This document shows, piece after piece, positions 1 to 64,000 of a stretch of DNA of 64,000 nt. Position 1 is the first letter of the stretch; each line of letters begins with the position of its first letter. This DNA is from Aurantiacibacter sp. MUD61 (GTDB lineage: Bacteria; Pseudomonadota; Alphaproteobacteria; Sphingomonadales; Sphingomonadaceae). A model generated the notes under the pieces. That model worked only from the letters and a program-made list of their open reading frames with translations, was not told where the DNA came from and searched no databases. The position numbers and the translations under genes are program-made. The stretch covers positions 1 through 64,000 of the forward strand of contig NZ_CP115446.1 of the NCBI RefSeq assembly GCF_027912455.1. Direction: 5' to 3'.

Positions 1-390
1 GCTGTCAACGATCACGAGACCGTCCTTGGCCTTGCTCGAAAGAGCCATCTTCAGGCCGAGCGCGCGGATCTTCTTGTTCAGCGACTGCTCGAAGTCACGC
101 TTGCGGGCACCGTGAGCCTTACCACCGCCGATGAAGATCGGAGCCGAACGGGCACCGTGACGAGCGCCGCCCGAACCCTTCTGCTTGCCAAACTTCTTAC
201 CGGTACGCGCAACGTCGGAACGCTCACGCGTCGGACGTGCAGTACCGCGACGGTTTTCCAGCTGCCACGTTACAACGCGGTGCAGGATATCGGCACGCGG
301 CTCGACACCGAACACAGAGTCGTTGAGTTCAACCTCAGCGCCCTTGCCCGATACGGCCTTGCCGTCGATTTTCTGGACCTTCACCTTCAT
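1..390 (-). CDS. rplD: 50S ribosomal protein L4, C-terminus beyond window edge
   Basis: The first 130 residues of ribosomal protein L4 are present; the gene runs off the left edge. L4 binds 23S rRNA and lines the exit tunnel, and in Escherichia coli it also represses the S10 operon. The basic extended-loop region (KQKGSGGARHGARSAPIF, about residues 69-86) is clear. The ATG at 388-390 starts 4 bases after the rplC stop, the usual S10-operon order rpsJ-rplC-rplD. The reading frame is intact in the part seen. Confidence 0.96.
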   Translation of the reverse strand, partial: MKVKVQKIDGKAVSGKGAEVELNDSVFGVEPRADILHRVVTWQLENRRGTARPTRERSDVARTGKKFGKQKGSGGARHGARSAPIFIGGGKAHGARKRDFEQSLNKKIRALGLKMALSSKAKDGLVIVDS

Positions 391-394
391 GGCG

Positions 395-1258
395 TTAGCC
401 TTCCTCGTTCTTGGTGTTGGCATCGTCAGCCGGCGGAGTGCCGCTTTCGGTACCTGCACCCGCGTCCTGCTGAGCCGCCAGCTTGCGCTGGGTCTCTACA
501 TCGACTTCGGGGTTCACTTCGTGTTCTGCACCGCTCTCGACCAGGCCGGGAGCTGCATCTTCGGAAGCGGTTTCATCAGCGTTGCGACGCATGGCGCCGG
601 GGAACGGAGCACCTTCGGGAAGCGGGAGCTTCACAGCGTCCTTCACCAGCAGCCAGCCATTCTTCGAACCGGGGACAGAGCCCTTCACGAAGATCAGGCC
701 ACGCTCGGAGTCCGTACGCACAACCTCGAGGTTCTGCTGCGTACGCTGACGATCGCCCATGTGACCGGCCATCTTCTTATTCTTGAAGACCTTGCCCGGA
801 TCCTGGCGGTTACCCGTCGAACCGTGCGAACGGTGCGAGATGGAAACGCCGTGCGTCGCACGCAGACCACCGAAGCCCCAGCGCTTCATGGCGCCGGCAA
901 AGCCCTTACCAACGGTGTGACCCGTGATATCGACCTTCTGGCCCGCAATGAAGTGGTCCGCCGTGATCGTCGCGCCGACGGGAAGGAGACCTTCCTCATT
1001 CTCGACACGGAATTCGGCGACCTTCTTCTTCAGGCCGACTTCAGCCTTGGCGAAAGCTTCGCGCTGCGGCTTGTTGACATTCTTGTGCTTGGCATCGCCC
1101 GCGCCGAGCTGGACGGAGAAATATCCATCACGCTCTGCAGTGCGATTGCCAGTGACCTGGCACCCTTCCAGCGAAAGAACGGTCACGGGAACGTGACGTC
1201 CATCCTCCTGAAACAGGCGGGTCATCCCGACTTTCTTTGCGATCACGCCTGTGCGCAT
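395..1258 (-). CDS. rplC: 50S ribosomal protein L3 with long acidic C-terminal tail
   Basis: L3 is a primary 23S rRNA binding protein near the peptidyl transferase centre. The start chosen is [16 protein letters not shown], because an in-frame upstream extension has no L3 similarity and a GGAG-type ribosome site lies just before this ATG. Residues 117-180 carry the conserved L3 core, including the GNRQDPG segment whose Gln (about 152) is the site methylated by PrmB in other bacteria. The protein is 287 residues against about 210 in Escherichia coli. The surplus is a low-complexity tail (about 224-287) with roughly sixteen acidic and three basic residues, odd for a ribosomal protein. It is followed by rplD after 4 bases. 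Confidence 0.96.
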
Positions 1259-1530
1259 CACGCGTACTCCTTCACAGAGGCACATGGAGGCCCATCCCCC
1301 AGGTGCATGCCAGCCCGAATTGTCGATACGTCGCCCCGTCCGGGCTGAGTTACTCAGGCAGCGAGCTGCAAGAGCGAGACGGGGGACGCAGGCCCGGATC
1401 TAAATTCCCGAAGGAACGTCCGGCGGTATCCCTATGTCTTGCCGATCCCGAAGGATGGCGGGGCCGTAGGAGCCCCTAATCTCTCTGACCGTTTAGGGTC
1501 CCGTCAGAAGGACCGGTCGAAATCTGCGGC
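1259..1530 (-). other. structured spacer between rpsJ and rplC
   Basis: A 272-base gap separates S10 from L3, genes that are usually close together. No ORF is credible. In the transcript sense the spacer can form a CCCTAA/TTAGGG hairpin (1475-1499) and two short hairpins capped by UUCG tetraloops (ATCC-TTCG-GGAT at 1445-1456 and TTCC-TTCG-GGAA at 1405-1416). This suggests a structured untranslated region, possibly for autoregulation or RNA processing. The function is inferred only. Confidence 0.5.
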
Positions 1531-1842
1531 TTAGGCCAACTTGATTTCGACGTTCACGCCAGCTGCCAGGTCGAGCTTCATCAGCGCGTCGACGGTCTGG
1601 GCATTGGGCTGCACGATGTCGAGCAGCCGCTTGTAGGTGCGCACCTCGAACTGCTCGCGCGACTTCTTGTCGATGTGCGGGCCGCGGTTCACGGTGAACT
1701 TCTCAATGCGCGTCGGAAGAGGAATCGGACCACGAATAAGAGCACCCGTACGACGGGCGGTGTCCGCGATCTCACCAGTTGCCTGGTCGAGCACGCGGTG
1801 ATCGAAGGCCTTGAGGCGAATGCGAATATTCTGAGCGTCCAT
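1531..1842 (-). CDS. rpsJ: 30S ribosomal protein S10
   Basis: Complete S10 of 103 residues, a component of the small-subunit head and also NusE in transcription antitermination. The conserved [20 protein letters not shown] block and the RTYKRLLDI segment identify it. The [17 protein letters not shown] start at 1842 matches the family length; a Met three codons upstream is possible but would lengthen the protein unusually. It is the first gene of the S10 operon here, preceded by its own promoter and a leader hairpin, and followed by an unusually long spacer before rplC. Confidence 0.97.
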
Positions 1843-1900
1843 AAATTCCAACTACCGATGCGAAAGAGCCAAAGGATCACGGCCCGAAAGCCAAAACCCC

Positions 1901-1946
1901 AAAACAAAAAGGCCCGCCCCGCTGTGCCCGGTTTCCCGGAACGGGC
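1901..1946 (-). terminator. terminator-like attenuator in the S10 operon leader
   Basis: In the minus-strand transcript, GCCCGTTCC (1946-1938) can pair with GGGGCGGGC (1920-1912) through nine pairs, two of them GU, enclosing a CCGG-GAAA-CCGG mini-hairpin. A U-rich run (TTTTTGTTTT) follows at once. It lies downstream of the predicted S10 promoter and 59 bases upstream of rpsJ, so it sits inside the leader and would act as an attenuator rather than as the tuf terminator, which is separate at 2095-2130. Confidence 0.6.
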
Positions 1947-1999
1947 GACCTTCCCGTAAAATTCGTTACGAAAGAGACGAATCTCTTTCTGTTGGCGCG

Positions 2000-2028
2000 C
2001 ATATACGGGGGACACCCCCATCTGACAA
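2000..2028 (-). promoter_or_regulatory. predicted sigma-70 type promoter of the S10 operon
   Basis: On the minus strand TTGTCA (2028-2023) and TATATG (2005-2000) are separated by exactly 17 bases, a good match to housekeeping promoters. The spacer contains an inverted repeat, GGGGG-TGT-CCCCC. Transcription would begin near 1993, giving a leader of about 150 bases before rpsJ. The tuf terminator lies just upstream, so the site is well placed. Confidence 0.6.
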
Positions 2029-2094
2029 CCCCCGAATTCCGGGATTTCTTGTCAGACCGTTCACCAGCGTGGATGAACGGGAAATACGCTTCCA

Positions 2095-2130
2095 TAAAAA
2101 GGGCCCGGCACTCGAAATGAGTACCGGGCC
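2095..2130 (-). terminator. Rho-independent terminator after tuf
   Basis: Twelve-base arms GGCCCGGTACTC (2130-2119) and GAGTGCCGGGCC (2113-2102) pair with one GU around a five-base loop. They are followed in the minus-strand transcript by CTTTTTAT. The hairpin starts 38 bases after the tuf stop and closes the rpsL-rpsG-fusA-tuf transcription unit. Confidence 0.88.
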
Positions 2131-2167
2131 ACTTTTCAAATTCGCTGCACCAGGCGGTGCTGCCGAA

Positions 2168-3358
2168 TTACTTGCTGATCTTGGCGACCACGCCCGAGCC
2201 GACGGTACGACCGCCTTCACGGATTGCGAAGCGCAGACCTTCGTCCATAGCGATCGGTGCGATCAGCTTGACGTCGATGGTCACGTTGTCGCCCGGCATC
2301 ACCATTTCGGTGCCTTCCGGCAAGATCACTTCGCCGGTCACGTCAGTCGTACGGAAGTAGAACTGCGGACGGTAGTTGGCGAAGAACGGCGTGTGACGGC
2401 CACCTTCGTCCTTCGACAGGACGTAGACTTCGGCGCTGAAGTCGGTGTGCGGCGTAACCGAACCCGGCTTGGCCAGAACCTGACCACGCTCGACTTCGTC
2501 ACGGCCAACACCGCGGATCAGGGCACCGATGTTGTCGCCAGCCTGGCCCGAATCGAGCAGCTTGCGGAACATTTCGACGCCGGTCACGGTCGTCTTGGTG
2601 GTGTCCTTGATGCCGACGATTTCGACTTCGTCGCCAACGTTCACAACGCCGGTTTCAACACGACCGGTCACAACCGTACCACGACCCGAGATCGAGAACA
2701 CGTCTTCGATCGGCATCAGGAACGACTGGTCAACCGGACGATCCGGCTGCGGGATGTGCTCGTCGACAGCCTTCATCAGTTCGATGATGGAGTTCTTGCC
2801 GATTTCGTCGTCACGACCTTCGAGAGCGGCCAGGGCCGAACCCTTGACGATGGCGATGTTGTCGCCGTCGAAGTCGTAGCTCGAAAGCAGTTCGCGAACT
2901 TCCAGTTCGACGAGCTCGAGGATTTCCTCGTCGTCAACCTGGTCAACCTTGTTCATGTAAACGACCAGAGCCGGAACGCCGACCTGACGGGCAAGCAGGA
3001 TGTGCTCGCGGGTCTGCGGCATCGGGCCGTCAGCAGCGTTCACAACCAGGATAGCGCCGTCCATCTGCGCAGCACCGGTGATCATGTTCTTCACATAGTC
3101 AGCGTGGCCCGGGCAATCGACGTGTGCGTAGTGACGCGCGTCGGTTTCGTATTCCACGTGAGCGGTCGAGATGGTGATACCACGCTCGCGCTCTTCCGGA
3201 GCCTTGTCGATGTTTGCGAAATCGACAGCAGCACCGCCGTATTCCTCAGCCATCACCTTGGTGATCGCAGCAGTCAGCGTGGTCTTGCCGTGGTCGACGT
3301 GACCGATGGTGCCGATGTTGCAGTGCGGCTTGTTCCGCTCAAATTTTTCCTTCGCCAT
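2168..3358 (-). CDS. tuf: elongation factor Tu
   Basis: EF-Tu, 396 residues, the GTPase that delivers aminoacyl-tRNA to the ribosome. Visible GTPase motifs in order are GHVDHGKT (P-loop, about 18-25), DCPGHADY (G3, about 81-88), NKVD (G4, about 136-139) and GSAL (G5, about 174-177). Domains 2 and 3 follow, including [11 protein letters not shown]. Length and ends match the family. It is the last gene of the str operon, 94 bases after fusA, and is followed by a strong terminator. Confidence 0.98.
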
Positions 3359-3452
3359 TTTCTCAATAACCTCTGTTAGTCAAAATTGAATTTCACCGGG
3401 AGGGAAGCGGCACCCGTTGAATCAGGCGCCGCCCCTAAACGCTTGCCGTTCG

Positions 3453-5585
<2,133 letters not shown>

Positions 5586-5714
5586 ATTACAATTCCTTGG
5601 GTTGGGGGCGGACAATAACTCGCGCCCCATATAGTCGTAGATGTGACAGCTTGAAGGCCGGCCACCCGTTACTCACCGAAGAGAACGGGCGGCCCGCCTG
5701 CAATGTTCCGCCTG

Positions 5715-6185
5715 TTACCAGCGGTAATGGCTGAACGCGCGGTTCGCGTCGGCCATGCGGTGCGTGTCTTCGCGCTTCTTGACGGCGTTGCCGCGGTTGT
5801 TGGCAGCATCCATCAGCTCGGCCGAGAGACGTGCGCTCATGGTGGTTTCGGCACGGCCGCGGGCAGCACCAATCAACCAGCGAATGGCGAGAGCCTGGGC
5901 ACGCTCGGGGCGAACCTCGACCGGCACCTGATACGTAGCACCACCCACACGGCGCGAGCGAACCTCGACCTGCGGCTTGATGTTGTTCAGCGCGTCATGG
6001 AACAGCGCAACCGGATCGGTCTTGGCCTTGGCTTCAACCGTATCGAGCGCACTGTACACGATGCCCTCAGCAACGGCCTTCTTACCGTCCAGCATGAGGT
6101 TGTTCATGAACTTCGACAGAACCTGATCCTTGAACTTCGGATCGGGCAGGATTTCCCGCTTCTCGGGACGACGACGACGTGACAT
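5715..6185 (-). CDS. rpsG: 30S ribosomal protein S7
   Basis: S7, 156 residues, nucleates assembly of the 30S head and contacts tRNA at the E site; in Escherichia coli it represses its own operon. The start [16 protein letters not shown] at 6185 follows an AAGGAG ribosome site (about 6199). [14 protein letters not shown] and the [14 protein letters not shown] segment are diagnostic. It follows rpsL by a 274-base structured spacer and precedes fusA by 129 bases. Confidence 0.97.
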
Positions 6186-6210
6186 TTTTACTAAACTCCT
6201 TCGGAGTAGC

Positions 6211-6406
6211 GCCCCGACCTCCGTCGGGGCTTCCGGCTCCGGCCCACTCCCCCTCCCGGCCACCCAAATGCTACTTCCGTAAGGGTAGCCGGGACGGGGA
6301 GCGGACCAAATCCGCGATTGAACTCTTCGGGTCGGTGTCTGACCGGCTCCTCCACCCAACCACCCGATCCGCGATCGGAAAATCGTCGGGTGGTTGGGTG
6401 GGGGAG
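6211..6406 (-). repeat. three successive GC-rich hairpins in the rpsL-rpsG spacer
   Basis: The 274-base gap 6186-6459 carries no gene. It holds a perfect 8-base-stem hairpin (GCCCCGAC/GTCGGGGC, 6211-6230), an inverted repeat with 13 of 14 pairs (6247-6260 with 6288-6301), and one with 20 of 21 pairs (6347-6367 with 6386-6406, loop of 18). All lie within the str-operon transcript. In Escherichia coli the S7 repressor site is in this same intercistronic gap, but these hairpins could also be REP-like elements or RNA-stability structures. Confidence 0.75.
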
Positions 6407-6459
6407 ACGGGCTGGCACCGAGGTCGACACGGATGTGTCGACCGCACCCAACAAAAACC

Positions 6460-6831
6460 TTACTTAGGCCGCTTCGCACCATACTTGGAGCGCGACTGCT
6501 TGCGGTCCTTCACACCCTGCGTGTCGAGCACGCCGCGCAGCACGTGGTAGCGCACACCGGGAAGGTCGCGCACACGGCCGCCGCGGATCAGCACCACGGA
6601 GTGTTCCTGGAGGTTGTGGCCTTCGCCCGGGATGTAGGCGATGATCTCGCGCTGGTTGGTCAGGCGGATCTTGGCCACCTTACGCAGAGCGGAGTTCGGC
6701 TTTTTCGGGGTCGTCGTGTAGACGCGGGTGCAAACACCACGCTTCTGCGGGCTCGACTGCATGGCTGCAGACTTGCTCTTCTTCACGATCGGCTTGCGCG
6801 GCTTGCGCACCAGCTGGTTAATAGTCGGCAT
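6460..6831 (-). CDS. rpsL: 30S ribosomal protein S12
   Basis: S12, 123 residues, a decoding-centre protein and the classical streptomycin target-site determinant. The start [18 protein letters not shown] and the [16 protein letters not shown] block are typical. Lys43 and Lys44 are the usual residues. At position 88 (87 in mature Escherichia coli numbering) the conserved [13 protein letters not shown] motif reads [13 protein letters not shown], with codon CGC at 6570-6568: Arg where most bacteria have Lys. It is the first gene of the str operon. Confidence 0.97.
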
Positions 6832-6888
6832 AAATACTCTTCACCGTGTTTTATGGGTGTTGGGACCGCCCTCCTCTTTCTCCGAAGA

Positions 6889-7079
6889 CCCTGAGCCTGT
6901 CGAAGGGCTGCTTTTCCTTTCGGCCCCGCGCGAGGGAAAAAGAAAGTGCAACCCTTCGACAAGCTCAGGGCAATCGGTGGAGGGAAAACCCTTCACCCGT
7001 GAATGGCACCAATTGCACCGGATGGAATGTATCGGGACTGTGCAGAGTATGGTCCGTTCGTCCTGAGCCTGTCGAAGGG
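6889..7079. repeat. three REP-like copies in the spacer upstream of rpsL
   Basis: The 523-base gap 6832-7354 has no convincing gene. It contains CCCTGAGCCTGTCGAAGGG at 6889-6907, its near-perfect inverse CCCTTCGACAAGCTCAGGG at 6952-6970, and a third copy CCTGAGCCTGTCGAAGGG at 7062-7079. The first two face each other and could pair over 19 bases. The motif resembles a short repeat scattered in many proteobacterial genomes (recalled, not searched). A separate ACCCGGT/ACCGGGT hairpin lies at 7133-7154. The rpsL promoter must lie in this gap, but no clear match to a -35/-10 pair was found. Confidence 0.7.
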
Positions 7080-7196
7080 CGAACCCATCGGCCAGGAAGC
7101 AAGCGAACACTCGCACAAGCCTGAAACGCTCCACCCGGTACAACAGCACCGGGTTACTTTGACGGCTGCCCCAAGCGGATCGAAACCCGCCCCAAT

Positions 7197-7232
7197 AGAA
7201 AAGAGCCCCTCGCAACGCGTGCTGAGGAGCCC
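7197..7232 (-). terminator. Rho-independent terminator after the winged-helix gene cluster
   Basis: In the minus-strand transcript GGGCTCCTC (7232-7224) pairs with GAGGGGCTC (7211-7203), with two GU pairs; a bulged A and three further GC-rich pairs sit inside, and TCTTTTCTAT follows. It would end transcription of the cluster at 7355-9273 before the str operon begins. Confidence 0.65.
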
Positions 7233-7354
7233 GGGACAAAACCGGCAATGTTCAGCTCTATCTACCCGCAGCGATTCCCGAAGGGACCGAACGGATGGGC
7301 GCGCATTTAGGGGGGATTGGTGGTGGGGTCAAGTGCAGGAACAGCAGCCGCGTC

Positions 7355-7870
7355 TCAGTAATCCTCCAGATAACGCCCAACCGAAACAACGCCTTTCTCT
7401 GTCAGGCTCACAAAAGTCACGCGCTTGTCCACTTCAGAGGCCGATCTCTCAATCATGCCCGCATCTTCTAAAAGTGATATATGCCTCAAGGCCGTGGTGA
7501 TGGGCACATGTGAGGCATGGCCGAGGCTTGTTGTCGAGACCTTCGCCCCGCCAGCGTATTGCATGAACAATTCCAAGAGCATGTCCCAAGCAGGCTCACC
7601 AAGTAATTGCGGAAAGATATGTTTCTTACGCATTTCGCGTTTGCGATAAATCACCTTTGCCTTCTGAGCGAGGTTGATGGCATTCCGTTCAATGCGGTTA
7701 ATCGAATTTGGCCATTGGAACACTGAGCCAGGCTGCGACCCTGTCCAATCTTGGTCGATCGAATCAGCCAATCGAAGTAGACTGGAGGCAAGTTCCCGGA
7801 TCTGTGCAGGCGACCAATTTTCTGCAAGCCCGTCGAGGATCGACTGGCGTGTCGCAACGAGGTCGTTCAT
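7355..7870 (-). CDS. winged-helix (MarR-like) regulator
   Basis: Protein of 171 residues. The C-terminal half (about 95-165) reads as a winged helix: an effector-type helix, a helix-turn-helix (TTSLGHASHVPITTALRHIS, about 117-136), then LLEDAGMIERS and a wing with DKRVTFVSLTEKG. This is the pattern of MarR-like repressors. The N-terminal 90 residues are helical and unassigned. Its ATG overlaps the stop of the membrane-protein gene (7867-8340) by four bases, so the two are likely translationally coupled. A terminator follows. Ligand and target are unknown; a signal passed from the membrane partner is an inference. Confidence 0.75.
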   Translation of the reverse strand: MNDLVATRQSILDGLAENWSPAQIRELASSLLRLADSIDQDWTGSQPGSVFQWPNSINRIERNAINLAQKAKVIYRKREMRKKHIFPQLLGEPAWDMLLELFMQYAGGAKVSTTSLGHASHVPITTALRHISLLEDAGMIERSASEVDKRVTFVSLTEKGVVSVGRYLEDY

Positions 7871-8340
7871 AAAAGTTCTATCGTTTCAGATTTCGAAGGC
7901 GACCAAGCATTATATGGCCCGATACGAGAAACTCTTGCTGCATGCGCTATCGTTCCGCCGCCAAGCAAAAGGATTTCGAGAAAAAGAGGCGCCTGCGTCA
8001 TCGCCCAAAATGCTACACTCATGCCGTCCGGTACTAACGCTGCTGCCATGCTGCCGATAATGGCCACCAATTGGGCGGCGACTATGAATAACGGATAAGT
8101 GCGATTGGCGCGCAGCGCGATCCAGAAAAAACCAATCGTCTGCAACAGATCAATCCCGATCCGGCTGACATCAAAATCGTGGAAACCGCGCGGACCGAAA
8201 ATCGCAAGGAAGATTGCGTCAGCCAGCACACCAAAAGCAATAATCGCCGCACACAGGCGTTCAGGTTGGTCGCCTCTCATCACCGCAAAGAGGGTGACAG
8301 AGGCGACGATAACCCAAACTATGATGTAATCGAGTGCCAT
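7867..8340 (-). CDS. small integral membrane protein of unknown function
   Basis: Protein of 157 residues with four or five hydrophobic segments (about 4-20, 28-48, 63-78, 84-103 and 106-128) separated by short charged loops. The acidic-aromatic loop GPRGFHDFDVSRIG lies after the second segment. No enzyme motif is visible and the family was not recognised. Its stop overlaps the ATG of the winged-helix gene, and it starts 17 bases after the small helical protein gene, indicating one operon. A sensory or anchoring role is suggested only by the neighbours. Confidence 0.7.
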   Translation of the reverse strand: MALDYIIVWVIVASVTLFAVMRGDQPERLCAAIIAFGVLADAIFLAIFGPRGFHDFDVSRIGIDLLQTIGFFWIALRANRTYPLFIVAAQLVAIIGSMAAALVPDGMSVAFWAMTQAPLFLEILLLGGGTIAHAARVSRIGPYNAWSPSKSETIELL

Positions 8341-8357
8341 CTCTCAGTAGCGATCTG

Positions 8358-8684
8358 TTATGCGACAGCTTCAGTTGGCGTAAATTGTCCCATTGGTTCG
8401 TTTTCGGGACATCCTTCGTAACCGACGACATCTGCCTGCACCTTGAGCAAATTGCCATGCACTCGGGCCAAATCGTTTCCTGCAGATACCAGCGTCTCTT
8501 GCGACTTTGCCAGGCGAAGCAAGGCTTCTTGGCCAAGGAAAGGTGCGCTTCCAGTTTCGCGACGCGCTTCAACCATCGTGGTCAAAAGGCTACTTTGGCG
8601 AAGCAAGGCATTATCCAAAGCTTCTTCGGCAGCGCGCAAATCACGCACGATACGCATTTGGGCGACTTCGTGAGGCATGGTCAT
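8358..8684 (-). CDS. small helical protein of unknown function
   Basis: Protein of 108 residues. The start at MTMPHEVAQMRIVRDLRAAE (8684) is chosen because GGGAG lies at the right distance upstream (about 8695); an upstream in-frame Met gives a basic Cys-rich extension that looks spurious. The body is almost all alpha-helical, with heptad-like Leu and Ala spacing (about 8-85), and could form a coiled coil. The tail is short and acidic. It has no signal peptide or membrane segment. It sits between the LuxR-type HTH gene and the membrane-protein gene in the same direction. Confidence 0.6.
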   Translation of the reverse strand: MTMPHEVAQMRIVRDLRAAEEALDNALLRQSSLLTTMVEARRETGSAPFLGQEALLRLAKSQETLVSAGNDLARVHGNLLKVQADVVGYEGCPENEPMGQFTPTEAVA

Positions 8685-8742
8685 TTCTAATAACTCCCGG
8701 TTCGGCCGCGTGGGCCAGTTGAACACAAGAGCCTTCCGTTTC

Positions 8743-9273
8743 TTAGCGCAGCATCTCCGACAATTGGCCGAAGATGGCAAATCCAACGAGAATAGCGATC
8801 AGAAAAATCAGAGTGATCGCAGCGATCGCTGCGATACGCCAAACTATCCCGAAGCGCCCTTCAAAAGGCTCTGGGACTACACGATGCACCACCACTGGGA
8901 GGCGGCCCTTTTCTCGACTGATCGAGCCGGGTTCCCCTGCCTTGCGTCGGTGCGACGCTGCAATCCCATCACCTTCTTCGCTGCTGCGATTGGAAGTTTC
9001 GACATGCGAAGATTGGTATACGGATTTTCCGTATATTAGCGCCTGACCGGTCTCAGACACGAAACTCATGTAAGCCGCCGCAAGCTCATTGCGGTTTTGG
9101 GCACCAAATTTCCTGCGTGCTGCCGAAATTCGTTGATCCACTGTATGAGGGGAAATCTTGAGTAGACGTGCAATCTCTTTTGAGGTTTTGTGCTGAACTA
9201 GCAGATCAAGCACCTCGCGCTGCTTGTCAGTCAAATCCGACAAATCTCCCTCAAAGTTTGTTGTAGCAGCCAT
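8743..9273 (-). CDS. LuxR-type HTH protein with C-terminal membrane helix
   Basis: Protein of 176 residues from the Met at 9273 (a Met at 9297 is possible but has no ribosome site). Residues 11-66 are a LuxR/GerE helix-turn-helix: LTDKQREVLDLL, KTSKEIARLLKISPHTVDQR, ISAARRKFGAQNR. After a linker of about 80 residues, rich in Ser and Arg, a long hydrophobic helix (about 146-170) ends near the C-terminus, so the DNA-binding head would be cytoplasmic and membrane-tethered. There is no receiver or ligand-binding domain. It is the first gene of a four-gene cluster, with a palindrome 132 bases upstream. Confidence 0.8.
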   Translation of the reverse strand: MAATTNFEGDLSDLTDKQREVLDLLVQHKTSKEIARLLKISPHTVDQRISAARRKFGAQNRNELAAAYMSFVSETGQALIYGKSVYQSSHVETSNRSSEEGDGIAASHRRKAGEPGSISREKGRLPVVVHRVVPEPFEGRFGIVWRIAAIAAITLIFLIAILVGFAIFGQLSEMLR

Positions 9274-9405
9274 AAACCCCGGCACTTGGCCACCCATGCG
9301 ACGGTGGCTAATTTCTTTTAGATTCCCAATTTACATGCTTCAACGCGATACCGCGAATTACAGGGCTCTAATCAGCTTCCATTTTGAACCCAGTATCCCT
9401 CAAAA

Positions 9406-9423
9406 CTAAGGATAATCCCTTAG
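9406..9423. promoter_or_regulatory. palindrome upstream of the LuxR-type gene
   Basis: CTAAGG-ATAATC-CCTTAG is a perfect six-base inverted repeat with a six-base spacer. It lies in the 391-base gap 9274-9664 between the LuxR-type gene and the plus-strand hypothetical gene; nothing else stands out in that gap. A closely similar site lies at 50772-50787 upstream of the diguanylate cyclase gene. It could be an operator for a dimeric regulator. Confidence 0.45.
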
Positions 9424-9664
9424 CCTCAACACCTTGGATTAACGAGCAAGAGCGGTGACGCTTCCTGCCCAAAAACGTCGAAGCCCGTCATCCCAGCCAA
9501 TAATGCAGTGACCCGATTTTACAACCATTCTGGATGCAAATTGCTCCCCAATAGAGCTTCGAACTACTTAGGACCATTGCTGCACTTGGAACGCGGGCTC
9601 GTGCTCATCAAACCAATTGAGATTTCCCTTTCCTACAGCCCCAGGCCCCTGCTCCATCCGGCGC

Positions 9665-10309
9665 ATGACTCGCAAAACCACACGCACCCTCCCCGCCCAA
9701 GCCACATCCTACGTTACCGCGCCCGCTGACGAGCCTTTGGCTCAGGATGATCCGCTTCTCCATTTCACCCCCGTCCCGCATGTCGCTCCGCGCAAGAATT
9801 CGATCACGGCGGACCGGCAGCGCAAGTTCATCGCGCATCTGGCGGCCACCGGCATCGTCAAGCAGGCGGCGCGCCATATCGGAGCTTCGCTTGAGGCACT
9901 GTACAAACTGCGCCAGCGGCCGGGGGCGGAGGAGTTTGCGCACGCCTGGGAGGCGGCGGTGGATCGCGGGGTTAGCCGATTAGAGGACTGCGCGCTCGCC
10001 CGGGCGATTGCGGGGGAGGAGCGGATGGTCGTCTCTTCGGGCAAGGTGCTCGGTACCGAAGTGCGTCATAACGAGGCGCTGGTGATGTTCTTCCTGAAGA
10101 ACCGCCGGGCGGATCGGTATGGCAATAATGGCGCGCTGGCGAATGTCGTGCCGGGGCATCCGCTTTACGAACGCATCCGCGAGGAGGTGAAGGCCGAACT
10201 GCGCGCCGAAGCCCGCGCCCGCCGCCCGCAGGTCCTCGCCAGCCTCAATGCGAAGCTCGACAAAATGCGCGAGCGGCGCGAGGCGGCGGAGAAGCTCATT
10301 TCTTCATGA
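9665..10309 (+). CDS. hypothetical protein with HTH-like region
   Basis: Protein of 214 residues from MTRKTTRTLPAQATSY. Residues about 50-85 look like a helix-turn-helix: RQRKFIAHLAATGIVKQAAR followed by HIGASLEALYKLRQRPGAE. This order resembles small terminase subunits and related phage-type DNA-binding proteins, but no terminase operon or other phage gene is nearby. The C-terminal 60 residues are highly charged and helical. The stop codon falls inside the first hairpin of a dispersed repeat element. It may be a domesticated DNA-binding protein. Confidence 0.6.
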   Translation: MTRKTTRTLPAQATSYVTAPADEPLAQDDPLLHFTPVPHVAPRKNSITADRQRKFIAHLAATGIVKQAARHIGASLEALYKLRQRPGAEEFAHAWEAAVDRGVSRLEDCALARAIAGEERMVVSSGKVLGTEVRHNEALVMFFLKNRRADRYGNNGALANVVPGHPLYERIREEVKAELRAEARARRPQVLASLNAKLDKMRERREAAEKLISS

Positions 10310-10583
10310 AGCCGCATCCGCGGCTTCGTCCTCGGTGCTATTCGCTCCGGCGGGGTTGTCCTCGCTTCGCTCGTTCAGCTTCGCTTCCCGTCCGCCTGCG
10401 CGGCACCTGCGGGTCGCGCCGTGCGCTCGGTCGGTCGCTTCGCGCCCGATCCCAGCACAACGGTCAAACGGCGCCGCGGAGCACGCTCGGCGACCAGCCG
10501 AGGGCAAGGCCGAACGGCCGCCCGCAGCGGGCGCGTAGCGTAGCGAAGCGCGTCTAGCGAGGACGAACCTGCGGATGCAGGTT
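10308..10583. repeat. hairpin-bounded intergenic element, copy 1
   Basis: Copy of 276 bases. It is bounded by hairpin GAAGCCGC-ATCC-GCGGCTTC (10308-10327) and hairpin AACCTGC-GGAT-GCAGGTT (10566-10583). Just inside are GTCCTCGGTGCTATTCGCT and the inverse end GCGCGTCTAGCGAGGACG. The core is very GC-rich and shares blocks with the copies at 19566, 30695 and 33637. It fills the gap between two convergent genes and begins within the stop codon of the first. Confidence 0.85.
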
Positions 10584-10600
10584 AATGAAACAAATCATCT

Positions 10601-11854
10601 TTAATCCACCGGCGCAGGCGGCGGGATCATCACGGGCGGCGGAGGCACCACTCCGTCCCACTCCATCGGCTCTGCGCGGGCTTCCATGCCTTCGGTGATT
10701 TCCAGCGTGTAGGCACCGCTCGAACCGCCGAGGCCCTTCGCCCGGATGCGCAGCATGGAGAGCAGCTCCGGATTGTCCGCCAGCAGGCCGAGATCGAGCG
10801 GGAGCATCGAATCGAGCGTGCCCGATCCGTCATCATCCGTCGCCACAATCGCGAAACCGAGCGGAGTTTCGAAACCGACTTCGAGGTAGGGATCGATCTG
10901 GCCGCCGAAATCGGCGTCTTCGCTCTCCACCGCGTTCATGCGGATCGTCACATCGCCATCGCCACTGCGGATCGCGGCCAGCGCGCTTTCGCTCAGCTGG
11001 TAGTCGATGAAGGCGGGGCGCATCGTATCTTCGGAGTAGGAGGAGGCGAGATCGCCGCTCGCGCGGTCGGCAAATCCGATGACCTGCAGCGGCAGCTGGG
11101 CGCTCGCCTCGCGCCGTTCGCGCACGCGCAGGACGAAATCGCCCGTGCTCTCGCCATAGCCGGTGGCGGCGATGGTGTAGGTGCCGTCTTCCTCGAACAC
11201 ATGGGTGATGAGCGAGTTGAGGCCGTTGTAATCGTCATTATAGGCGATCACCTCGCCGCTCGCATCGCGCAGTTCGAGCAGCGGATCGAGCATCTGGTCA
11301 TCGCCTGCAACCAGCGCGATTTCGACCATTTCGCCCGCAAGCCCGGCAATCTCGAACAGGTTCGGCTCGCCTTCGACCCGGCCCGTTTCGCGCGAGCCAT
11401 AGGTCACCGTGCGGGTCTCGACAGGCACGTATTCGCGCGTTTCCAGCCGCAGGTCGAAGCTGCCGCCATAGGTCTCGCCCTCGCTGACCCAGCTGGCATC
11501 GAAGCTGTTGACGGCAATGGAAATGCGGCGGCCAGTGTCCCCGCCGCGCACGCGGACGCGGGAGTTGAGGCCTTCGCCCCCGTCGTCGTCCTCGGCGATC
11601 ATCTCGCCCGTCGCGGTATCGGTCACCGTCACGATCGGATCGAGGTCGGACGTGCTCATCACGTCGATCTGCATCACCGTGCCCGCCGGAACGCTGACTT
11701 CATACACCGCCTCTGCGCTGTCGACGTCGCCCTGGAAGACGCGCACATCGCTCTGCGCGCTGTCGAGATCGCGCGCCTGCGCAAACGCCGTAGCCGGCGC
11801 CATGATCGCTGCTGCGCCGATGAGCAGAGCGGTCTTGTGAAATCCGAATCGCAT
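10601..11854 (-). CDS. secreted protein with pre-peptidase C-terminal-like domains
   Basis: Protein of 417 residues with a signal peptide (about 1-25, cleavage after AFAQA). Two beta-sandwich repeats follow (about 40-140 and 155-250), each with the pattern DPxLxLxDxxGxxxAxDDD and a later GTYTIxAxxYGEStGDFxLRV motif, as in PPC (pre-peptidase C-terminal) domains. A third, diverged repeat covers about 270-400. The tail is proline-rich (VVPPPPVMIPPPAPVD). No protease catalytic motif is visible, so it is probably a surface or periplasmic binding protein. It is a lone gene. Confidence 0.72.
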   Translation of the reverse strand: MRFGFHKTALLIGAAAIMAPATAFAQARDLDSAQSDVRVFQGDVDSAEAVYEVSVPAGTVMQIDVMSTSDLDPIVTVTDTATGEMIAEDDDGGEGLNSRVRVRGGDTGRRISIAVNSFDASWVSEGETYGGSFDLRLETREYVPVETRTVTYGSRETGRVEGEPNLFEIAGLAGEMVEIALVAGDDQMLDPLLELRDASGEVIAYNDDYNGLNSLITHVFEEDGTYTIAATGYGESTGDFVLRVRERREASAQLPLQVIGFADRASGDLASSYSEDTMRPAFIDYQLSESALAAIRSGDGDVTIRMNAVESEDADFGGQIDPYLEVGFETPLGFAIVATDDDGSGTLDSMLPLDLGLLADNPELLSMLRIRAKGLGGSSGAYTLEITEGMEARAEPMEWDGVVPPPPVMIPPPAPVD

Positions 11855-11939
11855 TGAAATTACCCCCGTAGTCTTGTCGTTGCCGCGAAGCCTAACGCCC
11901 GCGCGATTGACTTTCTAGATAACAGTTTCTGAATCGACG

Positions 11940-12464
11940 CTATTCGCGCCATTCATCTGCCAGCAGTCCCCAGAACCACGTGTCGCACCAGCCGATATGC
12001 GTCTTCATCGCATCGCGAAGATGCGCCTCCCGAGTGAAGCCGAGCCGCGCGAGCAAGCGGCTGGACGGTGTATTGCGCGGATCGACATCGGCGAACAGGC
12101 GGTGGAAGCCCTCTGCCCGAAACAGGTGGGTGATCATCGCCGCAAGGCACTCGCTCGCAATCCCCTGCCGCTCATGCCCGGGCACCAAGATATAGCCGAC
12201 CTCCGCCACGGCCTCATGCGGGGACTTTGCCACCATGCGAAACACCGGCGCGCCGCCTTCCTTCGGCTCGGCGATCCAGGTGCGCCCGCCCCATTTGTCG
12301 TCAAAGAGGTAATCCCGCAGCGCCGCCTTGTCGGTGAACGGAGCGCAGGACCAGTACCGCATCTGCGCCTCACTGGAGAAAGCGGGCCAGAATGCGTCCT
12401 CATCCCCTTCGCGCAAAGGGCGGCAGGTGAAGCGTTCGGTCTGCAATGTGGGCACAGTCGACAC
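11940..12464 (-). CDS. GNAT-family N-acetyltransferase (RimJ/RimL-like)
   Basis: Protein of 174 residues. The sequence follows the RimJ/RimL acetyltransferase pattern: LQTERFTCRPLREGDEDAFW at the N-terminus, the acetyl-CoA pyrophosphate-binding region EVGYILVPGHERQGIASECL (about 88-107), then NTPSSRLLARLGFTRE (about 130-145). The start is GTG (12464), preceded by GGAGG. It begins 4 bases after the stop of the CadC-like regulator gene, so the two are co-transcribed. The substrate is unknown; acetylation of a protein N-terminus or small amine is typical for the family. Confidence 0.82.
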   Translation of the reverse strand: MSTVPTLQTERFTCRPLREGDEDAFWPAFSSEAQMRYWSCAPFTDKAALRDYLFDDKWGGRTWIAEPKEGGAPVFRMVAKSPHEAVAEVGYILVPGHERQGIASECLAAMITHLFRAEGFHRLFADVDPRNTPSSRLLARLGFTREAHLRDAMKTHIGWCDTWFWGLLADEWRE

Positions 12465-12468
12465 CTGG

Positions 12469-14415
12469 CTAGTCCTCCTCGTAAGGCTGCACGGGGAAGA
12501 CCGGCAGGCCAGTCGTCAGGCCCTGCTCGCGGCGGTAATCGGCGACGGCCTTGAAGCGGGGAATATCGAAAATCGCGTGGTAACGCGGATCGGCGCGGAT
12601 TTCCTCCTCGGGCGCAAGACGATGGTCGTCAAGGAAAGTCAGGATCACCGATGCCGGCGCATATTCCAGCGTGCGCATTGATATGTCGAAGCCTGCATCG
12701 ATAAAGCCATATTCCCATAACATCAGGACCCAGTGGCTTATCCCGCCGGTGCCGCCGGTGTCGACATAGTCTTGCATGAAGGGGTTTGGATCGCCGCGGA
12801 AAATGTACCGACCATGGGCAATAAGGGATTCCGTGCGCGTCGCTGAGCCCGCCCCGTAGGCGCGGTCATCCTCGTAGAGCTCGGCGATGGAATCGATCGA
12901 TTGGTAGAAGTGGAAGGGCTCACCATCCCGTGACAACGCTTCCCACCATTCCAGCCCGGCTCGCCAGCAGTCTATCCGACAATCGCGCGCGCTCTGGCCG
13001 GCTGCGAGATGATCGCCATTCTCGATCAGGATGCGACGGCGTGCGTTTTCCAATGTTTTGTTGAACGGGTCGGCGGCAATAGCCTGGTCGATATGTTCAA
13101 GCGCCGCCCGACCATTGCCCGCATATCTTTGCGCCAGCGCCGTCAAGCCATGCGCTCTGCCCGATTGCGGATTTTCTTCGAGCAAACTCTCCGCAATCTG
13201 CAAACCGGTCCCGACATCGCCTAATGTGTGCAGGACAGCGAATCCGCGTGCGAGGCGCAGCAGGAAGCTTTGCGGATCGAGAGCCTCGGCACGATCGAGT
13301 GAGCTCTGCAACAGGTCGGAATAATCTTCCGGAGTGATCGAGAAGGAATGGTTGGTGCCGACTGCAAGGATATAGGCGATTCCGGCATGCGCATCGGCGA
13401 ATTCGGGTTCGATGGAGGCGGCAAGCTGGAATTTGCTCAGCGCTGCGGCGGTGTCGTTGAAATTGGTGGGGGAAGACAGCGCGAGACCATCCATGAAGGC
13501 ACGGCGCGCGCGCGGATCGAGATCATCGGGAAGCTTGACCTCTCCCTTTCCGATGGCCTGATAAGCTACGATAATTCCAGCAATCCGGTTGAGCATAACC
13601 GCGCCGAATTCATCGGCATATTGTGGTTCGCCAAGCACTTCGGTGCTCCACACCGCTTGCCCGGTCCTTCCATCGACCAAGCGCAATTGTCCCACCAGCC
13701 GCTCCTCGCCCGCCTGCACGTCGCCTTCAATGAAGTGGTCTACGCCTAGCCGGTCGGCGATCTGGGTTGGATCGAGACCCTGCCCGACCACTGCCGCAGT
13801 AGCCGTATCCGAAGCTAGCTCGATATCGGGCAACTGCGACAAATTGCCGGCTATAGACGCGGCCATCGGCTCTGCGCGGTCGCGCAGGTCGGCCGGTCCG
13901 GTAATGTCGAAAGGCAGGACGGCAATCCGTTGCGGCGCAGCTCCTGCGGACGGCGACTGGCCCCAGCTTCCGAAAGCGCTTGCTAGCCAGAACACACCGG
14001 CGGTCACTAGAACCGCGAGTGCCGCAATGGCGGCCATGTGTAGAGACTTCGAAGAACGCGGCGATGTCGCGGGGGCGGGTTCGGGCTGTGATCCTGAATC
14101 ACTCGAGACGGCATGCTCTGGCGCATCGGGCTGCACCACCTGGTATCCGATGCCGCGAATGGTCTGAAGCAGGGATGCGTCTTCACCCAGTGCCTTGCGC
14201 AGCGCGGCGACATGCACTTGCAGCGCATTCTCTTCCACTGTGACATTGGGCCAGACGGCTTCCATCAGCTCGTCCTTGGTCACGATCTCGCCGGCAGCTT
14301 CGGCAAGGACGGTCAGGATGGCGAGTGCACGTGGCCCCAGATGCACATGCGCACCATCCCGCATCAGCTGGCGATGCGGTTGCAGCACATGCGATCCGAT
14401 CCGGATTTCCTCCAC
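12469..14415 (-). CDS. CadC-like membrane-anchored winged-helix regulator with TPR region
   Basis: Protein of 648 residues. A GTG start at 14415 is preferred since GAGGGGG lies 7 bases upstream; a TTG five codons earlier is possible. Residues 1-95 form an OmpR/PhoB-type winged helix (LGPRALAILTVLAE, NALQVHVAALRKALGED, IRGIGYQV). A linker rich in Ser and Pro leads to one membrane helix (about 126-148). The periplasmic part begins with an IAVLPFDITGP-type domain and continues with tetratricopeptide-like repeats. The layout matches CadC-like one-component regulators that sense outside the cytoplasm. It is transcribed away from urcA-like 14746 and upstream of the GNAT gene. Confidence 0.82.
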   Translation of the reverse strand: MEEIRIGSHVLQPHRQLMRDGAHVHLGPRALAILTVLAEAAGEIVTKDELMEAVWPNVTVEENALQVHVAALRKALGEDASLLQTIRGIGYQVVQPDAPEHAVSSDSGSQPEPAPATSPRSSKSLHMAAIAALAVLVTAGVFWLASAFGSWGQSPSAGAAPQRIAVLPFDITGPADLRDRAEPMAASIAGNLSQLPDIELASDTATAAVVGQGLDPTQIADRLGVDHFIEGDVQAGEERLVGQLRLVDGRTGQAVWSTEVLGEPQYADEFGAVMLNRIAGIIVAYQAIGKGEVKLPDDLDPRARRAFMDGLALSSPTNFNDTAAALSKFQLAASIEPEFADAHAGIAYILAVGTNHSFSITPEDYSDLLQSSLDRAEALDPQSFLLRLARGFAVLHTLGDVGTGLQIAESLLEENPQSGRAHGLTALAQRYAGNGRAALEHIDQAIAADPFNKTLENARRRILIENGDHLAAGQSARDCRIDCWRAGLEWWEALSRDGEPFHFYQSIDSIAELYEDDRAYGAGSATRTESLIAHGRYIFRGDPNPFMQDYVDTGGTGGISHWVLMLWEYGFIDAGFDISMRTLEYAPASVILTFLDDHRLAPEEEIRADPRYHAIFDIPRFKAVADYRREQGLTTGLPVFPVQPYEED

Positions 14416-14745
14416 CTTGCCCCCTCGCAAGCTTCAGCCTTCCAGCCTGACGCTGGAGGCAAGCTTGAACTGTCACAGGCAATGGCCCTTTGGCAAGATG
14501 CGCGCGAGCTCGCACGCCAAATCCGCGAATTCACAAACCTCTGAATTTGCCCAGGAAAAATTCGAACCTTCAGGAAAACAACAGGTTTCAGCGAAGTTTC
14601 ATCCAATTCTCACGCAATCGCCAAGGCACAATCTTGCGCATCCATCCACAACGATCCTCGTCAACGGGACAACACCCGGCAGGGGCAAGCTGAAACCGGC
14701 GATGGAGGCCTTCGGGCCAACGGATTAATCTCGAAAGGATTTGCC
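14416..14745. other. divergent intergenic region, no gene seen
   Basis: This 330-base gap separates the divergent CadC-like and UrcA genes and must hold both promoters. The AAAGGA before 14746 is a good ribosome site for the UrcA gene. No clear promoter pair, terminator or structured RNA was found, and short ORFs in it lack ribosome sites. Confidence 0.5.
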
Positions 14746-15117
14746 ATGACCAAGACTTTGACCACGCTTCTCGCCCTCGGCCTTGCCACCGCCAGCTTTG
14801 CCGCACCGGTGCACGCACAGGATGACAGCCGACCCGATGTCCGTCAGATTGCGGTCGACTTTAGTGATCTCGATATTTCCGATGCAGGCCAGATGCAGGA
14901 GCTGCGCACACGGGTCGACCGTGCGGTGCGCCGGCTGTGCCCGGCCCGCATCGAAGGGCCCGTGCGCACGCTCCCCAACGCCCGCCAATGTCGCAGTGCG
15001 CTGTGGGAGGAAGCCGAAGTGGATCTCGCCAATTTGCAGCAGCGCACGCTGATCGGGCAATTTGCGCGGCAGACAATCCGCATCGGCGGTACCCGCGAGG
15101 AGCGCGATCTCGATTAA
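14746..15117 (+). CDS. UrcA family periplasmic protein
   Basis: Protein of 123 residues with a signal peptide (about 1-25, cleavage near APVHAQ). The mature part shows the UrcA pattern: RQIAVDFSDLDISDAGQMQE, then RVDRAVRRLCP and a second Cys in ARQCRSALWEEA, which may form a disulfide. This small family of unknown function is common in Sphingomonadales and Caulobacterales. It is a single gene, with AAAGGA upstream of the ATG, and faces away from the CadC-like regulator gene. Confidence 0.8.
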   Translation: MTKTLTTLLALGLATASFAAPVHAQDDSRPDVRQIAVDFSDLDISDAGQMQELRTRVDRAVRRLCPARIEGPVRTLPNARQCRSALWEEAEVDLANLQQRTLIGQFARQTIRIGGTREERDLD

Positions 15118-15143
15118 GCCTTCGAGAATCTCGCTTCCGCGTC

Positions 15144-15175
15144 ACCCGGCGGGGCTCAGTCCCACCCCGCCGGGT
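15144..15175. other. perfect stem-loop at the convergent urcA-like/mtfA ends
   Basis: ACCCGGCGGGG (15144-15154) and CCCCGCCGGGT (15165-15175) pair perfectly over 11 bases around a 10-base loop. The hairpin contains the mtfA stop codon and its last codons. Neither side has a U-run, so it is not a standard terminator. It may block exonucleases or act as a bidirectional end. Confidence 0.55.
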
Positions 15176-15968
15176 CAAGCGCGTAGAGCTTTGACAATTG
15201 CTCGTACAAAGCGGGTTCCTGCTGCCGCATGGGCACGGGCTTTTCGAAGAACGTGACCGTTGCCTCCGCGAAAAATTCCTGGTGGTTGGTCGCGCCATAG
15301 GGATCGATCAGCGTGTGCTCGCCGCGATCGAGCCTATCGACATGGCCTTCATAGGCCTCGAGCATGGCCTTCTCCCACCGATCATAGCGCTGGCCTTTGC
15401 GCAAAATGGGGATGCCATTGGTATGGCCCGTCAGCGCGTCGAGCTGGTGCGCGAATTCGTGGATGACGACATTGTGGCCGTCATCGGGATCGAGCCCGCC
15501 GCGCAGCGCGTGATCCCACGAAAGCACGACCGGACCCCGGTCCCAGCTCTCACCCAAGGTGCCCCTGTCATGCTCATGCACCACAAAGCCATCGTGAGTA
15601 CCGCGCCCCGTATCGAAGCCTGTCGGATAGACCAGCACGGTGCGCAGCGTATCGAACCAGACCGGGCTGTTGACCACCAGCAGGCACGCCTGCGCCGCGA
15701 TGGACAGGCGCATTTCATCCTTCAGCTCGAGCCCGCCGCTGCCGTGAAACGTGATCTGGTCGAGGAAGAGGTTGATCTTGCCTTCCAGCGCGGGGCGATG
15801 CTCCTCCGGTAAGCGCCGCAACATCGGCACAAGCCGGTCGATCACCGCGCGCTGCTCGTCGCTGAGCGGCGTAACCAGGAACCGCGCCCGCTTCTTACGC
15901 CGCGCAATGCTGCGATAGACGAGGCCCAGCACGACAAGGGCGATGAGGATGAGGGGCCAGTAGGACAT
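15156..15968 (-). CDS. mtfA: MtfA-type zinc-dependent peptidase
   Basis: Protein of 270 residues, peptidase family M90. In enterobacteria MtfA binds and titrates the glucose repressor Mlc and has aminopeptidase activity. The zinc motif is HEFAH (His170, Glu171, His174) with a downstream Glu in EFFAEA (about 235). An N-terminal membrane helix (about 4-20) is present, which Escherichia coli MtfA lacks. The last codons form part of a perfect hairpin shared with the convergent gene. The role in this organism is not known. Confidence 0.88.
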   Translation of the reverse strand: MSYWPLILIALVVLGLVYRSIARRKKRARFLVTPLSDEQRAVIDRLVPMLRRLPEEHRPALEGKINLFLDQITFHGSGGLELKDEMRLSIAAQACLLVVNSPVWFDTLRTVLVYPTGFDTGRGTHDGFVVHEHDRGTLGESWDRGPVVLSWDHALRGGLDPDDGHNVVIHEFAHQLDALTGHTNGIPILRKGQRYDRWEKAMLEAYEGHVDRLDRGEHTLIDPYGATNHQEFFAEATVTFFEKPVPMRQQEPALYEQLSKLYALDPAGWD

Positions 15969-16034
15969 GTTGTGATCCTACAAGTAAGAAGTGCGCGCGA
16001 ACCGGACAAGCATTGCGCATTCTGAAAGCGATGG

Positions 16035-16823
16035 TCAGCCCACCAGGAACGCCACCAGCGCTCTCACCTTTTTCTGCCGCCACTGCGGGCGCGGGGCGAC
16101 GAGCCAGTAGGCCTGGCGGCAGTCTGCGGGTTCGCCGACCAGTTCGAGGCGGCCATCGGCGATGCATTCGTCCACCAGCGGCAGGGGGAGATAGGCATGC
16201 CCAATTCCGGCAAGTGCCGAGGAGAGGACTTGCCCGGCATTGCCGACCGAGAGAACCACGTCCGATCCTTCGGGTGCGGGATAGGTGGGCCAGCTGATCC
16301 AGCTGTCGGGCGCGGCGGGAGCTTTCACTTCCACCTTGCAGCCATCGACGAGCTGCACACCTTCCAGATCGCCTGGGCCATCGACCAGCCGGATGGCGAT
16401 ATCGAGGTTGCTCTCGGTGAAATCCGCGTTTTCATCCGATGTCAGCACGATGGTAATATCCGGATTTTCGCGGCGGAATTCGGCGAGCCTTGGTGCGAGC
16501 CATTGGGCGTAGAATTCGCGCGGCGCGGCGATCGAATATTTGCTGCTCGCCTGGCCGGCCTGCATCGCCTGCACGCTTTCCTCGAACTTCAGGAAGCCGT
16601 CGCGCAGCGAATCGAGCCCGGCGGAGGCTTCGTCCGTCAGCTCCAGCCCCTTGGATGTGCGGCGGAAGAGGACCACGCCCAGCACATCTTCCAGCGCGCG
16701 GATCTGCTGGCCGACAGCGGCGGGCGTCACCGCCAGCTCGTCTGCCGCGCGGGTGAAGCTCAGATGCCGGGCGGCGGCATCGAATACGCGCAGGGCGTTC
16801 AGGGGAAGGTGCGTGCGTTTCAT
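16035..16823 (-). CDS. LysR-family regulator, GcvA-like
   Basis: Protein of 262 residues from MKRTHLPLNALRVFDAAARH at 16823. The winged helix is at about 5-65 (LSFTRAADELAVTPAAVGQQ, LEDVLGVVLFRR). The substrate-binding domain follows, shorter than the usual 300 residues. The first residues (LPLNALRVFDAAARHLSFT) match the GcvA subgroup. It is transcribed away from the M14 peptidase gene at 16936 with a 112-base gap, so it may control that gene; this is a positional inference. Confidence 0.85.
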   Translation of the reverse strand: MKRTHLPLNALRVFDAAARHLSFTRAADELAVTPAAVGQQIRALEDVLGVVLFRRTSKGLELTDEASAGLDSLRDGFLKFEESVQAMQAGQASSKYSIAAPREFYAQWLAPRLAEFRRENPDITIVLTSDENADFTESNLDIAIRLVDGPGDLEGVQLVDGCKVEVKAPAAPDSWISWPTYPAPEGSDVVLSVGNAGQVLSSALAGIGHAYLPLPLVDECIADGRLELVGEPADCRQAYWLVAPRPQWRQKKVRALVAFLVG

Positions 16824-16935
16824 CTGTGTTTCCAAGGCGGGGCTTTATGGAGGTTGGCGCGCTGCGGCAAGATGCTTGACCGCGCGGGGGCAAGTGCGCA
16901 GACCTTTGTCAAATTTCCCTCCGTCGGAGAATCGC

Positions 16936-19536
16936 ATGTTCCGCCTGCTGCTTGCTGCTTTCGCTTCCCTTGCCGTGATGGTTTCACCCGCAGCGGCGCA
17001 AAGCTTCCTTGAAGGCAATTTCGAAGAGAGCATTCCGACGCTGGAAGAAGTGGCTGGCCATCGATCCGGCGAGCAGATCACCCGGCCCGACATGGTGCTG
17101 CGCTATATGGAAGCGTTGGCCGAAGCCGCGCCCGAGCGGATGCGGATTGTGGAATATGCGACGAGCTGGGAAGGTCGCCCGCTTGTCTATGCGGTCATCA
17201 CCAGCCGTGCGAACATGGCGCGCATCGATGCTATCCAAGCCGATATGCAGCGCATCGCGAACGGCGGGGCCCCGGGGGCGGACAGCGTGCCTGTCACCTG
17301 GCTTTCCTACGGCGTGCATGGCGATGAGATCAGCTCGTCCGATGCGGCGCTGGCGGTGGCCTACCACCTGCTGGCAGCACAGGGGGACGAGCTTGTTGAC
17401 CTGATCCTCGGCAATAGCGTGGTGATTATCGATCCCTCGCAAAACCCCGATGGGCGGGCGCGTTTCACCAATTCCTATTACGCGCAGCTGGGCATTGCGC
17501 CTTCGGGCAATCGTTACACGGCGGGGCATGACCAGCCGTGGCCGGGCGGTCGCTACAACCACTATTTGTTCGACCTCAACCGCGACTGGTTTGCCCTCAC
17601 CCAGCCCGAGAGCGTGGGCAAGGTTGCCGCTGTGCGCGACTGGAATCCTGTCGTGCTCGTCGATGCGCATGAGATGGGCGGCGACAGCACCTATTTCTTC
17701 CCGCCGTCTGCCGATCCGTTCAATCCGTACATCACCTCCACCCAGCGTGAGCGGCAGGGCTTGCTCGGCCGGAACATGGCGGCGTGGATGGACCGCATCG
17801 GGGAGCCCTATTACACACGCGAAGTCTTCGATGCGTTCTACCCCGGCTATGGCGACACGTGGCCGACGCTGAACGGGGCGATCGCGATGACGTTCGAGCA
17901 GAGCAGCGCGCGCGGCCTTGTGTGGGAGCGCAGCAATGGCGAGCTGCTGACCTATGGCGAAGGCGTGCGCAATCACTTCGTCACCTCCATGGCGACGGCA
18001 GAGACGGTGGCGCGCAATGCCGATCTGTTCCTTGGCGATTATTCCGAATACCGCCGCAGCGCGGCCGCCGGAGCCGTGGGCAGCGGCTGGTTCGTGATCG
18101 ATCTGGCGGACCGCACGTGGAATGCGGAGGCCCTCGCGCGGCGCCTCGTCCATCAGGGTGTCGCCGTGGGCCGCGTGGCCGGACCTGCCACTGCATGCGG
18201 GCGTAACTATCCCGAAGGTTATCTCTCGATCTCCATGCGCCAGCCGACCGCGCGGTTGATCCGCAGCCTGCTGGACCGCGATGTGCAATTGCCTGCCGAC
18301 TTTGTGGAAGCGCAGGAAGCGCGCCGCGCGAGCGATCTGCCGCATGAGATTTACGATACCACCGCCTGGTCGGTCGGCCAGATGAGCGGGCTCGACATCG
18401 CGCAATGCAGCTCTGCCGCGAGCGGGGTTGCAGTGAGCGCCGATGCGCCGCTGCCCAACCGCGCCGATGCGCCGGGTGCGTTCGGTATCGCCGTGCCGTG
18501 GACCGATAGCGGACAGGTGCAGCTCGTCGCCCGCGCGCTTCAGGCTGGCTTGAAGGGCCGCTCGACCGATACGGCCTTCACCGTGGGCGGCGAGACCTTC
18601 CCGCGCGGTTCGGTGGTGTTCACCCTGTCCGAAAATGGCGGATCGCTCGATACGCTGGTCGAACTGGCGCGCGAGATCGGGGCGGAAACGCGCCCGCTCG
18701 CCTCCGGCTGGGTCGATGACGGCCCCAACCTCGGCAGTGACAGCTTCGTGCTGCTGCAAACCCCGCGCATCGCGATGCTGTGGGACGGCAACATCTCCCC
18801 GCTCTCTGCCGGGGCGAGCCGCTATGTGATCGAGCAGCGCTTCGGCCTGCCCGTCGCGCCGATCCGCGTCGACAATGTGGCGCGCGCGCAGTTGGGCGAT
18901 TTCGACGTGCTGCTGGTCACCGATAGCTTTGGTCTGCCTTCTGCGGCCCGCTCCGCCATTGCGCGCTTTGTGAATGATGGCGGCGTGCTGGTGACCTACG
19001 GCAATTCGCTTGCGAGCTTTGCCAGCGGCGATGATGCCCTCTTCGCCACGCAGCGCGAGACGGTTCTGGGCGGCGATCCGAAGGAAGAAGAGGCAGACGG
19101 CAGCAGCGCCCCCGGTATCGCGTTCGAGGATGCGGACGATTATCGCGAAGCGATCCTCGACCAGACCCGTCGCCCCGATACCCTGCCCGGCGCATTGCTC
19201 AACACGGTAGTGGATGGCGAGAATTTCCTCGCCGCCGGATACGATGGCTCGGCCCCCACGGTATTCGCGAACGGATCGCTGATCCTCACTCCGCTGACCC
19301 TGTCGGACGGGGTGAATGTGGTTCGCTATGCCGGACCAGACGACCTGGTCGCATCGGGCTATGTCTGGGACGAAAACCGCCGCCAGATGGCGTTCAAGCC
19401 CTATATGATTGCCCAACCCAACGGCCGCGGCCTCGCCATCGGTTTCGCGCATGATCCCACGGTTCGCGGATATCTCGACGGGCTGGACTTGCTGCTGGCG
19501 AATGCGGTGCTGGTCGCGCCCTCAAGAGTGAAGTAA
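16936..19536 (+). CDS. secreted M14-family zinc carboxypeptidase
   Basis: Protein of 866 residues with a signal peptide (about 1-22, AAAQS). The M14 catalytic domain spans about 35-370: zinc ligands in HGDE (His128, Glu131), the third ligand in DAHEMGGDS (His245), an NPDGRAR loop (170-176) and the catalytic Glu in AMTFEQSS (Glu321). The C-terminal 450 residues resemble a glutamine-amidotransferase-like fold region (FDVLLVTDSFGLPSAARSAI). Such large M14 proteins are exported and trim peptides. GGAGA precedes the ATG. It is a single gene divergent from the LysR regulator. Confidence 0.88.
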   Translation: MFRLLLAAFASLAVMVSPAAAQSFLEGNFEESIPTLEEVAGHRSGEQITRPDMVLRYMEALAEAAPERMRIVEYATSWEGRPLVYAVITSRANMARIDAIQADMQRIANGGAPGADSVPVTWLSYGVHGDEISSSDAALAVAYHLLAAQGDELVDLILGNSVVIIDPSQNPDGRARFTNSYYAQLGIAPSGNRYTAGHDQPWPGGRYNHYLFDLNRDWFALTQPESVGKVAAVRDWNPVVLVDAHEMGGDSTYFFPPSADPFNPYITSTQRERQGLLGRNMAAWMDRIGEPYYTREVFDAFYPGYGDTWPTLNGAIAMTFEQSSARGLVWERSNGELLTYGEGVRNHFVTSMATAETVARNADLFLGDYSEYRRSAAAGAVGSGWFVIDLADRTWNAEALARRLVHQGVAVGRVAGPATACGRNYPEGYLSISMRQPTARLIRSLLDRDVQLPADFVEAQEARRASDLPHEIYDTTAWSVGQMSGLDIAQCSSAASGVAVSADAPLPNRADAPGAFGIAVPWTDSGQVQLVARALQAGLKGRSTDTAFTVGGETFPRGSVVFTLSENGGSLDTLVELAREIGAETRPLASGWVDDGPNLGSDSFVLLQTPRIAMLWDGNISPLSAGASRYVIEQRFGLPVAPIRVDNVARAQLGDFDVLLVTDSFGLPSAARSAIARFVNDGGVLVTYGNSLASFASGDDALFATQRETVLGGDPKEEEADGSSAPGIAFEDADDYREAILDQTRRPDTLPGALLNTVVDGENFLAAGYDGSAPTVFANGSLILTPLTLSDGVNVVRYAGPDDLVASGYVWDENRRQMAFKPYMIAQPNGRGLAIGFAHDPTVRGYLDGLDLLLANAVLVAPSRVK

Positions 19537-19565
19537 CGCGCCCCTCTCCCTTGGTCATTTTCCTC

Positions 19566-19830
19566 GGCACGCCCATCCGGGCGCGCCATCCTCGGTGCTG
19601 TTCGCTCCGGCGGGACTTCGTTCCGCCTGCGCGGCACCTGCGGGCTTCGCGGTTGCTCGCTGTCGCTAGCCTACGGCCAGCGATCCTCGCGCTTCAGTCA
19701 ATAGATGTCGCGGAGCACGCTCGGCGACCAGCCGAGGGCAAGGGCAAACGCCCGCCCGCAGCGAGCGCGTACCCCGGACTTGATCCGGGGGGAGTGCGTC
19801 TAGCGAGGACGATCGCCCGGATGGGCGATC
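19566..19830. repeat. hairpin-bounded intergenic element, copy 2, with nested REP
   Basis: Copy of 265 bases. The left hairpin is GGCACGCCC-ATCC-GGGCGCGCC (19566-19587, one mismatch); the right one is GATCGCCC-GGAT-GGGCGATC (19811-19830). The inner motifs are ATCCTCGGTGCTGTTCGCT and GTGCGTCTAGCGAGGACG. Near the right end an extra palindrome, CCCCGGACTTGATCCGGGG (19772-19790), interrupts the core; it is absent from the other copies. The element fills the gap between the convergent M14 and apaG genes. Confidence 0.85.
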
Positions 19831-19846
19831 ATGAAACAAACAAAAA

Positions 19847-20263
19847 CTAATTCGCCTCTTCGGCAGGCGCAGCGAGCGGGAAGAACGGAATCGCCACTTC
19901 GACTGGCTCTCCGCCTTCGGCTTCAAAGGTATAAAACCCTTCCATCGAACCGTGATTGGTCGAAAGCTCGCAGCCGGACACGTAATCATGCGTCTGCCCC
20001 GGCGCGAGATGCGGGGTTTCGCCCACCACGCCATCGCCGCTGACGATGTTGACCATGCCTTCCGCATCGGTGATCCGCCAGTGGCGGGTTTTTAGCTGCA
20101 CGCTGTCTTCGCGGCCATTCTCGATCCGGATGTGATAGACCCAGAACCAGCGGCCCGCGCTGATGCGCGATTGTTCGGGCATGAAATTGACCGAGACGCG
20201 CACGGTAATGCCATGCGTAATCGCGACATGCTGGAACAGGGACTCGATGGCTGAAACTGTCAT
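19847..20263 (-). CDS. apaG: ApaG (DUF525) protein
   Basis: Protein of 138 residues, family ApaG: a fibronectin-III-like fold of unclear role, linked in some bacteria to ApaH and Mg or Co tolerance. Diagnostic parts are FWVYHIRIENGRED, LKTRHWRITDAEG, and the strongly conserved VVGETPHLAPGQTHDYVSGC and GSMEGFYTF. Length and ends fit the family. No apaH or ksgA neighbour is present. The gene ends 16 bases from repeat element copy 2. Confidence 0.95.
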   Translation of the reverse strand: MTVSAIESLFQHVAITHGITVRVSVNFMPEQSRISAGRWFWVYHIRIENGREDSVQLKTRHWRITDAEGMVNIVSGDGVVGETPHLAPGQTHDYVSGCELSTNHGSMEGFYTFEAEGGEPVEVAIPFFPLAAPAEEAN

Positions 20264-20341
20264 GCCCCAAAAGGTAGCGGGTTTCCGCGCAGTCTCAAGG
20301 GGGCGAAGGTCGGTAAGATCCTCATTGCCCCCTCGTGCCGC

Positions 20342-22324
20342 TCAATCGGCCGGATTGTGGCGTTCCAGAAAGTCCAGTGCTGCGTCGAAATAGGCCTGTT
20401 CGTCCTCCGGCCCGTCGAAACTATGGCCCGATTCCTCGAAGCTCAGCGTCTCGATGTCCACTTCGGCACGGTTCGCGCGCGACAGCATCAGTTCGTACTG
20501 ATCATACGGCACGATCTCGTCTTCCTCGCCATGGACCAGCAGGACCGGGCGCGTCAGGCGCGCGACCTGCACGGCGGGCGAAACATCGTCGAGATCGAAA
20601 TCGGTCTGGTCGCCATCGACGCGGTCCCACCAGCGGCCCTTGTTGCGGCCAAACAGGAAATCGCGGTCATATTGCAGCTGGCGCTCGAAATGCATGACAC
20701 CGGCAAAGCTGATGGCGCAGCGATAGATCTCCGGATTGCGGATCGCACCCCATACGGCGGCAAAGCCGCCATAGCTCTCGCCCCAGATGCACACCCGGTC
20801 GGGATCGACGATCCCTTCAGCGACCAGATGCGCCACGGCATCGTCGAGATCGTCCTGCATGGCGCGGCCGATCTGGCCGTTACCAAGCAGTTCATAGGCC
20901 TCGCCATAGCCGCCTGACCCTCGGAAATTGGGCTGGATCACGGCATAGCCGCGATTGGCCATCAGCTGGACCATATCGTTGTATCTGTCGGTGTCGCGAA
21001 CGCCGAATGGCCCGCCATGCGGATGCACGATCAACGGCAGGCCGGTTTCCCCGCGCCCGCGTGGCAGCGTCAGATAGGCAGGGATCTCAGTCCCGTCGCG
21101 CGCTTCGTATCGGATCAGGCGCGGCCTCACGAGGGCTTCCTGTGGCACTTCGGGGCGATATTCGGCGAAGAGGCCCAGATGCCGCGTTTCGGGAGTGAAC
21201 GCATAAAGCGCACCGGGATAGTCCGGACCCGATTGCAGTACCAGCATCCGGCTGCGGTCGCGCGCCGTATCGAGGATCGTCACACGGCTGCCGGTAAGGG
21301 CATTGCCAAGCTGTTCGCGCCAGCGCCGCAGCTCCGGATCGATCCATTCGCGGCGGTAATTGTCGCCCGCATAGCCAACGCCAATGGGGTTGCCCGCTTC
21401 ATCGAGGACGACGCTGGTCACATCCTCATCTTCCGAGGCGAACACCACATCGCCGACTTCGCCGGTGCTGAAATCGAATTCCATGAGCGCCCTGCGGTCC
21501 GCCCCTTCCGGAATGCCGAAAGTGTAACCCGTGTCTCGCCCGGAGCGCAGACCGCCGAAATTCCAGTATTCGAAGGCATCCTCATCGTCGGCGCGGGTGC
21601 GCGCGACGGTGCTGAAACTGTTCTGCCCATTGCTGCGATAGAGCAGCCGGTAACGCCCACGGCGATAGACGGCGATGCCCATGCGGACGGTGCCCGTTTC
21701 ATCGGCGATCCAAGAGAACACATTGTCGCGATCTTCCTGGACGGTACGAGGCTCGGGCGCCCCTGCCGACAGATTGGTGAGATCGAAGCGATAGACTGCC
21801 GGCCAGGACCGCGTGCCGCGCGCCATGGATACGAGAACGAAGTCGCCTTCGGGATCGATATGGATAATGTCATCGCCATCGAAAGACATGCGCGGCAGCA
21901 CCAGCGGAGCCATGGCATTGGTGCCGAGTTCATAGGCGATCAGGCGCGAAGAGGTGTAATCGCGGCGTTCTTCACGCCGATTGACCGACAGAAGGATGCG
22001 GTTGTTTCCGGCCCAGCGGAAGAAGTTGAACAGGTCCTGGTCGCCAATGTGCGTTCCGTCGACAAGTTCGCCATTCGAAGCGTCGTAAATGCTCAGGTAC
22101 AGCGCATCATTCGCCATCATGGTGAAAGCGAATTTGGACCCGTCGGGCGAGAGCTGTGCGCCGCGCATCTGCGATTGCGAGGAGAATGCGCTGGTGGGGA
22201 TTTCCGGCGGAATATCGGACGCGCCAACCTGCGCCTGAGACGCTGGCTCCTGCGCGAAACCACTCACAGGCATAGCGAGAATGAGCGCGCCAAACATGGC
22301 GGCTAGCGGAACGGAAAACTTCAT
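20342..22324 (-). CDS. exported S9 prolyl oligopeptidase-family peptidase (paralogue 1)
   Basis: Protein of 660 residues from the Met at 22324, with a signal peptide (about 1-24, GFAQE). The N-terminal two thirds form a beta-propeller. The alpha/beta hydrolase domain carries the S9 triad: Ser in GESYGG, Asp in HGEEDEIVPY, His in ESGHSF. HPHGGPFG and FRGSGGYGEAY are oxyanion and flap motifs typical of S9C. It lies 124 bases downstream of a close paralogue in the same direction. Proline-containing peptide cleavage in the periplasm is likely. Confidence 0.88.
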   Translation of the reverse strand: MKFSVPLAAMFGALILAMPVSGFAQEPASQAQVGASDIPPEIPTSAFSSQSQMRGAQLSPDGSKFAFTMMANDALYLSIYDASNGELVDGTHIGDQDLFNFFRWAGNNRILLSVNRREERRDYTSSRLIAYELGTNAMAPLVLPRMSFDGDDIIHIDPEGDFVLVSMARGTRSWPAVYRFDLTNLSAGAPEPRTVQEDRDNVFSWIADETGTVRMGIAVYRRGRYRLLYRSNGQNSFSTVARTRADDEDAFEYWNFGGLRSGRDTGYTFGIPEGADRRALMEFDFSTGEVGDVVFASEDEDVTSVVLDEAGNPIGVGYAGDNYRREWIDPELRRWREQLGNALTGSRVTILDTARDRSRMLVLQSGPDYPGALYAFTPETRHLGLFAEYRPEVPQEALVRPRLIRYEARDGTEIPAYLTLPRGRGETGLPLIVHPHGGPFGVRDTDRYNDMVQLMANRGYAVIQPNFRGSGGYGEAYELLGNGQIGRAMQDDLDDAVAHLVAEGIVDPDRVCIWGESYGGFAAVWGAIRNPEIYRCAISFAGVMHFERQLQYDRDFLFGRNKGRWWDRVDGDQTDFDLDDVSPAVQVARLTRPVLLVHGEEDEIVPYDQYELMLSRANRAEVDIETLSFEESGHSFDGPEDEQAYFDAALDFLERHNPAD

Positions 22325-22448
22325 GTGAGACCCCTGTTGCGACCGGGCACAGAATATTTGTGCAGCCCGAAATCGCAAGTAGTTTTAGCAACTTCTGCAC
22401 CCGTGGCGATAACCACTGTCCCTATCAGGGTGAACGACTTGGCAGCGC

Positions 22449-24437
22449 TCACTCGGCAGGATTATGTTCTGCAAGGAAATCCAGAAGGGTCTGTAGATAG
22501 GCCTCCTCGTCTTGCCTGCTGAAGAAGGAATGTCCGGAGCCTGCCAACTCGAAGGTTTCCAGTGCAACACCGGCACGCTCGGCACGCTCGACCATCAATC
22601 TATACTGACTGAAGGGCACTGTGTTGTCGCGCCTGCCATGAGCCAGCAACACCGGACGGGTCAGCCGCTCGACTTGGACTGCGGGAGATACATCGTCGAG
22701 GTCGAAATCGGTCTGGTCCCCATCCACACGCTCGCGCCAGCGGCTTGCATTCCGGCCGAAAAGATAATCGCGATCATGATGGAGCTGTCTTTCGAAATGC
22801 ATCACGCCCGCCCAGCTCGCGGCGCAGCGATATATTTCCGGATTGCGAATGACGCCCCAGACAGCTGCGAAACCGCCATAGGAACTGCCGACCAGGCAAA
22901 CCCTTTCCGGATCGGCGATACCTTGTGAGACAAGGTGCGCGACTGCGTCATCCAGATCATCTTGCATTGCGCGCCCGATCTGGCCCCAACCCAGATCCAT
23001 GAAGGATGTACCGTAGCCGCCCGAACCGCGGAAATTCGGCTGGACCACCGCATATCCGCGATTGGCCAACATCTGTACCCGGTCATCGTAACTGTCGGTG
23101 TCACGAATACCGTAAGGTCCGCCATGCGGCATCACGATCAGCGGGAGACCGGTCGGCTCCCGCCCGATCGGAAGCGTCAGATAACCATGGATGGATGTGC
23201 CATCGCGGGCATCGTAACGGATTGCCTGTGGCTCCGAGAGCTGGCGACGCTCGATCTGGGGGCGGAACTCGGCGAAACGGTCCAGTCGATCATCAGCGGG
23301 TGTGTAGACGTAAAGCGCACCGGGATAGGCAGGTCCATGCTCTACCACCAACAGTCGGGACCGGTCCGCGGCTATATCCAATATCCGCACGCGGGGTCCC
23401 GTCAGACGTGTGAGCAGATGTTCATGCATTTGCTGAATGTCGGGATCGAGCCATTTGCGCCGCGTATCATCGCCCTGGTATGACACCGCGAGCGGATTGT
23501 TTCGCTCGTCGAATATCACGGAGGACACATCCTCGTCAGGCGAAGCGAAGACGATATCGCCCGGCTGGCCGGTGCTGAAGTCAAACTCTATCAGCGCGGC
23601 GCGTTCACCGCCTTCGGGTATGCCGATCGAATAGCCTGTATTGGTATCCGAGCGAAGGCCCATGAAGTCCCAAAGGTCGAGCTCGCTTTCCTCATCATCT
23701 ACGCGCGCTTGCGCCACCCGCTCCCATTCGGCTTCCGGCCCGTCTCGGTATTGCATCTGTACCTGGCCACGTCGCTGAAAGCCGACGCCGATCCGGACAT
23801 TTCCGGCCTCATCCGCGACCCATTGGGTGACCCTGCGCTGGGGACGTTCCACGCGAACGGGCTCCGGCGGTGTCTCGGTCGTCAAATCGAAGCGCCAGAC
23901 CGCCGGCGGTTCGTCCCACGACGTGCCGAAGCTTGTCAGGACATAGTTACCCGCCGGATCGAGATGGACGATATTGTCGCCTACAAACGCCATCCGGTCC
24001 GACACCAGGGGGTGCAATACCTGCCGCTCGATATCGAAATAGAACAGCCGTGAATAGCGATACTCGCCGCGATATGTCCCAATCATCGAGAACAGCAATT
24101 TGTCATTCCCGGCCCAGCGGAAAAACCGAAAATCCTGGTCATCGCCTAGGTTCAGGCGGAAGTAGCGCTGCAGCGTGTTGGAATCGTAGACTTCTATATA
24201 AGTGTCGCCGCCGCGCAGGACTCCGTAGGCAAAGCGGTTGCCATCCGGCGAAAGTTGCGCACCGCCCAATGCCGAGCGAAATGAGAATGCGGAAAGCGGG
24301 ATGGTGTCGGGGGTCTCATCATTTGCACCAACTGCATCTGATGCCGCCGGCTTCGTGGCACGAGATTCCTGCCCAATGGCTGGCTGGCAAGCCAAAACCA
24401 AAGCGCCAATTGCTGCAAAAAACGTCCTGAATACCAT
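22449..24437 (-). CDS. exported S9 prolyl oligopeptidase-family peptidase (paralogue 2)
   Basis: Protein of 662 residues from MVFRTFFAAIGALVLACQPA at 24437 (GGGGG upstream), with a signal peptide of about 23 residues. It shares order and many blocks with the gene at 20342, for example the VDGDQTDFDLDDVSPAVQV segment. The triad is Ser in GSSYGG, Asp in HGRRDNTVP, His in AGSGHSF. The pair looks like a tandem duplication that has diverged in the propeller and around the nucleophile (GESYGG versus GSSYGG). Substrate preference may differ. Confidence 0.88.
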   Translation of the reverse strand: MVFRTFFAAIGALVLACQPAIGQESRATKPAASDAVGANDETPDTIPLSAFSFRSALGGAQLSPDGNRFAYGVLRGGDTYIEVYDSNTLQRYFRLNLGDDQDFRFFRWAGNDKLLFSMIGTYRGEYRYSRLFYFDIERQVLHPLVSDRMAFVGDNIVHLDPAGNYVLTSFGTSWDEPPAVWRFDLTTETPPEPVRVERPQRRVTQWVADEAGNVRIGVGFQRRGQVQMQYRDGPEAEWERVAQARVDDEESELDLWDFMGLRSDTNTGYSIGIPEGGERAALIEFDFSTGQPGDIVFASPDEDVSSVIFDERNNPLAVSYQGDDTRRKWLDPDIQQMHEHLLTRLTGPRVRILDIAADRSRLLVVEHGPAYPGALYVYTPADDRLDRFAEFRPQIERRQLSEPQAIRYDARDGTSIHGYLTLPIGREPTGLPLIVMPHGGPYGIRDTDSYDDRVQMLANRGYAVVQPNFRGSGGYGTSFMDLGWGQIGRAMQDDLDDAVAHLVSQGIADPERVCLVGSSYGGFAAVWGVIRNPEIYRCAASWAGVMHFERQLHHDRDYLFGRNASRWRERVDGDQTDFDLDDVSPAVQVERLTRPVLLAHGRRDNTVPFSQYRLMVERAERAGVALETFELAGSGHSFFSRQDEEAYLQTLLDFLAEHNPAE

Positions 24438-24518
24438 GCAATCCCCCGTCCGATTTCGGTTAGGGAACCGATATTTCAATGCAAAGTCAAGGCCATGCCG
24501 CGTCGCGGGTGACAGGTC

Positions 24519-25727
24519 TTAGAAGCCCACCCTGCCCAATGCCCGGTCCAGATCCTCGATCAGGTCGAGCGGGTCTTCGAGCCCCACATTGATGCGCAGC
24601 ATGCCGTCTGCAATGCCCGCCTCTGCGCGGCCTTCTGCGCCCATATTGTAATGGGTGGTGCTGGCCGGGTGGCACATCAGCGTTTTGGAATCGCCGATAT
24701 TGTTGGAGATGTCGATCAGCTCCAGAGCGTTGCACAATGCCATGGCCTGTTCCTGTCCATCTGGCGCGAAAAAGGCGAAAATCGGCCCTGCGGCGACCAT
24801 CTGCTTTTGCGCAAGGTCATGCTGCGGGTGGCTGGCCAGATCGGGGTGGAGGACGCGCAGGCCCTTCTCCTCGAGGAATTGCGCGACCTGCAGTGCATTC
24901 TTGCTCTGTGCGGGGGCGCGGAGGGGGAGCGTTTCCAGCCCCTTCATCACCACCCATGCGTTGAACGGCGCGACGATGGGACCGGTGTTGCGCTGGAAGG
25001 GTGAGAGATACTCTTCGATCCATTCGCGTCTGGAGCACACCGCGCCCGCCATCACGCGGCCCTGCCCGTCCATCAGCTTGGTGGCCGAATAGGCGACCAC
25101 ATCCGCGCCGAATTGCATCGGCTTTTGCAGCACGCTGGTCGCAAAGGCATTGTCGACCACAGTGGTGATGCCCTTGGCTTTCGCGAGGCCGCACACGAAT
25201 TCCAGATCGACGAGGTCCATCGTCGGGTTCGCTGGCGTTTCGAAGAAGAACGCCTTGGTGTTGGGCTGCACCGCGGCTTCCCATGCGGCATTGTCCGTCC
25301 CGTCGATCGCCGTGTGGGTGATGCCGAAGCGGTTAAGCACATTGTCGAGGATCCAGCGGCACGAACCGAATGCCGCGCGCCCTGCGACCACATGGTCGCC
25401 CTGGCTCAGCATGCACAGCAGCGAGGAGGTCATCGCCGCCATCCCGCTCGCCTGCATCAGGCACGCCTCTGCGCCTTCCATCGCGGCGATGCGCTGCTGC
25501 GCCATTTCAACCGTCGGGTTCTTGAAGCGGGAGTACTGCATCCCGTCAGCCTCACCCGCGAAACGCGCGGCCACTTCCTCTGCGGAATCATAGGTAAAAC
25601 CGCTGGTGAGGTAGAGCGCCTCGGACGTCTCCCCATGCTCGCTGCGATGCGTGCCCGCGCGCACGGCTTGCGTCGCAGCGCGCCATTTGCCGGTGGTGGC
25701 GGGATCGGTTCCGGTGCGTTTCTTCAT
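24519..25727 (-). CDS. metZ: O-succinylhomoserine sulfhydrylase
   Basis: PLP enzyme of 402 residues that makes homocysteine directly from O-succinylhomoserine and sulfide, in the cytoplasm, for methionine synthesis. The PLP lysine lies in YSATKLMDGQGR (Lys217); QYSRFKNPTV, ETPANPTMDL and GFTYDSAEE are typical of MetZ rather than MetB. The chosen Met at 25727 gives the family length; upstream in-frame sequence runs into the divergent gene. The 78-base gap to the next gene carries a direct repeat. Confidence 0.92.
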   Translation of the reverse strand: MKKRTGTDPATTGKWRAATQAVRAGTHRSEHGETSEALYLTSGFTYDSAEEVAARFAGEADGMQYSRFKNPTVEMAQQRIAAMEGAEACLMQASGMAAMTSSLLCMLSQGDHVVAGRAAFGSCRWILDNVLNRFGITHTAIDGTDNAAWEAAVQPNTKAFFFETPANPTMDLVDLEFVCGLAKAKGITTVVDNAFATSVLQKPMQFGADVVAYSATKLMDGQGRVMAGAVCSRREWIEEYLSPFQRNTGPIVAPFNAWVVMKGLETLPLRAPAQSKNALQVAQFLEEKGLRVLHPDLASHPQHDLAQKQMVAAGPIFAFFAPDGQEQAMALCNALELIDISNNIGDSKTLMCHPASTTHYNMGAEGRAEAGIADGMLRINVGLEDPLDLIEDLDRALGRVGF

Positions 25728-25731
25728 GGGC

Positions 25732-25780
25732 TCGCCTGTTATCGGGACAGCGCGCGTTTGCCAATTGCCCTTCGCCTGTT
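25732..25780 (-). promoter_or_regulatory. direct repeat AACAGGCGA upstream of metZ
   Basis: In the metZ sense AACAGGCGA occurs at 25780-25772 and again at 25740-25732, exactly 40 bases apart; the second copy ends 4 bases before the ATG. Sulfur genes in this group are often controlled at the RNA level, but the sequence does not match a riboswitch class that I can recognise. Confidence 0.35.
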
Positions 25781-25805
25781 GCCGCATTAACGCTCTGGCA
25801 TAGCG

Positions 25806-27080
25806 ATGCACGACGTTCCCGATCATCCGCGCGATCCGATAGCGCTCAACATCGCGATTGCGCTGGTGTTTGCGGCGCTCGCTTTGGTGCGGCTCGGCAT
25901 CCCGACGGCGCCGTATTTCGACGAGGTGCACTACCTGCCCGCCGCGCGCGCGGTACTGGAATTGGAGCTCGCCACCAATGTAGAGCACCCGCCGCTCGCC
26001 AAGCAGATTATCGCGTTGGGCATCGCAGTATTCGGCGATAATCCGTGGGGATGGCGGCTGCCGAGCCTGCTGTTCGGTGCGTTAGCTCTCTTTGCTGCGA
26101 TGCGCGCAGCGTGGTTCTCCAGCCAGACCCGCGCCGCTAGCCTGCTGACGGGCCTATTCGTCGGCACCAATTTCCTGCTCTTCGTCCATGCCCGCATCGC
26201 CATGCTGGACGTGTTCATGGTCAGTTTCCTGACGGTGGCACTGTGGATGTTCGCAGGCGCGGTGCGGGAGAACGAAACGGGCCGCTGGCGGCTGATAATC
26301 TGCGGCGTGGCGCTGGGCTGCGCCATGGCGAGCAAGTGGAATGCGATTCCCATCGCAATGCTTCCCGGCCTCACTTTCCTTGCCGCCCGCTGGAAGGCCG
26401 AACGCCGCCGCCTGATCCTCTCGACACGCGGCTGGCCGGTAGCTGGCATTTCGCTGTGGGAAGCGGCGATCTGGCTAGGTCTCCTGCCGCTGGCGGTCTA
26501 TGCCATCACCTTCTGGCCTTTCTTGTTTTGGACCGTGCCTTCGGGCAATCCGACAGGCCTTATTGACCTCCACCAGAACATGCTCGGCCTGCAGACACAG
26601 GTGCTGGAAGCGCATCCCTATCAGAGCGTCTGGTGGCAATGGGCGGCGAACAGCCGTGCGATCTGGTATCTTTACGAGAGTATCGACGGCGCGCAGCGCG
26701 GCGTAATGCTCATCGGCAATCCGGTGACGATGTGGTTCGGCTTGATCGCCATGGGCTGGTGCGCCTGGGCGGGCTGGCGCGAAAAGCGCAAGGACATGCT
26801 CGCGCTGGTGCTGCTTTACGTCGTCAGCATGGCCCTATGGGTGGTCGCGCCGAAGGCGGTGCAATTCTACTTCCACTATTTCCTGCCGGGCATGTTCATC
26901 AGCGGCGCGCTGGCGCTGGGCGTGGAACGGCTGTGGCAACGCGGCGAGCGGCTCGTGCCAAGCGTCATCGTGGCGGGCGCGCTGGCGTTCTTCGTCTACT
27001 GGTTCCCTATCCTGACGGCGGCGGAGTTGGGCGATCCACAGGACTTCCTGCACTGGGCTTGGACGGAGGGTTGGCGGTGA
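25806..27080 (+). CDS. PMT-family protein O-mannosyltransferase-like membrane enzyme (GT39)
   Basis: Protein of 424 residues with about nine hydrophobic segments. The N-terminal loop shows the GT39 signature: an acidic pair in YFDEVHYLPAARAVLE (about 38-53), followed by NVEHPPLAKQII. PMT enzymes transfer mannose from a polyprenol phosphate to Ser or Thr of exported proteins. Its last codon overlaps the next ATG (TGATG). A GT2-GtrA gene, which could make the lipid-linked sugar, lies convergent next door. The sugar and substrate are inferred. Confidence 0.82.
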   Translation: MHDVPDHPRDPIALNIAIALVFAALALVRLGIPTAPYFDEVHYLPAARAVLELELATNVEHPPLAKQIIALGIAVFGDNPWGWRLPSLLFGALALFAAMRAAWFSSQTRAASLLTGLFVGTNFLLFVHARIAMLDVFMVSFLTVALWMFAGAVRENETGRWRLIICGVALGCAMASKWNAIPIAMLPGLTFLAARWKAERRRLILSTRGWPVAGISLWEAAIWLGLLPLAVYAITFWPFLFWTVPSGNPTGLIDLHQNMLGLQTQVLEAHPYQSVWWQWAANSRAIWYLYESIDGAQRGVMLIGNPVTMWFGLIAMGWCAWAGWREKRKDMLALVLLYVVSMALWVVAPKAVQFYFHYFLPGMFISGALALGVERLWQRGERLVPSVIVAGALAFFVYWFPILTAAELGDPQDFLHWAWTEGWR

Positions 27081-27451
27081 TGAACTTTGCAATTTTCGTT
27101 GCGAGCACTTTCGCACTCTCATCAGCCTCACAGGAAACGCTTCAAGCTCACGACCTCTTCAGCATTGCCGAGTGCCCTGCGCTTGTTGAAATGCAACCTG
27201 CTCCGGCGCATGAAATGAGGTGGCCGCCTCATATTGAGCGATCCGTCCCAAATCCATTTCTTGTCCGTATTCGCTGCGAAGTGGTCGCTGAGGGGAATTT
27301 GGCGGGCTGTGTCGCGCGAACAGATCAGCAGCACTCGCTCGGTGATTTGCGATTTATCGAGCTCTACGTCATGCGTTCGAAAGTGGCCGATGCGCCGCGA
27401 TCATGTGGTGAAGTGACGGTGACCTTCCAGATCCCGCAGACGGATATCTAG
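27080..27451 (+). CDS. small exported protein of unknown function
   Basis: Protein of 123 residues with a short signal peptide (about 1-17, ALSSASQ). The mature part has four Cys that could form disulfides (in AECPAL, RIRCEV, AGCVAR, RSCGEV). The ATG overlaps the stop of the PMT-like gene (TGATG), so translation is probably coupled. No known family was recognised. Its 3 prime end overlaps the convergent GT2-GtrA gene by 4 bases. Confidence 0.65.
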   Translation: MNFAIFVASTFALSSASQETLQAHDLFSIAECPALVEMQPAPAHEMRWPPHIERSVPNPFLVRIRCEVVAEGNLAGCVARTDQQHSLGDLRFIELYVMRSKVADAPRSCGEVTVTFQIPQTDI

Positions 27452-28614
27452 CGAAACCGGCCCCACACGAACTTGCTCGACAGGGCGTAGTTCCACACGC
27501 TCGCGATAACGACGCCGATCAGAGCAGCACCCCACCAGACGAGGCCCTGGTCTTCCAGCACCGTCGCCACCGCGACATTGGCGAAGGCGCCCACGGCGCA
27601 GGCGCCGCAGAATTTGAGCCAGCCCCAGAACAGGCCGTCTGCTCCGTCCAGCTTCTTATCGCGATAGGTGAGGAGGTTGTTGAGCCAGAAGTTGAAAGTC
27701 ATCGCCACCATCGTCGCGATCGCCTGACCCCAGCCGAAGGCCACGAGGCCCGGGGTATAAATCGCGGCGAGAACCGCCATGTGGACGAAGACGCCGAGGC
27801 CGCCGACCATGCCGAACAGCACGAAGCGCGTCGGGATCCAGCGGCCGAAATAGCGTTCGACAAGGCCGCCGATGAAATCGAGCACCACGCCGTGATCGAG
27901 CTTGCTTTCGCCAGCGAGACGTTCGGCAAATTTCAAGGGAAATTCCTTCACTTTGAGACGCGGCTGGGCAGTCGCGAGAATGTCGAGCATGATCTTGAAC
28001 CCTATGCCCGAAAGGTTTCCAGCCTGTTTCCGCAGCTGGTCCGTACGCAACAGGAAGAACCCGCTCATGGCGTCGGTCAGTTCGGTCCCGGTCAGTTTCC
28101 GCGCGAGCGCGTTGGCGACACGGCTGCCGCTTTCACGGCCCTTCGATGACAGGCCATCGGCATTGCCGCCTTCGGCAAAGCGACTGGCATAGGCGAGATC
28201 GTATTCGCCCGATTTGACCGCTTCCAGCATGTCGATGAGCAGTTTCGGATCGTGCTGGTGATCGGCATCCATTACCGCGACATAGGGCGCGGCGGTGGCG
28301 CACATGCCTTCGATTGCGGCGCTGGCGAGGCCGCGGCGGCCGATGCGCTGGATCACGCGGATGCGGGGGTCGGTGCGACCGATACGGCGCGCCTCTTCCG
28401 CGGTGCCATCATGCGAATTGTCGTCCACGAACACGGCTTCCCAGCCGGACGGGCCCAGCGCCTCTTCCAGCCGATCGACCATCGGGGCGATATTGTCTTT
28501 TTCATTCAGCGTCGGCAGCACAATCGCCAGCTCCAGCGGGCGCGAGGCCTGCGCCTTCGCCAAGGTGGCGGCGGTTTCGATCTGCTGTTGAAACTGTTCG
28601 TGGCTCATCTTCAT
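27448..28614 (-). CDS. GT2 glycosyltransferase fused to GtrA domain (polyprenyl-phosphate sugar synthase)
   Basis: Protein of 388 residues. Residues about 27-250 are a dolichol-phosphate-mannose-synthase-like GT2 domain: [24 protein letters not shown] and the DXD metal site in [10 protein letters not shown]. Residues about 260-388 are a GtrA-type four-helix membrane domain. The fusion would transfer a sugar from a nucleotide to polyprenyl phosphate and support its flipping. It could therefore supply the donor for the neighbouring PMT-like enzyme. It overlaps the convergent 27080 gene by 4 bases. Confidence 0.85.
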
Positions 28615-28664
28615 GCACCCGGGTTACGGGGAATTGTTAACCATAAGGTTACCAGCCCGCGCAT

Positions 28665-29723
28665 TTACAGCCGCGCCATCACCGCGTCGCCGATTTCGCG
28701 TGTTCCGGCAGACCCACCCAGATCGCCGCCGAGTACGCCATCTTCGAGCGCCTTGGCGACTGCGTTTTCGACCCGCACCGCATCCTCCTCTCGCCCCAGA
28801 GAATGCCGCAGCAGCATCGCCAGCGAGAGGATCATCGCCATCGGATTGGCCTTGCCCTGCCCGGCAATATCCGGGGCGCTGCCGTGGATCGGCTCGTACA
28901 TGCCGAAAGTCCCGAATTCGGTCTGCCGCTCACCGAGCGCTGCGCTGGCGAGGAGACCGATCGAACCCACGCACATGCTCGCCTGATCGGACAATACATC
29001 GCCGAAGAGATTGCCGGTCACGATCACATCAAACTGGCCGGGATTTTTGACGAGCTGCATGGCGGCATTATCGACATACATATGGCTGAGCTCGACGTCC
29101 GGATATTCGGTAGCGGTCTCGATGATAACATCGCGCCAGAGCTGGCTCGTTTCGAGCACATTGGCCTTGTCGACGCTGCAAAGCTTGCCCTTGCGTCCCT
29201 GCGCGGCGCGAAAGGCGACATGCGCGATGCGGCGGACTTCGCTTTCCGCGTAGGACATGAGGTCATAGCCCTCGCGCTCGCCGTTCGCGGTCTCGCGCAT
29301 GCCCTTTTCGCCGAAATACACGTCGCCATTGAGCTCACGCACGATCAGCACATCGATTTCGCGAGCGATTTCGGGCTTCAGAGCGGACATATCCTCGAGC
29401 CCGGCGAAGGTCGTAGCGGGGCGCAGATTGGCAAACAGGCCCAGTTCCGCGCGGAGGCCGAGGATCGCCTGTTCGGGCCGCAGGTGGCGTTCCAGATTAT
29501 CACAGGACGGATCGCCTACCGCGCCGAACAGCACGCCATCGGTAGCACGCGCCATGTCGAGCGTTTCTTCGGGCAGCGGATGGCCATGGCGCTTGTACGC
29601 AACGCCGCCGACATCTCCTTCCAGCACGTCGAGACCCGGTAGGTCGAGCGCGCAGAGCACGCGGCGCGCCTCATCCATGATTTCAGGGCCGATACCGTCT
29701 CCGGGGAACAGGGCGATTTTCAT
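28665..29723 (-). CDS. leuB: 3-isopropylmalate dehydrogenase
   Basis: Enzyme of 352 residues that oxidises and decarboxylates 3-isopropylmalate with NAD in leucine synthesis. Visible family blocks are [19 protein letters not shown], the [13 protein letters not shown] segment, [25 protein letters not shown], and [18 protein letters not shown]. Length fits LeuB. It follows recO by one base on the same strand, an uncommon pairing. ilvE lies 6 kb away on the other strand. Confidence 0.95.
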
Positions 29724-29724
29724 G

Positions 29725-30324
29725 TCAGGCGATCCGTTTCAGCAAGGCGCGCAGTCTTGTGCGCGCCGCCATAACATCGCCGCGCCGGTCGGCAAGCAGG
29801 TAGTGGTCGAGCGGCTCGCTCAGCGCGTCCATAATCTCTATGATCTCGGAAAGCTCACCTTCAGGCCTGCCCCCCGCGCCGCCATAGCCAAGCTCACGCA
29901 GCAGCAGCGCTTCGTACCCGACCAGTGCCGAAGCCCAACCGCGTGCCGAAGGCGCATGGCAAATCGCATCCAGCGTGCCGGATAGCGCTTCGAACAGAGT
30001 TGGATAGGGCTGGCGCTCTGGCAAAGCGGTGGCGGTGAGCGCGCAGATCCAGCCAATCGCTGCCGCCGGCAGAGGCTCGGCGAGCCAGGGTCCGCGGCTG
30101 TCGGTTAGCTCTATTTTGGCGAAGGGCAATTGGCTGTCGGACTTGGCCGAAAGCTGCAGGTCCACCGCATTTCCGGGAATGACGACAGGCCGCAGCTGCC
30201 GCCCTCGCCCACCCGCAACATAGCCTGCGATCAACCCGTATTCCTCTGTGAGAAAACGCGCGACGACTGCCGTCTCACCATGCTGGCGAGCGGCGACGAG
30301 TATGGCGGGTGCGCGGATGTGCAT
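29725..30324 (-). CDS. recO: DNA repair protein RecO
   Basis: Protein of 199 residues; RecO acts with RecF and RecR to load RecA at single-strand gaps. The N-terminal OB-fold region ([31 protein letters not shown]) matches the RecO family, and the helical C-terminal part includes [11 protein letters not shown]. The protein is shorter than Escherichia coli RecO (about 240) and has no zinc-finger cysteines. leuB starts immediately after. Confidence 0.87.
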
Positions 30325-30361
30325 CAGCGCTACCTAGCTCTTTATTGGGAGGATGTGGAGC

Positions 30362-30607
30362 TTACTTGGTCTTCGCTTCAAGCGCAGCGAGGCGGGCTTC
30401 AAGGATTTCAACCTTCTCGCGCGCCATAGCGGCCATGTCTTTCACCGCGTCGAATTCTTCGCGGGAGACAAAGTCCATTCCGCCCATGGCCTCTTTCATC
30501 TTCTCACGCGCATTTTCCCGCGCTTCACGGCCCATCCCAGCGAGCGTACCAGCTGCGGAATTGGCGACTTTGACGAAATCGGCGATGATCTTGTTTTCGC
30601 TTTGCAT
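30362..30607 (-). CDS. ubiK: UbiK/BMFP-family accessory factor
   Basis: Protein of 81 residues. The pattern is that of BMFP proteins: an amphipathic helix (IIADFVKVANSAAGTLAGMG) then a coiled coil (VSREEFDAVKDMAAMARE, KVEILEARLAALEAKTK). In Escherichia coli this is UbiK, an accessory factor for aerobic ubiquinone synthesis, and the trimer inserts in membranes. It is probably a separate gene upstream of recO, with a 37-base gap. Confidence 0.85.
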   Translation of the reverse strand: MQSENKIIADFVKVANSAAGTLAGMGREARENAREKMKEAMGGMDFVSREEFDAVKDMAAMAREKVEILEARLAALEAKTK

Positions 30608-30656
30608 GGTCAGAATGTGGGGTTTCTTGAGCCAAGACTCAAGATTTTTGTTTTTC

Positions 30657-30937
30657 GCACCCGCATCCGCGGGCGCGGTGATTGTCTGTTTCGAGATCGC
30701 CCATCCGGGCGATCGTCCTCGGTGCTATTCGCTCCGGCGGGCTTCGTCCGCCTTCGCGGCACCTGCGGGCTTCGCGGTTGCTCGCCGTCGCTGACCTGCG
30801 GCCAGCGAGACCAGCGCATCAGCCCATCAGCATCGCGGCGCACGGGCGGTCAGCCCGCAAGGCCGAACGGCCGCCCGCAGCGGGCGCGTAGCGGAGCGAA
30901 GCGCGTCTAGCGAGGACGAAGCCGCGGATGCGGCTTC
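30657..30937. repeat. hairpin-bounded intergenic element, copy 3, with extra outer hairpin
   Basis: The element proper is 30695-30937 (243 bases): left hairpin GATCGCCC-ATCC-GGGCGATC (30695-30714), right hairpin GAAGCCGC-GGAT-GCGGCTTC (30918-30937). The left stem equals the right stem of copy 2, and the right stem equals the left stem of copy 1, inverted. An outer hairpin of the same kind, GCACCCGC-ATCC-GCGGGCGC, lies at 30657-30676 after a T-rich stretch. The element sits in the 345-base gap between ubiK and tspO; nothing else is seen there. Confidence 0.85.
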
Positions 30938-30952
30938 GCAAACTAACGATTC

Positions 30953-31504
30953 CTAAATCTCAAAACTCTGCACTGCGCCCGTGTCATCCATTGGCGTCGC
31001 GTCGGGATTGAGCTGCAGGAACTGCCAGTTGAGCAGTGTCGCGAACAGGGCCCACGCGAGATACGGCAGGAGCAAGATCCCCGCCCATTTGCGCACTTTG
31101 AAGAACAGCACCACGGTCACGATCAGTGCCACGTCCAGCGCGATGATCACATAGAGCGCAGCCTCGATCTGCTGCTGTCCGAAGAAAATCGGCGACCATG
31201 TGAGGTTGATCGCGAATTTCACCAGGAAGGCGATGATCGCCCATGTGCGCAGGCGCGATCCCCAGGCGGCGCATACCATCGCGAAGGCAAAGCCCATCAT
31301 CGCATAAAGGATGGTCCAGACGATGCCGAAAGTCGCGGGCGGCGGGAAAGTGCTCGGCTTGTCGAGCGACTGGAACCACGCGCTATCCGCGTCGCCGCCC
31401 ACCGTGCCCGCAAGAAAGCCGAGCAGCATTGTCAGCGGCACAAGGAACAGAGCCCAGCGGATCAGGCTGGCACGCAATTGCGCGGGAGAAGCAAGGCGGT
31501 TCAT
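30953..31504 (-). CDS. tspO: TspO/MBR-family membrane protein
   Basis: Protein of 183 residues with five membrane helices. Family motifs include WFQSLDKPSTFPPPATFGIVW (first part), WTILYAMMGFA, and the NLTWSPIFFGQQQIEAAL segment. TspO binds tetrapyrroles and affects photosystem or stress gene expression in alphaproteobacteria. It has an N-terminal extension of about 25 residues. The gene stands alone between the repeat element and tlyA. Confidence 0.93.
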   Translation of the reverse strand: MNRLASPAQLRASLIRWALFLVPLTMLLGFLAGTVGGDADSAWFQSLDKPSTFPPPATFGIVWTILYAMMGFAFAMVCAAWGSRLRTWAIIAFLVKFAINLTWSPIFFGQQQIEAALYVIIALDVALIVTVVLFFKVRKWAGILLLPYLAWALFATLLNWQFLQLNPDATPMDDTGAVQSFEI

Positions 31505-31611
31505 TCAGGCTCCGACACGAGTGATTCGTCTGAGGCAAGTTTGTGGCGAGCCAGCGCCGCTTGGGCAAGCTTGGACAGAGGAACTGTCCGCAGACAGGTC
31601 ACTTCGCGCGA

Positions 31612-32382
31612 TCATGAAAACGATCCGCGCACCGCATGGACGAGGAATTCCACATTGCCTTCAGTGCCGGTGATCGGGCTTTCGGTGAGGCCTGCAATGC
31701 GCCAGCCGCTTTCTTCCAGCCACGCGGTGACTTCATCGCATACGCGGGTGTGCAATGCTTCATCGCGGACGATGCCACCCTTGCCGACTTCATGCTTGGC
31801 AACTTCGAATTGCGGCTTGATCAGTGCCACCACCCGCGCGTCCGGCGCGGCGAGCTGCAGCGGGACTTCCAGCACTTTGGCTAGACCGATGAAGCTCGCA
31901 TCGCAAACGACCCAGTCGCAGGGTCTGTCGATCAGCTGCGGAGTGAGCGCGCGGGCATTGGTCTGTTCGAGAACGGTGATCCGGTCGTCTTGCCGCAGTT
32001 TCCAGTCAAGCTGGTTGGTGCCGACATCGACCGCAAAGACGTGGTCCGCCCCGTGATGGAGCAGCACCTGCGTGAACCCGCCGGTCGAACTGCCGATGTC
32101 CATCGCCACCGCGCCGCTCGCATCAAGGCCGAAGTGCCTGATCGCATGGTCAAGCTTCATGCCGCCTCGCCCGACCCACGGATGATCGCGCCCGCGCACT
32201 TCTATCGCCCAATCTTCAGATACTTGCTGGCCGGACTTGGCAATGCGTTGCAGCTTTCCCGGGGGCCCGGCGAATACCAGCCCCGCCATCACCAGCGACT
32301 GCGCCCGCGTGCGGCTTTCCGCCTCGCCGCGAGCGACGAGCAGTTGATCGATCCGGCTGCGTGAAGGCTTGCGTTCGGCCAT
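31612..32382 (-). CDS. tlyA: TlyA-family rRNA 2-prime-O-methyltransferase
   Basis: Protein of 256 residues. An S4 RNA-binding domain covers about 8-65 (SRIDQLLVARGEAESRTRAQ). The methyltransferase domain starts near 85 with VGRGGMKLDHAI and the SAM site MDIGSSTGGFT (about 97-107), then VVCDASFIGL and ALIKPQFEV. TlyA in Mycobacterium methylates 16S and 23S rRNA and sets capreomycin sensitivity; some members were named hemolysins. Confidence 0.9.
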   Translation of the reverse strand: MAERKPSRSRIDQLLVARGEAESRTRAQSLVMAGLVFAGPPGKLQRIAKSGQQVSEDWAIEVRGRDHPWVGRGGMKLDHAIRHFGLDASGAVAMDIGSSTGGFTQVLLHHGADHVFAVDVGTNQLDWKLRQDDRITVLEQTNARALTPQLIDRPCDWVVCDASFIGLAKVLEVPLQLAAPDARVVALIKPQFEVAKHEVGKGGIVRDEALHTRVCDEVTAWLEESGWRIAGLTESPITGTEGNVEFLVHAVRGSFS

Positions 32383-32449
32383 GCGGGTGAGCGATAGTGG
32401 CCGAGACGCCGCAAGGCCAGATTCTTTATCGTGAAGGGTTCAATCGCCA

Positions 32450-33067
32450 GTGCACCTCACCCGCAAATCCGCGCCTTTCTGCAGCATCACCGTGTGCGCC
32501 ATCCTGCTCGCCGGATGCAATTCCGAACCGGAGATGGGAGGGCCTGAGCGGGCCGTGGCCGAAGCGCCCGCGCCGGTGCTGACACCCGGCGCCGCCGCAA
32601 CCGTCGCCCCCGATGGCACGGCACTTGTGCCCGGATCATGGAGCATCAACGAAGATGCGATGGGCGTGCGCGCGCAGTATGCTGCGGTCGGTGAGCAACC
32701 AGCCGTTACCGTCACATGTGATCCGACTTATGATGCAGTCACCCTATCTGTCGCCGCTACAGCCGGTGGCCCGCAGGCATGGCGGCTTGATGCAGGCGGC
32801 GAAGCGGCGCGGATCGACATGCTGCCATCGGGCGGCGTTCTGCCCGAACTGACAGCGCAGGTGAATCAAGGGCTTGCCATTATCCAGTCGCTCGCCGATC
32901 AGGGGGGTGTCTTCATGCTGACCTCTCCGCAGGGCCAGCCTTCCCAATTTCCCACCCATCCGGGCATTCGCAGGGTACTTGATCGATGCAATCCAATGGC
33001 AGCCGCACCAGTAGCGCAGGAAACACCCGATGCGGTGATCGCACCGTCAGAAGCACCTATTCGCTGA
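32450..33067 (+). CDS. lipoprotein of unknown function (tandem pair, first)
   Basis: Protein of 205 residues from a GTG start, with a lipobox at ILLAGCNS (Cys about 24). A Pro/Ala-rich linker follows, then a domain with WSINEDAMGVRAQYAAVG, VTCDPTYDAVTLSV, and a closing FPTHPGIRRVLDRC; the two distal Cys may pair. The next gene shares this design. The 3 prime end overlaps it by 82 bases. Unknown function at the inner or outer membrane. Confidence 0.7.
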   Translation: MHLTRKSAPFCSITVCAILLAGCNSEPEMGGPERAVAEAPAPVLTPGAAATVAPDGTALVPGSWSINEDAMGVRAQYAAVGEQPAVTVTCDPTYDAVTLSVAATAGGPQAWRLDAGGEAARIDMLPSGGVLPELTAQVNQGLAIIQSLADQGGVFMLTSPQGQPSQFPTHPGIRRVLDRCNPMAAAPVAQETPDAVIAPSEAPIR

Positions 33068-33624
33068 GTTCTGCCCTGATCGGCGCCCTGGCGCTCTCCG
33101 CCTGCAATGCGCCCGAGCCCGAACCGACCCCGCTGCCGCCGTCCACGCCGGCAGCCGCCGAGACGCCAGCGCGCGTGACCGCGCCTCAAGCTGCCCAGCC
33201 GCAGGAATCGGTGCCGATCGTCGAGGCATGGCAGGATGAGCGGCAAACGCCGGGAGACTGGTCCTACATGGCAGAGCCGCTGGAAACGCTCTCCGTGTTC
33301 GGAACGGGTCGCACGCCCGATACGGTGGAACTGATCGTCCGCTGCGATCTAGCCACTCGCCGCGTCGGCATCGCGCGATCCGGCACAGCGAGCGGCCAGG
33401 TCAACATGCTGATCCGCACAGAAACACAGGACCGCACGCTGACCGCCACTCCGGTAAACGATGTCGCGCCGCTCATCACGGTGGAGCTGTCACCCAATGA
33501 CAGCCTGCTCGATGCGATCGCCTTTTCCAAAGGCCGTTTCGCCGTCGATGTCCCCGGCACGCAACCGATCTACGTCCCCGCCTATCCGGAAATCACCCGG
33601 GTGATGGAGGATTGTAGGGGGTAA
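32986..33624 (+). CDS. lipoprotein of unknown function (tandem pair, second)
   Basis: Protein of 212 residues. The lipobox is ALSACNAP (Cys about 40), after a long polar N-region; no in-frame ATG, GTG or TTG lies nearer, so the ATG within the upstream gene is used. The domain matches the preceding lipoprotein: DWSYMAEPLETLSVFGTG, LIVRCDLATRRVGIA, and VPAYPEITRVMEDC at the end. It is probably a duplicate of that gene, translated by coupling because of the 82-base overlap. Function unknown. Confidence 0.68.
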   Translation: MQSNGSRTSSAGNTRCGDRTVRSTYSLSSALIGALALSACNAPEPEPTPLPPSTPAAAETPARVTAPQAAQPQESVPIVEAWQDERQTPGDWSYMAEPLETLSVFGTGRTPDTVELIVRCDLATRRVGIARSGTASGQVNMLIRTETQDRTLTATPVNDVAPLITVELSPNDSLLDAIAFSKGRFAVDVPGTQPIYVPAYPEITRVMEDCRG

Positions 33625-33636
33625 TATTTGTCTCAT

Positions 33637-33881
33637 GCGGCCACATCCGTGGCCGCGTCCTCGGTGCTATTCGCTTCGCGGGGACTTCGTTCCCGCTGCG
33701 CGGCACCTGCGGGCTTCGCGGTTGCTCGCTGTCGCTGACCTTCGGCCACCGAACCCAGCTCTTCAGTCAATCGGCGTCGCGGAGCACGGGCGCTTAGCCC
33801 GCAAGGCCGAACGGCCGCCCGCAGCGGGCGCGCAGCGTAGCGGAGCGCGTATAGCGAGGACGCGCGCCCGGATGGGCGTGC
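33637..33881. repeat. hairpin-bounded intergenic element, copy 4
   Basis: Copy of 245 bases. The left hairpin is GCGGCCAC-ATCC-GTGGCCGC (33637-33656); the right one is GCGCGCCC-GGAT-GGGCGTGC (33862-33881, one GT pair). The inner motifs are GTCCTCGGTGCTATTCGCT and GCGCGTATAGCGAGGACG. The stems differ from the other copies while loop and inner motifs are kept. It begins 12 bases after a lipoprotein stop codon. Confidence 0.85.
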
Positions 33882-34060
33882 GGAAAACCAAGATATCCGA
33901 AAAACGAAGCAATGATTATCCCTGTGAAAAAAGATAATTCAAGACTTGTTTTACCGACTCTGGCGATTCACAACAGTCATCAAGACCGGCGATGATCGCA
34001 GGTCTTGGGCCCCGGTGAAAAGGCGGCTCTTGGCTTTCAAGCGCGAAAGGAGGTGATCCG

Positions 34061-34117
34061 ATGTCTCATGGTTCAGCAGGGAGGTCGGAAACGACCCGTG
34101 CGGAGCATATTCGGTAG
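34061..34117 (+). CDS. 18-codon leader ORF with extreme Shine-Dalgarno
   Basis: The ORF MSHGSAGRSETTRAEHIR ends at TAG. AAGGAGGTGATCC at 34047-34059 is complementary over 13 bases to the conserved 3 prime end of 16S rRNA, the strongest possible ribosome site, with the core GGAGG 7 bases from the ATG. Codons 8-12 form a GGTCG-GAAA-CGACC hairpin (34083-34096) with a GNRA loop. Two terminator-like hairpins follow. This arrangement suggests a leader peptide or a small translated RNA rather than a chance ORF. The peptide itself was not recognised. Confidence 0.5.
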   Translation: MSHGSAGRSETTRAEHIR

Positions 34118-34170
34118 GCTTTTTTCGCCGAGTAAGGCTTCGTTGGCGGTGTAACGACCGCTGACCATGC

Positions 34171-34211
34171 GAAGGCCAGTTTCACCGAGGTGAAGCTGGC
34201 CTTCTCATTTT
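34171..34211 (+). terminator. terminator-like hairpin 1 of a duplicated pair
   Basis: GAAGGCCAGTTTCAC (34171-34185) pairs with GTGAAGCTGGCCTTC (34190-34204), 15 pairs with one GU, and TCATTTTC follows. It lies 54 bases after the leader ORF. The same design repeats at 34227-34265. Confidence 0.7.
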
Positions 34212-34226
34212 CTGAAGCTCTGTTGG

Positions 34227-34265
34227 GACCAGTTTCACGCAGGTGCGGCTGGTCTTCTCATTTTT
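34227..34265 (+). terminator. terminator-like hairpin 2 of a duplicated pair
   Basis: GACCAGTTTCAC (34227-34238) pairs with GTGCGGCTGGTC (34243-34254), with GU pairs and one mismatch, and TTCTCATTTTT follows. Sequence shared with the first hairpin (CCAGTTTCAC, GCTGG, TTCTCATTTT, TGAAGC) shows an old tandem duplication. It ends about 90 bases before the cyclophilin gene. Confidence 0.6.
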
Positions 34266-34356
34266 GAAGCGTCTTTTAAGGTTGGCCTCTCGAAACTGCC
34301 GTGCCAGCATGCTCACAAAGCTGCACTACGGATTGGAAGAGATGAGGACTTTGCCC

Positions 34357-35343
34357 ATGAAAAGCGGATCATTCGCAACGCGTGCGCTTGCTGCGGCGAG
34401 CCTTGCAGCGCTCCTTGCCGCATGCGCCACTACGCCGGAACCCGTGGCTGTCGCAGAGCCCGACATGCGCAGTTCGGAGCAATTCTTCGCCGCCGCACCG
34501 GATGCCGACTGGCAGGAAATCGCACCAGAGGATTTGCTGGTCATGGAATGGCCGAGCGAGGAAGGCGCTGAGCCAAATCGCGTTGTCATCCGCCTTGCCG
34601 ACATCGGCTTTGGCACGGCATGGACTACGAATGTCCGCGCGATTGCGCGGCAGGGGTACTGGGCCGATGCGGGGATATACCGCGTCATCCCGCCGTTCGT
34701 GGCTCAGTGGGGGATCATCCCACCGAGCGAGCCCGGAACAGAAGAGCCGGACGAGCCTGATTTCCTGCTGGAGCCCGCCCCGGGCAGCTTTATCGCCCCG
34801 CTCGCCGCGAGTGCTTCGCCAGACCAGTGCGAACGTACACCCTCGGGCCCCGCAGGCATTTGCGATGCCTTTGCCCCGGAAGTGCGGCTGGTGGATGGCT
34901 GGGTGATGGGCAGCGATGGGGCAAGCATGTGGCCGATCTTCTGCCGCTCAACCGTCGGTGTGGCGCGCGGAATGGACAATCAGGGCAGCGGCAGCGCGCT
35001 TTATGCCGTTCTCCAGACAGAGCGGCGCAATATGGACCGCAACATCGGCTTTGTCGGCAAGGTGATCGAAGGCATGGATTTGCTGGAGGACCTGCCCGCA
35101 GCGACCGGCCCCGGCGGCGTCTACAGCGATCCGGCGCAGGTGCCGATGCTCACGCGTTACACCCTCGTTTCCGACATGCCGGAGGCCGAAAGACCGCGCT
35201 ATCGGATGCTGCGCACGGGAACGGCGAGCCACGACGCGTGGTTAGCCCGCCTCGTCCAACCCAACCCGTTCTACTCAGTGCGATATGCCGCAGCGGATGT
35301 TTGCGAGAACGTAGTGCCGGTCGTGCCGATCGAGGCGGAGTAA
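34357..35343 (+). CDS. cyclophilin-type peptidyl-prolyl isomerase lipoprotein
   Basis: Protein of 328 residues from MKSGSFATRALAAASLAALL (GAGG 9 bases upstream); an ATG five codons earlier is an alternative. The lipobox is LLAACATT. The later part reads as a diverged cyclophilin: NRVVIRLADIGFGTAWTTNV, FCRSTVGVARGMDNQGSGSA, LYAVLQTERRNMDRNIGFVG, KVIEGMDLLEDLP. It would assist folding of periplasmic proteins. Long insertions and weak conservation around the active site leave catalysis unproven. It follows the leader region with duplicated hairpins. Confidence 0.82.
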   Translation: MKSGSFATRALAAASLAALLAACATTPEPVAVAEPDMRSSEQFFAAAPDADWQEIAPEDLLVMEWPSEEGAEPNRVVIRLADIGFGTAWTTNVRAIARQGYWADAGIYRVIPPFVAQWGIIPPSEPGTEEPDEPDFLLEPAPGSFIAPLAASASPDQCERTPSGPAGICDAFAPEVRLVDGWVMGSDGASMWPIFCRSTVGVARGMDNQGSGSALYAVLQTERRNMDRNIGFVGKVIEGMDLLEDLPAATGPGGVYSDPAQVPMLTRYTLVSDMPEAERPRYRMLRTGTASHDAWLARLVQPNPFYSVRYAAADVCENVVPVVPIEAE

Positions 35344-35409
35344 TCATACGGCGGCGAGAGACGCGACAGGGTGTTGCCCCACGCAGTGACTCGCACTAAT
35401 CGCCATCGC

Positions 35410-36486
35410 ATGCAGTTCAATCGCCTTCCCCACCCCGCTCCTGTCCCCGGCGCCACGCGCGATCAGGCTATCGCCAATCCCGGTTTCGGGACGCTGTTTA
35501 CCGATCACATGATCACCGTCGATTATGACGAGGGCAAAGGCTGGCATTCGCCCACACTCGGCCCGCGCGGCCCTATTTCGCTCGATCCGGCGGCATCGGT
35601 GCTTCATTACGCGCAGGAAATTTTCGAGGGGATGAAGGCCTACAAGCTGCAGGATGGCAGCATGGCGCTGTTCCGGCCTGAGGCCAATGCGGCACGGTTC
35701 AACAAGTCCGCCGCGCGCCTCGCAATGCCGGACTTTCCCGAAGACCTGTTCGTCGAAGCGGTGAAGGAAGTCGTGCTGGCGGATAAGGACTGGTTCCCCA
35801 GCGTAGAGGGCGGCGCGCTCTACATTCGGCCCTTCATGTTCGCGACCGAGGCCTTCCTCGGCGTGCGTCCGGCCAAGCAGTACAAATTCGTAGTGATCCT
35901 CTCGCCCGCCGGGAATTACTTCAAATCGGGCGCGCCTGCGGTTTCGGTCTGGGTCAGCGATTACACGCGCGCGGCCCCGGGCGGCACGGGCGAGGCCAAA
36001 TGCGGTGGGAATTACGCCGCCAGCCTCGTCCCCACCGGGGAAGCCTTCGCCAAGGGGCACGACCAGGTCGTCTTCCTCGACGCGGCAGAGCGCAAGTGGA
36101 TCGAGGAACTGGGCGGCATGAATTTGTTCTTCGTGTTCGACGATGGCCGCATGATCACCCCGCCCCTGCGCGGCACGATCCTGCCCGGCATCACACGCGA
36201 TTCCATTCTGACGCTCGCCCGCGAGCAAGGCCTCGATGTGAGCGAGGAGATGTACTCCATCGACCAGTGGCGCGCGGATGCGGAGAGCGGCAAGCTCGTC
36301 GAGACGATGGCCTGCGGCACGGCAGCTGTTGTGACATCGGTCGGCAAGGTGGCGAGCCATGACGGCGAATTCACGATCGGCTCAGGCGGCCCCGGCCAGC
36401 TGACCGGCACGATCCGCGAAAAACTCGTCGGCATCCAGCGCGGTACCGTCGAAGACACCCACGGCTGGGTGATGAAGATCGACTGA
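35410..36486 (+). CDS. ilvE: branched-chain amino acid aminotransferase
   Basis: PLP enzyme of 358 residues catalysing the last step of valine, leucine and isoleucine synthesis. The start MQFNRLPHPAPVPGATRDQA is typical of the longer BCAT group (type II). The PLP lysine lies in GEAKCGGNYAASL (Lys197); LHYAQEIFEGMKAYK, ALYIRPFMFATE and MACGTAAVVTSVG are conserved blocks. Its stop overlaps the ATG of an AraC-type regulator, so they are likely one operon. Confidence 0.95.
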   Translation: MQFNRLPHPAPVPGATRDQAIANPGFGTLFTDHMITVDYDEGKGWHSPTLGPRGPISLDPAASVLHYAQEIFEGMKAYKLQDGSMALFRPEANAARFNKSAARLAMPDFPEDLFVEAVKEVVLADKDWFPSVEGGALYIRPFMFATEAFLGVRPAKQYKFVVILSPAGNYFKSGAPAVSVWVSDYTRAAPGGTGEAKCGGNYAASLVPTGEAFAKGHDQVVFLDAAERKWIEELGGMNLFFVFDDGRMITPPLRGTILPGITRDSILTLAREQGLDVSEEMYSIDQWRADAESGKLVETMACGTAAVVTSVGKVASHDGEFTIGSGGPGQLTGTIREKLVGIQRGTVEDTHGWVMKID

Positions 36487-37265
36487 TGGCAACTGCGGCC
36501 GGGCACAATCCGGCAACCGGATATTGGGGGCTGCAGGAAGTGGACCGCCGCTGCGGTGATCTCCGTTTCCAGCTGATGGAAGCAAGCGCCCCACCAGAAG
36601 CGGTAGTGGCCCACGGGCACCGAAAGCCGCATGCCGTCTTCGCCTTCAACGGGACTTATATCAGCGCTGCCAATGACGAACGGGAGCCGCTCGCAACGGC
36701 GGCGTTGGTGATCAATCCACCTGATATGTGGCATCGTGATCGCTTCGCCCGTGGCTCGGGCTATTTCCTTGCGATTGACTTGCCTGCCGATATGCCCGGG
36801 ACAGACTGCCCTCGCATCTTACGCGGCGATGAAGTGATTACCGCCTGCTTTGCCATAATAGACAGGTTGCGCGATTCAGAGGTCCTTGCCCTGGAAGAGC
36901 ACGGCCGCGCCATTGTCACCGGCATTTCCGGCACACAGCGCTGCGGATCACGGATCGCGCAGGCTTATGCCGCGATTATGGACAGCCATGCTCCTGAAGA
37001 ACTTACGTTAGCTGACCTTGCTCAACTGGCCGAATGCCATGTGAATTACGTGTCCAGCGCATTTCGCCAGCGTTATGGCGTCTCTGCCGCGCGTCTCTTG
37101 CGCTTGCGACGGATCGAGCGTGCCTGCACTTTGCTGCGTGATGAGAGACAAACGCTTTCAGCCATCGCCCACCAGCTCGGATTTACTGACCAAGCGCATT
37201 TTACACGCGTTTTCACGCGGGAAATGGGCCAACCGCCGGGACAATGGCGCGGATCGATCGCATAG
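36486..37265 (+). CDS. AraC-family transcriptional regulator
   Basis: Protein of 259 residues. The N-terminal 140 residues form a cupin-like sensor (HAVFAFNGTYISAAND, LVINPPDMWHRDRFARGSGY). The C-terminal two-HTH domain (about 165-258) has LTLADLAQLAECHVNYVSSA, FRQRYGVSAARLLRLRRIER and IAHQLGFTDQAHFTRVFTRE. Its ATG overlaps the ilvE stop. The target may be the serine hydrolase gene 65 bases downstream; this is inferred from position only. Confidence 0.87.
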   Translation: MATAAGHNPATGYWGLQEVDRRCGDLRFQLMEASAPPEAVVAHGHRKPHAVFAFNGTYISAANDEREPLATAALVINPPDMWHRDRFARGSGYFLAIDLPADMPGTDCPRILRGDEVITACFAIIDRLRDSEVLALEEHGRAIVTGISGTQRCGSRIAQAYAAIMDSHAPEELTLADLAQLAECHVNYVSSAFRQRYGVSAARLLRLRRIERACTLLRDERQTLSAIAHQLGFTDQAHFTRVFTREMGQPPGQWRGSIA

Positions 37266-37329
37266 CTTTGAAATTTACAATACTGATCAGCCGCCCTTCC
37301 CTAACCCCGCGACGGGACCTAGGAAACGG

Positions 37330-38388
37330 ATGGAACATTCAGTGAGATTTTCTTTTGCAGCAGCTGCAGCAGCCCTCGTCGCGATCATGCCCATGAGCGC
37401 TACCGGACAGGATTTTTCCGCGGTGAGCGAGCGGATCGGATCTGGCGAAGTGGGGCGAACCACCAGCGTGCTCGTCATGCAAGATGGTGCCACCATATTC
37501 GAGGAATATTATGACGATGGTGGCGCAGTCGCACGGCGCAACACGCGATCTGCCACCAAGACGATCACCGCCATGCTCGCTGGCATTGCGATCGATCAGG
37601 GGAGCATTCCCTCGGTCAATGCGCGGGTGCTCGACTTCTTCCCCGATCACACGCCTGCCAATCCCGATCCGCGCAAATCGGCCATGACTGTGGAAGCGCT
37701 GCTCACCATGAGTAGCCCGCTCGAGTGTGATGATTCCAACCCATGGTCGCGTGGCCATGAGGAACGCATGTATACGATCGAGGATTGGCCGGGCTTTTAT
37801 CTCGACCTGCCACCGCGCGGTTTTGCGGCCTGGGCTCAGGGACCGAATAGCGCGCCCTATGGAAGAGCCTTTCAGTATTGCACGGCAGGGACCGCAACAC
37901 TGGGCGCGCTGATCGAGAACGCTACCGGAAGCGAGCTTGAAGATTTCGCGCAGACGCATCTCTTCGATCCGCTCGGCATCACCGGCGCTGAATGGCAGTT
38001 CTCACCGCTCGGCCTGGCGCAAGGCGGTGGTGGTATGGGCCTGACCACGCGCGATCTCGGGGCACTAGGACAGCTGTTCCTGCACGATCAGCAAGGCGTG
38101 CTGCCGGAAGGCTGGGCCAGTGAAATGATGCAGGAGCGCGTCTCAGTTCCCAGTCAGGACGGCACGGGCTATGGCTATCTCACCTGGTTACAAAGCTTTG
38201 CAAATGGCGGGCAGACCTACCGCGCGGCGCTGATGAACGGCAATGGCGGGAACAAGGTGATTGTGGTGCCGGAGCTCAACGCGGTCGCAGTCATCACCAC
38301 AACCAATTACGGCCAGGGACAGGCGCATGGCTGGAGCGAAGCGCTGTTCGAGGACCTGATCCTGCCGCAATTGGCAGGCTCGAACTGA
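37330..38388 (+). CDS. exported serine hydrolase, class C beta-lactamase fold
   Basis: Protein of 352 residues with a signal peptide (about 1-26, SATGQD). The nucleophile motif is SATK (Ser74, Lys77); the second motif reads YCT in AFQYCTAGTATLGALI where YSN is usual, as in aminohexanoate-dimer hydrolases; a late NGNGGNKVIVVPEL segment stands where KTG is found. These point to an esterase or amidase of the beta-lactamase superfamily rather than a true beta-lactamase. AGGAAACGG precedes the ATG. The gene is convergent with the GST gene, 3 bases apart. Confidence 0.82.
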   Translation: MEHSVRFSFAAAAAALVAIMPMSATGQDFSAVSERIGSGEVGRTTSVLVMQDGATIFEEYYDDGGAVARRNTRSATKTITAMLAGIAIDQGSIPSVNARVLDFFPDHTPANPDPRKSAMTVEALLTMSSPLECDDSNPWSRGHEERMYTIEDWPGFYLDLPPRGFAAWAQGPNSAPYGRAFQYCTAGTATLGALIENATGSELEDFAQTHLFDPLGITGAEWQFSPLGLAQGGGGMGLTTRDLGALGQLFLHDQQGVLPEGWASEMMQERVSVPSQDGTGYGYLTWLQSFANGGQTYRAALMNGNGGNKVIVVPELNAVAVITTTNYGQGQAHGWSEALFEDLILPQLAGSN

Positions 38389-38391
38389 TCG

Positions 38392-39021
38392 TCAGAGCGC
38401 CATTGCCACTGGCGCATCGCCCTCCTGCCATGGCTTCTCGCGCTGCATCGCGGTCTTGAACAGGGTGCTTTCCAGATGCCCGGCGAGCCATTGCTGTACA
38501 TGCGGCAGGTCGAGTGCGTCGAACCATTTGCGGTCGTGATTGGCGAACTGGCGGATGAAGGGGAAGATCGCGACATCTGTAATGCCGCGCTGCTCTCCGC
38601 ATAGCTGGCCCTGCCCTGCGATCCGCGCGTCCAGCTTAACCAGGAATTCCTCGCCTCGGCCGCGGTGGGGGAGCGGGTCGCAGTCATCGTAGCGGGTCGG
38701 GTATTTGTAATGGTCGAGCGCGTGTTTGAACGGCCCGTCATTCTCGGCGATCAGCTCCGGATCGTCTCGCTCCAGCCAGCCTTCGGGATCCGTGTGGCCG
38801 AGCGCCCAGCGCATGATGTCGAGGCTTTCTTCCAGAAACGCGCCGTCGCTGTGAACCAGCACAGGCACCGTCGCCTTGGGCGAGACATCGAGCATCGCCT
38901 GCGGCTTGTCCGACAGCTTTACTTCGCGCAATTCGCAGCGAGTCTTGCTCACCACCAGCGCCATGCGCGCGCGCATGGCATAGGGGCAGCGGCGGAAGCT
39001 GTAGAGTGTGCGATCAGCCAT
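38392..39021 (-). CDS. glutathione S-transferase family protein
   Basis: Protein of 209 residues. The thioredoxin-like domain begins [18 protein letters not shown] with a single active-site Cys (Cys12), then [20 protein letters not shown] (about 52-71), the glutathione gamma-glutamyl site. The helical C-terminal domain follows. The CPY-A form resembles glutaredoxin-2/omega-type GSTs. The start overlaps the 3 prime end of trhO by 8 bases, so the two genes are translated in tandem. Confidence 0.87.
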
Positions 39022-39976
39022 CAAAATTCTCCTCGCGCCCGACGTGTTCCTCGCCGCGCTCGGCAGCGAGGCGTTCCTGCCGCTGGCGTTCGCGGTAACG
39101 GGCGCGTTGTTCTTCGGTGCGCTCGCCATGGCAGGCCGGGCAGCTGACGCCTTCTTCGTAGAGATCGGACGCTGCATCTTCGGCGCTTACCGGGCGACGG
39201 CAGGCGCGGCAGAGGCCGTATTCGCCCTGCGCGAGGCCATGGCCCACGCTTACCCGCTCATCGAAAACGAAGCACTGGCCGCTCCACATGCTGAGCTCGG
39301 GCGGGATTTCCTCAAGGTATTTGAGGATGCCGCCTTTCAGGTGATAGACCTCGTCCACGCCTTCCTTGTTGAGGAATGCGGTCGATTTCTCACAGCGAAT
39401 GCCGCCGGTGCAATACATGGCGACCTTGGGCTGCTTGCCCTCGCCCAGCAGCCGCTCACGCTCCTTGCGAAACCATTCGGGAAATTCGCGGAAGCTGGCG
39501 GTCTTCGGATCGATCGCGCCGTCGAACTGGCCGATGGCGACCTCATAGTCGTTGCGCGTGTCGATCACGATTGTGTCCGGATCGGCGATGAGCGCGTTCC
39601 ATTCCGCCGGATCGACATAGGTGCCGGCGTGTTGGCGCGGGTCGATATCGGGCTCACCCATAGTCACGATTTCGCGTTTGAGCCGAACCTTCATCCGGTG
39701 AAACGGCATTTCCTGCGCGCCCGAGAATTTCACCTCCAACGCCTCGCATCCGGGCAGACTGCGAATGTGATCGAGCACCGTGGCGATCCCCTCTCGCGAG
39801 CCGGCGATCGTCCCGTTGATCCCCTCGGCGGCAAGCAGCAGCGTGCCTTTCACGCCTTGCGTCTCGCAAACGCTGAGCAGCGGCTCTCGCAGCGCGGCAT
39901 GATCGTCAAACCGCGTAAACTGATAGAGCGCGGCGACACACACGGGAGCGTTGGTAGGAGGATGCGGGATGGCCAT
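39014..39976 (-). CDS. trhO: tRNA uridine(34) hydroxylase TrhO (YceA)
   Basis: Protein of 320 residues with a rhodanese fold. TrhO uses oxygen to hydroxylate uridine 34 of tRNAs, leading to 5-oxyacetyl-type modifications. The active-site segment is [12 protein letters not shown] (Cys189 and Cys195). [10 protein letters not shown] and IDTRNDYEV are conserved. The C-terminus holds four Cys in two CxxC pairs (LCRACRRP and SCPACHG) that look like a zinc site. It is followed by an overlapping GST gene. Confidence 0.9.
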
Positions 39977-40022
39977 GGGCGGCGCTTTAGCGGCATGCGG
40001 CTAAACGTGCCAGAGGGGGAGA

Positions 40023-41042
40023 TCAGGCAGCGGCCGCCAGCAATTGCCCTGCCTCCGGGCTGTCTTCCAGGAACTGCATAAGCCCGCGCTCATATTCGTT
40101 CAGGAACGGCGTCGCGCGCGGCAATTTTAGCTGTGCGCGCCATTCTTCCTGCCGCGAAACGAGATCGATCACGGCAGGGTGGATATAGCTTTTGCGCGTC
40201 ACGGCAGGAGTATTCCCCAGATGCTCCGCTACGCGCTCCAGCACAGCCTTGATGGTCAGCTTTTCATCGGCCTCCGCCAGCATGCGAAAGGCCATGACGC
40301 TGGCGTGCCATGTGCGGAAATTCTTGGCGGAGAAATTCTCGCCCATGACTTCACGAAGATAGGTATTCACATGGCCCGAATTGACATCCTGCGGTGCGCC
40401 GTCATCGCCGACCCAGGCGAACAATTCCTGCCCGTTCAGATCCTGCATCCGCCGGACCACCCGCGCCAGTGAGCCATCGGACAGCTTCACGTCGCGTTCC
40501 TTGCCGCCCTTGCCGGTGAACCGAAGTCGCAGTGTTTGCCCCGTTACCTCGGCATGGCGATGCTGCAACGTGGTTGCGCCGTAGCTTTTGTTCTCTTTGG
40601 AATAGTGCGTATTCCCCACGCGGATCGCACCCAGATCGAGCAGCTTGACCAGCGCCGCCACAGCCCGGTCCCGCCCCAGCTTGGGTGATCGCATGTCCTT
40701 CTGCACCTTTTCGCGCAGTGCCGGAAGCATCTGGCCAAAGGTCACGCAGCCATCGAACTTCTCACCCTCGCGCCAGGCTCGGAATTCGGGGTGATAGCGA
40801 TATTGCTTGCGCCCTCGCGCATCGTAACCGGTCGCGAGAATATGGCCGTTAGGATTGGTGCAGAACCACGCTTTCACATAAGCAGGCGGCAGGGCAATCG
40901 CATTCAGCCGTTTCTTCTCCAGCCGGTCTTTGATCAGGCCGCCATCGGGCATGTAGTAGGCCCAGCCCTTGCCCGCCCCCTTGCGGGTTATGCCGGGCTG
41001 GGTGTCGTCGACATAGACAATTTTGGGAGGGGCGCTGGCCAT
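40023..41042 (-). CDS. DNA topoisomerase IB
   Basis: Protein of 339 residues of the bacterial/poxvirus-type IB family, which relaxes DNA supercoils through a 3 prime phosphotyrosine. The active-site Tyr lies in TRKSYIHPAVIDLV (Tyr286); the catalytic Arg and Lys are in RVGNTHYSKENKSYGATTLQ and the RLRFTGKGGKERDV block, and FRTWHASVMAF precedes the Tyr. It is a single gene. This enzyme is optional and found in many alphaproteobacteria. Confidence 0.9.
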   Translation of the reverse strand: MASAPPKIVYVDDTQPGITRKGAGKGWAYYMPDGGLIKDRLEKKRLNAIALPPAYVKAWFCTNPNGHILATGYDARGRKQYRYHPEFRAWREGEKFDGCVTFGQMLPALREKVQKDMRSPKLGRDRAVAALVKLLDLGAIRVGNTHYSKENKSYGATTLQHRHAEVTGQTLRLRFTGKGGKERDVKLSDGSLARVVRRMQDLNGQELFAWVGDDGAPQDVNSGHVNTYLREVMGENFSAKNFRTWHASVMAFRMLAEADEKLTIKAVLERVAEHLGNTPAVTRKSYIHPAVIDLVSRQEEWRAQLKLPRATPFLNEYERGLMQFLEDSPEAGQLLAAAA

Positions 41043-41112
41043 CGTGGCAGGATAACGCCCTGATCTGGCACGCGGTTCCTACGCCATCGGTAAAGGTAGC
41101 CTAAAGTCCCGG

Positions 41113-42465
41113 CTAGCTGATGCCCGGCCTTGGCCCCGGCGCCTCGGCCACCTTGGTGACGATTTCCTTCGGTACGACTGCGCGGCGCGGAAACTTTACC
41201 GTCAGCATCAGGCCCAGCCCGATTAGATGCAGGACCAGCACGATCAGGAACATCACCGGCAACCCGCCCAAGCCGTCGGACAAGCTGAATATCCAAGCAC
41301 CCATCGATATGCCGAAATTGCTGCACGCCATGTAGAGCGTGAATTGCGTCGCGGCCACGCGGCTATCGCACAGCCGCATCGAAATCGGTAATGCGGATAC
41401 CGTGATCAGCGTATCGAGCGCGCACCAGGCAAACACGAAACCGCGGAACAGTGACGGATCGCTCCACATGTCCTGCGTCGCGAACATGGTCATGCTGAGA
41501 GCTATGTAGCACACAAAGAACAGGATGGTGGTGGGCTTGGCGCCCAAACGGTCACCCAGCCATCCCCCAAGGGTCAGGCCGAGCACACCCCCGATAAGCT
41601 GCGCCATTCCGACGAGACCGGTTATCGATGCCTCGTCCCAGCCGACTTCGCTTGCCCCGATAACCGGCGTAATCGCGGTGAACATGCCATAATGGAATCC
41701 GCGAACAAGCAGCACCGGAAGCCAAAGCAGGCTGACCGGCAGCAGCAGAGATCGGAACGTGTTCTTGAAGATCGGCCACCACGCGCCGAGTTGTACATCG
41801 AGATTGCGCGGGTGCGTCTTCCCTCCGGTCCAGGGAAGAAGTTTCTCGCCCTCCCGCTCACGCAGCACGATCATGTAGAGTGTGATCAGGCCAATAAATG
41901 CTGCCGATAGCAGATACGCCGCCGCAGGGCCGAGATTGGCGATCACATAGCCGGTGGCTGCCGCCGCGACAGCAATACCAATCGCCTGTCCGCCGAACAT
42001 CATGCCGCTCCCGCGAGCGCGCTCATCCTCTTCCATGATATCGACCGCGAGCCCGTCCACGGCAACGTCCTGGAATGTGGTCGCCATGTTCACGACAAAA
42101 CCGGCGACCCCGAGGAGCAGGATATCGGTCACCTCCGGCTGGACAGCAGCGCAGGCGAACAGCAAGAGGATCATCACCAATTGTGCGCCGATGATCCAGA
42201 TGCGCCTCCTTCCCATCGCAAGGAAGGTGTACCGATCCATGATGAAGCCATTCACCAGCTTGAGGGTCCATGGCAGTGCCGTCAGCGCCATGACCGAGCC
42301 GATTTCAGCAGCGCCCGCACCATTCGCCGCCATCCAGGCGGGAACCGCGAACCAGAACAGCCCGATGGGCACACCTTGTGCAACATAGAGGATGAAAAGT
42401 GTCGCCAGGCGCAAATTGCGGCTGCGCGAAAGGATCCAGCCCGGGCTGGTCGAAAGATCTGTAAT
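41113..42465 (-). CDS. MFS transporter, AmpG-like, uncertain start
   Basis: About 450 residues with twelve hydrophobic segments, starting from RNLRLATLFILYVAQGVPIG. Typical MFS loops are MDRYTFLAMGRRRIWIIG and GGWLGDRLGAKP; the layout resembles AmpG-like permeases. No ATG or GTG lies close before the first membrane helix. The reading frame stays open into the divergent GST gene, so a longer form is possible. An ATT codon at 42465 follows AGGGGGG and is the best-placed start; a TTG at the LRLATLF Leu is another. The substrate is unknown. Confidence 0.78.
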   Translation of the reverse strand: MTDLSTSPGWILSRSRNLRLATLFILYVAQGVPIGLFWFAVPAWMAANGAGAAEIGSVMALTALPWTLKLVNGFIMDRYTFLAMGRRRIWIIGAQLVMILLLFACAAVQPEVTDILLLGVAGFVVNMATTFQDVAVDGLAVDIMEEDERARGSGMMFGGQAIGIAVAAAATGYVIANLGPAAAYLLSAAFIGLITLYMIVLREREGEKLLPWTGGKTHPRNLDVQLGAWWPIFKNTFRSLLLPVSLLWLPVLLVRGFHYGMFTAITPVIGASEVGWDEASITGLVGMAQLIGGVLGLTLGGWLGDRLGAKPTTILFFVCYIALSMTMFATQDMWSDPSLFRGFVFAWCALDTLITVSALPISMRLCDSRVAATQFTLYMACSNFGISMGAWIFSLSDGLGGLPVMFLIVLVLHLIGLGLMLTVKFPRRAVVPKEIVTKVAEAPGPRPGIS

Positions 42466-42636
42466 ACGCGCCCCCCTGCGTATGGAACGCGACCCCGCAA
42501 GGACTATGCGCGCGAACGCTCGCTTATGCAAACGCGCGAAAAGCTGCACTTGGAGCAGCGCAAGAACTGCCTGTTTGTCTTGCTGCGAGATGGCACCATC
42601 TGCGAGATCACACGTTCGCCCGCAAAGGAGCCAATA

Positions 42637-43488
42637 ATGTCCGACCCCACCTACACTCCGCCCAAAGTCTGGAAGCCGACCGAAAGCGGCGGCAAATTTG
42701 CCAATATCAACCGGCCTACCGCTGGCGCACGGCAAGAGAAAGAGCTTCCGCAGGGCGAACATCCCTTCCAGGTCTATTCACTCGCCACGCCCAATGGGGT
42801 GAAAGCGACGGTAATGTTCGAGGAGCTGCTCGAAGCGGGAATTTCGGACGCCGAGTATGACGCATGGCTGATCAATATCGGCGATGGCGACCAGTTCGGC
42901 AGCGGCTTTGTGGATATCAATCCCAATTCCAAAATCCCCGCCCTGCTCGATCGCAGCGGCGAACGCGAAATCCGCGTATTCGAGAGCGGTGCCATCCTCG
43001 TCCACCTCGCAGAGAAGTTCGGCAAGTTTCTCCCCACCGATCACACCCGCGCCGAGGTGCTCAGCTGGCTATTCTGGCAAATGGGCAGCGCGCCGTTCAT
43101 CGGCGGCGGTTTCGGCCATTTTTATGCCTATGCGCCCGAGAAATACGAATATCCGATCAATCGCTATGCCATGGAAACAAAGCGCCTGTTCGATGTCGCG
43201 GACAAGCGGCTCGGCGAAACGCGCTTCCTTGGCGGAGACGATTATACCGTGGCCGATATCGCCACAGCGCCCTGGCTGGTGCCCTTCACCGAAGGCACGA
43301 TTTATGAGGACGCCAAGACTTTCCTCGAAATCGAAAGCTATGAAAACGTGATGCGCTGGGCTGAAGAAATCGCCGCCCGCCCCGGTTTCAAGCGCGGCCG
43401 CGCGGTCAACCGGTCATGGGGAGATGAGGACAAAAGACTCCCCGAACGGCACTCCGCATCCGACTTCGACGGCCTCAATCTCGATTGA
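42637..43488 (+). CDS. yghU: glutathione-dependent disulfide-bond oxidoreductase (YghU-like GST)
   Basis: Protein of 283 residues, nu-class GST related to YghU/YfcG. Features are YTPPKVWKPTESGGKFANIN at the N-terminus, VYSLATPNGVKATVMFEEL, the glutathione site in NPNSKIPALLDR, then IRVFESGAILVHLAEKFGKF and the MGSAPFIGGGFGHFYAYAP block. These proteins reduce disulfides using glutathione. AAAGGAG precedes the ATG. The gene is divergent from the MFS transporter and ends 66 bases before tRNA-Gln. Confidence 0.9.
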   Translation: MSDPTYTPPKVWKPTESGGKFANINRPTAGARQEKELPQGEHPFQVYSLATPNGVKATVMFEELLEAGISDAEYDAWLINIGDGDQFGSGFVDINPNSKIPALLDRSGEREIRVFESGAILVHLAEKFGKFLPTDHTRAEVLSWLFWQMGSAPFIGGGFGHFYAYAPEKYEYPINRYAMETKRLFDVADKRLGETRFLGGDDYTVADIATAPWLVPFTEGTIYEDAKTFLEIESYENVMRWAEEIAARPGFKRGRAVNRSWGDEDKRLPERHSASDFDGLNLD

Positions 43489-43513
43489 CCCGCAAATAGT
43501 GCGCCGCACGGTC

Positions 43514-43541
43514 TTGCACCGCGCGGCCACGCGGTTATATG
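43514..43541 (+). promoter_or_regulatory. possible promoter of tRNA-Gln
   Basis: TTGCAC (43514-43519) and TATATG (43536-43541) with a 16-base spacer lie just before the tRNA. The predicted transcription start would be a few bases upstream of position 1 of the tRNA. The -35 match is modest. Confidence 0.4.
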
Positions 43542-43554
43542 CACGCATCTCTGC

Positions 43555-43629
<75 letters not shown>

Positions 43630-44886
43630 CTACTTCCCTTTTTCGACGACCTTTCGCTCCCGCGTCGCAAGGATGAAGCCTGCGACGCTGGCCATGCTTG
43701 TGCCGAGCACAACAAGGGCAGCGCCGGTCGCGCCGAACCAGTCGATCAGCAAGGGCAACATCGCAAGCCCGATGGCGAGCGGTATGCCGCGCAGCAGGAA
43801 ATTGCGGATGGCATGGCCGCGTGCGACCAGCAGGGCTTCGAGGCTTGCGCCTGCAAGCTCTATCGATGCCGCTCCCGCCAGCACGATCATCGGGACGAAG
43901 GCTGCCAGATATTCGCGGCCAGCAATCGCGGTGATGATCCACTCGCCTGCCAGCAGGCCGAAGGCGACCACGATGACGCCTGTAAAAATCGCGATGCGGG
44001 TGAGTTTGGCGGTCAAGGCCTTCGCCGCATCGGGATTGCGCACGAGCTCGGGATAGACCGCTTTCAGCAGCGCTTGGGCGAGTTTCAGCAGTCCGTCGCC
44101 TAACTGGTTTGCCACGCGATACACACCTGCAAGCGCCGCGCCGCCGAACACGCCGGTGAGCACCACCAGAAGCTGGCGGCTGGCGATGGAGAGCATGCCG
44201 GTCAGGCTGGTCCCGATGGCAAAGCTCCAGACATTTTCACCGCCCGCCTTGGCTTCGCGCGGTAGGTGCGTAAGGCTGTAGCGTTGCCAGTGGATGGACT
44301 CAGTCCGCGCAGCGAGCCACCAATAGATCGCTGCGGTGAGCACCTCCGCCGCGCCCCAGACGATCAGGAAACTCTGAATGCTGGGATGCGTCAGAACCAC
44401 CACGCCTGCGCCCAGCGCTCGGACTATGCTGGTCGTCGCATCGGCAATCGCCGCGCGGTCGTATCGGTCATGGAGGCGCAGCAACCCGATGGGTGTGGAG
44501 CGAATGGCTAGCAGCGATGCGAGTGTGAAGAGATAGGTCGGCACCACCATCTTGTCCGGCAGCAGCAGCACTTCATGGAAGTTGAACAGGATCAGCGCGC
44601 CGAGAATGGCTCCCGCAACGATAGTCAGACTGTCGAGGGCGAGAGCGAAGCCGGTCGCTGTCTTGCGCCCGTCTAGGTCCTGCCCCCAACGGATGATGCT
44701 CTGCCAGGTCTGGAAGCTGCAAAATCCCACAATGAGCTGCGCAAAGGTGAAGGCGATCACGAAAATGCCGAAGCGTTCGGGGCCAAGCTCGCGCGTTGCA
44801 ATGGCCAGATAGACGAGGCTGAGCACGGCGTTGATGGCGCGCGCACCCATAAGCCATCCGGTATTGGTCAATGCGCGGCGAATCAT
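43630..44886 (-). CDS. oligosaccharide flippase family protein
   Basis: Protein of 418 residues with about twelve membrane helices, related to MATE/Wzx-type polysaccharide flippases: GWLMGARAINAVLSLVYLAI at the N-terminus and FAIGTSLTGMLSIASRQLLV in the middle. These export lipid-linked sugars or teichuronic-like units. The stop codon begins one base after the encoded CCA of tRNA-Gln, so the gene runs into the tRNA locus on the opposite strand. No glycan synthesis cluster is nearby; it stands as a single gene. Confidence 0.85.
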   Translation of the reverse strand: MIRRALTNTGWLMGARAINAVLSLVYLAIATRELGPERFGIFVIAFTFAQLIVGFCSFQTWQSIIRWGQDLDGRKTATGFALALDSLTIVAGAILGALILFNFHEVLLLPDKMVVPTYLFTLASLLAIRSTPIGLLRLHDRYDRAAIADATTSIVRALGAGVVVLTHPSIQSFLIVWGAAEVLTAAIYWWLAARTESIHWQRYSLTHLPREAKAGGENVWSFAIGTSLTGMLSIASRQLLVVLTGVFGGAALAGVYRVANQLGDGLLKLAQALLKAVYPELVRNPDAAKALTAKLTRIAIFTGVIVVAFGLLAGEWIITAIAGREYLAAFVPMIVLAGAASIELAGASLEALLVARGHAIRNFLLRGIPLAIGLAMLPLLIDWFGATGAALVVLGTSMASVAGFILATRERKVVEKGK

Positions 44887-44925
44887 GATTTCGCCCTGCC
44901 CCAGCGGGCGGCCAATTGCAAAGTG

Positions 44926-45600
44926 CTACTCTTGCGCTTCGAGTGGGGGCTGCGGATTATTGGGCGTCAGGATCAGCTCGTTTGCCTCGATCCGCACCGA
45001 GGCAAGGCGGCTGAGCAGGTTCATCCCGATGACATTCGTATCACCCAATCCCGGCGCGATGACGGCATCAAGCCCGCGCGCAGCCACATTGCCGAAGCGC
45101 ATCTCCTCAATATTGGTCATCTGTGCCGCGACCGTGCCATTGGCGGTCTGCAGCCGCACCGGCACACTGCTGTCGCTCGCTTCCAGACCGGCCGCCTGCG
45201 CGGTCTGCTCGGACACTGCGGTCAGCGTTGCGCCGGTATCGACGAGGAAGGCGGCGCGGTGGCCGTTCACTTCGGCCTCCAGCCAGTAATGCCCGTCCAC
45301 ATGCAGCGGTATGCGCGTCTCCGTACCTTCCACCACCTGTTCGGGGAAGCCGAACTGCGGAACGGCAATTGCAAAGCGCGGATCGAGGCGGGAGAGCTGC
45401 AGAACCACAAGGGCAAGCACCGCGATCAGCGTCAGCGTGCTGCCGAAGCGCATGGCCCGTCCGAGAGCGAGATTGCGCCGCGCGACAAGCGATCCGAGCA
45501 CACCCAGCACCATTGCACCGACCGCCGCCAGCAGCAGCCCCGACCGCGGAATTTCGCGGATTGATTGCGCCAGCTGGTCGAAGACGGGTGCGAGGTCCAT
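44926..45600 (-). CDS. retropepsin-like aspartic protease, membrane-anchored
   Basis: Protein of 224 residues from MDLAPVFDQLAQSIREIPRS at 45600; upstream in-frame sequence belongs to the neighbouring gene region. Two hydrophobic helices (about 22-42 and 51-71) lead to a retropepsin domain. The catalytic motif is FLVDTGATLTAVS (about 130-142), followed by VIGMNLLSRL, the usual G-rich flap and closing parts of the TIGR02281 clan AA family. It lies between the flippase and the DUF5996 gene. Confidence 0.87.
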   Translation of the reverse strand: MDLAPVFDQLAQSIREIPRSGLLLAAVGAMVLGVLGSLVARRNLALGRAMRFGSTLTLIAVLALVVLQLSRLDPRFAIAVPQFGFPEQVVEGTETRIPLHVDGHYWLEAEVNGHRAAFLVDTGATLTAVSEQTAQAAGLEASDSSVPVRLQTANGTVAAQMTNIEEMRFGNVAARGLDAVIAPGLGDTNVIGMNLLSRLASVRIEANELILTPNNPQPPLEAQE

Positions 45601-45643
45601 TGGCGCTATATAGGGAGCAAATCCAGCGGGCGCGAGATGCCGC

Positions 45644-46579
45644 TCACAGATGCTGCGCCGGTTCGCCGTAGGTGACTTGCGGCGTGGCCAGATCGTCGGG
45701 CCAATCCATGCGCGCGGCGGCCGCATCGAAGCTCGATTGCAGGAAATCCATGAGCGCGGCTTCTGGGTCATCGGCTGAAGCTACATCGGCGTAATGCAAC
45801 ACGAATTCGCCGAGGTCCTTGTGCCAATAGGCAGGATTCGGTTGGATCGCTCCTTCGGACAGGCCATCGGGCGAAGGATAGGCGTAGACATAGAATGCCG
45901 CTTCATCCACGCCATTGCCGCCCGGCCAGAAACCTGCGCTGATGACTTCGTGGCTGTAAGCTTCGCGCGTCACCTCATCCGGCAGATTGGGAAATCCGCC
46001 GGGATGCGGCGGGGCGCGGCGACCGGAGAAGCGCGTTACCGCCAGATCGAAACTGCCCCAGAACAAATGGCTGGGTGAAGTCTTGCCGAGATAGCGCGAG
46101 CGGAATATGCTGAACACGCGGTCTGCAGCTGCAAAGGCGCCGTGCAGCCGCGTTGCAGCGTCAGCGTCCCATTCGCGCGGCCTGTCGTCCTCGGCGAAGG
46201 GAATGACTTCGGGTAATTCGTTGGGCGCGCCGTGAAGCGGAGCGGGAAGATCCGCCTCTGCCAGCATTTTGGTGAGATCGGCATGTAGCTGCGCGATGGT
46301 CTTGCCAGCAATTTCGGTCGTCCAAGATCCGCCGTGGCTGCACCACGCCCGGACCAGTCCATCGCGCATATCGACTTCCACCGCGAAATCGCGCGCCGCA
46401 GCGGCGGGCATCATCCGCGTCGCAAAGCCGCGCGGCGTTACGCGCAGCGCCACATGCCAGCCATGATTGATCCAGGGGTGCAGCCGCGTGGGCAGCTTGC
46501 CTACCATTTGCAGGACGAAATGGGCGGTCTCGATGGTCGGCCGATCCGCTGCGAAGTCGAGGGTCGGCCAACTGCTCAT
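45644..46579 (-). CDS. DUF5996 family protein in ergothioneine operon
   Basis: Protein of 311 residues, family DUF5996: WPTLDFAADRPTIETAHFVL, HPWINHGWHVALRVTPRGFA and SPSHLFWGSFDLAVTRFSGR are clear blocks. No catalytic function is established. The ATG overlaps the egtD stop by 4 bases, placing it as the third gene of the egt operon. Its length and compact folding suggest an enzyme or binding protein acting with ergothioneine or a related small molecule, but this is inference. Confidence 0.8.
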   Translation of the reverse strand: MSSWPTLDFAADRPTIETAHFVLQMVGKLPTRLHPWINHGWHVALRVTPRGFATRMMPAAAARDFAVEVDMRDGLVRAWCSHGGSWTTEIAGKTIAQLHADLTKMLAEADLPAPLHGAPNELPEVIPFAEDDRPREWDADAATRLHGAFAAADRVFSIFRSRYLGKTSPSHLFWGSFDLAVTRFSGRRAPPHPGGFPNLPDEVTREAYSHEVISAGFWPGGNGVDEAAFYVYAYPSPDGLSEGAIQPNPAYWHKDLGEFVLHYADVASADDPEAALMDFLQSSFDAAAARMDWPDDLATPQVTYGEPAQHL

Positions 46580-47562
46580 GGTGCAGTTCGCGGCATGGCG
46601 GCGCGGGCGAGGATTAGCGAGAAGCGCTCTTCCGCATCGGTCCAGCGCTGCACCGGGGTCCAGCGACCTGCAAGCAGCATCATATTCGCGCTGCGCAAAT
46701 CGAATTTGTGGCTGTTTTCCGTGTGGATCGTCTCACCCGCCTGCATCGAGAATGTTTCGCCCGAGACGGTGAAGGAAACATCCTTCTGCGCAACAAGATG
46801 CATCTCGATCCGCGCATAGGGTTCCACCCAGCGCGCTTCGTGGCGGAAGGCATCGACCGGAATGTTGCCATCGAGCTCCCGATTGATGCGGGTGAGCAGG
46901 TTCATGTTGAACGCGGCAGTGACTCCCGCTGCATCGTCATAGGCGCTCTTGAGCGTCGCTTCGTCCTTGATCAGGTCCATGCCGATCAGCAGCAGCGCTT
47001 CATCGCCAAGCGTTTCGCGCATATTTCGCAGCAGGTCGGTCGCCGTGCGCGCGACCATGTTGCCGATAGTCGAGCCCGGGAAGAATCCCAGCTTGGGCAT
47101 CTCCGTCACTTCGGATGGTAATTGCACCGGCTTCGTAAAATCTGCCTCCACCGGATAGACCGGGAGACCGGGGAACTTGGCCGAGAGATCCGCAGCCGCA
47201 GCGCGAAGGAATTCACCCGAAATATCAAGCGGCACATAGGCACCCGGTTCGATGGCTGAAAGCAATAAGGGGGTTTTTACCGAGGAGCCGGAGCCGAATT
47301 CGACAACCGCCCTGCCCGGCCCGATCAGCTGTGCAAATTCATCGCCGCGTTCGCGCAGGATTTCGGTCTCGGCGCGGGTGGGATAATATTCCTCGACCTG
47401 AGTGATATCTTCGAAAAGCTGCGATCCGCGCTCATCATAGAACCAGCGGGCGGGAATGGCCTTTTGGTCCGATTTGAGGCCCGTCAGAACATCGGCTCGA
47501 AAGGCCCGGTCCACACCGTCCTCATCCAGATCGACAAGGCGGATATCAGTATTGCTGTTCAT
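46576..47562 (-). CDS. egtD: L-histidine N-alpha-methyltransferase EgtD
   Basis: Enzyme of 328 residues that trimethylates the alpha-amino group of histidine with SAM to give hercynine, the first step of ergothioneine synthesis. The start ATG is at 47562, overlapping the egtB stop (TGATG). Diagnostic parts are LKSDQKAIPARWFYDERGSQ, the SAM region VVEFGSGSSVKTPLLL, and GFFPGSTIGNM. It is the second gene of the egt operon and is followed by DUF5996. Confidence 0.95.
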   Translation of the reverse strand: MNSNTDIRLVDLDEDGVDRAFRADVLTGLKSDQKAIPARWFYDERGSQLFEDITQVEEYYPTRAETEILRERGDEFAQLIGPGRAVVEFGSGSSVKTPLLLSAIEPGAYVPLDISGEFLRAAAADLSAKFPGLPVYPVEADFTKPVQLPSEVTEMPKLGFFPGSTIGNMVARTATDLLRNMRETLGDEALLLIGMDLIKDEATLKSAYDDAAGVTAAFNMNLLTRINRELDGNIPVDAFRHEARWVEPYARIEMHLVAQKDVSFTVSGETFSMQAGETIHTENSHKFDLRSANMMLLAGRWTPVQRWTDAEERFSLILARAAMPRTAP

Positions 47563-48797
47563 CAAAGGTCCTTGGCCAAGCGCAGTCCGGTGAACTGCCA
47601 GCGTTGCTGGGGGTAGAAGAAGTTACGATAGGTGGCGCGCGAATGGCCGCGCACGGTGGCGCAGCTCGCGCCTTTCAGCACCCATTGTCCGGCCATGAAC
47701 TTGCCATTGTATTCGCCGACCGCGCCCTCGGCAGGCTGAAAGCGCGGATATGGCAGATAGCCGGAGCGGGTGAATTGCCAGACATCGCCAAACAGCGATG
47801 ACGTGCCCCGAGGCGAAGGCGGCGCGGCTTTGTCGAGCTGATTTCCCTCTGTGGCATCGCTCCCCTGCGCGATCGCTTCCCATTCGAATTCGGTTGGCAG
47901 GCGCTTGCCCGCCCAGGTCGCAAAGGCATCCGCCTCGTAATAGGAAATATGCGCGACAGGCGCATCGGGATCGCGCTCTTGCCAGCCGGTATGGGTAAAA
48001 TGCTCGTCCTCACGCCAGTAGAGCGGCGCGGTGATATTGCAGCGGCTGAGCCATGCCCAGGCATCGGACAGCCACAGGCGGTGATCCTCATAGCCGCCAT
48101 CGGCGATGAACTCCGCCCACTCGCCATTGGTTACGAGGCTCTTGGACAGGGCGAAAGGCTCCAGCAAGACGCGGTGCGCGGGGCCTTCATTGTCGAATGC
48201 AAAGCCATCACCCTGATGGCCGATCCTGGCGATGCCGCCGGGGTGCTCCGTCCAGCCGGTTTCCTGCGTGGATGAGGGACTTTCCGCGTGCTCCCACATG
48301 GCCGGGCCGAGCGGGTTCTTGCTGAAAGCGTGTTTGATATCGGTCAGCAACAATTCGATGTGCTGTTGCTCATGCGCGATGCCGAGTGCGATCAGCTCAG
48401 CATGGGCCGGATCATCCAGCAGAGCTTCCATCGCTTCGTTGACCGCATTTCGCCAGTCCACAACCTCTGCCACGGTCGGGCGTGTGACCAGGCCGCGCTT
48501 GCCACGCAGGATACGGTCGCCCTCAGCCTCGTAATAAGAATTGAAGAGGAACGGCCAGCGCTCGTCATACAGCTGGTAATCAGCCACGTGATCGCGCAGC
48601 AGGAAGGTCTCCCAGAACCATGTGGTATGCGCCGCATGCCATTTGGCGGGAGAGGCATCCTCCATCGACTGGATGGTCGCATCCGCCTCGCTCAGCGGTT
48701 CGAGCAAGCTTTCCGTAAGCGCCCGCGTCTCGCGGAATTGCGCGGCGAGGTCATCAGGCGTTGCGGCAGTCGTGGATTGCTGAGCGGCTTCGGGCAA
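47562..48797 (-). CDS. egtB: ergothioneine synthase EgtB
   Basis: Non-haem iron enzyme of 411 residues joining hercynine and a thiol to a sulfoxide. The start is TTG (48797) behind AGGAG. The DinB-like N-terminal domain provides the iron ligands: HAAH near 54-57 and HEQQH at 142-146. The C-terminal formylglycine-enzyme-like sulfatase domain includes PVAHISYYEADAFATWAGKR, LPTEFEWEAIAQGSD and GYLPYPRFQPAEGAVGEYNG. It is the first gene of the egtB-egtD-DUF5996 operon. egtC and egtE are absent here, as in egtB/egtD two-enzyme types. Confidence 0.93.
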   Translation of the reverse strand: MPEAAQQSTTAATPDDLAAQFRETRALTESLLEPLSEADATIQSMEDASPAKWHAAHTTWFWETFLLRDHVADYQLYDERWPFLFNSYYEAEGDRILRGKRGLVTRPTVAEVVDWRNAVNEAMEALLDDPAHAELIALGIAHEQQHIELLLTDIKHAFSKNPLGPAMWEHAESPSSTQETGWTEHPGGIARIGHQGDGFAFDNEGPAHRVLLEPFALSKSLVTNGEWAEFIADGGYEDHRLWLSDAWAWLSRCNITAPLYWREDEHFTHTGWQERDPDAPVAHISYYEADAFATWAGKRLPTEFEWEAIAQGSDATEGNQLDKAAPPSPRGTSSLFGDVWQFTRSGYLPYPRFQPAEGAVGEYNGKFMAGQWVLKGASCATVRGHSRATYRNFFYPQQRWQFTGLRLAKDL

Positions 48798-48895
48798 CGC
48801 CCTCTCCTGTCAAGCGGGTGGGACAATCAGTGGCAACATGAAACACGCTGCCTTCAATTGAAACCCCCGGCTTGCAAAGAGTTTCCCGCCTTTTC

Positions 48896-50704
48896 TCAGG
48901 CGGCGCGGCGTACTTGATTGCGCCCGGCTTCCTTCGCTTCGTAAAGAGCGGCATCAGCGCGGGCGAGCAATTCGTCACCATTATCGCCTGCGCGAAATTG
49001 AGCCATGCCGACGCTGATCGTGACATTGGGCAAAGCAGATCCTTCGATTCCGCCTTCCACCGCTTCACGTAAGCGCTCTGCCAGCGCGCGCGCCTTGCGG
49101 GCGTCGACACCGGCCAGCAGCCAGACGAATTCCTCGCCGCCGATCCGCCCGACGACATCGGCCTGCCGAGCCTGCCTGCGGGCGAGTTCCGCCACCTGCA
49201 CGATGACTTCATCGCCCGTCTGGTGGCCGTGCTGGTCATTGATCGACTTGAAGTGATCGATATCGAACATGATCGCGGTCAATTCCGAACCGTGCTTGCC
49301 CGCAACATTCACCATCGATTGCAGCCGCCCGAAAGTGCAGCGGCGATTGGGCAGGCTGGTCAGCGGATCGGTATTGGCAAGCTTTTGTGCCTCCGCAGCA
49401 AGCCGCATGGCCTGTCCGCGCGCCAAATCGAGCGCCTGCACGCGCTGAACCTGCTCGGTCACATCCATGGCGATGCCGAACAAAGCGATACGCCGCCCGG
49501 TGATGTCGAATTCATTGAGCACGGAAATGCGCAAGATGCGCTCGCCTTTCTCTGGCGAATTGACTTTATAATCGAAAGTGAAAGGCTCGCGCTCCCGGCG
49601 ATTGCGCGCCAGATGGCCGATCAGCTCGAGGCCCTTGTCCGGCAGCATCTCGCGCAGATCATCGAAATTGGGTTCGAAGTGATCAGGCAGGCCGGAGATT
49701 TCGAGCAGGCGCTGCGACCAGTCCTGTTCGCCCGTCACCAGATCCATGCGCCAGCGCCCGATACCCGCCATCTGCTCCGACAAATCGAGCATCATGAGGT
49801 TTTCATGCATGCCCGAATTGCGCCGGATGAGCTCGAATTGCATGTCCTGCCACTTCATCAGCATCGCCGCGATGGGCAGCGCAGTGGCGAGCAGTGTAAG
49901 CAACCAGCTCTGGATCAACAGCACGCCCTGATCACGCGTCACGGAAATGAAAGCGACCGGATTGTCCCCACCAAGGCTGAGAATTGTCGCTACGACGGTA
50001 TAGCTGATGACGGTGAGAGGGATTGCGGCATGACCAAAGCGCACCGCCATCGCCACCATCGCCGCGACGAGCAGTGGCATAAGCGATACGCCCTCCACCC
50101 GCAGGGCGATGTAGCAAAGCAGAGCGCAGCCAAACAGCGCGAGCGCGAGGTCCCGGTCGAAATCGACAGAGCGCCCGCGCCGATAGCGCTGCACCACAGC
50201 GCCGATATGCAGCAGCATGGGGGTTACGATCAGGATGCCGAGTACATTGGCGAGGAAAAGCCAGCCGAATTCAGCCAGCGACTGTTCCGTGCGGGAAGGC
50301 AGCGCGATCAAGACCCCGGCGAGACACCCCACAACCGCTGCGCCGAACAGGTGCACCACCTGCATCGCGCTGCGCGGCAAGGCCGTGCGGCCGCCGAGGA
50401 TGCGAACGCTCAAGGTAGCGCAGATCAGCGCCTGCGACATCGCCGAGAAAGTAAATACGATGGAGGGAAGCCAGCCGTAATTCATTACGATCATGCTTGT
50501 GTAGAGAAATGGCACCATCACCGCGGCAAGGACCGGCCAGTGCTGGCGTTTGGTGAAGCGGAAAGCGGCAACGCCGATGCCGGCCGGCGCCCAGATGATC
50601 AGCGCCGCACCCAGCCCGCTCATCATCAGCACGCTGGCAATCGCCACCAGCGACCAGGCAAGGCCGGACAGGAGTGCTACGCCAATGTGATGCCGACTGG
50701 ACAA
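48896..50704 (-). CDS. diguanylate cyclase with MASE1 sensor and PAS domain
   Basis: Protein of 602 residues from a TTG start (GGGGGA upstream). The N-terminal 290 residues hold about eight to ten membrane helices of MASE1 type. A PAS-like segment (about 310-420) follows. The GGDEF domain begins near 450 (TDPLTSLPNRR), with the catalytic GGEEF at 522-526. The I-site RQAD lies five residues before it, so product inhibition is likely. The enzyme makes cyclic di-GMP from GTP. A palindrome lies about 70 bases upstream. Confidence 0.88.
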   Translation of the reverse strand: MSSRHHIGVALLSGLAWSLVAIASVLMMSGLGAALIIWAPAGIGVAAFRFTKRQHWPVLAAVMVPFLYTSMIVMNYGWLPSIVFTFSAMSQALICATLSVRILGGRTALPRSAMQVVHLFGAAVVGCLAGVLIALPSRTEQSLAEFGWLFLANVLGILIVTPMLLHIGAVVQRYRRGRSVDFDRDLALALFGCALLCYIALRVEGVSLMPLLVAAMVAMAVRFGHAAIPLTVISYTVVATILSLGGDNPVAFISVTRDQGVLLIQSWLLTLLATALPIAAMLMKWQDMQFELIRRNSGMHENLMMLDLSEQMAGIGRWRMDLVTGEQDWSQRLLEISGLPDHFEPNFDDLREMLPDKGLELIGHLARNRREREPFTFDYKVNSPEKGERILRISVLNEFDITGRRIALFGIAMDVTEQVQRVQALDLARGQAMRLAAEAQKLANTDPLTSLPNRRCTFGRLQSMVNVAGKHGSELTAIMFDIDHFKSINDQHGHQTGDEVIVQVAELARRQARQADVVGRIGGEEFVWLLAGVDARKARALAERLREAVEGGIEGSALPNVTISVGMAQFRAGDNGDELLARADAALYEAKEAGRNQVRRAA

Positions 50705-50771
50705 ATTGATCCCCCAACAGGTGTTGGAGGATGTTTAGGCAAAATGGGTTAGCCAACACCGCCTGCGTATT

Positions 50772-50787
50772 TAAGGGTTATCCCTAA
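50772..50787. promoter_or_regulatory. palindrome upstream of the diguanylate cyclase gene
   Basis: TAAGGGTTATCCCTAA, a near-palindrome, lies in the 102-base gap before the diguanylate cyclase start. Twelve of its sixteen or more bases match the palindrome at 9406-9423 upstream of the membrane-tethered LuxR-type gene. It is a candidate shared operator. Confidence 0.45.
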
Positions 50788-50806
50788 CGTGCTGTGAAGG
50801 ATCGTG

Positions 50807-52192
50807 TCAGGCGGCCGCGCGACCTTTTTCGCCCAGCTCCAGATTGAGCATTTCGGCGAGCAGGAAGGCCAGTTCCAGCGATTGCGCCGCATTGAGACGC
50901 GGATCGCAATGCGTGTGATAGCGGTGGTTCAGCCCTTCATCGGTGATCGCTACAGCGCCGCCAGTGCATTCGGTCACATCCTGCCCAGTCATTTCCAGAT
51001 GGACGCCGCCAGCATGCGTGCCCTCTGCCCGGTGGACCGCAAAGAAGCCGCGCACCTCTGCAAGGATTCTCTCGAACGGGCGCGTCTTGTAGCCGCTATC
51101 CGCCTTGATCACATTGCCGTGCATCGGATCGCAGCTCCACACCACCGGCTGGCCTTCACGCGTCACCGCGCGCACCAGCGGCGGCAGGCCCTGCTCCACC
51201 TTGTCATGGCCGAAGCGGCTGATCAGCGTGATGCGGCCCGGGTCGCGAGACGGATTGAGCACGTCGAGCAATTTGAGCAGCACATCAGGATCGAGGCTCG
51301 GCCCGCATTTGATGCCGATGGGATTGTTCACACCGCGCAGGAATTCGACATGCGCGCTGCCTTCAAACCGGGTGCGATCGCCGATCCACAGGAAGTGTGC
51401 GGAACAATCATACCATTCGCCTGTCAGCGAATCCTCGCGCGTCATCGCCTGCTCGTAGGGCAGCAGCAGAGCCTCATGCGAGGTATAGAAACTGGAGGTT
51501 TTCAGCTGCGGCTGGTCTTCGATGTCGATCCCGCAGGCTTCCATGAAATCGAGCGATTCGCCGATCCGGTCGGCAATGCTCTGGTACTGTTCGGCCCACG
51601 GGCTGCGGCCCATGAAATCGAGCGTCCAGCTGTGTACCTGACGCAAGTTCGCGTAGCCGCCGCCGGCAAAGGCGCGCAGCAGGTTAAGCGTGGCCGCCGC
51701 CTGCGAATAGGCGCGCAGCATGCGCTGCGGATCATTCGTGCGGCTTTCGGGGGAAAACTCGATCCCATTGACGTTATCGCCGAAATAGCTCGGCAGTGTC
51801 ACATCGCCCTGCGTCTCCGTATCGGAACTGCGCGGCTTGGCGAATTGCCCGGCCATGCGGCCCAGCTTCACCACCGGCAGCTTGCTGGCGAAAGTCAGCA
51901 CCGCCGCCATCTGCAGGATCACGCGGAAGGTATCACGAATATTGTTGGGCGAGAATTCGGCAAAGCTTTCCGCGCAATCACCGCCCTGCAAAAGGAAGGC
52001 CTGACCATGCGCGACCTTGCCCAGCTCGGCGCGAAGCTTGCGCGCTTCCCCGGCGAAGACCAGCGGCGGAAACCCGGCGAGCGTCTGCGTGGCATCGGCC
52101 AGCGCGCCAGCGTCTTCATACTGCGGCAGGTGCTTCGCGGTGAAGCGGTCCTGCGTCCAGCTATCGGGTGTCCAGTTCTGTGCCACGGTCAT
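50807..52192 (-). CDS. aroG: class II DAHP synthase
   Basis: Enzyme of 461 residues joining phosphoenolpyruvate and erythrose 4-phosphate, the first step of the shikimate route. The class II (plant/mycobacterial) blocks are [56 protein letters not shown], and [11 protein letters not shown]. The symbol is used generically; aroH or aro2 names are also in use. The start Met at 52192 fits the family. It ends just before the gap holding the diguanylate cyclase palindrome. Confidence 0.95.
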
Positions 52193-52331
52193 TCGTCCAA
52201 TATGCGCCCGTCCCCGGCGGGTAGAGTATACGAAAATTGCGGGGAGAAAGGTCTTTCTACCCCCGCATACCAAGCGGCGCAAAGGTTACTTGCGAAATCT
52301 TATCTGCCGGGCAGGAAAGCCAGACTTGGCC

Positions 52332-55280
52332 TTACCGCCCCGCCTCTGCCGCCGTCGCCGATCCTGCTACACCATCGGTGGCAGGCAGGATTTGCACGCG
52401 GAAGCCGGGGCCGGTCAGGAAGCGCTGCGCAAGGCTGCGCATCTCTTCCACCGTCGCTTCATCGTAGTCACGATAGATCGAGGGGAGATAGACCAGCCGA
52501 TTGCGATCGAAAGCCGCACCCTGGATCTGGTTGAGCCAGAAGGTGTGCCCCGTTTGCGCGCGGTTGAGATACTGGCGGGCGGGCTCTGCCGCGCGCTCCA
52601 GCTCGTCAGCCGTCGGGCCGTTGGTCGCCAGATCCTGCGCCTGGCTTTCCGCCTCATCGAAGAAGGCGGAGAGCAATTGCGGCTCCATTTGCACCAGCGC
52701 GAAAAGCACACCGCCGCTATTCGTGTCGAGCGGCCAACTGCTGGTGACGAAAGGCGAATAGGCAGCGCCCGAACGTTCGCGCAGGCCATCGAGCAGGCGA
52801 TTGCTGAAAATCTGCGCGAGGAGATCGAGCTTGCGGCTCATGACGATACCGTCCGATCCGCCGCCAGTCTCCCAGGCAATCACGCCCGCCGCCTGATCGG
52901 CATCGCCCGCATGGGTTAGCGTCGTCGGCGTGCGGCTGGCTTCGGGGAAAGACTGCTCGCGCATTGCCACGCTATCCGGCAGCAGGTCTCGCGCAGGAAG
53001 CGCGCCGAAGGTGCTGCCGAGCGCCGCAATTGCGGCTTCACGATCGATATCGCCAAATACCGCGACTTCGATCGGGCCCTGTCCCAGCAGGCGCTCCCAC
53101 GTACTGCGGAAATCAGCCGCGGTCACTTCTGCCAGCTGATCGGGCGTCGGGGTTACGAAGCGAGGGTCACGGTCTTTCAGCAACCAGTCGAGATCGCGGT
53201 TGAGCACGCCATTGGGATCATTGCCGTAGCTGTCATAGGCGAGCACGGACGAAGCGCGCGCGCGGTCTAGCGGATTGGGATCCCATGCGGGCATCGAAAG
53301 CTGGGCTGCGAAGAGATAGAGCTGCTCCTCCAGATCTTCCTGCCGGGTCAGGCCTTCGAACACGAAAGCACCATCTTCAATCCGGAAATCGAAGCTGACT
53401 TTCAGCGTCGCGGCCAGCCGGTCTAGATCGTTCTGGTCGAGCGGCCCGATGCCGGAATTGACGAGCGCGAGCGGACCGAGATTTGCAATCGCTGCCTCAT
53501 CATCCTCAACCCCGCGCCAGCCAGCGCCGAAGCGCACGCGTACAGTGACACGGCCCGGCTCATTATCGCGCGACATCAACAGGGCGCGCACACCGTTGGC
53601 AAAGGCGACTTCCTCCATTTCAAGAATGCCGAGCGGACGGCGGCTGACGGGCGCAGCAGGTTCACCGACGGGCGGAAGTTCGGCAAAGTCGATCGCTTCT
53701 GCATCGTCCCGCGCAAGGGCGCTGGCAGCGACCGGAGTGGAGAGCGCGGTGCGCACATCCACCGGCGTCGCCTCGCCGGGTGACGGCGTCATCAGCGTGG
53801 CGCGGATCACATCGCCTTCAAACAATTGCTGCGTGGCGGCGAAGACATCTTCGGGCGTGAAACGCGGCGCGACGGAGCGGAAAACATCGAGGAAAGTCTC
53901 GGGGCTCGCCACGGCTTCACGAATGTCCACCGCCTGCACGATCTGATCGGCGAGCGAAGAACCAGCCTGAATGCGCGACTGATCGACCATGTCGACGAAA
54001 GCGACATCGAACGCCGACACAGCTTGGTCGATTTCGCTCTGCGCGGGCGGCTCTGCCAGAGCATCGGCGATCACGCTGCGCACATCGGTGAGCGCGGTTT
54101 CCCAATCCTCTGTCAGCGGCACGAGAGTCACGAAGGTCGCGTCAGCCGAGCGGCTGATTTTCTCGCGACCGATGCCGGCAAACAGAAACGCTCCGCCTGC
54201 CCGCGCACGGTTTTCCAACCGGCGGTTCACGACGCTGGATGCTACCTGCAGCAGCAGATTGCGGCGGTTGTATTCCAGATTGTCGACCACCTCGACCCAC
54301 GGACGCATGATCGCGAAGGTCATGGCGCGCGGCTGACCGGATTCGACGATGACATCGACTTCGCCCACCGGATTTTCGGGATCGGCATCGGCGGGCGCGA
54401 CAGGGTCTCCGAAATCGGGCGCGGGCACGAATGGCCCCTCGCCTTCCCAATCGCGGAAATGCTCTTCCACGATGCTGGCGAGCACGCGCGGATCGGCATC
54501 GCCGACCAACACGACCACGGCATTTTCCGGGCGATACCAGCGCGAATGGAAGGCCTGCACCGCATCTGCCGTTGCGCCTTCCAGCGTTTCGACCGTTCCA
54601 ATAGGGCTGCGCTCCGCGAGGCGCTGTCCGGCGAAGAAAGTCTGGGTCGTACGCTCGGCTACGCGGCGCTGCGGCCCGGCCTGCTCGCGCCGTTCGCTCA
54701 ATACAATCGGCACATCCTGCGCGAGGTTTTCCTCGGACAGGATTGGCGAAATTACCATGCCGGCAAAGCGGCGTACGCTGTCATCGACAGTCGCGCGGGT
54801 GATGTTCGGCAGATTAAGATTGTATGTGGTCGCGGTGGGGCTGGTCGTCGCATTGGTGTCGAACCCGAAACTCGCGCCGAGCCGCTGGAAATGCGGGATT
54901 GCTTCGCCCGGGCCAAAGGTCGCGCTCTCGCGGAACACCATATGCTCAAGCAAGTGGGCAAAGCCGCGCTCGTCATCTTCCTCATGCAGCGAACCTGCAT
55001 CGATCCGCACCCGCAGGGAAATCTGGCACGGTGGCACATCGTTCTGCCGCACGGCATAGCGCACGCCATTGGGCAGCTCGCCAAACAGCCATTGTTCATC
55101 GACCGGAATATCGGTGCCGCGGTAAATCCACGGATCGTCGGGACGGGCGAATTCCGGCTGATCTTCCGCCGTTGCACCAATAAAGCAGGAGTTCTGCGCA
55201 TATGCGGGCAGCGGAGCAGCCAGCGTGGCGATGAAAGCAAAGGGCAGGAGAGCGCGAGTGGCGCGGACAAATTTGTGCAT
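52332..55280 (-). CDS. exported M16-family zinc metallopeptidase
   Basis: Protein of 982 residues with a signal peptide (about 1-29, PAYAQN) and two M16 halves. The inverted zinc motif is HLLEH (His109, Glu112, His113); the third ligand would be the Glu near residue 190. The C-terminal half is the inactive partner domain. Length and layout fit pitrilysin-like enzymes that degrade peptides in the periplasm. The nearer Met at 55280 is used; one three codons upstream is also possible. It is divergent from the Nfu gene. Confidence 0.9.
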   Translation of the reverse strand: MHKFVRATRALLPFAFIATLAAPLPAYAQNSCFIGATAEDQPEFARPDDPWIYRGTDIPVDEQWLFGELPNGVRYAVRQNDVPPCQISLRVRIDAGSLHEEDDERGFAHLLEHMVFRESATFGPGEAIPHFQRLGASFGFDTNATTSPTATTYNLNLPNITRATVDDSVRRFAGMVISPILSEENLAQDVPIVLSERREQAGPQRRVAERTTQTFFAGQRLAERSPIGTVETLEGATADAVQAFHSRWYRPENAVVVLVGDADPRVLASIVEEHFRDWEGEGPFVPAPDFGDPVAPADADPENPVGEVDVIVESGQPRAMTFAIMRPWVEVVDNLEYNRRNLLLQVASSVVNRRLENRARAGGAFLFAGIGREKISRSADATFVTLVPLTEDWETALTDVRSVIADALAEPPAQSEIDQAVSAFDVAFVDMVDQSRIQAGSSLADQIVQAVDIREAVASPETFLDVFRSVAPRFTPEDVFAATQQLFEGDVIRATLMTPSPGEATPVDVRTALSTPVAASALARDDAEAIDFAELPPVGEPAAPVSRRPLGILEMEEVAFANGVRALLMSRDNEPGRVTVRVRFGAGWRGVEDDEAAIANLGPLALVNSGIGPLDQNDLDRLAATLKVSFDFRIEDGAFVFEGLTRQEDLEEQLYLFAAQLSMPAWDPNPLDRARASSVLAYDSYGNDPNGVLNRDLDWLLKDRDPRFVTPTPDQLAEVTAADFRSTWERLLGQGPIEVAVFGDIDREAAIAALGSTFGALPARDLLPDSVAMREQSFPEASRTPTTLTHAGDADQAAGVIAWETGGGSDGIVMSRKLDLLAQIFSNRLLDGLRERSGAAYSPFVTSSWPLDTNSGGVLFALVQMEPQLLSAFFDEAESQAQDLATNGPTADELERAAEPARQYLNRAQTGHTFWLNQIQGAAFDRNRLVYLPSIYRDYDEATVEEMRSLAQRFLTGPGFRVQILPATDGVAGSATAAEAGR

Positions 55281-55397
55281 GATGGCCATTAGCTTAGCGA
55301 GGAATGAAGGTCCGGTGAATACATCCAAGAAATTCTGTGACCCGCACCAGCCTTTGTTCCCTTGCCGCACCAGTGCAGCGCCACTACATTTGCAGGC

Positions 55398-55979
55398 ATG
55401 TTTATAGAGACCGAAACGACGCCCAACCCCTCAACGCTCAAATTCCTTCCCGGCCGGGAAGTGATGAAAAGCGGCACCCGCGATTTCGCCACGCCGGAGG
55501 AGGCAGAGGCGAGCCCGCTGGCTCAGGCGCTGTTCGATACCGGCGAAGTCACCGGCGTTTTCTATGGCTACAATTTCGTCTCGGTCACCTCTGCACCGGG
55601 CGTTTCCTGGAGCGATCTGAAGCCGCAGGTCGTCGCCATCCTGCTCGACCATTTCGTCTCGGAAGCTCCCCTGTTCGCAGGCGGCGATGCGAGCGGTATT
55701 GCCGTGCCGCCCGAAGAGGACTTGGCCGATATCGAGGACGATGAAGGCACCGAAGATATCGTCGCGCAGATCCACGAGCTTCTTGAAACACGCGTGCGCC
55801 CGGCTGTGGCCAGCGATGGCGGTGATATCCGTTATCGTGGTTTCCGCGATGGTGTGGTGTTCCTGCAAATGCAGGGCGCGTGCTCGGGCTGCCCCAGCTC
55901 TACCGCAACGCTGAAGCACGGCATCGAAGGCCTGCTGAAACATTACGTTCCTGAAGTGAAGGAAGTGCGCGCAGCCTAA
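55398..55979 (+). CDS. Nfu-type iron-sulfur scaffold/carrier protein
   Basis: Protein of 193 residues. The N-terminal Nfu_N domain (MFIETETTPNPSTLKFLPGR) and C-terminal NifU-like domain with CSGCPSS (Cys162, Cys165) match alphaproteobacterial and mitochondrial NFU1-type proteins. It binds a 4Fe-4S cluster at the dimer interface and passes it to targets such as lipoyl synthase. It is divergent from the M16 gene and begins a run of plus-strand genes. Confidence 0.93.
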   Translation: MFIETETTPNPSTLKFLPGREVMKSGTRDFATPEEAEASPLAQALFDTGEVTGVFYGYNFVSVTSAPGVSWSDLKPQVVAILLDHFVSEAPLFAGGDASGIAVPPEEDLADIEDDEGTEDIVAQIHELLETRVRPAVASDGGDIRYRGFRDGVVFLQMQGACSGCPSSTATLKHGIEGLLKHYVPEVKEVRAA

Positions 55980-56067
55980 GCTTGCCGCGCACTTTTTGAG
56001 AACAAACGGGGCGCTCCTGCGTTGCCCGGTCAAACCCTCTTACCTTTCTTTCAAGGACGATACTTCC

Positions 56068-56661
56068 ATGTCAGACACGCTTTCCGATTCCGCGCTCGAT
56101 CTCATTTTCCGCGACGCCCGCAGCTACAATGGCTGGCTCGACAAGGATGTGTCTCGCGAGCAGATCGAAGCGATTTACGACCTGATGAAAATGGGCCCCA
56201 CCTCTGCCAACCAGCAGCCGGGCCGCTTTGTCTGGGTGACCACACCCGAAGCCAAGCAGCGGCTCGCCGATTGCGCGGATGAAGGGAACAAGGAGAAGAT
56301 CCTTGGCGCGCCCGCCACCGTCATCATCGGTTACGATCTCGATTTTCACGAGCAGCTGCCGTGGCTCTTCCCGCACACCGACGCCAAAAGCTGGTTTGAA
56401 GGCAAGGTCGAAGGCCGCAAGGAAAGCGCATTCCGCAATTCCGTGCTGCAGGGCGCCTATCTGATGATCGCCGCCCGCGCGCTGGGCCTCGATTGCGGTC
56501 CGATGTCGGGCTTCGATCCGGAGAAGACCACAAAGGAATTCTTCGCCGACCAGCCGCGCTATACCGCCGATTGGCTCTGCGCGATTGGCTATGGCGATCC
56601 GGACTCGATTTTCGATCGCAGCCCGCGCCCTGAATTTGACACCTTCAACAAAGTGATCTGA
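56068..56661 (+). CDS. RutE/HadB-like nitroreductase (malonic semialdehyde reductase)
   Basis: FMN oxidoreductase of 197 residues from MSDTLSDSALDLIFRDARSY. Family features are FMN-binding MGPTSANQQPGRFVWV, an ARALGLDCGPMSGFD segment, and the C-terminal RSPRPEFDTFNKVI. The closest named enzyme is RutE, which reduces malonic semialdehyde in uracil catabolism, but no other rut genes are here, so the substrate is unproven. It lies 88 bases after the Nfu gene. Confidence 0.87.
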   Translation: MSDTLSDSALDLIFRDARSYNGWLDKDVSREQIEAIYDLMKMGPTSANQQPGRFVWVTTPEAKQRLADCADEGNKEKILGAPATVIIGYDLDFHEQLPWLFPHTDAKSWFEGKVEGRKESAFRNSVLQGAYLMIAARALGLDCGPMSGFDPEKTTKEFFADQPRYTADWLCAIGYGDPDSIFDRSPRPEFDTFNKVI

Positions 56662-56681
56662 TCGCCTAATCCGCCATCACG

Positions 56682-57314
56682 ATGCGGATTCTTGCGATAG
56701 ATTGCGCCACCGAGGCATGCTCGGCGGCTTTGTTTGACGGCTCCCGATTGCTCGACCACCGGTTCGAGCAATTGGGCCGTGGCCATGCCGAACGCCTGGT
56801 GCCCATGGTTGCCGAATTGCCCGACAAGGGCCGCGCGGATCGCATTCTCGTTTCGCTGGGTCCGGGCAGTTTCACCGGTGTGCGCATCGGGCTCGCCGCG
56901 GCGCGCGCACTCGGACTGGCATGGGGTGCAGAAGTGCTGGGCTATCCCACATTGACGCTTGTCGCGGCGCGCAGCTGGCAGCCGCAGCCGCGCCCCGTCA
57001 CCGTGTGCATGAATGGCGGGCACGGACAGTGGTTCGTGCAGAATTTCTCCGATGGCAGCACGGCGGAAGATGCCGTCCGCTCGCTTAAGCCGGAAGAGGC
57101 TGCCAAGGCGGCACGGCACCGTGTCATCGCCGGAAACCGCGCGCAGGAACTGGCCGCGCTGCTGGCAGACGGTGGGGAAGAAAAACCTCCGCTTGCGCTC
57201 GATCTTTTACCGGATGCCCGCGCCACTTACCTGCTGCATGAGACGCAATTGACCGCCGATCTCACGCCGATCTATGGCCGTGCGCCTGATGCCAAGAAAC
57301 CGGGGGAGGCATGA
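56682..57314 (+). CDS. tsaB: TsaB, t6A tRNA modification subunit
   Basis: Protein of 210 residues of the ASKHA fold. TsaB partners with TsaD and TsaE to make N6-threonylcarbamoyladenosine at A37 of ANN-decoding tRNAs. Diagnostic parts are ILAIDCATEACSAALFDGSR, the HAERLVPMV helix, and VSLGPGSFTGVRIGLAAARA. The rimI gene starts inside its last codons (4-base overlap), the common tsaB-rimI pair. Confidence 0.93.
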   Translation: MRILAIDCATEACSAALFDGSRLLDHRFEQLGRGHAERLVPMVAELPDKGRADRILVSLGPGSFTGVRIGLAAARALGLAWGAEVLGYPTLTLVAARSWQPQPRPVTVCMNGGHGQWFVQNFSDGSTAEDAVRSLKPEEAAKAARHRVIAGNRAQELAALLADGGEEKPPLALDLLPDARATYLLHETQLTADLTPIYGRAPDAKKPGEA

Positions 57315-57760
57315 TGCAGGACCCTGTCGATGCGATCATGGCTGTCATGCACAAAGCTTTCGACCATGCCTATGGCGAGGCGTGGACGCGGCGCCAGGTT
57401 TCCGATGCCCTCGTCACCCCAAACACCCATTTCCTGCTTGGCGAGGAGACTGAAGACGGCTCTGGCCCGACGGGGTTTACCCTGTCGCGCAGCGCAGCCG
57501 ATGAAGAAGAGCTTCTTCTCATCGCGGTACGACCCGAATTTCGCGGCAAAGGGCTCGGCAGCGAAATGATGGAGCAATTCTTCGCCAATGCCCGTGCGCG
57601 GGGCGTGCGGCGGGTGTTTCTGGAAATGCGCGAGGGCAATCCGGCAGAGCATCTTTATCGAAAACTGGGCTTTGAACAGGTCGGCCTTCGAAAAGGCTAT
57701 TATCGGGGGGCAATTGGCGGACCGCTGGACGCGATTACTTTTGCCCGCGACATAAAGTAA
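57311..57760 (+). CDS. rimI: RimI, ribosomal protein S18 N-alpha-acetyltransferase
   Basis: GNAT protein of 149 residues. The acetyl-CoA site is in LIAVRPEFRGKGLGSEMMEQ (about 72-91), followed by FLEMREGNPAEHLYRKLGFE and the closing GLRKGYYRG. RimI acetylates the N-terminal Ala of S18 and in many bacteria is encoded with tsaB, as here, with a 4-base overlap. Confidence 0.92.
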   Translation: MMQDPVDAIMAVMHKAFDHAYGEAWTRRQVSDALVTPNTHFLLGEETEDGSGPTGFTLSRSAADEEELLLIAVRPEFRGKGLGSEMMEQFFANARARGVRRVFLEMREGNPAEHLYRKLGFEQVGLRKGYYRGAIGGPLDAITFARDIK

Positions 57761-57933
57761 ATAATCGCGGCAGAATTTAGTCCTTTGTTTCCAAGCCGGA
57801 ATCGAAAACTCTTCAAACAACCCCAGAAATGGGCCTTGTCTGGCACTGTCCTTTGTCGCATGGCCGTTCGTAATCCGGCGCACAAATGACGCTGGGCAAA
57901 TCCAAAAAACACGGTTCGCAACCAGAGGAATTC

Positions 57934-58371
57934 ATGGACTCCACCAATACAGATAAATCCGAAACACTGATCGAGCTGACGGCTGATATCGTCACCGCGC
58001 ATGTCGCCAACAACAATGTCGATGTCGATGCGGTGCCGGCGCTGATCCAGAACGTGTATGGCGCGCTTGCCGGACTTGGCGTCGAAGCGCCGAGCGAAGA
58101 ACGCCCTGAACCAGCCGTCTCGATCCGGGCTTCGGTCAAGCACGACCATGTCGTCTGCCTGGAAGACGGCAAGAAGATGAAAATGCTGAAGCGCCACCTG
58201 ATGACCGATCACGGCATGACGCCGGAGGAATATCGCGAGCGCTGGAACCTGCCCGCCGACTATCCGCTGGTAGCGCCCGCCTACGCCGAGAAGCGCCGCG
58301 AGCTGGCGAAGAAGATCGGCCTTGGTCGCAAGCCGGGTGAACGCCCGAAGAAAAAGGCTGCCAAGAAGTAA
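57934..58371 (+). CDS. MucR/Ros-family zinc-finger transcriptional regulator
   Basis: Protein of 145 residues from MDSTNTDKSETLIELTADIV (GAGG upstream); an in-frame Met 16 codons upstream is also possible. The zinc-finger region is VCLEDGKKMKMLKRHLMTDH (Cys75, His88, His93); Asp78 stands where the second Cys is in Ros, as in several MucR proteins. GMTPEEYRERWNLPADYPLV is strongly conserved. MucR-type proteins act as global, H-NS-like silencers in alphaproteobacteria. The tail is Lys-rich. A terminator follows. Confidence 0.9.
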   Translation: MDSTNTDKSETLIELTADIVTAHVANNNVDVDAVPALIQNVYGALAGLGVEAPSEERPEPAVSIRASVKHDHVVCLEDGKKMKMLKRHLMTDHGMTPEEYRERWNLPADYPLVAPAYAEKRRELAKKIGLGRKPGERPKKKAAKK

Positions 58372-58433
58372 GGCCTTTAATCGATTGTATCGATCAAATT
58401 GTCCCGGTGTTTCCGCCGGACATGAACTTGAGC

Positions 58434-58475
58434 GAAACGCCCCGTGGCCCTAAGGGTTCGGGGCGTTTCCCTTTT
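58434..58475 (+). terminator. Rho-independent terminator after the MucR gene
   Basis: GAAACGCCCCG (58434-58444) pairs with CGGGGCGTTTC (58459-58469) around a 14-base loop and is followed by CCTTTT. It separates the mucR-like gene from fur. Confidence 0.85.
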
Positions 58476-58514
58476 AGGGTTTGAATTTCAGCCAAATCAG
58501 GCCAGAACATAACG

Positions 58515-58937
58515 ATGATCGATCTTGAAGCCCTTTGCGCCGAACGCGGCCTGCGGATTACCGACCAGCGGCGCACTATCGCCAAGGTCCTGTCCGAAAG
58601 CGACGACCATCCGGACGTGGAAAAGCTGCATGAGCGCGCCTCTGCGGTCGATCCCAAGATCTCCATCGCCACCGTCTATCGCACCGTGCGTCTGTTCGAA
58701 GAGGCAGGCATCCTCGATCGCCACGATTTCGGCGATGGCCGTGCGCGCTATGAAGCCGCACCCGAAGCGCATCACGACCACCTCATCGATGTCGAGACCG
58801 GCAAGGTCGTCGAATTCGTCGATCCGGAGCTGGAGGCGCTGCAACGCCAGATTGCGGAGAAGCTGGGCTATCGCCTCGTCGATCACCGCATGGAGCTTTA
58901 CGCTGTCCGGCTCGACCGCGAAGAAAAGAAGAGCTGA
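58515..58937 (+). CDS. fur: Fur family regulator without CxxC zinc site
   Basis: Fur-family metalloregulator of 140 residues. The winged helix (about 10-80) has RITDQRRTIAKVLSES and ISIATVYRTVRLFEEAG; the dimerisation domain has ARYEAAPEAHHDHLIDVETG, with regulatory His and Glu residues. The structural-zinc CxxC pairs of Escherichia coli Fur are absent; the only Cys is near residue 8. This fits many alphaproteobacterial Fur/Mur proteins. Iron or manganese is the likely ligand. plsC follows. Confidence 0.88.
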   Translation: MIDLEALCAERGLRITDQRRTIAKVLSESDDHPDVEKLHERASAVDPKISIATVYRTVRLFEEAGILDRHDFGDGRARYEAAPEAHHDHLIDVETGKVVEFVDPELEALQRQIAEKLGYRLVDHRMELYAVRLDREEKKS

Positions 58938-58948
58938 GCGCGCCAGCA

Positions 58949-59704
58949 ATGGCCCCTTCCGTCCCCTACCCCATCGTGCGTATCTCGCCGTTGGGTTACC
59001 TGCTCATGGCCCTTCGCCTCCTGCTGATGCTGGTCCTTCTGCTGATCTGCGTTCCGCTGCACTATCTGTGGAAGCTGCTGGGGCTCGATCGCATGTGGCC
59101 GCGCGTTTTCCTGACCGGTGTGGGCCATGCCGCCGGTATCGACCTGAAGCGGCGCGGCAAACGCGTGCCCGGCGCGTTGCTGCTTGCCAACCATGTCAGC
59201 TGGATGGATATCCTCGCCCTCTCACACGCCGCCAACTCTGCCTATGTCGCGCATGACGGGCTGGCGCAGTTCGGCCTGCTGAAATGGCTGTGCGAGATGA
59301 ATGAGACGATCTTCGTCGCCCGCCACCGCCGCACCAGCGTGGGCGAGCAGACCGACGCCATCCGCGCCGCGCTGGATCATGGCGGCACGCTGACTCTCTT
59401 CCCAGAAGGAACGACGAGCGACGGGACCGACTTGTTGCCGTTCAAATCATCGCTGCTCGGAGCGCTGGAGCCGCTGCCCGAAGGCGCCACGGTGCAACCG
59501 GTGCTGCTCGCCTATGAAGACGTGCCGCAAGTCAGCTGGGTGGGAGACGAGCCCGGCCTCGACAATTTCAAGCGCATCTTGGCCCGGGTGAAGCCCGTGC
59601 GGCTGACCGTTCACTTCCTACCGCCGCTATCGGGGGATGAACTGACGAACCGCAAGACAATGACCGCTGCCGCGCAGAAGGCGATTGCAGGGGCGATGCG
59701 CTAA
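58949..59704 (+). CDS. plsC: 1-acylglycerol-3-phosphate O-acyltransferase family (PlsC-like)
   Basis: Protein of 251 residues. One or two N-terminal hydrophobic helices (about 12-38) precede the acyltransferase domain: HX4D in NHVSWMDIL (about 74-82), then FVARHRRTSVGEQTDAIRAA and the FPEGTTSDG motif (about 151-159). It makes phosphatidic acid or a related lipid (ornithine-lipid OlsA is an alternative). It starts 11 bases after fur and may be co-transcribed. Confidence 0.87.
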   Translation: MAPSVPYPIVRISPLGYLLMALRLLLMLVLLLICVPLHYLWKLLGLDRMWPRVFLTGVGHAAGIDLKRRGKRVPGALLLANHVSWMDILALSHAANSAYVAHDGLAQFGLLKWLCEMNETIFVARHRRTSVGEQTDAIRAALDHGGTLTLFPEGTTSDGTDLLPFKSSLLGALEPLPEGATVQPVLLAYEDVPQVSWVGDEPGLDNFKRILARVKPVRLTVHFLPPLSGDELTNRKTMTAAAQKAIAGAMR

Positions 59705-59800
59705 TCGACTGGCGTTATCTGAACGCAAAAACAGCGATCACCAATACGGAATGCGGTTCCAAACCTATTGGATCAAGCGTGTCGACTAACAGGAATGCCT

Positions 59801-60298
59801 CTACGACGGCGCGCGAACGAGCGTATAGCTGCTCGGCGATCCCAAACCCTCAGCGCCGGTGTAAACCTCCGTGCGGATAAGCGAGCCATCCTGTTGCGCC
59901 GCGAACCCAAGCGAATGCGTGTGGCTTTCACCCTCGTCGAAACCAGTGATGTCGGTAAATGCAAAAGCGATCTGATCGCTATCGCCGGGTAAACTCGCGA
60001 GTCGGGGCTGATTGCCTTGCGGGCAGTAATGGGTCGCGATAATCCTGTTGCCATCAAGATGGTATATGGTGATCGAATGGAGGCCAGCATCGGTCTCCCA
60101 CCGCTCAATTATGGTGCTGCCGCGCGCAGTGCTTTCGAAAACGATTTCCAGCGCATCGGTCTCGGCCACATTCCAGCGGCCTTCCCAAGAGGCGATCCTC
60201 GCAAATTGCGTTTGCGCGGCGGACGGGTCCTCATCTTGTGCGTGAACGGCCGGGGCCAAAGCGAGGGCGGCGAGAGCTAGGAATGTGTGCTTGATCAT
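59801..60298 (-). CDS. exported protein of unknown function
   Basis: Protein of 165 residues with a signal peptide (about 1-21, AVHAQD). The mature part looks like a small beta-barrel: WEGRWNVAETDALEIVFEST, GLHSITIYHLDGNRIIATHY, GDSDQIAFAFTDITGF. This is reminiscent of lipocalin-like or DUF1579-type domains, but no family is assigned. It lies between plsC and miaB, on the opposite strand from both. Confidence 0.65.
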   Translation of the reverse strand: MIKHTFLALAALALAPAVHAQDEDPSAAQTQFARIASWEGRWNVAETDALEIVFESTARGSTIIERWETDAGLHSITIYHLDGNRIIATHYCPQGNQPRLASLPGDSDQIAFAFTDITGFDEGESHTHSLGFAAQQDGSLIRTEVYTGAEGLGSPSSYTLVRAPS

Positions 60299-60383
60299 GC
60301 CGTCTTGTCAGCTTGCATGATGCAATTGACAAGCGGTAAGTGAATTGAACCTCGATGCACATCCCGCTATGCGGCGGCCCATC

Positions 60384-61724
60384 ATGAAACCAACCGAGAC
60401 TCCTCAGGGGACCCCGCGCACCTACCGGGTCAAAAGCTTTGGCTGCCAGATGAACGTCTATGATGGCGAGCGGATGGGCGAATTGCTGGAAGCCAAAGGC
60501 ATCACGCCCGCTGCCGAGGGTGAAGATGCCGATCTGGTCGTGCTCAACACCTGCCACATCCGCGAAAAGGCAACCGAGAAAGTCTATTCGGACATTGGCC
60601 GGATCGAAAAGTCGGGCCGCGAGGCAGGCAAGAAGCCCATGATTGCCGTCGCCGGTTGTGTCGCGCAGGCGGAGGGCGAAGAAATCATGAAACGCTCTCC
60701 CGGCGTTGGCATGGTTGTCGGCCCGCAGGCCTATCACCGGCTGGGCGACATGGTGGACCGCGCCGCCAAGGGCGAACGTTCGACCGATACGGACATGCCC
60801 GAAAACGCCAAATTCGGCGCCCTGCCCGCACGTCGCCGCGTGTCGCCGACGGCTTTCCTCACGGTGCAGGAAGGCTGCGACAAATTCTGCACCTATTGCG
60901 TGGTACCCTACACACGCGGTGCCGAAATTTCGCGTCCGTACAGCGACCTGGTCGAGGAAGCGAAGAAATTGGTCGATGCCGGTGCGCGCGAAATCACGCT
61001 GCTCGGCCAGAATGTGAATGCGTGGAGCGGTGAAGACGACAAGGGCCGTAGCGTCGGCCTCGAAGGGCTGATCCATGCGCTTGCCGCCCTGCCCGATCTG
61101 CAGCGCATCCGCTACACCACCAGCCACCCCAACGACATGACCGACGCGCTGATCGCGGCGCATGGCGAAGTCGACAAGCTGATGCCGTATCTCCACCTGC
61201 CGGTGCAAAGCGGCAGCGACCGGGTGCTGAAAGCCATGAACCGCAGCCACACGGCAGAAAGCTATCTGAAGCTGCTCGACCGGTTCCGTGAAGTGCGCCC
61301 GGACATTGCGCTCAGCGGTGATTTCATTGTCGGCTTCCCGGGTGAGACCGATGCCGAATTTGAAGAGACGCTACAGATCGTCGATGCGGTCGGCTATGCC
61401 TCTGCCTTCAGCTTCAAATATTCGCCGCGCCCCGGCACGCCTGCTGCCAGCATGGACAATCAGGTGCCGGTGGAAGTGATGGATGAGCGCCTGCAGCGCC
61501 TTCAGTCCCACCTCAGCCGCGATCAATATGCGTTCAACCAGGCGAGCGTCGGCAAGACCTGCGATGTTCTTATCGAGCGCAAGGGAAAGCTCCCCGGTCA
61601 GTGGCTCGGTAAGTCACCGTGGCTGCAATCGGTGTTTTTCGAGGATTCCAGCGTGAAAATCGGCGACCTCGTAAAGGTCTCGCTTATCAAGGCGGGCCCT
61701 AACTCGCTGGAAGGCGCGAGATGA
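60384..61724 (+). CDS. miaB: tRNA-2-methylthio-N6-dimethylallyladenosine synthase
   Basis: Radical SAM methylthiotransferase of 446 residues converting i6A37 to ms2i6A37. The UPF0004 domain supplies Cys21, Cys57 and Cys92 (GCQMN, NTCHIREKA, AGCVAQAEG); the radical SAM triad is CDKFCTYC (Cys165, 169, 172); a TRAM domain ends the protein. The start MKPTETPQGTPRTYRV at 60384 fits; an upstream in-frame start is possible. The 2OG-oxygenase-like gene begins within its last codons. Confidence 0.94.
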   Translation: MKPTETPQGTPRTYRVKSFGCQMNVYDGERMGELLEAKGITPAAEGEDADLVVLNTCHIREKATEKVYSDIGRIEKSGREAGKKPMIAVAGCVAQAEGEEIMKRSPGVGMVVGPQAYHRLGDMVDRAAKGERSTDTDMPENAKFGALPARRRVSPTAFLTVQEGCDKFCTYCVVPYTRGAEISRPYSDLVEEAKKLVDAGAREITLLGQNVNAWSGEDDKGRSVGLEGLIHALAALPDLQRIRYTTSHPNDMTDALIAAHGEVDKLMPYLHLPVQSGSDRVLKAMNRSHTAESYLKLLDRFREVRPDIALSGDFIVGFPGETDAEFEETLQIVDAVGYASAFSFKYSPRPGTPAASMDNQVPVEVMDERLQRLQSHLSRDQYAFNQASVGKTCDVLIERKGKLPGQWLGKSPWLQSVFFEDSSVKIGDLVKVSLIKAGPNSLEGAR

Positions 61725-62305
61725 CGCCTTCCGAGCAGTTCGAAACACGCGGCTACTGCGTGATCGAGGGGCTGCTCGACGAGAGCCAAATTCGCATGAC
61801 CTCGATGGCCATGGATGTCGCCAAGCGTCAGGGCGTCATGGTGGATGGACCGGACGGCGGCAATGCGATCCAACAATACGCGCCAGTGCTTGGCGAGGTG
61901 TATTTGCGCCATTGCCGCCAGCGGATAGAGCAGGCCAGCGGATGCGAACTGATCGAATCCTACGCGCTGTGGCGTATCTATGGCCATGGCGGAAAGCTTC
62001 GCGAACATCGGGACCGGGAATCCTGCGAGCTTACCGTGTCGATCGCGCTTGAGGCCGATCCGGCAGAGAATCGTTGGGCTTTTGAGCTGAAGGATTTGGG
62101 CGATGAGCACAGATCGCTATTGCTCGCACCGGGTGATGGAGTGATTGTGCAAGGCCACCGCATCAGGCACTGGCGCGAGCCGCTGCAGGGCCAGATGCAA
62201 AAGCAGCTCTTTTTGCACTACGTTCACCGGCACGGGGCGTACACCGAACACGCTTTCGATGGACGATCATCCGACCCGCTGAAGCATATGACCTCCAAGG
62301 GCTGA
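61721..62305 (+). CDS. 2-oxoglutarate/Fe(II) oxygenase-like protein coupled to miaB
   Basis: Protein of 194 residues. The double-stranded beta-helix iron site is visible: HRD (His96, Asp98) within LREHRDRESCELTVSIAL, and the distal His150 in RHWREPLQGQ, with Arg152 nearby as possible 2-oxoglutarate contact and QLFLHYV closing the fold. It overlaps the miaB stop by 4 bases, so it is probably co-translated. A role in hydroxylating the MiaB product (as MiaE does by different chemistry) is a hypothesis. Confidence 0.75.
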   Translation: MTPSEQFETRGYCVIEGLLDESQIRMTSMAMDVAKRQGVMVDGPDGGNAIQQYAPVLGEVYLRHCRQRIEQASGCELIESYALWRIYGHGGKLREHRDRESCELTVSIALEADPAENRWAFELKDLGDEHRSLLLAPGDGVIVQGHRIRHWREPLQGQMQKQLFLHYVHRHGAYTEHAFDGRSSDPLKHMTSKG

Positions 62306-62383
62306 GAACTGTTTTTCCTAAGATGCAGCCGACTTTAGCCAGAGAGGCATCCTGAGTAGCCGAGGGCTTGAATGCACTTCTGC

Positions 62384-62971
62384 CTAAGGCAGCAGCTGAA
62401 GCTCTTCCCATTCGACAAAGGGGAGGACGATCTCGAAAGGCTGATCAGCCCGCTCCGCCGGTAACACGGTAGAATTGAGCGGATACCGCGTGCCATCGTA
62501 GGACAGTCGTCCAGTGTCCGGACCTTCTTCCATTATGCCACCGCGAACCGTGATCGCCAGATCGCGCCATCCATTCGTTTGCGTATCGAACGCACCGATC
62601 GGCAGATTGCTGACGGTGTGGCCTGAAATCTTGACGTAGCCCTCGCCTTCCTTCTGCAGGACATAGGCGTTGCAGCCGCCGCTACCGCAGACCATCGGAC
62701 CGGCGACATAAACCAGCGTTTCCACCGCGCCATCCGCGTTCAGATCGATCTCGCCAGCCGCAAAGCGAAGGCCCTCCGTGTACCCTTCATGCTCTGCCCG
62801 CAGCCAGTCCATAAGCGCCGGGTCCGGGGATATCCCAGCTTGGGTATCGGCGACTTCAGAGGATTCCGCTGTTTCGTTGACAGCTGCTGGCTCACTCACA
62901 TCCTGGCTAGCCGGTGCGCAAGCTGCCAAGCATAGTGATGTGATGGTTCCTAAAACGATGCCGCGCGTCAT
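62384..62971 (-). CDS. lipoprotein of unknown function
   Basis: Protein of 195 residues with a lipobox SLCLAACAP (Cys about 18). The mature part has a Ser/Glu-rich linker, then an EF-hand-like DLNADGAVETLVYV loop as in FG-GAP-like beta-propeller blades, and a Cys pair in MVCGSGGCNAYV that may form a disulfide. Function unknown. It is convergent with the 2OG-oxygenase-like gene and 37 bases from the next gene upstream. Confidence 0.68.
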   Translation of the reverse strand: MTRGIVLGTITSLCLAACAPASQDVSEPAAVNETAESSEVADTQAGISPDPALMDWLRAEHEGYTEGLRFAAGEIDLNADGAVETLVYVAGPMVCGSGGCNAYVLQKEGEGYVKISGHTVSNLPIGAFDTQTNGWRDLAITVRGGIMEEGPDTGRLSYDGTRYPLNSTVLPAERADQPFEIVLPFVEWEELQLLP

Positions 62972-63008
62972 TCACCTTCTCCGTCGTCCGCAACGTGAGG
63001 CAGCTACT

Positions 63009-63905
63009 CTACTCCTCGCCCTCATATTCCTCTGCAACAGCCTGCGCGAGGCGCGTTGCAGGAGCGTTGGGTCGCATCGAATAGAGCGCCGAGAGATAGG
63101 CCTGATCGAAGCGCGTCAGCTGGTCCGGGCCACCCTCTTCAGGAAAGGGCGCAACGATGCTTGCAGGCTCTGGCTCCACCCCATCGAGCGGGAGCAGTTG
63201 CGGGGCGAGCAGACGCATGGTCGCGTAATCGGCGAGCCGTTCGATAACCATGCCTTCGACAATCTCGCCATCGAAAATGATCGCCGCGCTCACCACGCCC
63301 CGGCTGAACGCCAGCGCATTGCGTGATGGCCAGCTGTTGACGTTGATGGACGCCTGCACATTGAGCGAACCGCCCACCTGGTCATCGCCGGGCATCGTGT
63401 CATGCGTGCCGTTCCGGCGGCCGCCCTGGTTGCGGTCTTCCTCATTGTGCCAGAGCAGCACCTGATCGCCATCGGCAAGCTGCCGCCGAACATGCAGGCG
63501 CGTTTCGCGGGGCAGGAGATGCGGCACATCCTCGATGATTTGTTCGACCAGATCGGCAGGAGCATCGTGAATGAGCACCAGCGCATTAGCCCGGCAGCCC
63601 GGTTCCTGAACGCGCAGGCCGATGGAGCGGGCGTTATCCTCCATGCGCTGCAGGACGTAGGCATTGCCCGCATCGTTAAGCCCGCTGACCGAAAGGCAGA
63701 GCGCATCGAAGAAGCGTGTCGCGGGAACGTCCGACCGGTTGGTGTCCGAAAGCTCCTGCACCAGATCGCGCACCATTCCGGGCTCTTCCAGCCCTTCGCC
63801 TTCAACGATGATGTCCTGATTGGGGTCCGCGTCCTGCGCATGGGCGGCCGGAGCGATTGCCGCCGCTGCTGCGAGTGTAAGGATCGATCTGGAAAACACG
63901 GCCAT
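63009..63905 (-). CDS. exported protein of unknown function
   Basis: Protein of 298 residues with a signal peptide (about 1-23, AAHAQD). Two Cys at about 70 and 103 may pair. The sequence DQVLLWHNEEDRNQGGRRNG and long Ala-rich helices do not match a family that I recognise. It is transcribed in the same direction as the lipoprotein gene at 62384 and may form an operon with it. The gene is complete in the window. Confidence 0.65.
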   Translation of the reverse strand: MAVFSRSILTLAAAAAIAPAAHAQDADPNQDIIVEGEGLEEPGMVRDLVQELSDTNRSDVPATRFFDALCLSVSGLNDAGNAYVLQRMEDNARSIGLRVQEPGCRANALVLIHDAPADLVEQIIEDVPHLLPRETRLHVRRQLADGDQVLLWHNEEDRNQGGRRNGTHDTMPGDDQVGGSLNVQASINVNSWPSRNALAFSRGVVSAAIIFDGEIVEGMVIERLADYATMRLLAPQLLPLDGVEPEPASIVAPFPEEGGPDQLTRFDQAYLSALYSMRPNAPATRLAQAVAEEYEGEE

Positions 63906-64000
63906 TGCACTCTATCCATTGTGTGAAAAGACTGTCCCGCGCGATATCTACCACACTCTTCTAAAGTGACAAATTGCGCCGGTATGCAATGGTCAGGTCA

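Follow-up and report, generated by a model that had tools for sequence, protein, structure and literature searches.

REP-like intergenic elements with variable, paired terminal hairpins in Aurantiacibacter sp. MUD61 and its relatives

GTAG REPs, REPINs and BIMEs, which are accompanied by RAYT, are non-autonomous intergenic repeats built of tagged hairpins in inverted pairs. Rhizobium intergenic mosaic elements (RIME) are alphaproteobacterial, intergenic and composed of palindromic modules, and the MITEs of DDE transposons are short, non-coding and bounded by inverted ends. CGTC REPs, as described in the accessible passages of Di Nocera et al. 2013 (PMC3733652), are mostly alphaproteobacterial, have heterogeneous stems and carry the tag CGTC (TGTC, CCTC), AT at stem positions 1-2 and a CCA tail; according to the same passages, they apparently have no dedicated transposase, and S. 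wittichii CGTC-1 repeats lie beside stop codons. The GTAG- and CGTC-tagged REPs are the closest published counterparts of the elements analyzed here, from which they differ in tag and tail. No such element is named in the titles or abstract openings of the papers listed by the literature searches, and none is described in the accessible parts of PMC12306157 and PMC2873474. We propose, with a probability of about 0.5, that the copies belong to a new REP-like mobile element, non-autonomous and confined to one family, the tips of which act when folded as single strands.

Copies in the window and their terminal module

The window, that is, the whole 64-kb stretch of DNA analyzed, contains four copies where the earlier note had placed them; the edges given there lie within one base of the outermost positions of the tip hairpins. 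The features are the following:

10308..10584, + strand: copy 1, A end left and B end right; tips at 10308-10327 (left) and 10565-10584 (right, 7/8 paired); the neighbors are two convergent ORFs with stops at 10309 and 10601
10328..10334, + strand: left head of copy 1, GTCCTCG, which pairs with CGAGGAC at 10558-10564
19567..19830, + strand: copy 2; tips at 19567-19586 (left) and 19811-19830 (right); the convergent neighbors are a Peptidase_M14 ORF (ending at 19536) and an ApaG-domain ORF (stop at 19847)
30657..30676, - strand: extra hairpin outside copy 3, GCGCCCGC-GGAT-GCGGGTGC, of the same kind as the tips, without the normal CGAGGAC head
30695..30937, + strand: copy 3; tips at 30695-30714 (left) and 30918-30937 (right); located 3' of a TspO/MBR ORF (30953-31504, minus strand) and 5' of an 81-aa ORF (30362-30607, minus strand)
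33637..33881, + strand: copy 4; tips at 33637-33656 (left) and 33862-33881 (right); located 3' of an ORF ending at 33624 and 5' of a cyclophilin-like ORF starting at 34243

As had been claimed, all four copies lie 3' to at least one gene, and the loop of their end hairpins reads ATCC at the left end and GGAT at the right. Copies 1, 3 and 4 carry the common left end, GTCCTCGGTGCTATTCGCT, without change; copy 2 departs from it by two mismatches. The eight tip stems stay paired (seven 8/8 and one 7/8, G-T counted as a pair), and three of them recur at opposite ends of different copies: GAAGCCGC at the left tip of copy 1 and the right tip of copy 3, GATCGCCC at the right tip of copy 2 and the left tip of copy 3, and GCGCGCCC at the left tip of copy 2 and the right tip of copy 4. 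The extra hairpin near copy 3 coincides with a weak terminal-module match at 30649-30677 (model positions 7-35).

The terminal module, which reads outward from both element ends, comprises a CGAGGAC head, an 8-bp stem whose first pair is G-C, a GGAT loop and an A-rich tail, GCAAAACAAAC; in relatives, the loops GGAG and GGAC occur beside GGAT. Head, loop, tail and closing C-G pair are constant, and the stem letters vary. The proposal that the two ends are inverted repeats of one module was borne out for the outer module, which is identical at both ends, but not for the inner sides, which read ..AGCAC-CGAGGAC at the A end and ..TCTAG-CGAGGAC at the B end. In the genome of 2.97 Mb, the left-end pattern occurs at 18 sites with up to three mismatches, compared to one for the reversed control pattern, and the terminal module gave 43 matches; 16 copies in this genome are complete.

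Measured from hairpin to hairpin, 57 complete copies (copy 2 is left out because its left head is shifted by one base) are 219-331 nt long. The two distinct inner ends, A and B, enclose a conserved, folded core of ~190 nt with paired hairpins of variable sequence. Its alignment comprises 48 rows, four of the 57 copies being without clear A/B orientation and five long or atypical ones being excluded; the A-to-B strand is the more stable in 38/48, but the per-helix G.T and A.C counts conflict. At orthologous sites, typed for A and B by simple patterns, core orientation is opposite in 51/125 site pairs, 17 of these 51 having equal distance to the stop.

Paired variation and exchange of whole tips

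Unpaired changes are rare in further copies, in agreement with the folding constraint proposed in the earlier note: among 93 modules chosen solely by exact CGAGGAC-N8-GGA, regardless of pairing, at loci fetched via DNA similarity, an end pattern or a neighboring gene, 79 are paired at 8/8, 12 at 7/8 and two at 4/8, with 42 distinct stem sequences (5' arms). For 36 modules of the own genome, paired cells amount to 99.0%, compared to 69.0% in shuffled and 31-42% in slid structures, doubly changed cells to 76 compared to 19.5 in shuffles, and the covariation score to 0.781 compared to 0.192 (0/500 shuffles as high). The test on 93 modules is the cleaner one, since the 36 rows came from a scan demanding at least 6/8 pairs.

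Orthologous sites, the pairs compared being related by descent, gave a similar view: 372/396 base-pair differences affect both sides of the stem, 10 one side, and 14 involve an unpaired cell. The stem is the same in 20/150 site pairs and differs in at least three base pairs in 80/150. Compensatory changes are therefore present, as in structured RNA or single-stranded DNA elements. However, the step from covariation to a conserved fold stands only in part: the covariation is real, yet some of it stems from whole-tip replacement at one site. Copy 1 is also found in the sister genome G024, there with a different right tip, and a whole tip has likewise been replaced at a QueE-like site. Because such replacement adds to covariation, covariation alone is no proof of site-by-site folding selection; stems that pair may spread through the exchange of whole tips even where no selection acts, which calls for caution in structured-RNA discovery.

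These replacements, together with the scarcity of shared stems at orthologous sites, also fit an explanation in which the fold has no function, template switching perfecting the hairpins and gene conversion acting between copies. We regard it as improbable, because the stem varies between a fixed head, loop and tail and a closing C-G pair that does not change, because many distinct stems (42 five-prime arms) are all paired, and because a lean to G.T over A.C would not be expected. As regards the nature of the folded strand, the paired variation agrees with the earlier reading of RNA or single-stranded DNA, and the G.T/A.C signal that bears on the choice between them is weak; at either end it tilts toward the outward strand (p 0.09 in unbiased loci).

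Distribution, gene context and movement

The ends are conserved outside the window, the module being found in 36/37 same-genus genomes and in 0/24 genomes from other families; the element is restricted to one bacterial family. Within the genus, G016 has no module and G035 a single one. A wider scan left 286 genomes without a module match, among which own-family genomes may be present, and searched plasmids and phages gave no match. Wherever a scan covered more than 40 genomes, filtering was stricter and only 23-114 candidates were scored per genome, so that the copy numbers are lower bounds.

Copies come and go between species. G024 is without copy 2, and copies 3 and 4 are absent both from this genome, whose flanks show ~90% identity, and from outgroups (copy 3 is missing from G022, G354 and G017, and copy 4 from G022 and G017, G354 having another element there); the elements were therefore gained. 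Filled and empty orthologous sites for these two copies support the mobile-element side of the earlier reading; apart from the element itself, some nucleotides also set the filled sites off from the empty ones, and the exact borders are blurred. Among 56 copies, repeats of 4-9 nt were no commoner than in shuffles, and this lack of target duplication fits REP-like rather than DDE-type movement. The RAYT or IS200/IS605-type partner suggested earlier was not supported, as the own genome has no match to Y1_Tnp (PF01797), which was found in 3/40 same-genus and 5/14 control genomes, and no autonomous relative of the element was seen. At one site (L184 = L226), two half tips seemed to have been fused, as might be expected of an excision scar at the hairpin tips; this reading proved too thin, the genus-wide pattern giving six matches in 40 genomes, three of them hairpins of the same type, compared to five for the control, and a looser scan across loci was swamped by chance matches.

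Many modules adjoin stop codons. Apparent fixed insertion distances of 5, 10 and 15 from stops mostly reflect stops born inside the A-rich tail, because its triplets at offsets 5, 6, 9, 10 and 13 are about one change from a stop; distance 15 falls outside this explanation. At offset 10, a stop triplet occurs in 43/105 modules whose stop is no more than 30 nt away, in 1/37 whose stop is at 31-80 and in 3/48 without a 3' gene.

Such positions could also be explained by a structured RNA that selection keeps at mRNA 3' ends: transcripts would run through the element, and the far tip, now read as GGAU, would block 3' exonucleases or end the transcript and so insulate convergent genes. In its favor, gene 3' ends flank 26/57 copies on both sides (an approximate count, since ORFs were called roughly as longest open frames and some clusters look spurious), the same gene carries the element in several species, the core shows paired variation, and the G.T counts favor the outward strand at either end. 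On the other hand, by the same rough calls, a gene 5' end borders 20 copies on one side and nine on both, with paired tips (in a list preselected for at least 7/8), copies 3 and 4 are missing from the sister genome, the Rfam 15 covariance models gave no match, and the strand preference of the core is indecisive, the per-helix G.T and A.C counts conflicting. We therefore consider this explanation possible, though rather unlikely; copies that recur at a given orthologous site might, contrary to the mobile-element reading, be ancient ones that were retained because they serve the cell. Two specific RNA roles found no support. An intrinsic terminator would require a T run, and none directly follows the tip, either strand continuing with the A-rich tail or GTCCTCG; in some loci, another hairpin precedes a T-rich tail. 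CsrA binding sites resemble the GGA loop; however, CsrA was found in 0/298 family genomes, the own genome included (3/14 controls were positive), and a CsrA decoy or CsrA-binding RNA was rejected on this ground.

In the preferred reading, that of a REP-like mobile element, two outward-facing modules (CGAGGAC, 8-bp stem, GGAN loop, A-rich tail) enclose the folded A/B core. Each tip would act in folded, single-stranded form, the strand being probably the GGAN one that reads outward, and would be recognized through loop, head and tail rather than stem letters by a putative factor acting in trans. Surviving insertions would be those at gene ends, where the tail may supply a stop codon and the hairpins would then lie in the 3' transcript, and copies would swap whole tips with one another. 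Only tentatively, and with some doubt, do we suggest a novel mover, namely a non-RAYT factor that reads single-stranded shape, with loop, head and tail constant and the stem nearly free in sequence, that inserts beside stops without duplication and that allows the stems of the tips and the direction of the core to be swapped while the element keeps its place in the genome.

The modules number in the dozens per genome, relatives offer both filled and empty sites, and the two inner ends can be told apart; such a system bears on the question of how REP-like repeats spread without RAYT. Since stems vary freely while loop and flanks are fixed, shape recognition and insertion place become testable.

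Comparison with described repeats

With MITEs, the element shares its short, non-coding nature and inverted ends; unlike them, it is without target duplication, and its inverted ends hold a freely varying stem. The likeness to RIME, by description only, lies in alphaproteobacterial intergenic elements of palindromic modules. GTAG REPs, too, are intergenic and non-autonomous and form inverted pairs of hairpins that bear a conserved tag, whereas here, on the strand that reads GGAT, the stem has GGAC on its 5' side, with a T-rich tail on the other strand and no GTAG, the core is long and structured, and Y1_Tnp is missing from the own genome.

An ordinary GTAG or CGTC REP moved by a RAYT encoded elsewhere would account for a stem of 8 bp, a loop of 4 nt, inverted dimers whose tags lie on the inside and the location beside stop codons. 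We find it very improbable in view of GGAC 5' of the stem, the A-rich tail instead of CCA, AT not standing at stem positions 1-2, and the absence of Y1_Tnp from the own genome. Elsewhere, L118 contains a single canonical CGTC-like repeat. As far as the accessible passages of PMC3733652 go, CGTC REPs agree with the present element in stem (8-9 bp), loop (4-5 nt), inverted dimers with tags inside and proximity to gene 3' ends. They differ in carrying the tag CGTC and a CCA tail, in contrast to GGAC/CGAGGAC and the A-rich tail here, where AT does not stand at stem positions 1-2 and the first pair is G-C; the folded core of ~190 nt has no counterpart in those passages. The elements thus resemble REP repeats, yet fit none of the described kinds tested.

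Architecture of the element and pairing of its tips

All four copies claimed for the window were located where the earlier note had placed them, and each is a two-ended element (window coordinates, forward strand):

10308..10584, copy 1
19567..19830, copy 2
30695..30937, copy 3
33637..33881, copy 4

In the outward direction, each end presents one shared terminal module, composed of CGAGGAC, an 8-bp stem arm, a GGAT loop, the second arm, and an A-rich tail with a consensus of approximately G(C/A)AAAACAAACAATC; the left end bears it inverted, which is why the loop there reads ATCC. The description of the ends as inverted repeats of one module thus holds for the outer module and fails for the inner sides, which differ between the A end (GCGAATAGCAC-CGAGGAC) and the B end (GCGTCTAG-CGAGGAC).

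The claim that the stems differ in sequence yet stay paired was borne out in loci fetched without regard to pairing, where 79 of 93 modules, with 42 distinct 5' arms, pair at 8/8 positions, 12 at 7/8, and 2 at 4/8. In a 36-row alignment from the Aurantiacibacter sp. MUD61 genome, whose rows had passed a pairing filter, 99.0% of cells are paired and 76 are doubly changed, compared with 19.5 in shuffles. Among 112 GGAT modules collected without that filter, some from loci fetched by a pairing-aware model, 104 pair at 8/8, seven at 7/8, and one at 3/8; all loci together give 164/181 modules paired at 8/8. The loop is GGAT in 126, GGAG in 62, and GGAC in three of 191 well-paired modules (GGAT in 38/39 from the MUD61 genome), and is identical at both ends in 54 of 57 copies. 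Since genomes tend to one loop type, this agreement need not mean loop-loop pairing, and homogenisation may be its source. The stems at the two ends of one copy are independent (4 alike versus 3.1 expected, 57 copies).

A second, longer tip type, CCTAAGG..GGAN..GCCGGCGCCTGAGG (or GCTTGAGG), whose A-rich tail is similar, replaces the 8-bp tip at loci L217, L221, L100, L105, L111, and L191, also at L200 and L210, and at L021 in the MUD61 genome. Some elements combine the two types, one per end, which makes the ends look modular. Tandem tips, in which a like-oriented second module follows about 44 nt outside the first, occur at L007, L009, L011, L124, L131, L176, and window positions 30657-30676. 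The window also contains a 212-nt direct repeat (20904-21115 and 23011-23222, 76% alike) within two long adjacent ORFs, which are perhaps paralogous genes.

Folded core and folding strand

In the alignment of 48 copies, the pairing of GTCCTCG with CGAGGAC is nearly invariant, and several internal core hairpins vary with pairing mostly retained (for example, per-position pairing is 77-100% in alignment columns 107-127, 96-100% in 221-232, and 94-96% in 52-70). Predicted RNA energies of six copies range from -140 to -155 kcal/mol, compared with means of -114 to -122 for 60 simple shuffles per copy. Because the core alignment is imperfect, we claim paired variation for the core rather than a completed structure. 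The left and right tail consensus sequences, TTTGTTT and AAACAAA, are complementary, and a single strand could thereby fold into a four-armed junction made up of the tails, two tips, and core.

We prefer, at about even odds, a mechanism in which a non-autonomous element would be dispersed through folded single-stranded tips by a putative trans-acting factor. Its strongest competitor is a role as RNA at the 3' ends of mRNAs, and both could hold for one element. On the GGAN strand, distinct stems contain 12 G.T versus 4 A.C pairs in all loci (one-sided p = 0.04) and 10 versus 4 in unbiased loci (p = 0.09). Reading 48 oriented copies in the A-to-B direction gives eight A.C or C.A and one T.G at the left tip, and six G.T and no A.C at the right tip; each end therefore leans to its own outward strand. 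This signal, although weak, speaks against one long fixed-direction RNA as the sole folded form; the lean could also be produced by strand-biased C-to-T change.

Gene-end position, turnover, and distribution

For 142/189 modules, a frame open over 90 codons or more reads toward the element and ends 3-80 nt outside it. Among 75 gene clusters, the stop distance is 10 in 20, 15 in nine, 6 in seven, and 5 in five, and stop codons arising within the tail can account for most of these discrete distances, comparable to the stop TAG that GTAG REPs are reported to provide (PMC3733652). At a few loci (L004, L223, L080, L015, L132, L142), a perfect hairpin of the neighbouring gene directly precedes the T-rich tail, which would there act as the T run of a terminator; such hairpins precede 5/15 modules at distance 18-30 (0.4 in shuffles), with no excess at other distances.

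Orthologous sites (150 site pairs from 28 clusters of at least two members) show 396 base-pair differences, of which 372 changed both sides, 10 one side, and 14 involve an unpaired cell. Typed inner ends are opposite in 51/125 site pairs, 17 of them at equal stop distance (nine clusters, eight sites, two clusters being two sides of one site). Tip position thus varies less than tip sequence or core orientation, which is compatible both with repeated insertion at one place and with inversion in situ.

The sister genome G024, with an ApaG 100% identical across 137 residues, lacks the element at the sites of copies 3 and 4, where its flanks are approximately 89-99% alike. Among the outgroups, copy 3 is also missing from G022, G354, and G017, and copy 4 from G022 and G017, with a different element at its site in G354. 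Copy 2 is missing from G024, where its site (L182/L212) is occupied by a different intergenic sequence, repeat-like and with CTCTCCC/GGGAGAG arms. Copy 1 is common to both genomes with an unchanged left tip, a right tip swapped whole (GAACCTGC in MUD61, GATCGCCC in G024), and differing core blocks. On the 3' side of apaG (30 of 40 loci compared, from 30 genomes including MUD61), some genomes have copies at varied distances, some other hairpins, and many nothing. No target duplication was found at the elements.

In the single-contig MUD61 genome (2,970,531 bases), a 256-nt query matched 35 pieces, left ends with up to 3 mismatches numbered 18 (control, 1), and the terminal-module model R1, derived from 36 of the MUD61 modules, found 43 places at E up to 1. 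Complete copies number 16, namely 15 listed plus copy 2, which is outside that list and has its left head displaced by one base. Exact matches to the 19-base end are present in 35 GTDB-collection stretches, from Aurantiacibacter (four species or strains), Alteraurantiacibacter aquimixticola, Erythrobacter sp. EC-HK427, uncultured Erythrobacter and Sphingomonadaceae, and two contigs labelled Alphaproteobacteria bacterium. R1 matched 36/37 same-genus genomes, MUD61 included (none in G016, one match in G035), 61/298 genomes and 25/96 genera family-wide, and 0/24 genomes from other families of the order; among 296 genomes drawn from the order and 289 drawn from the class, the 64 and 3 with matches all belong to the same family. 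The plasmids and phages searched gave no match.

Relation to REP classes

The element matches REP dimers, above all CGTC REPs, in layout, stem size, loop size, and gene-end location; REPs between convergent genes of S. wittichii are reported to lie mostly within 20 bp of both 3' ends (PMC3733652). The L118 contig carries, besides the present element, a single canonical CGTC-type REP (CGTCATCCCCGCGAAGGCGGGGATCCA). The element lacks the class-defining tag and tail of CGTC and GTAG REPs, the GTAG-class transposase, which the earlier note had considered as a partner, is absent from the MUD61 genome, and the element has a conserved folded core in addition. For these reasons, the element is REP-like and not a REP of a described family.
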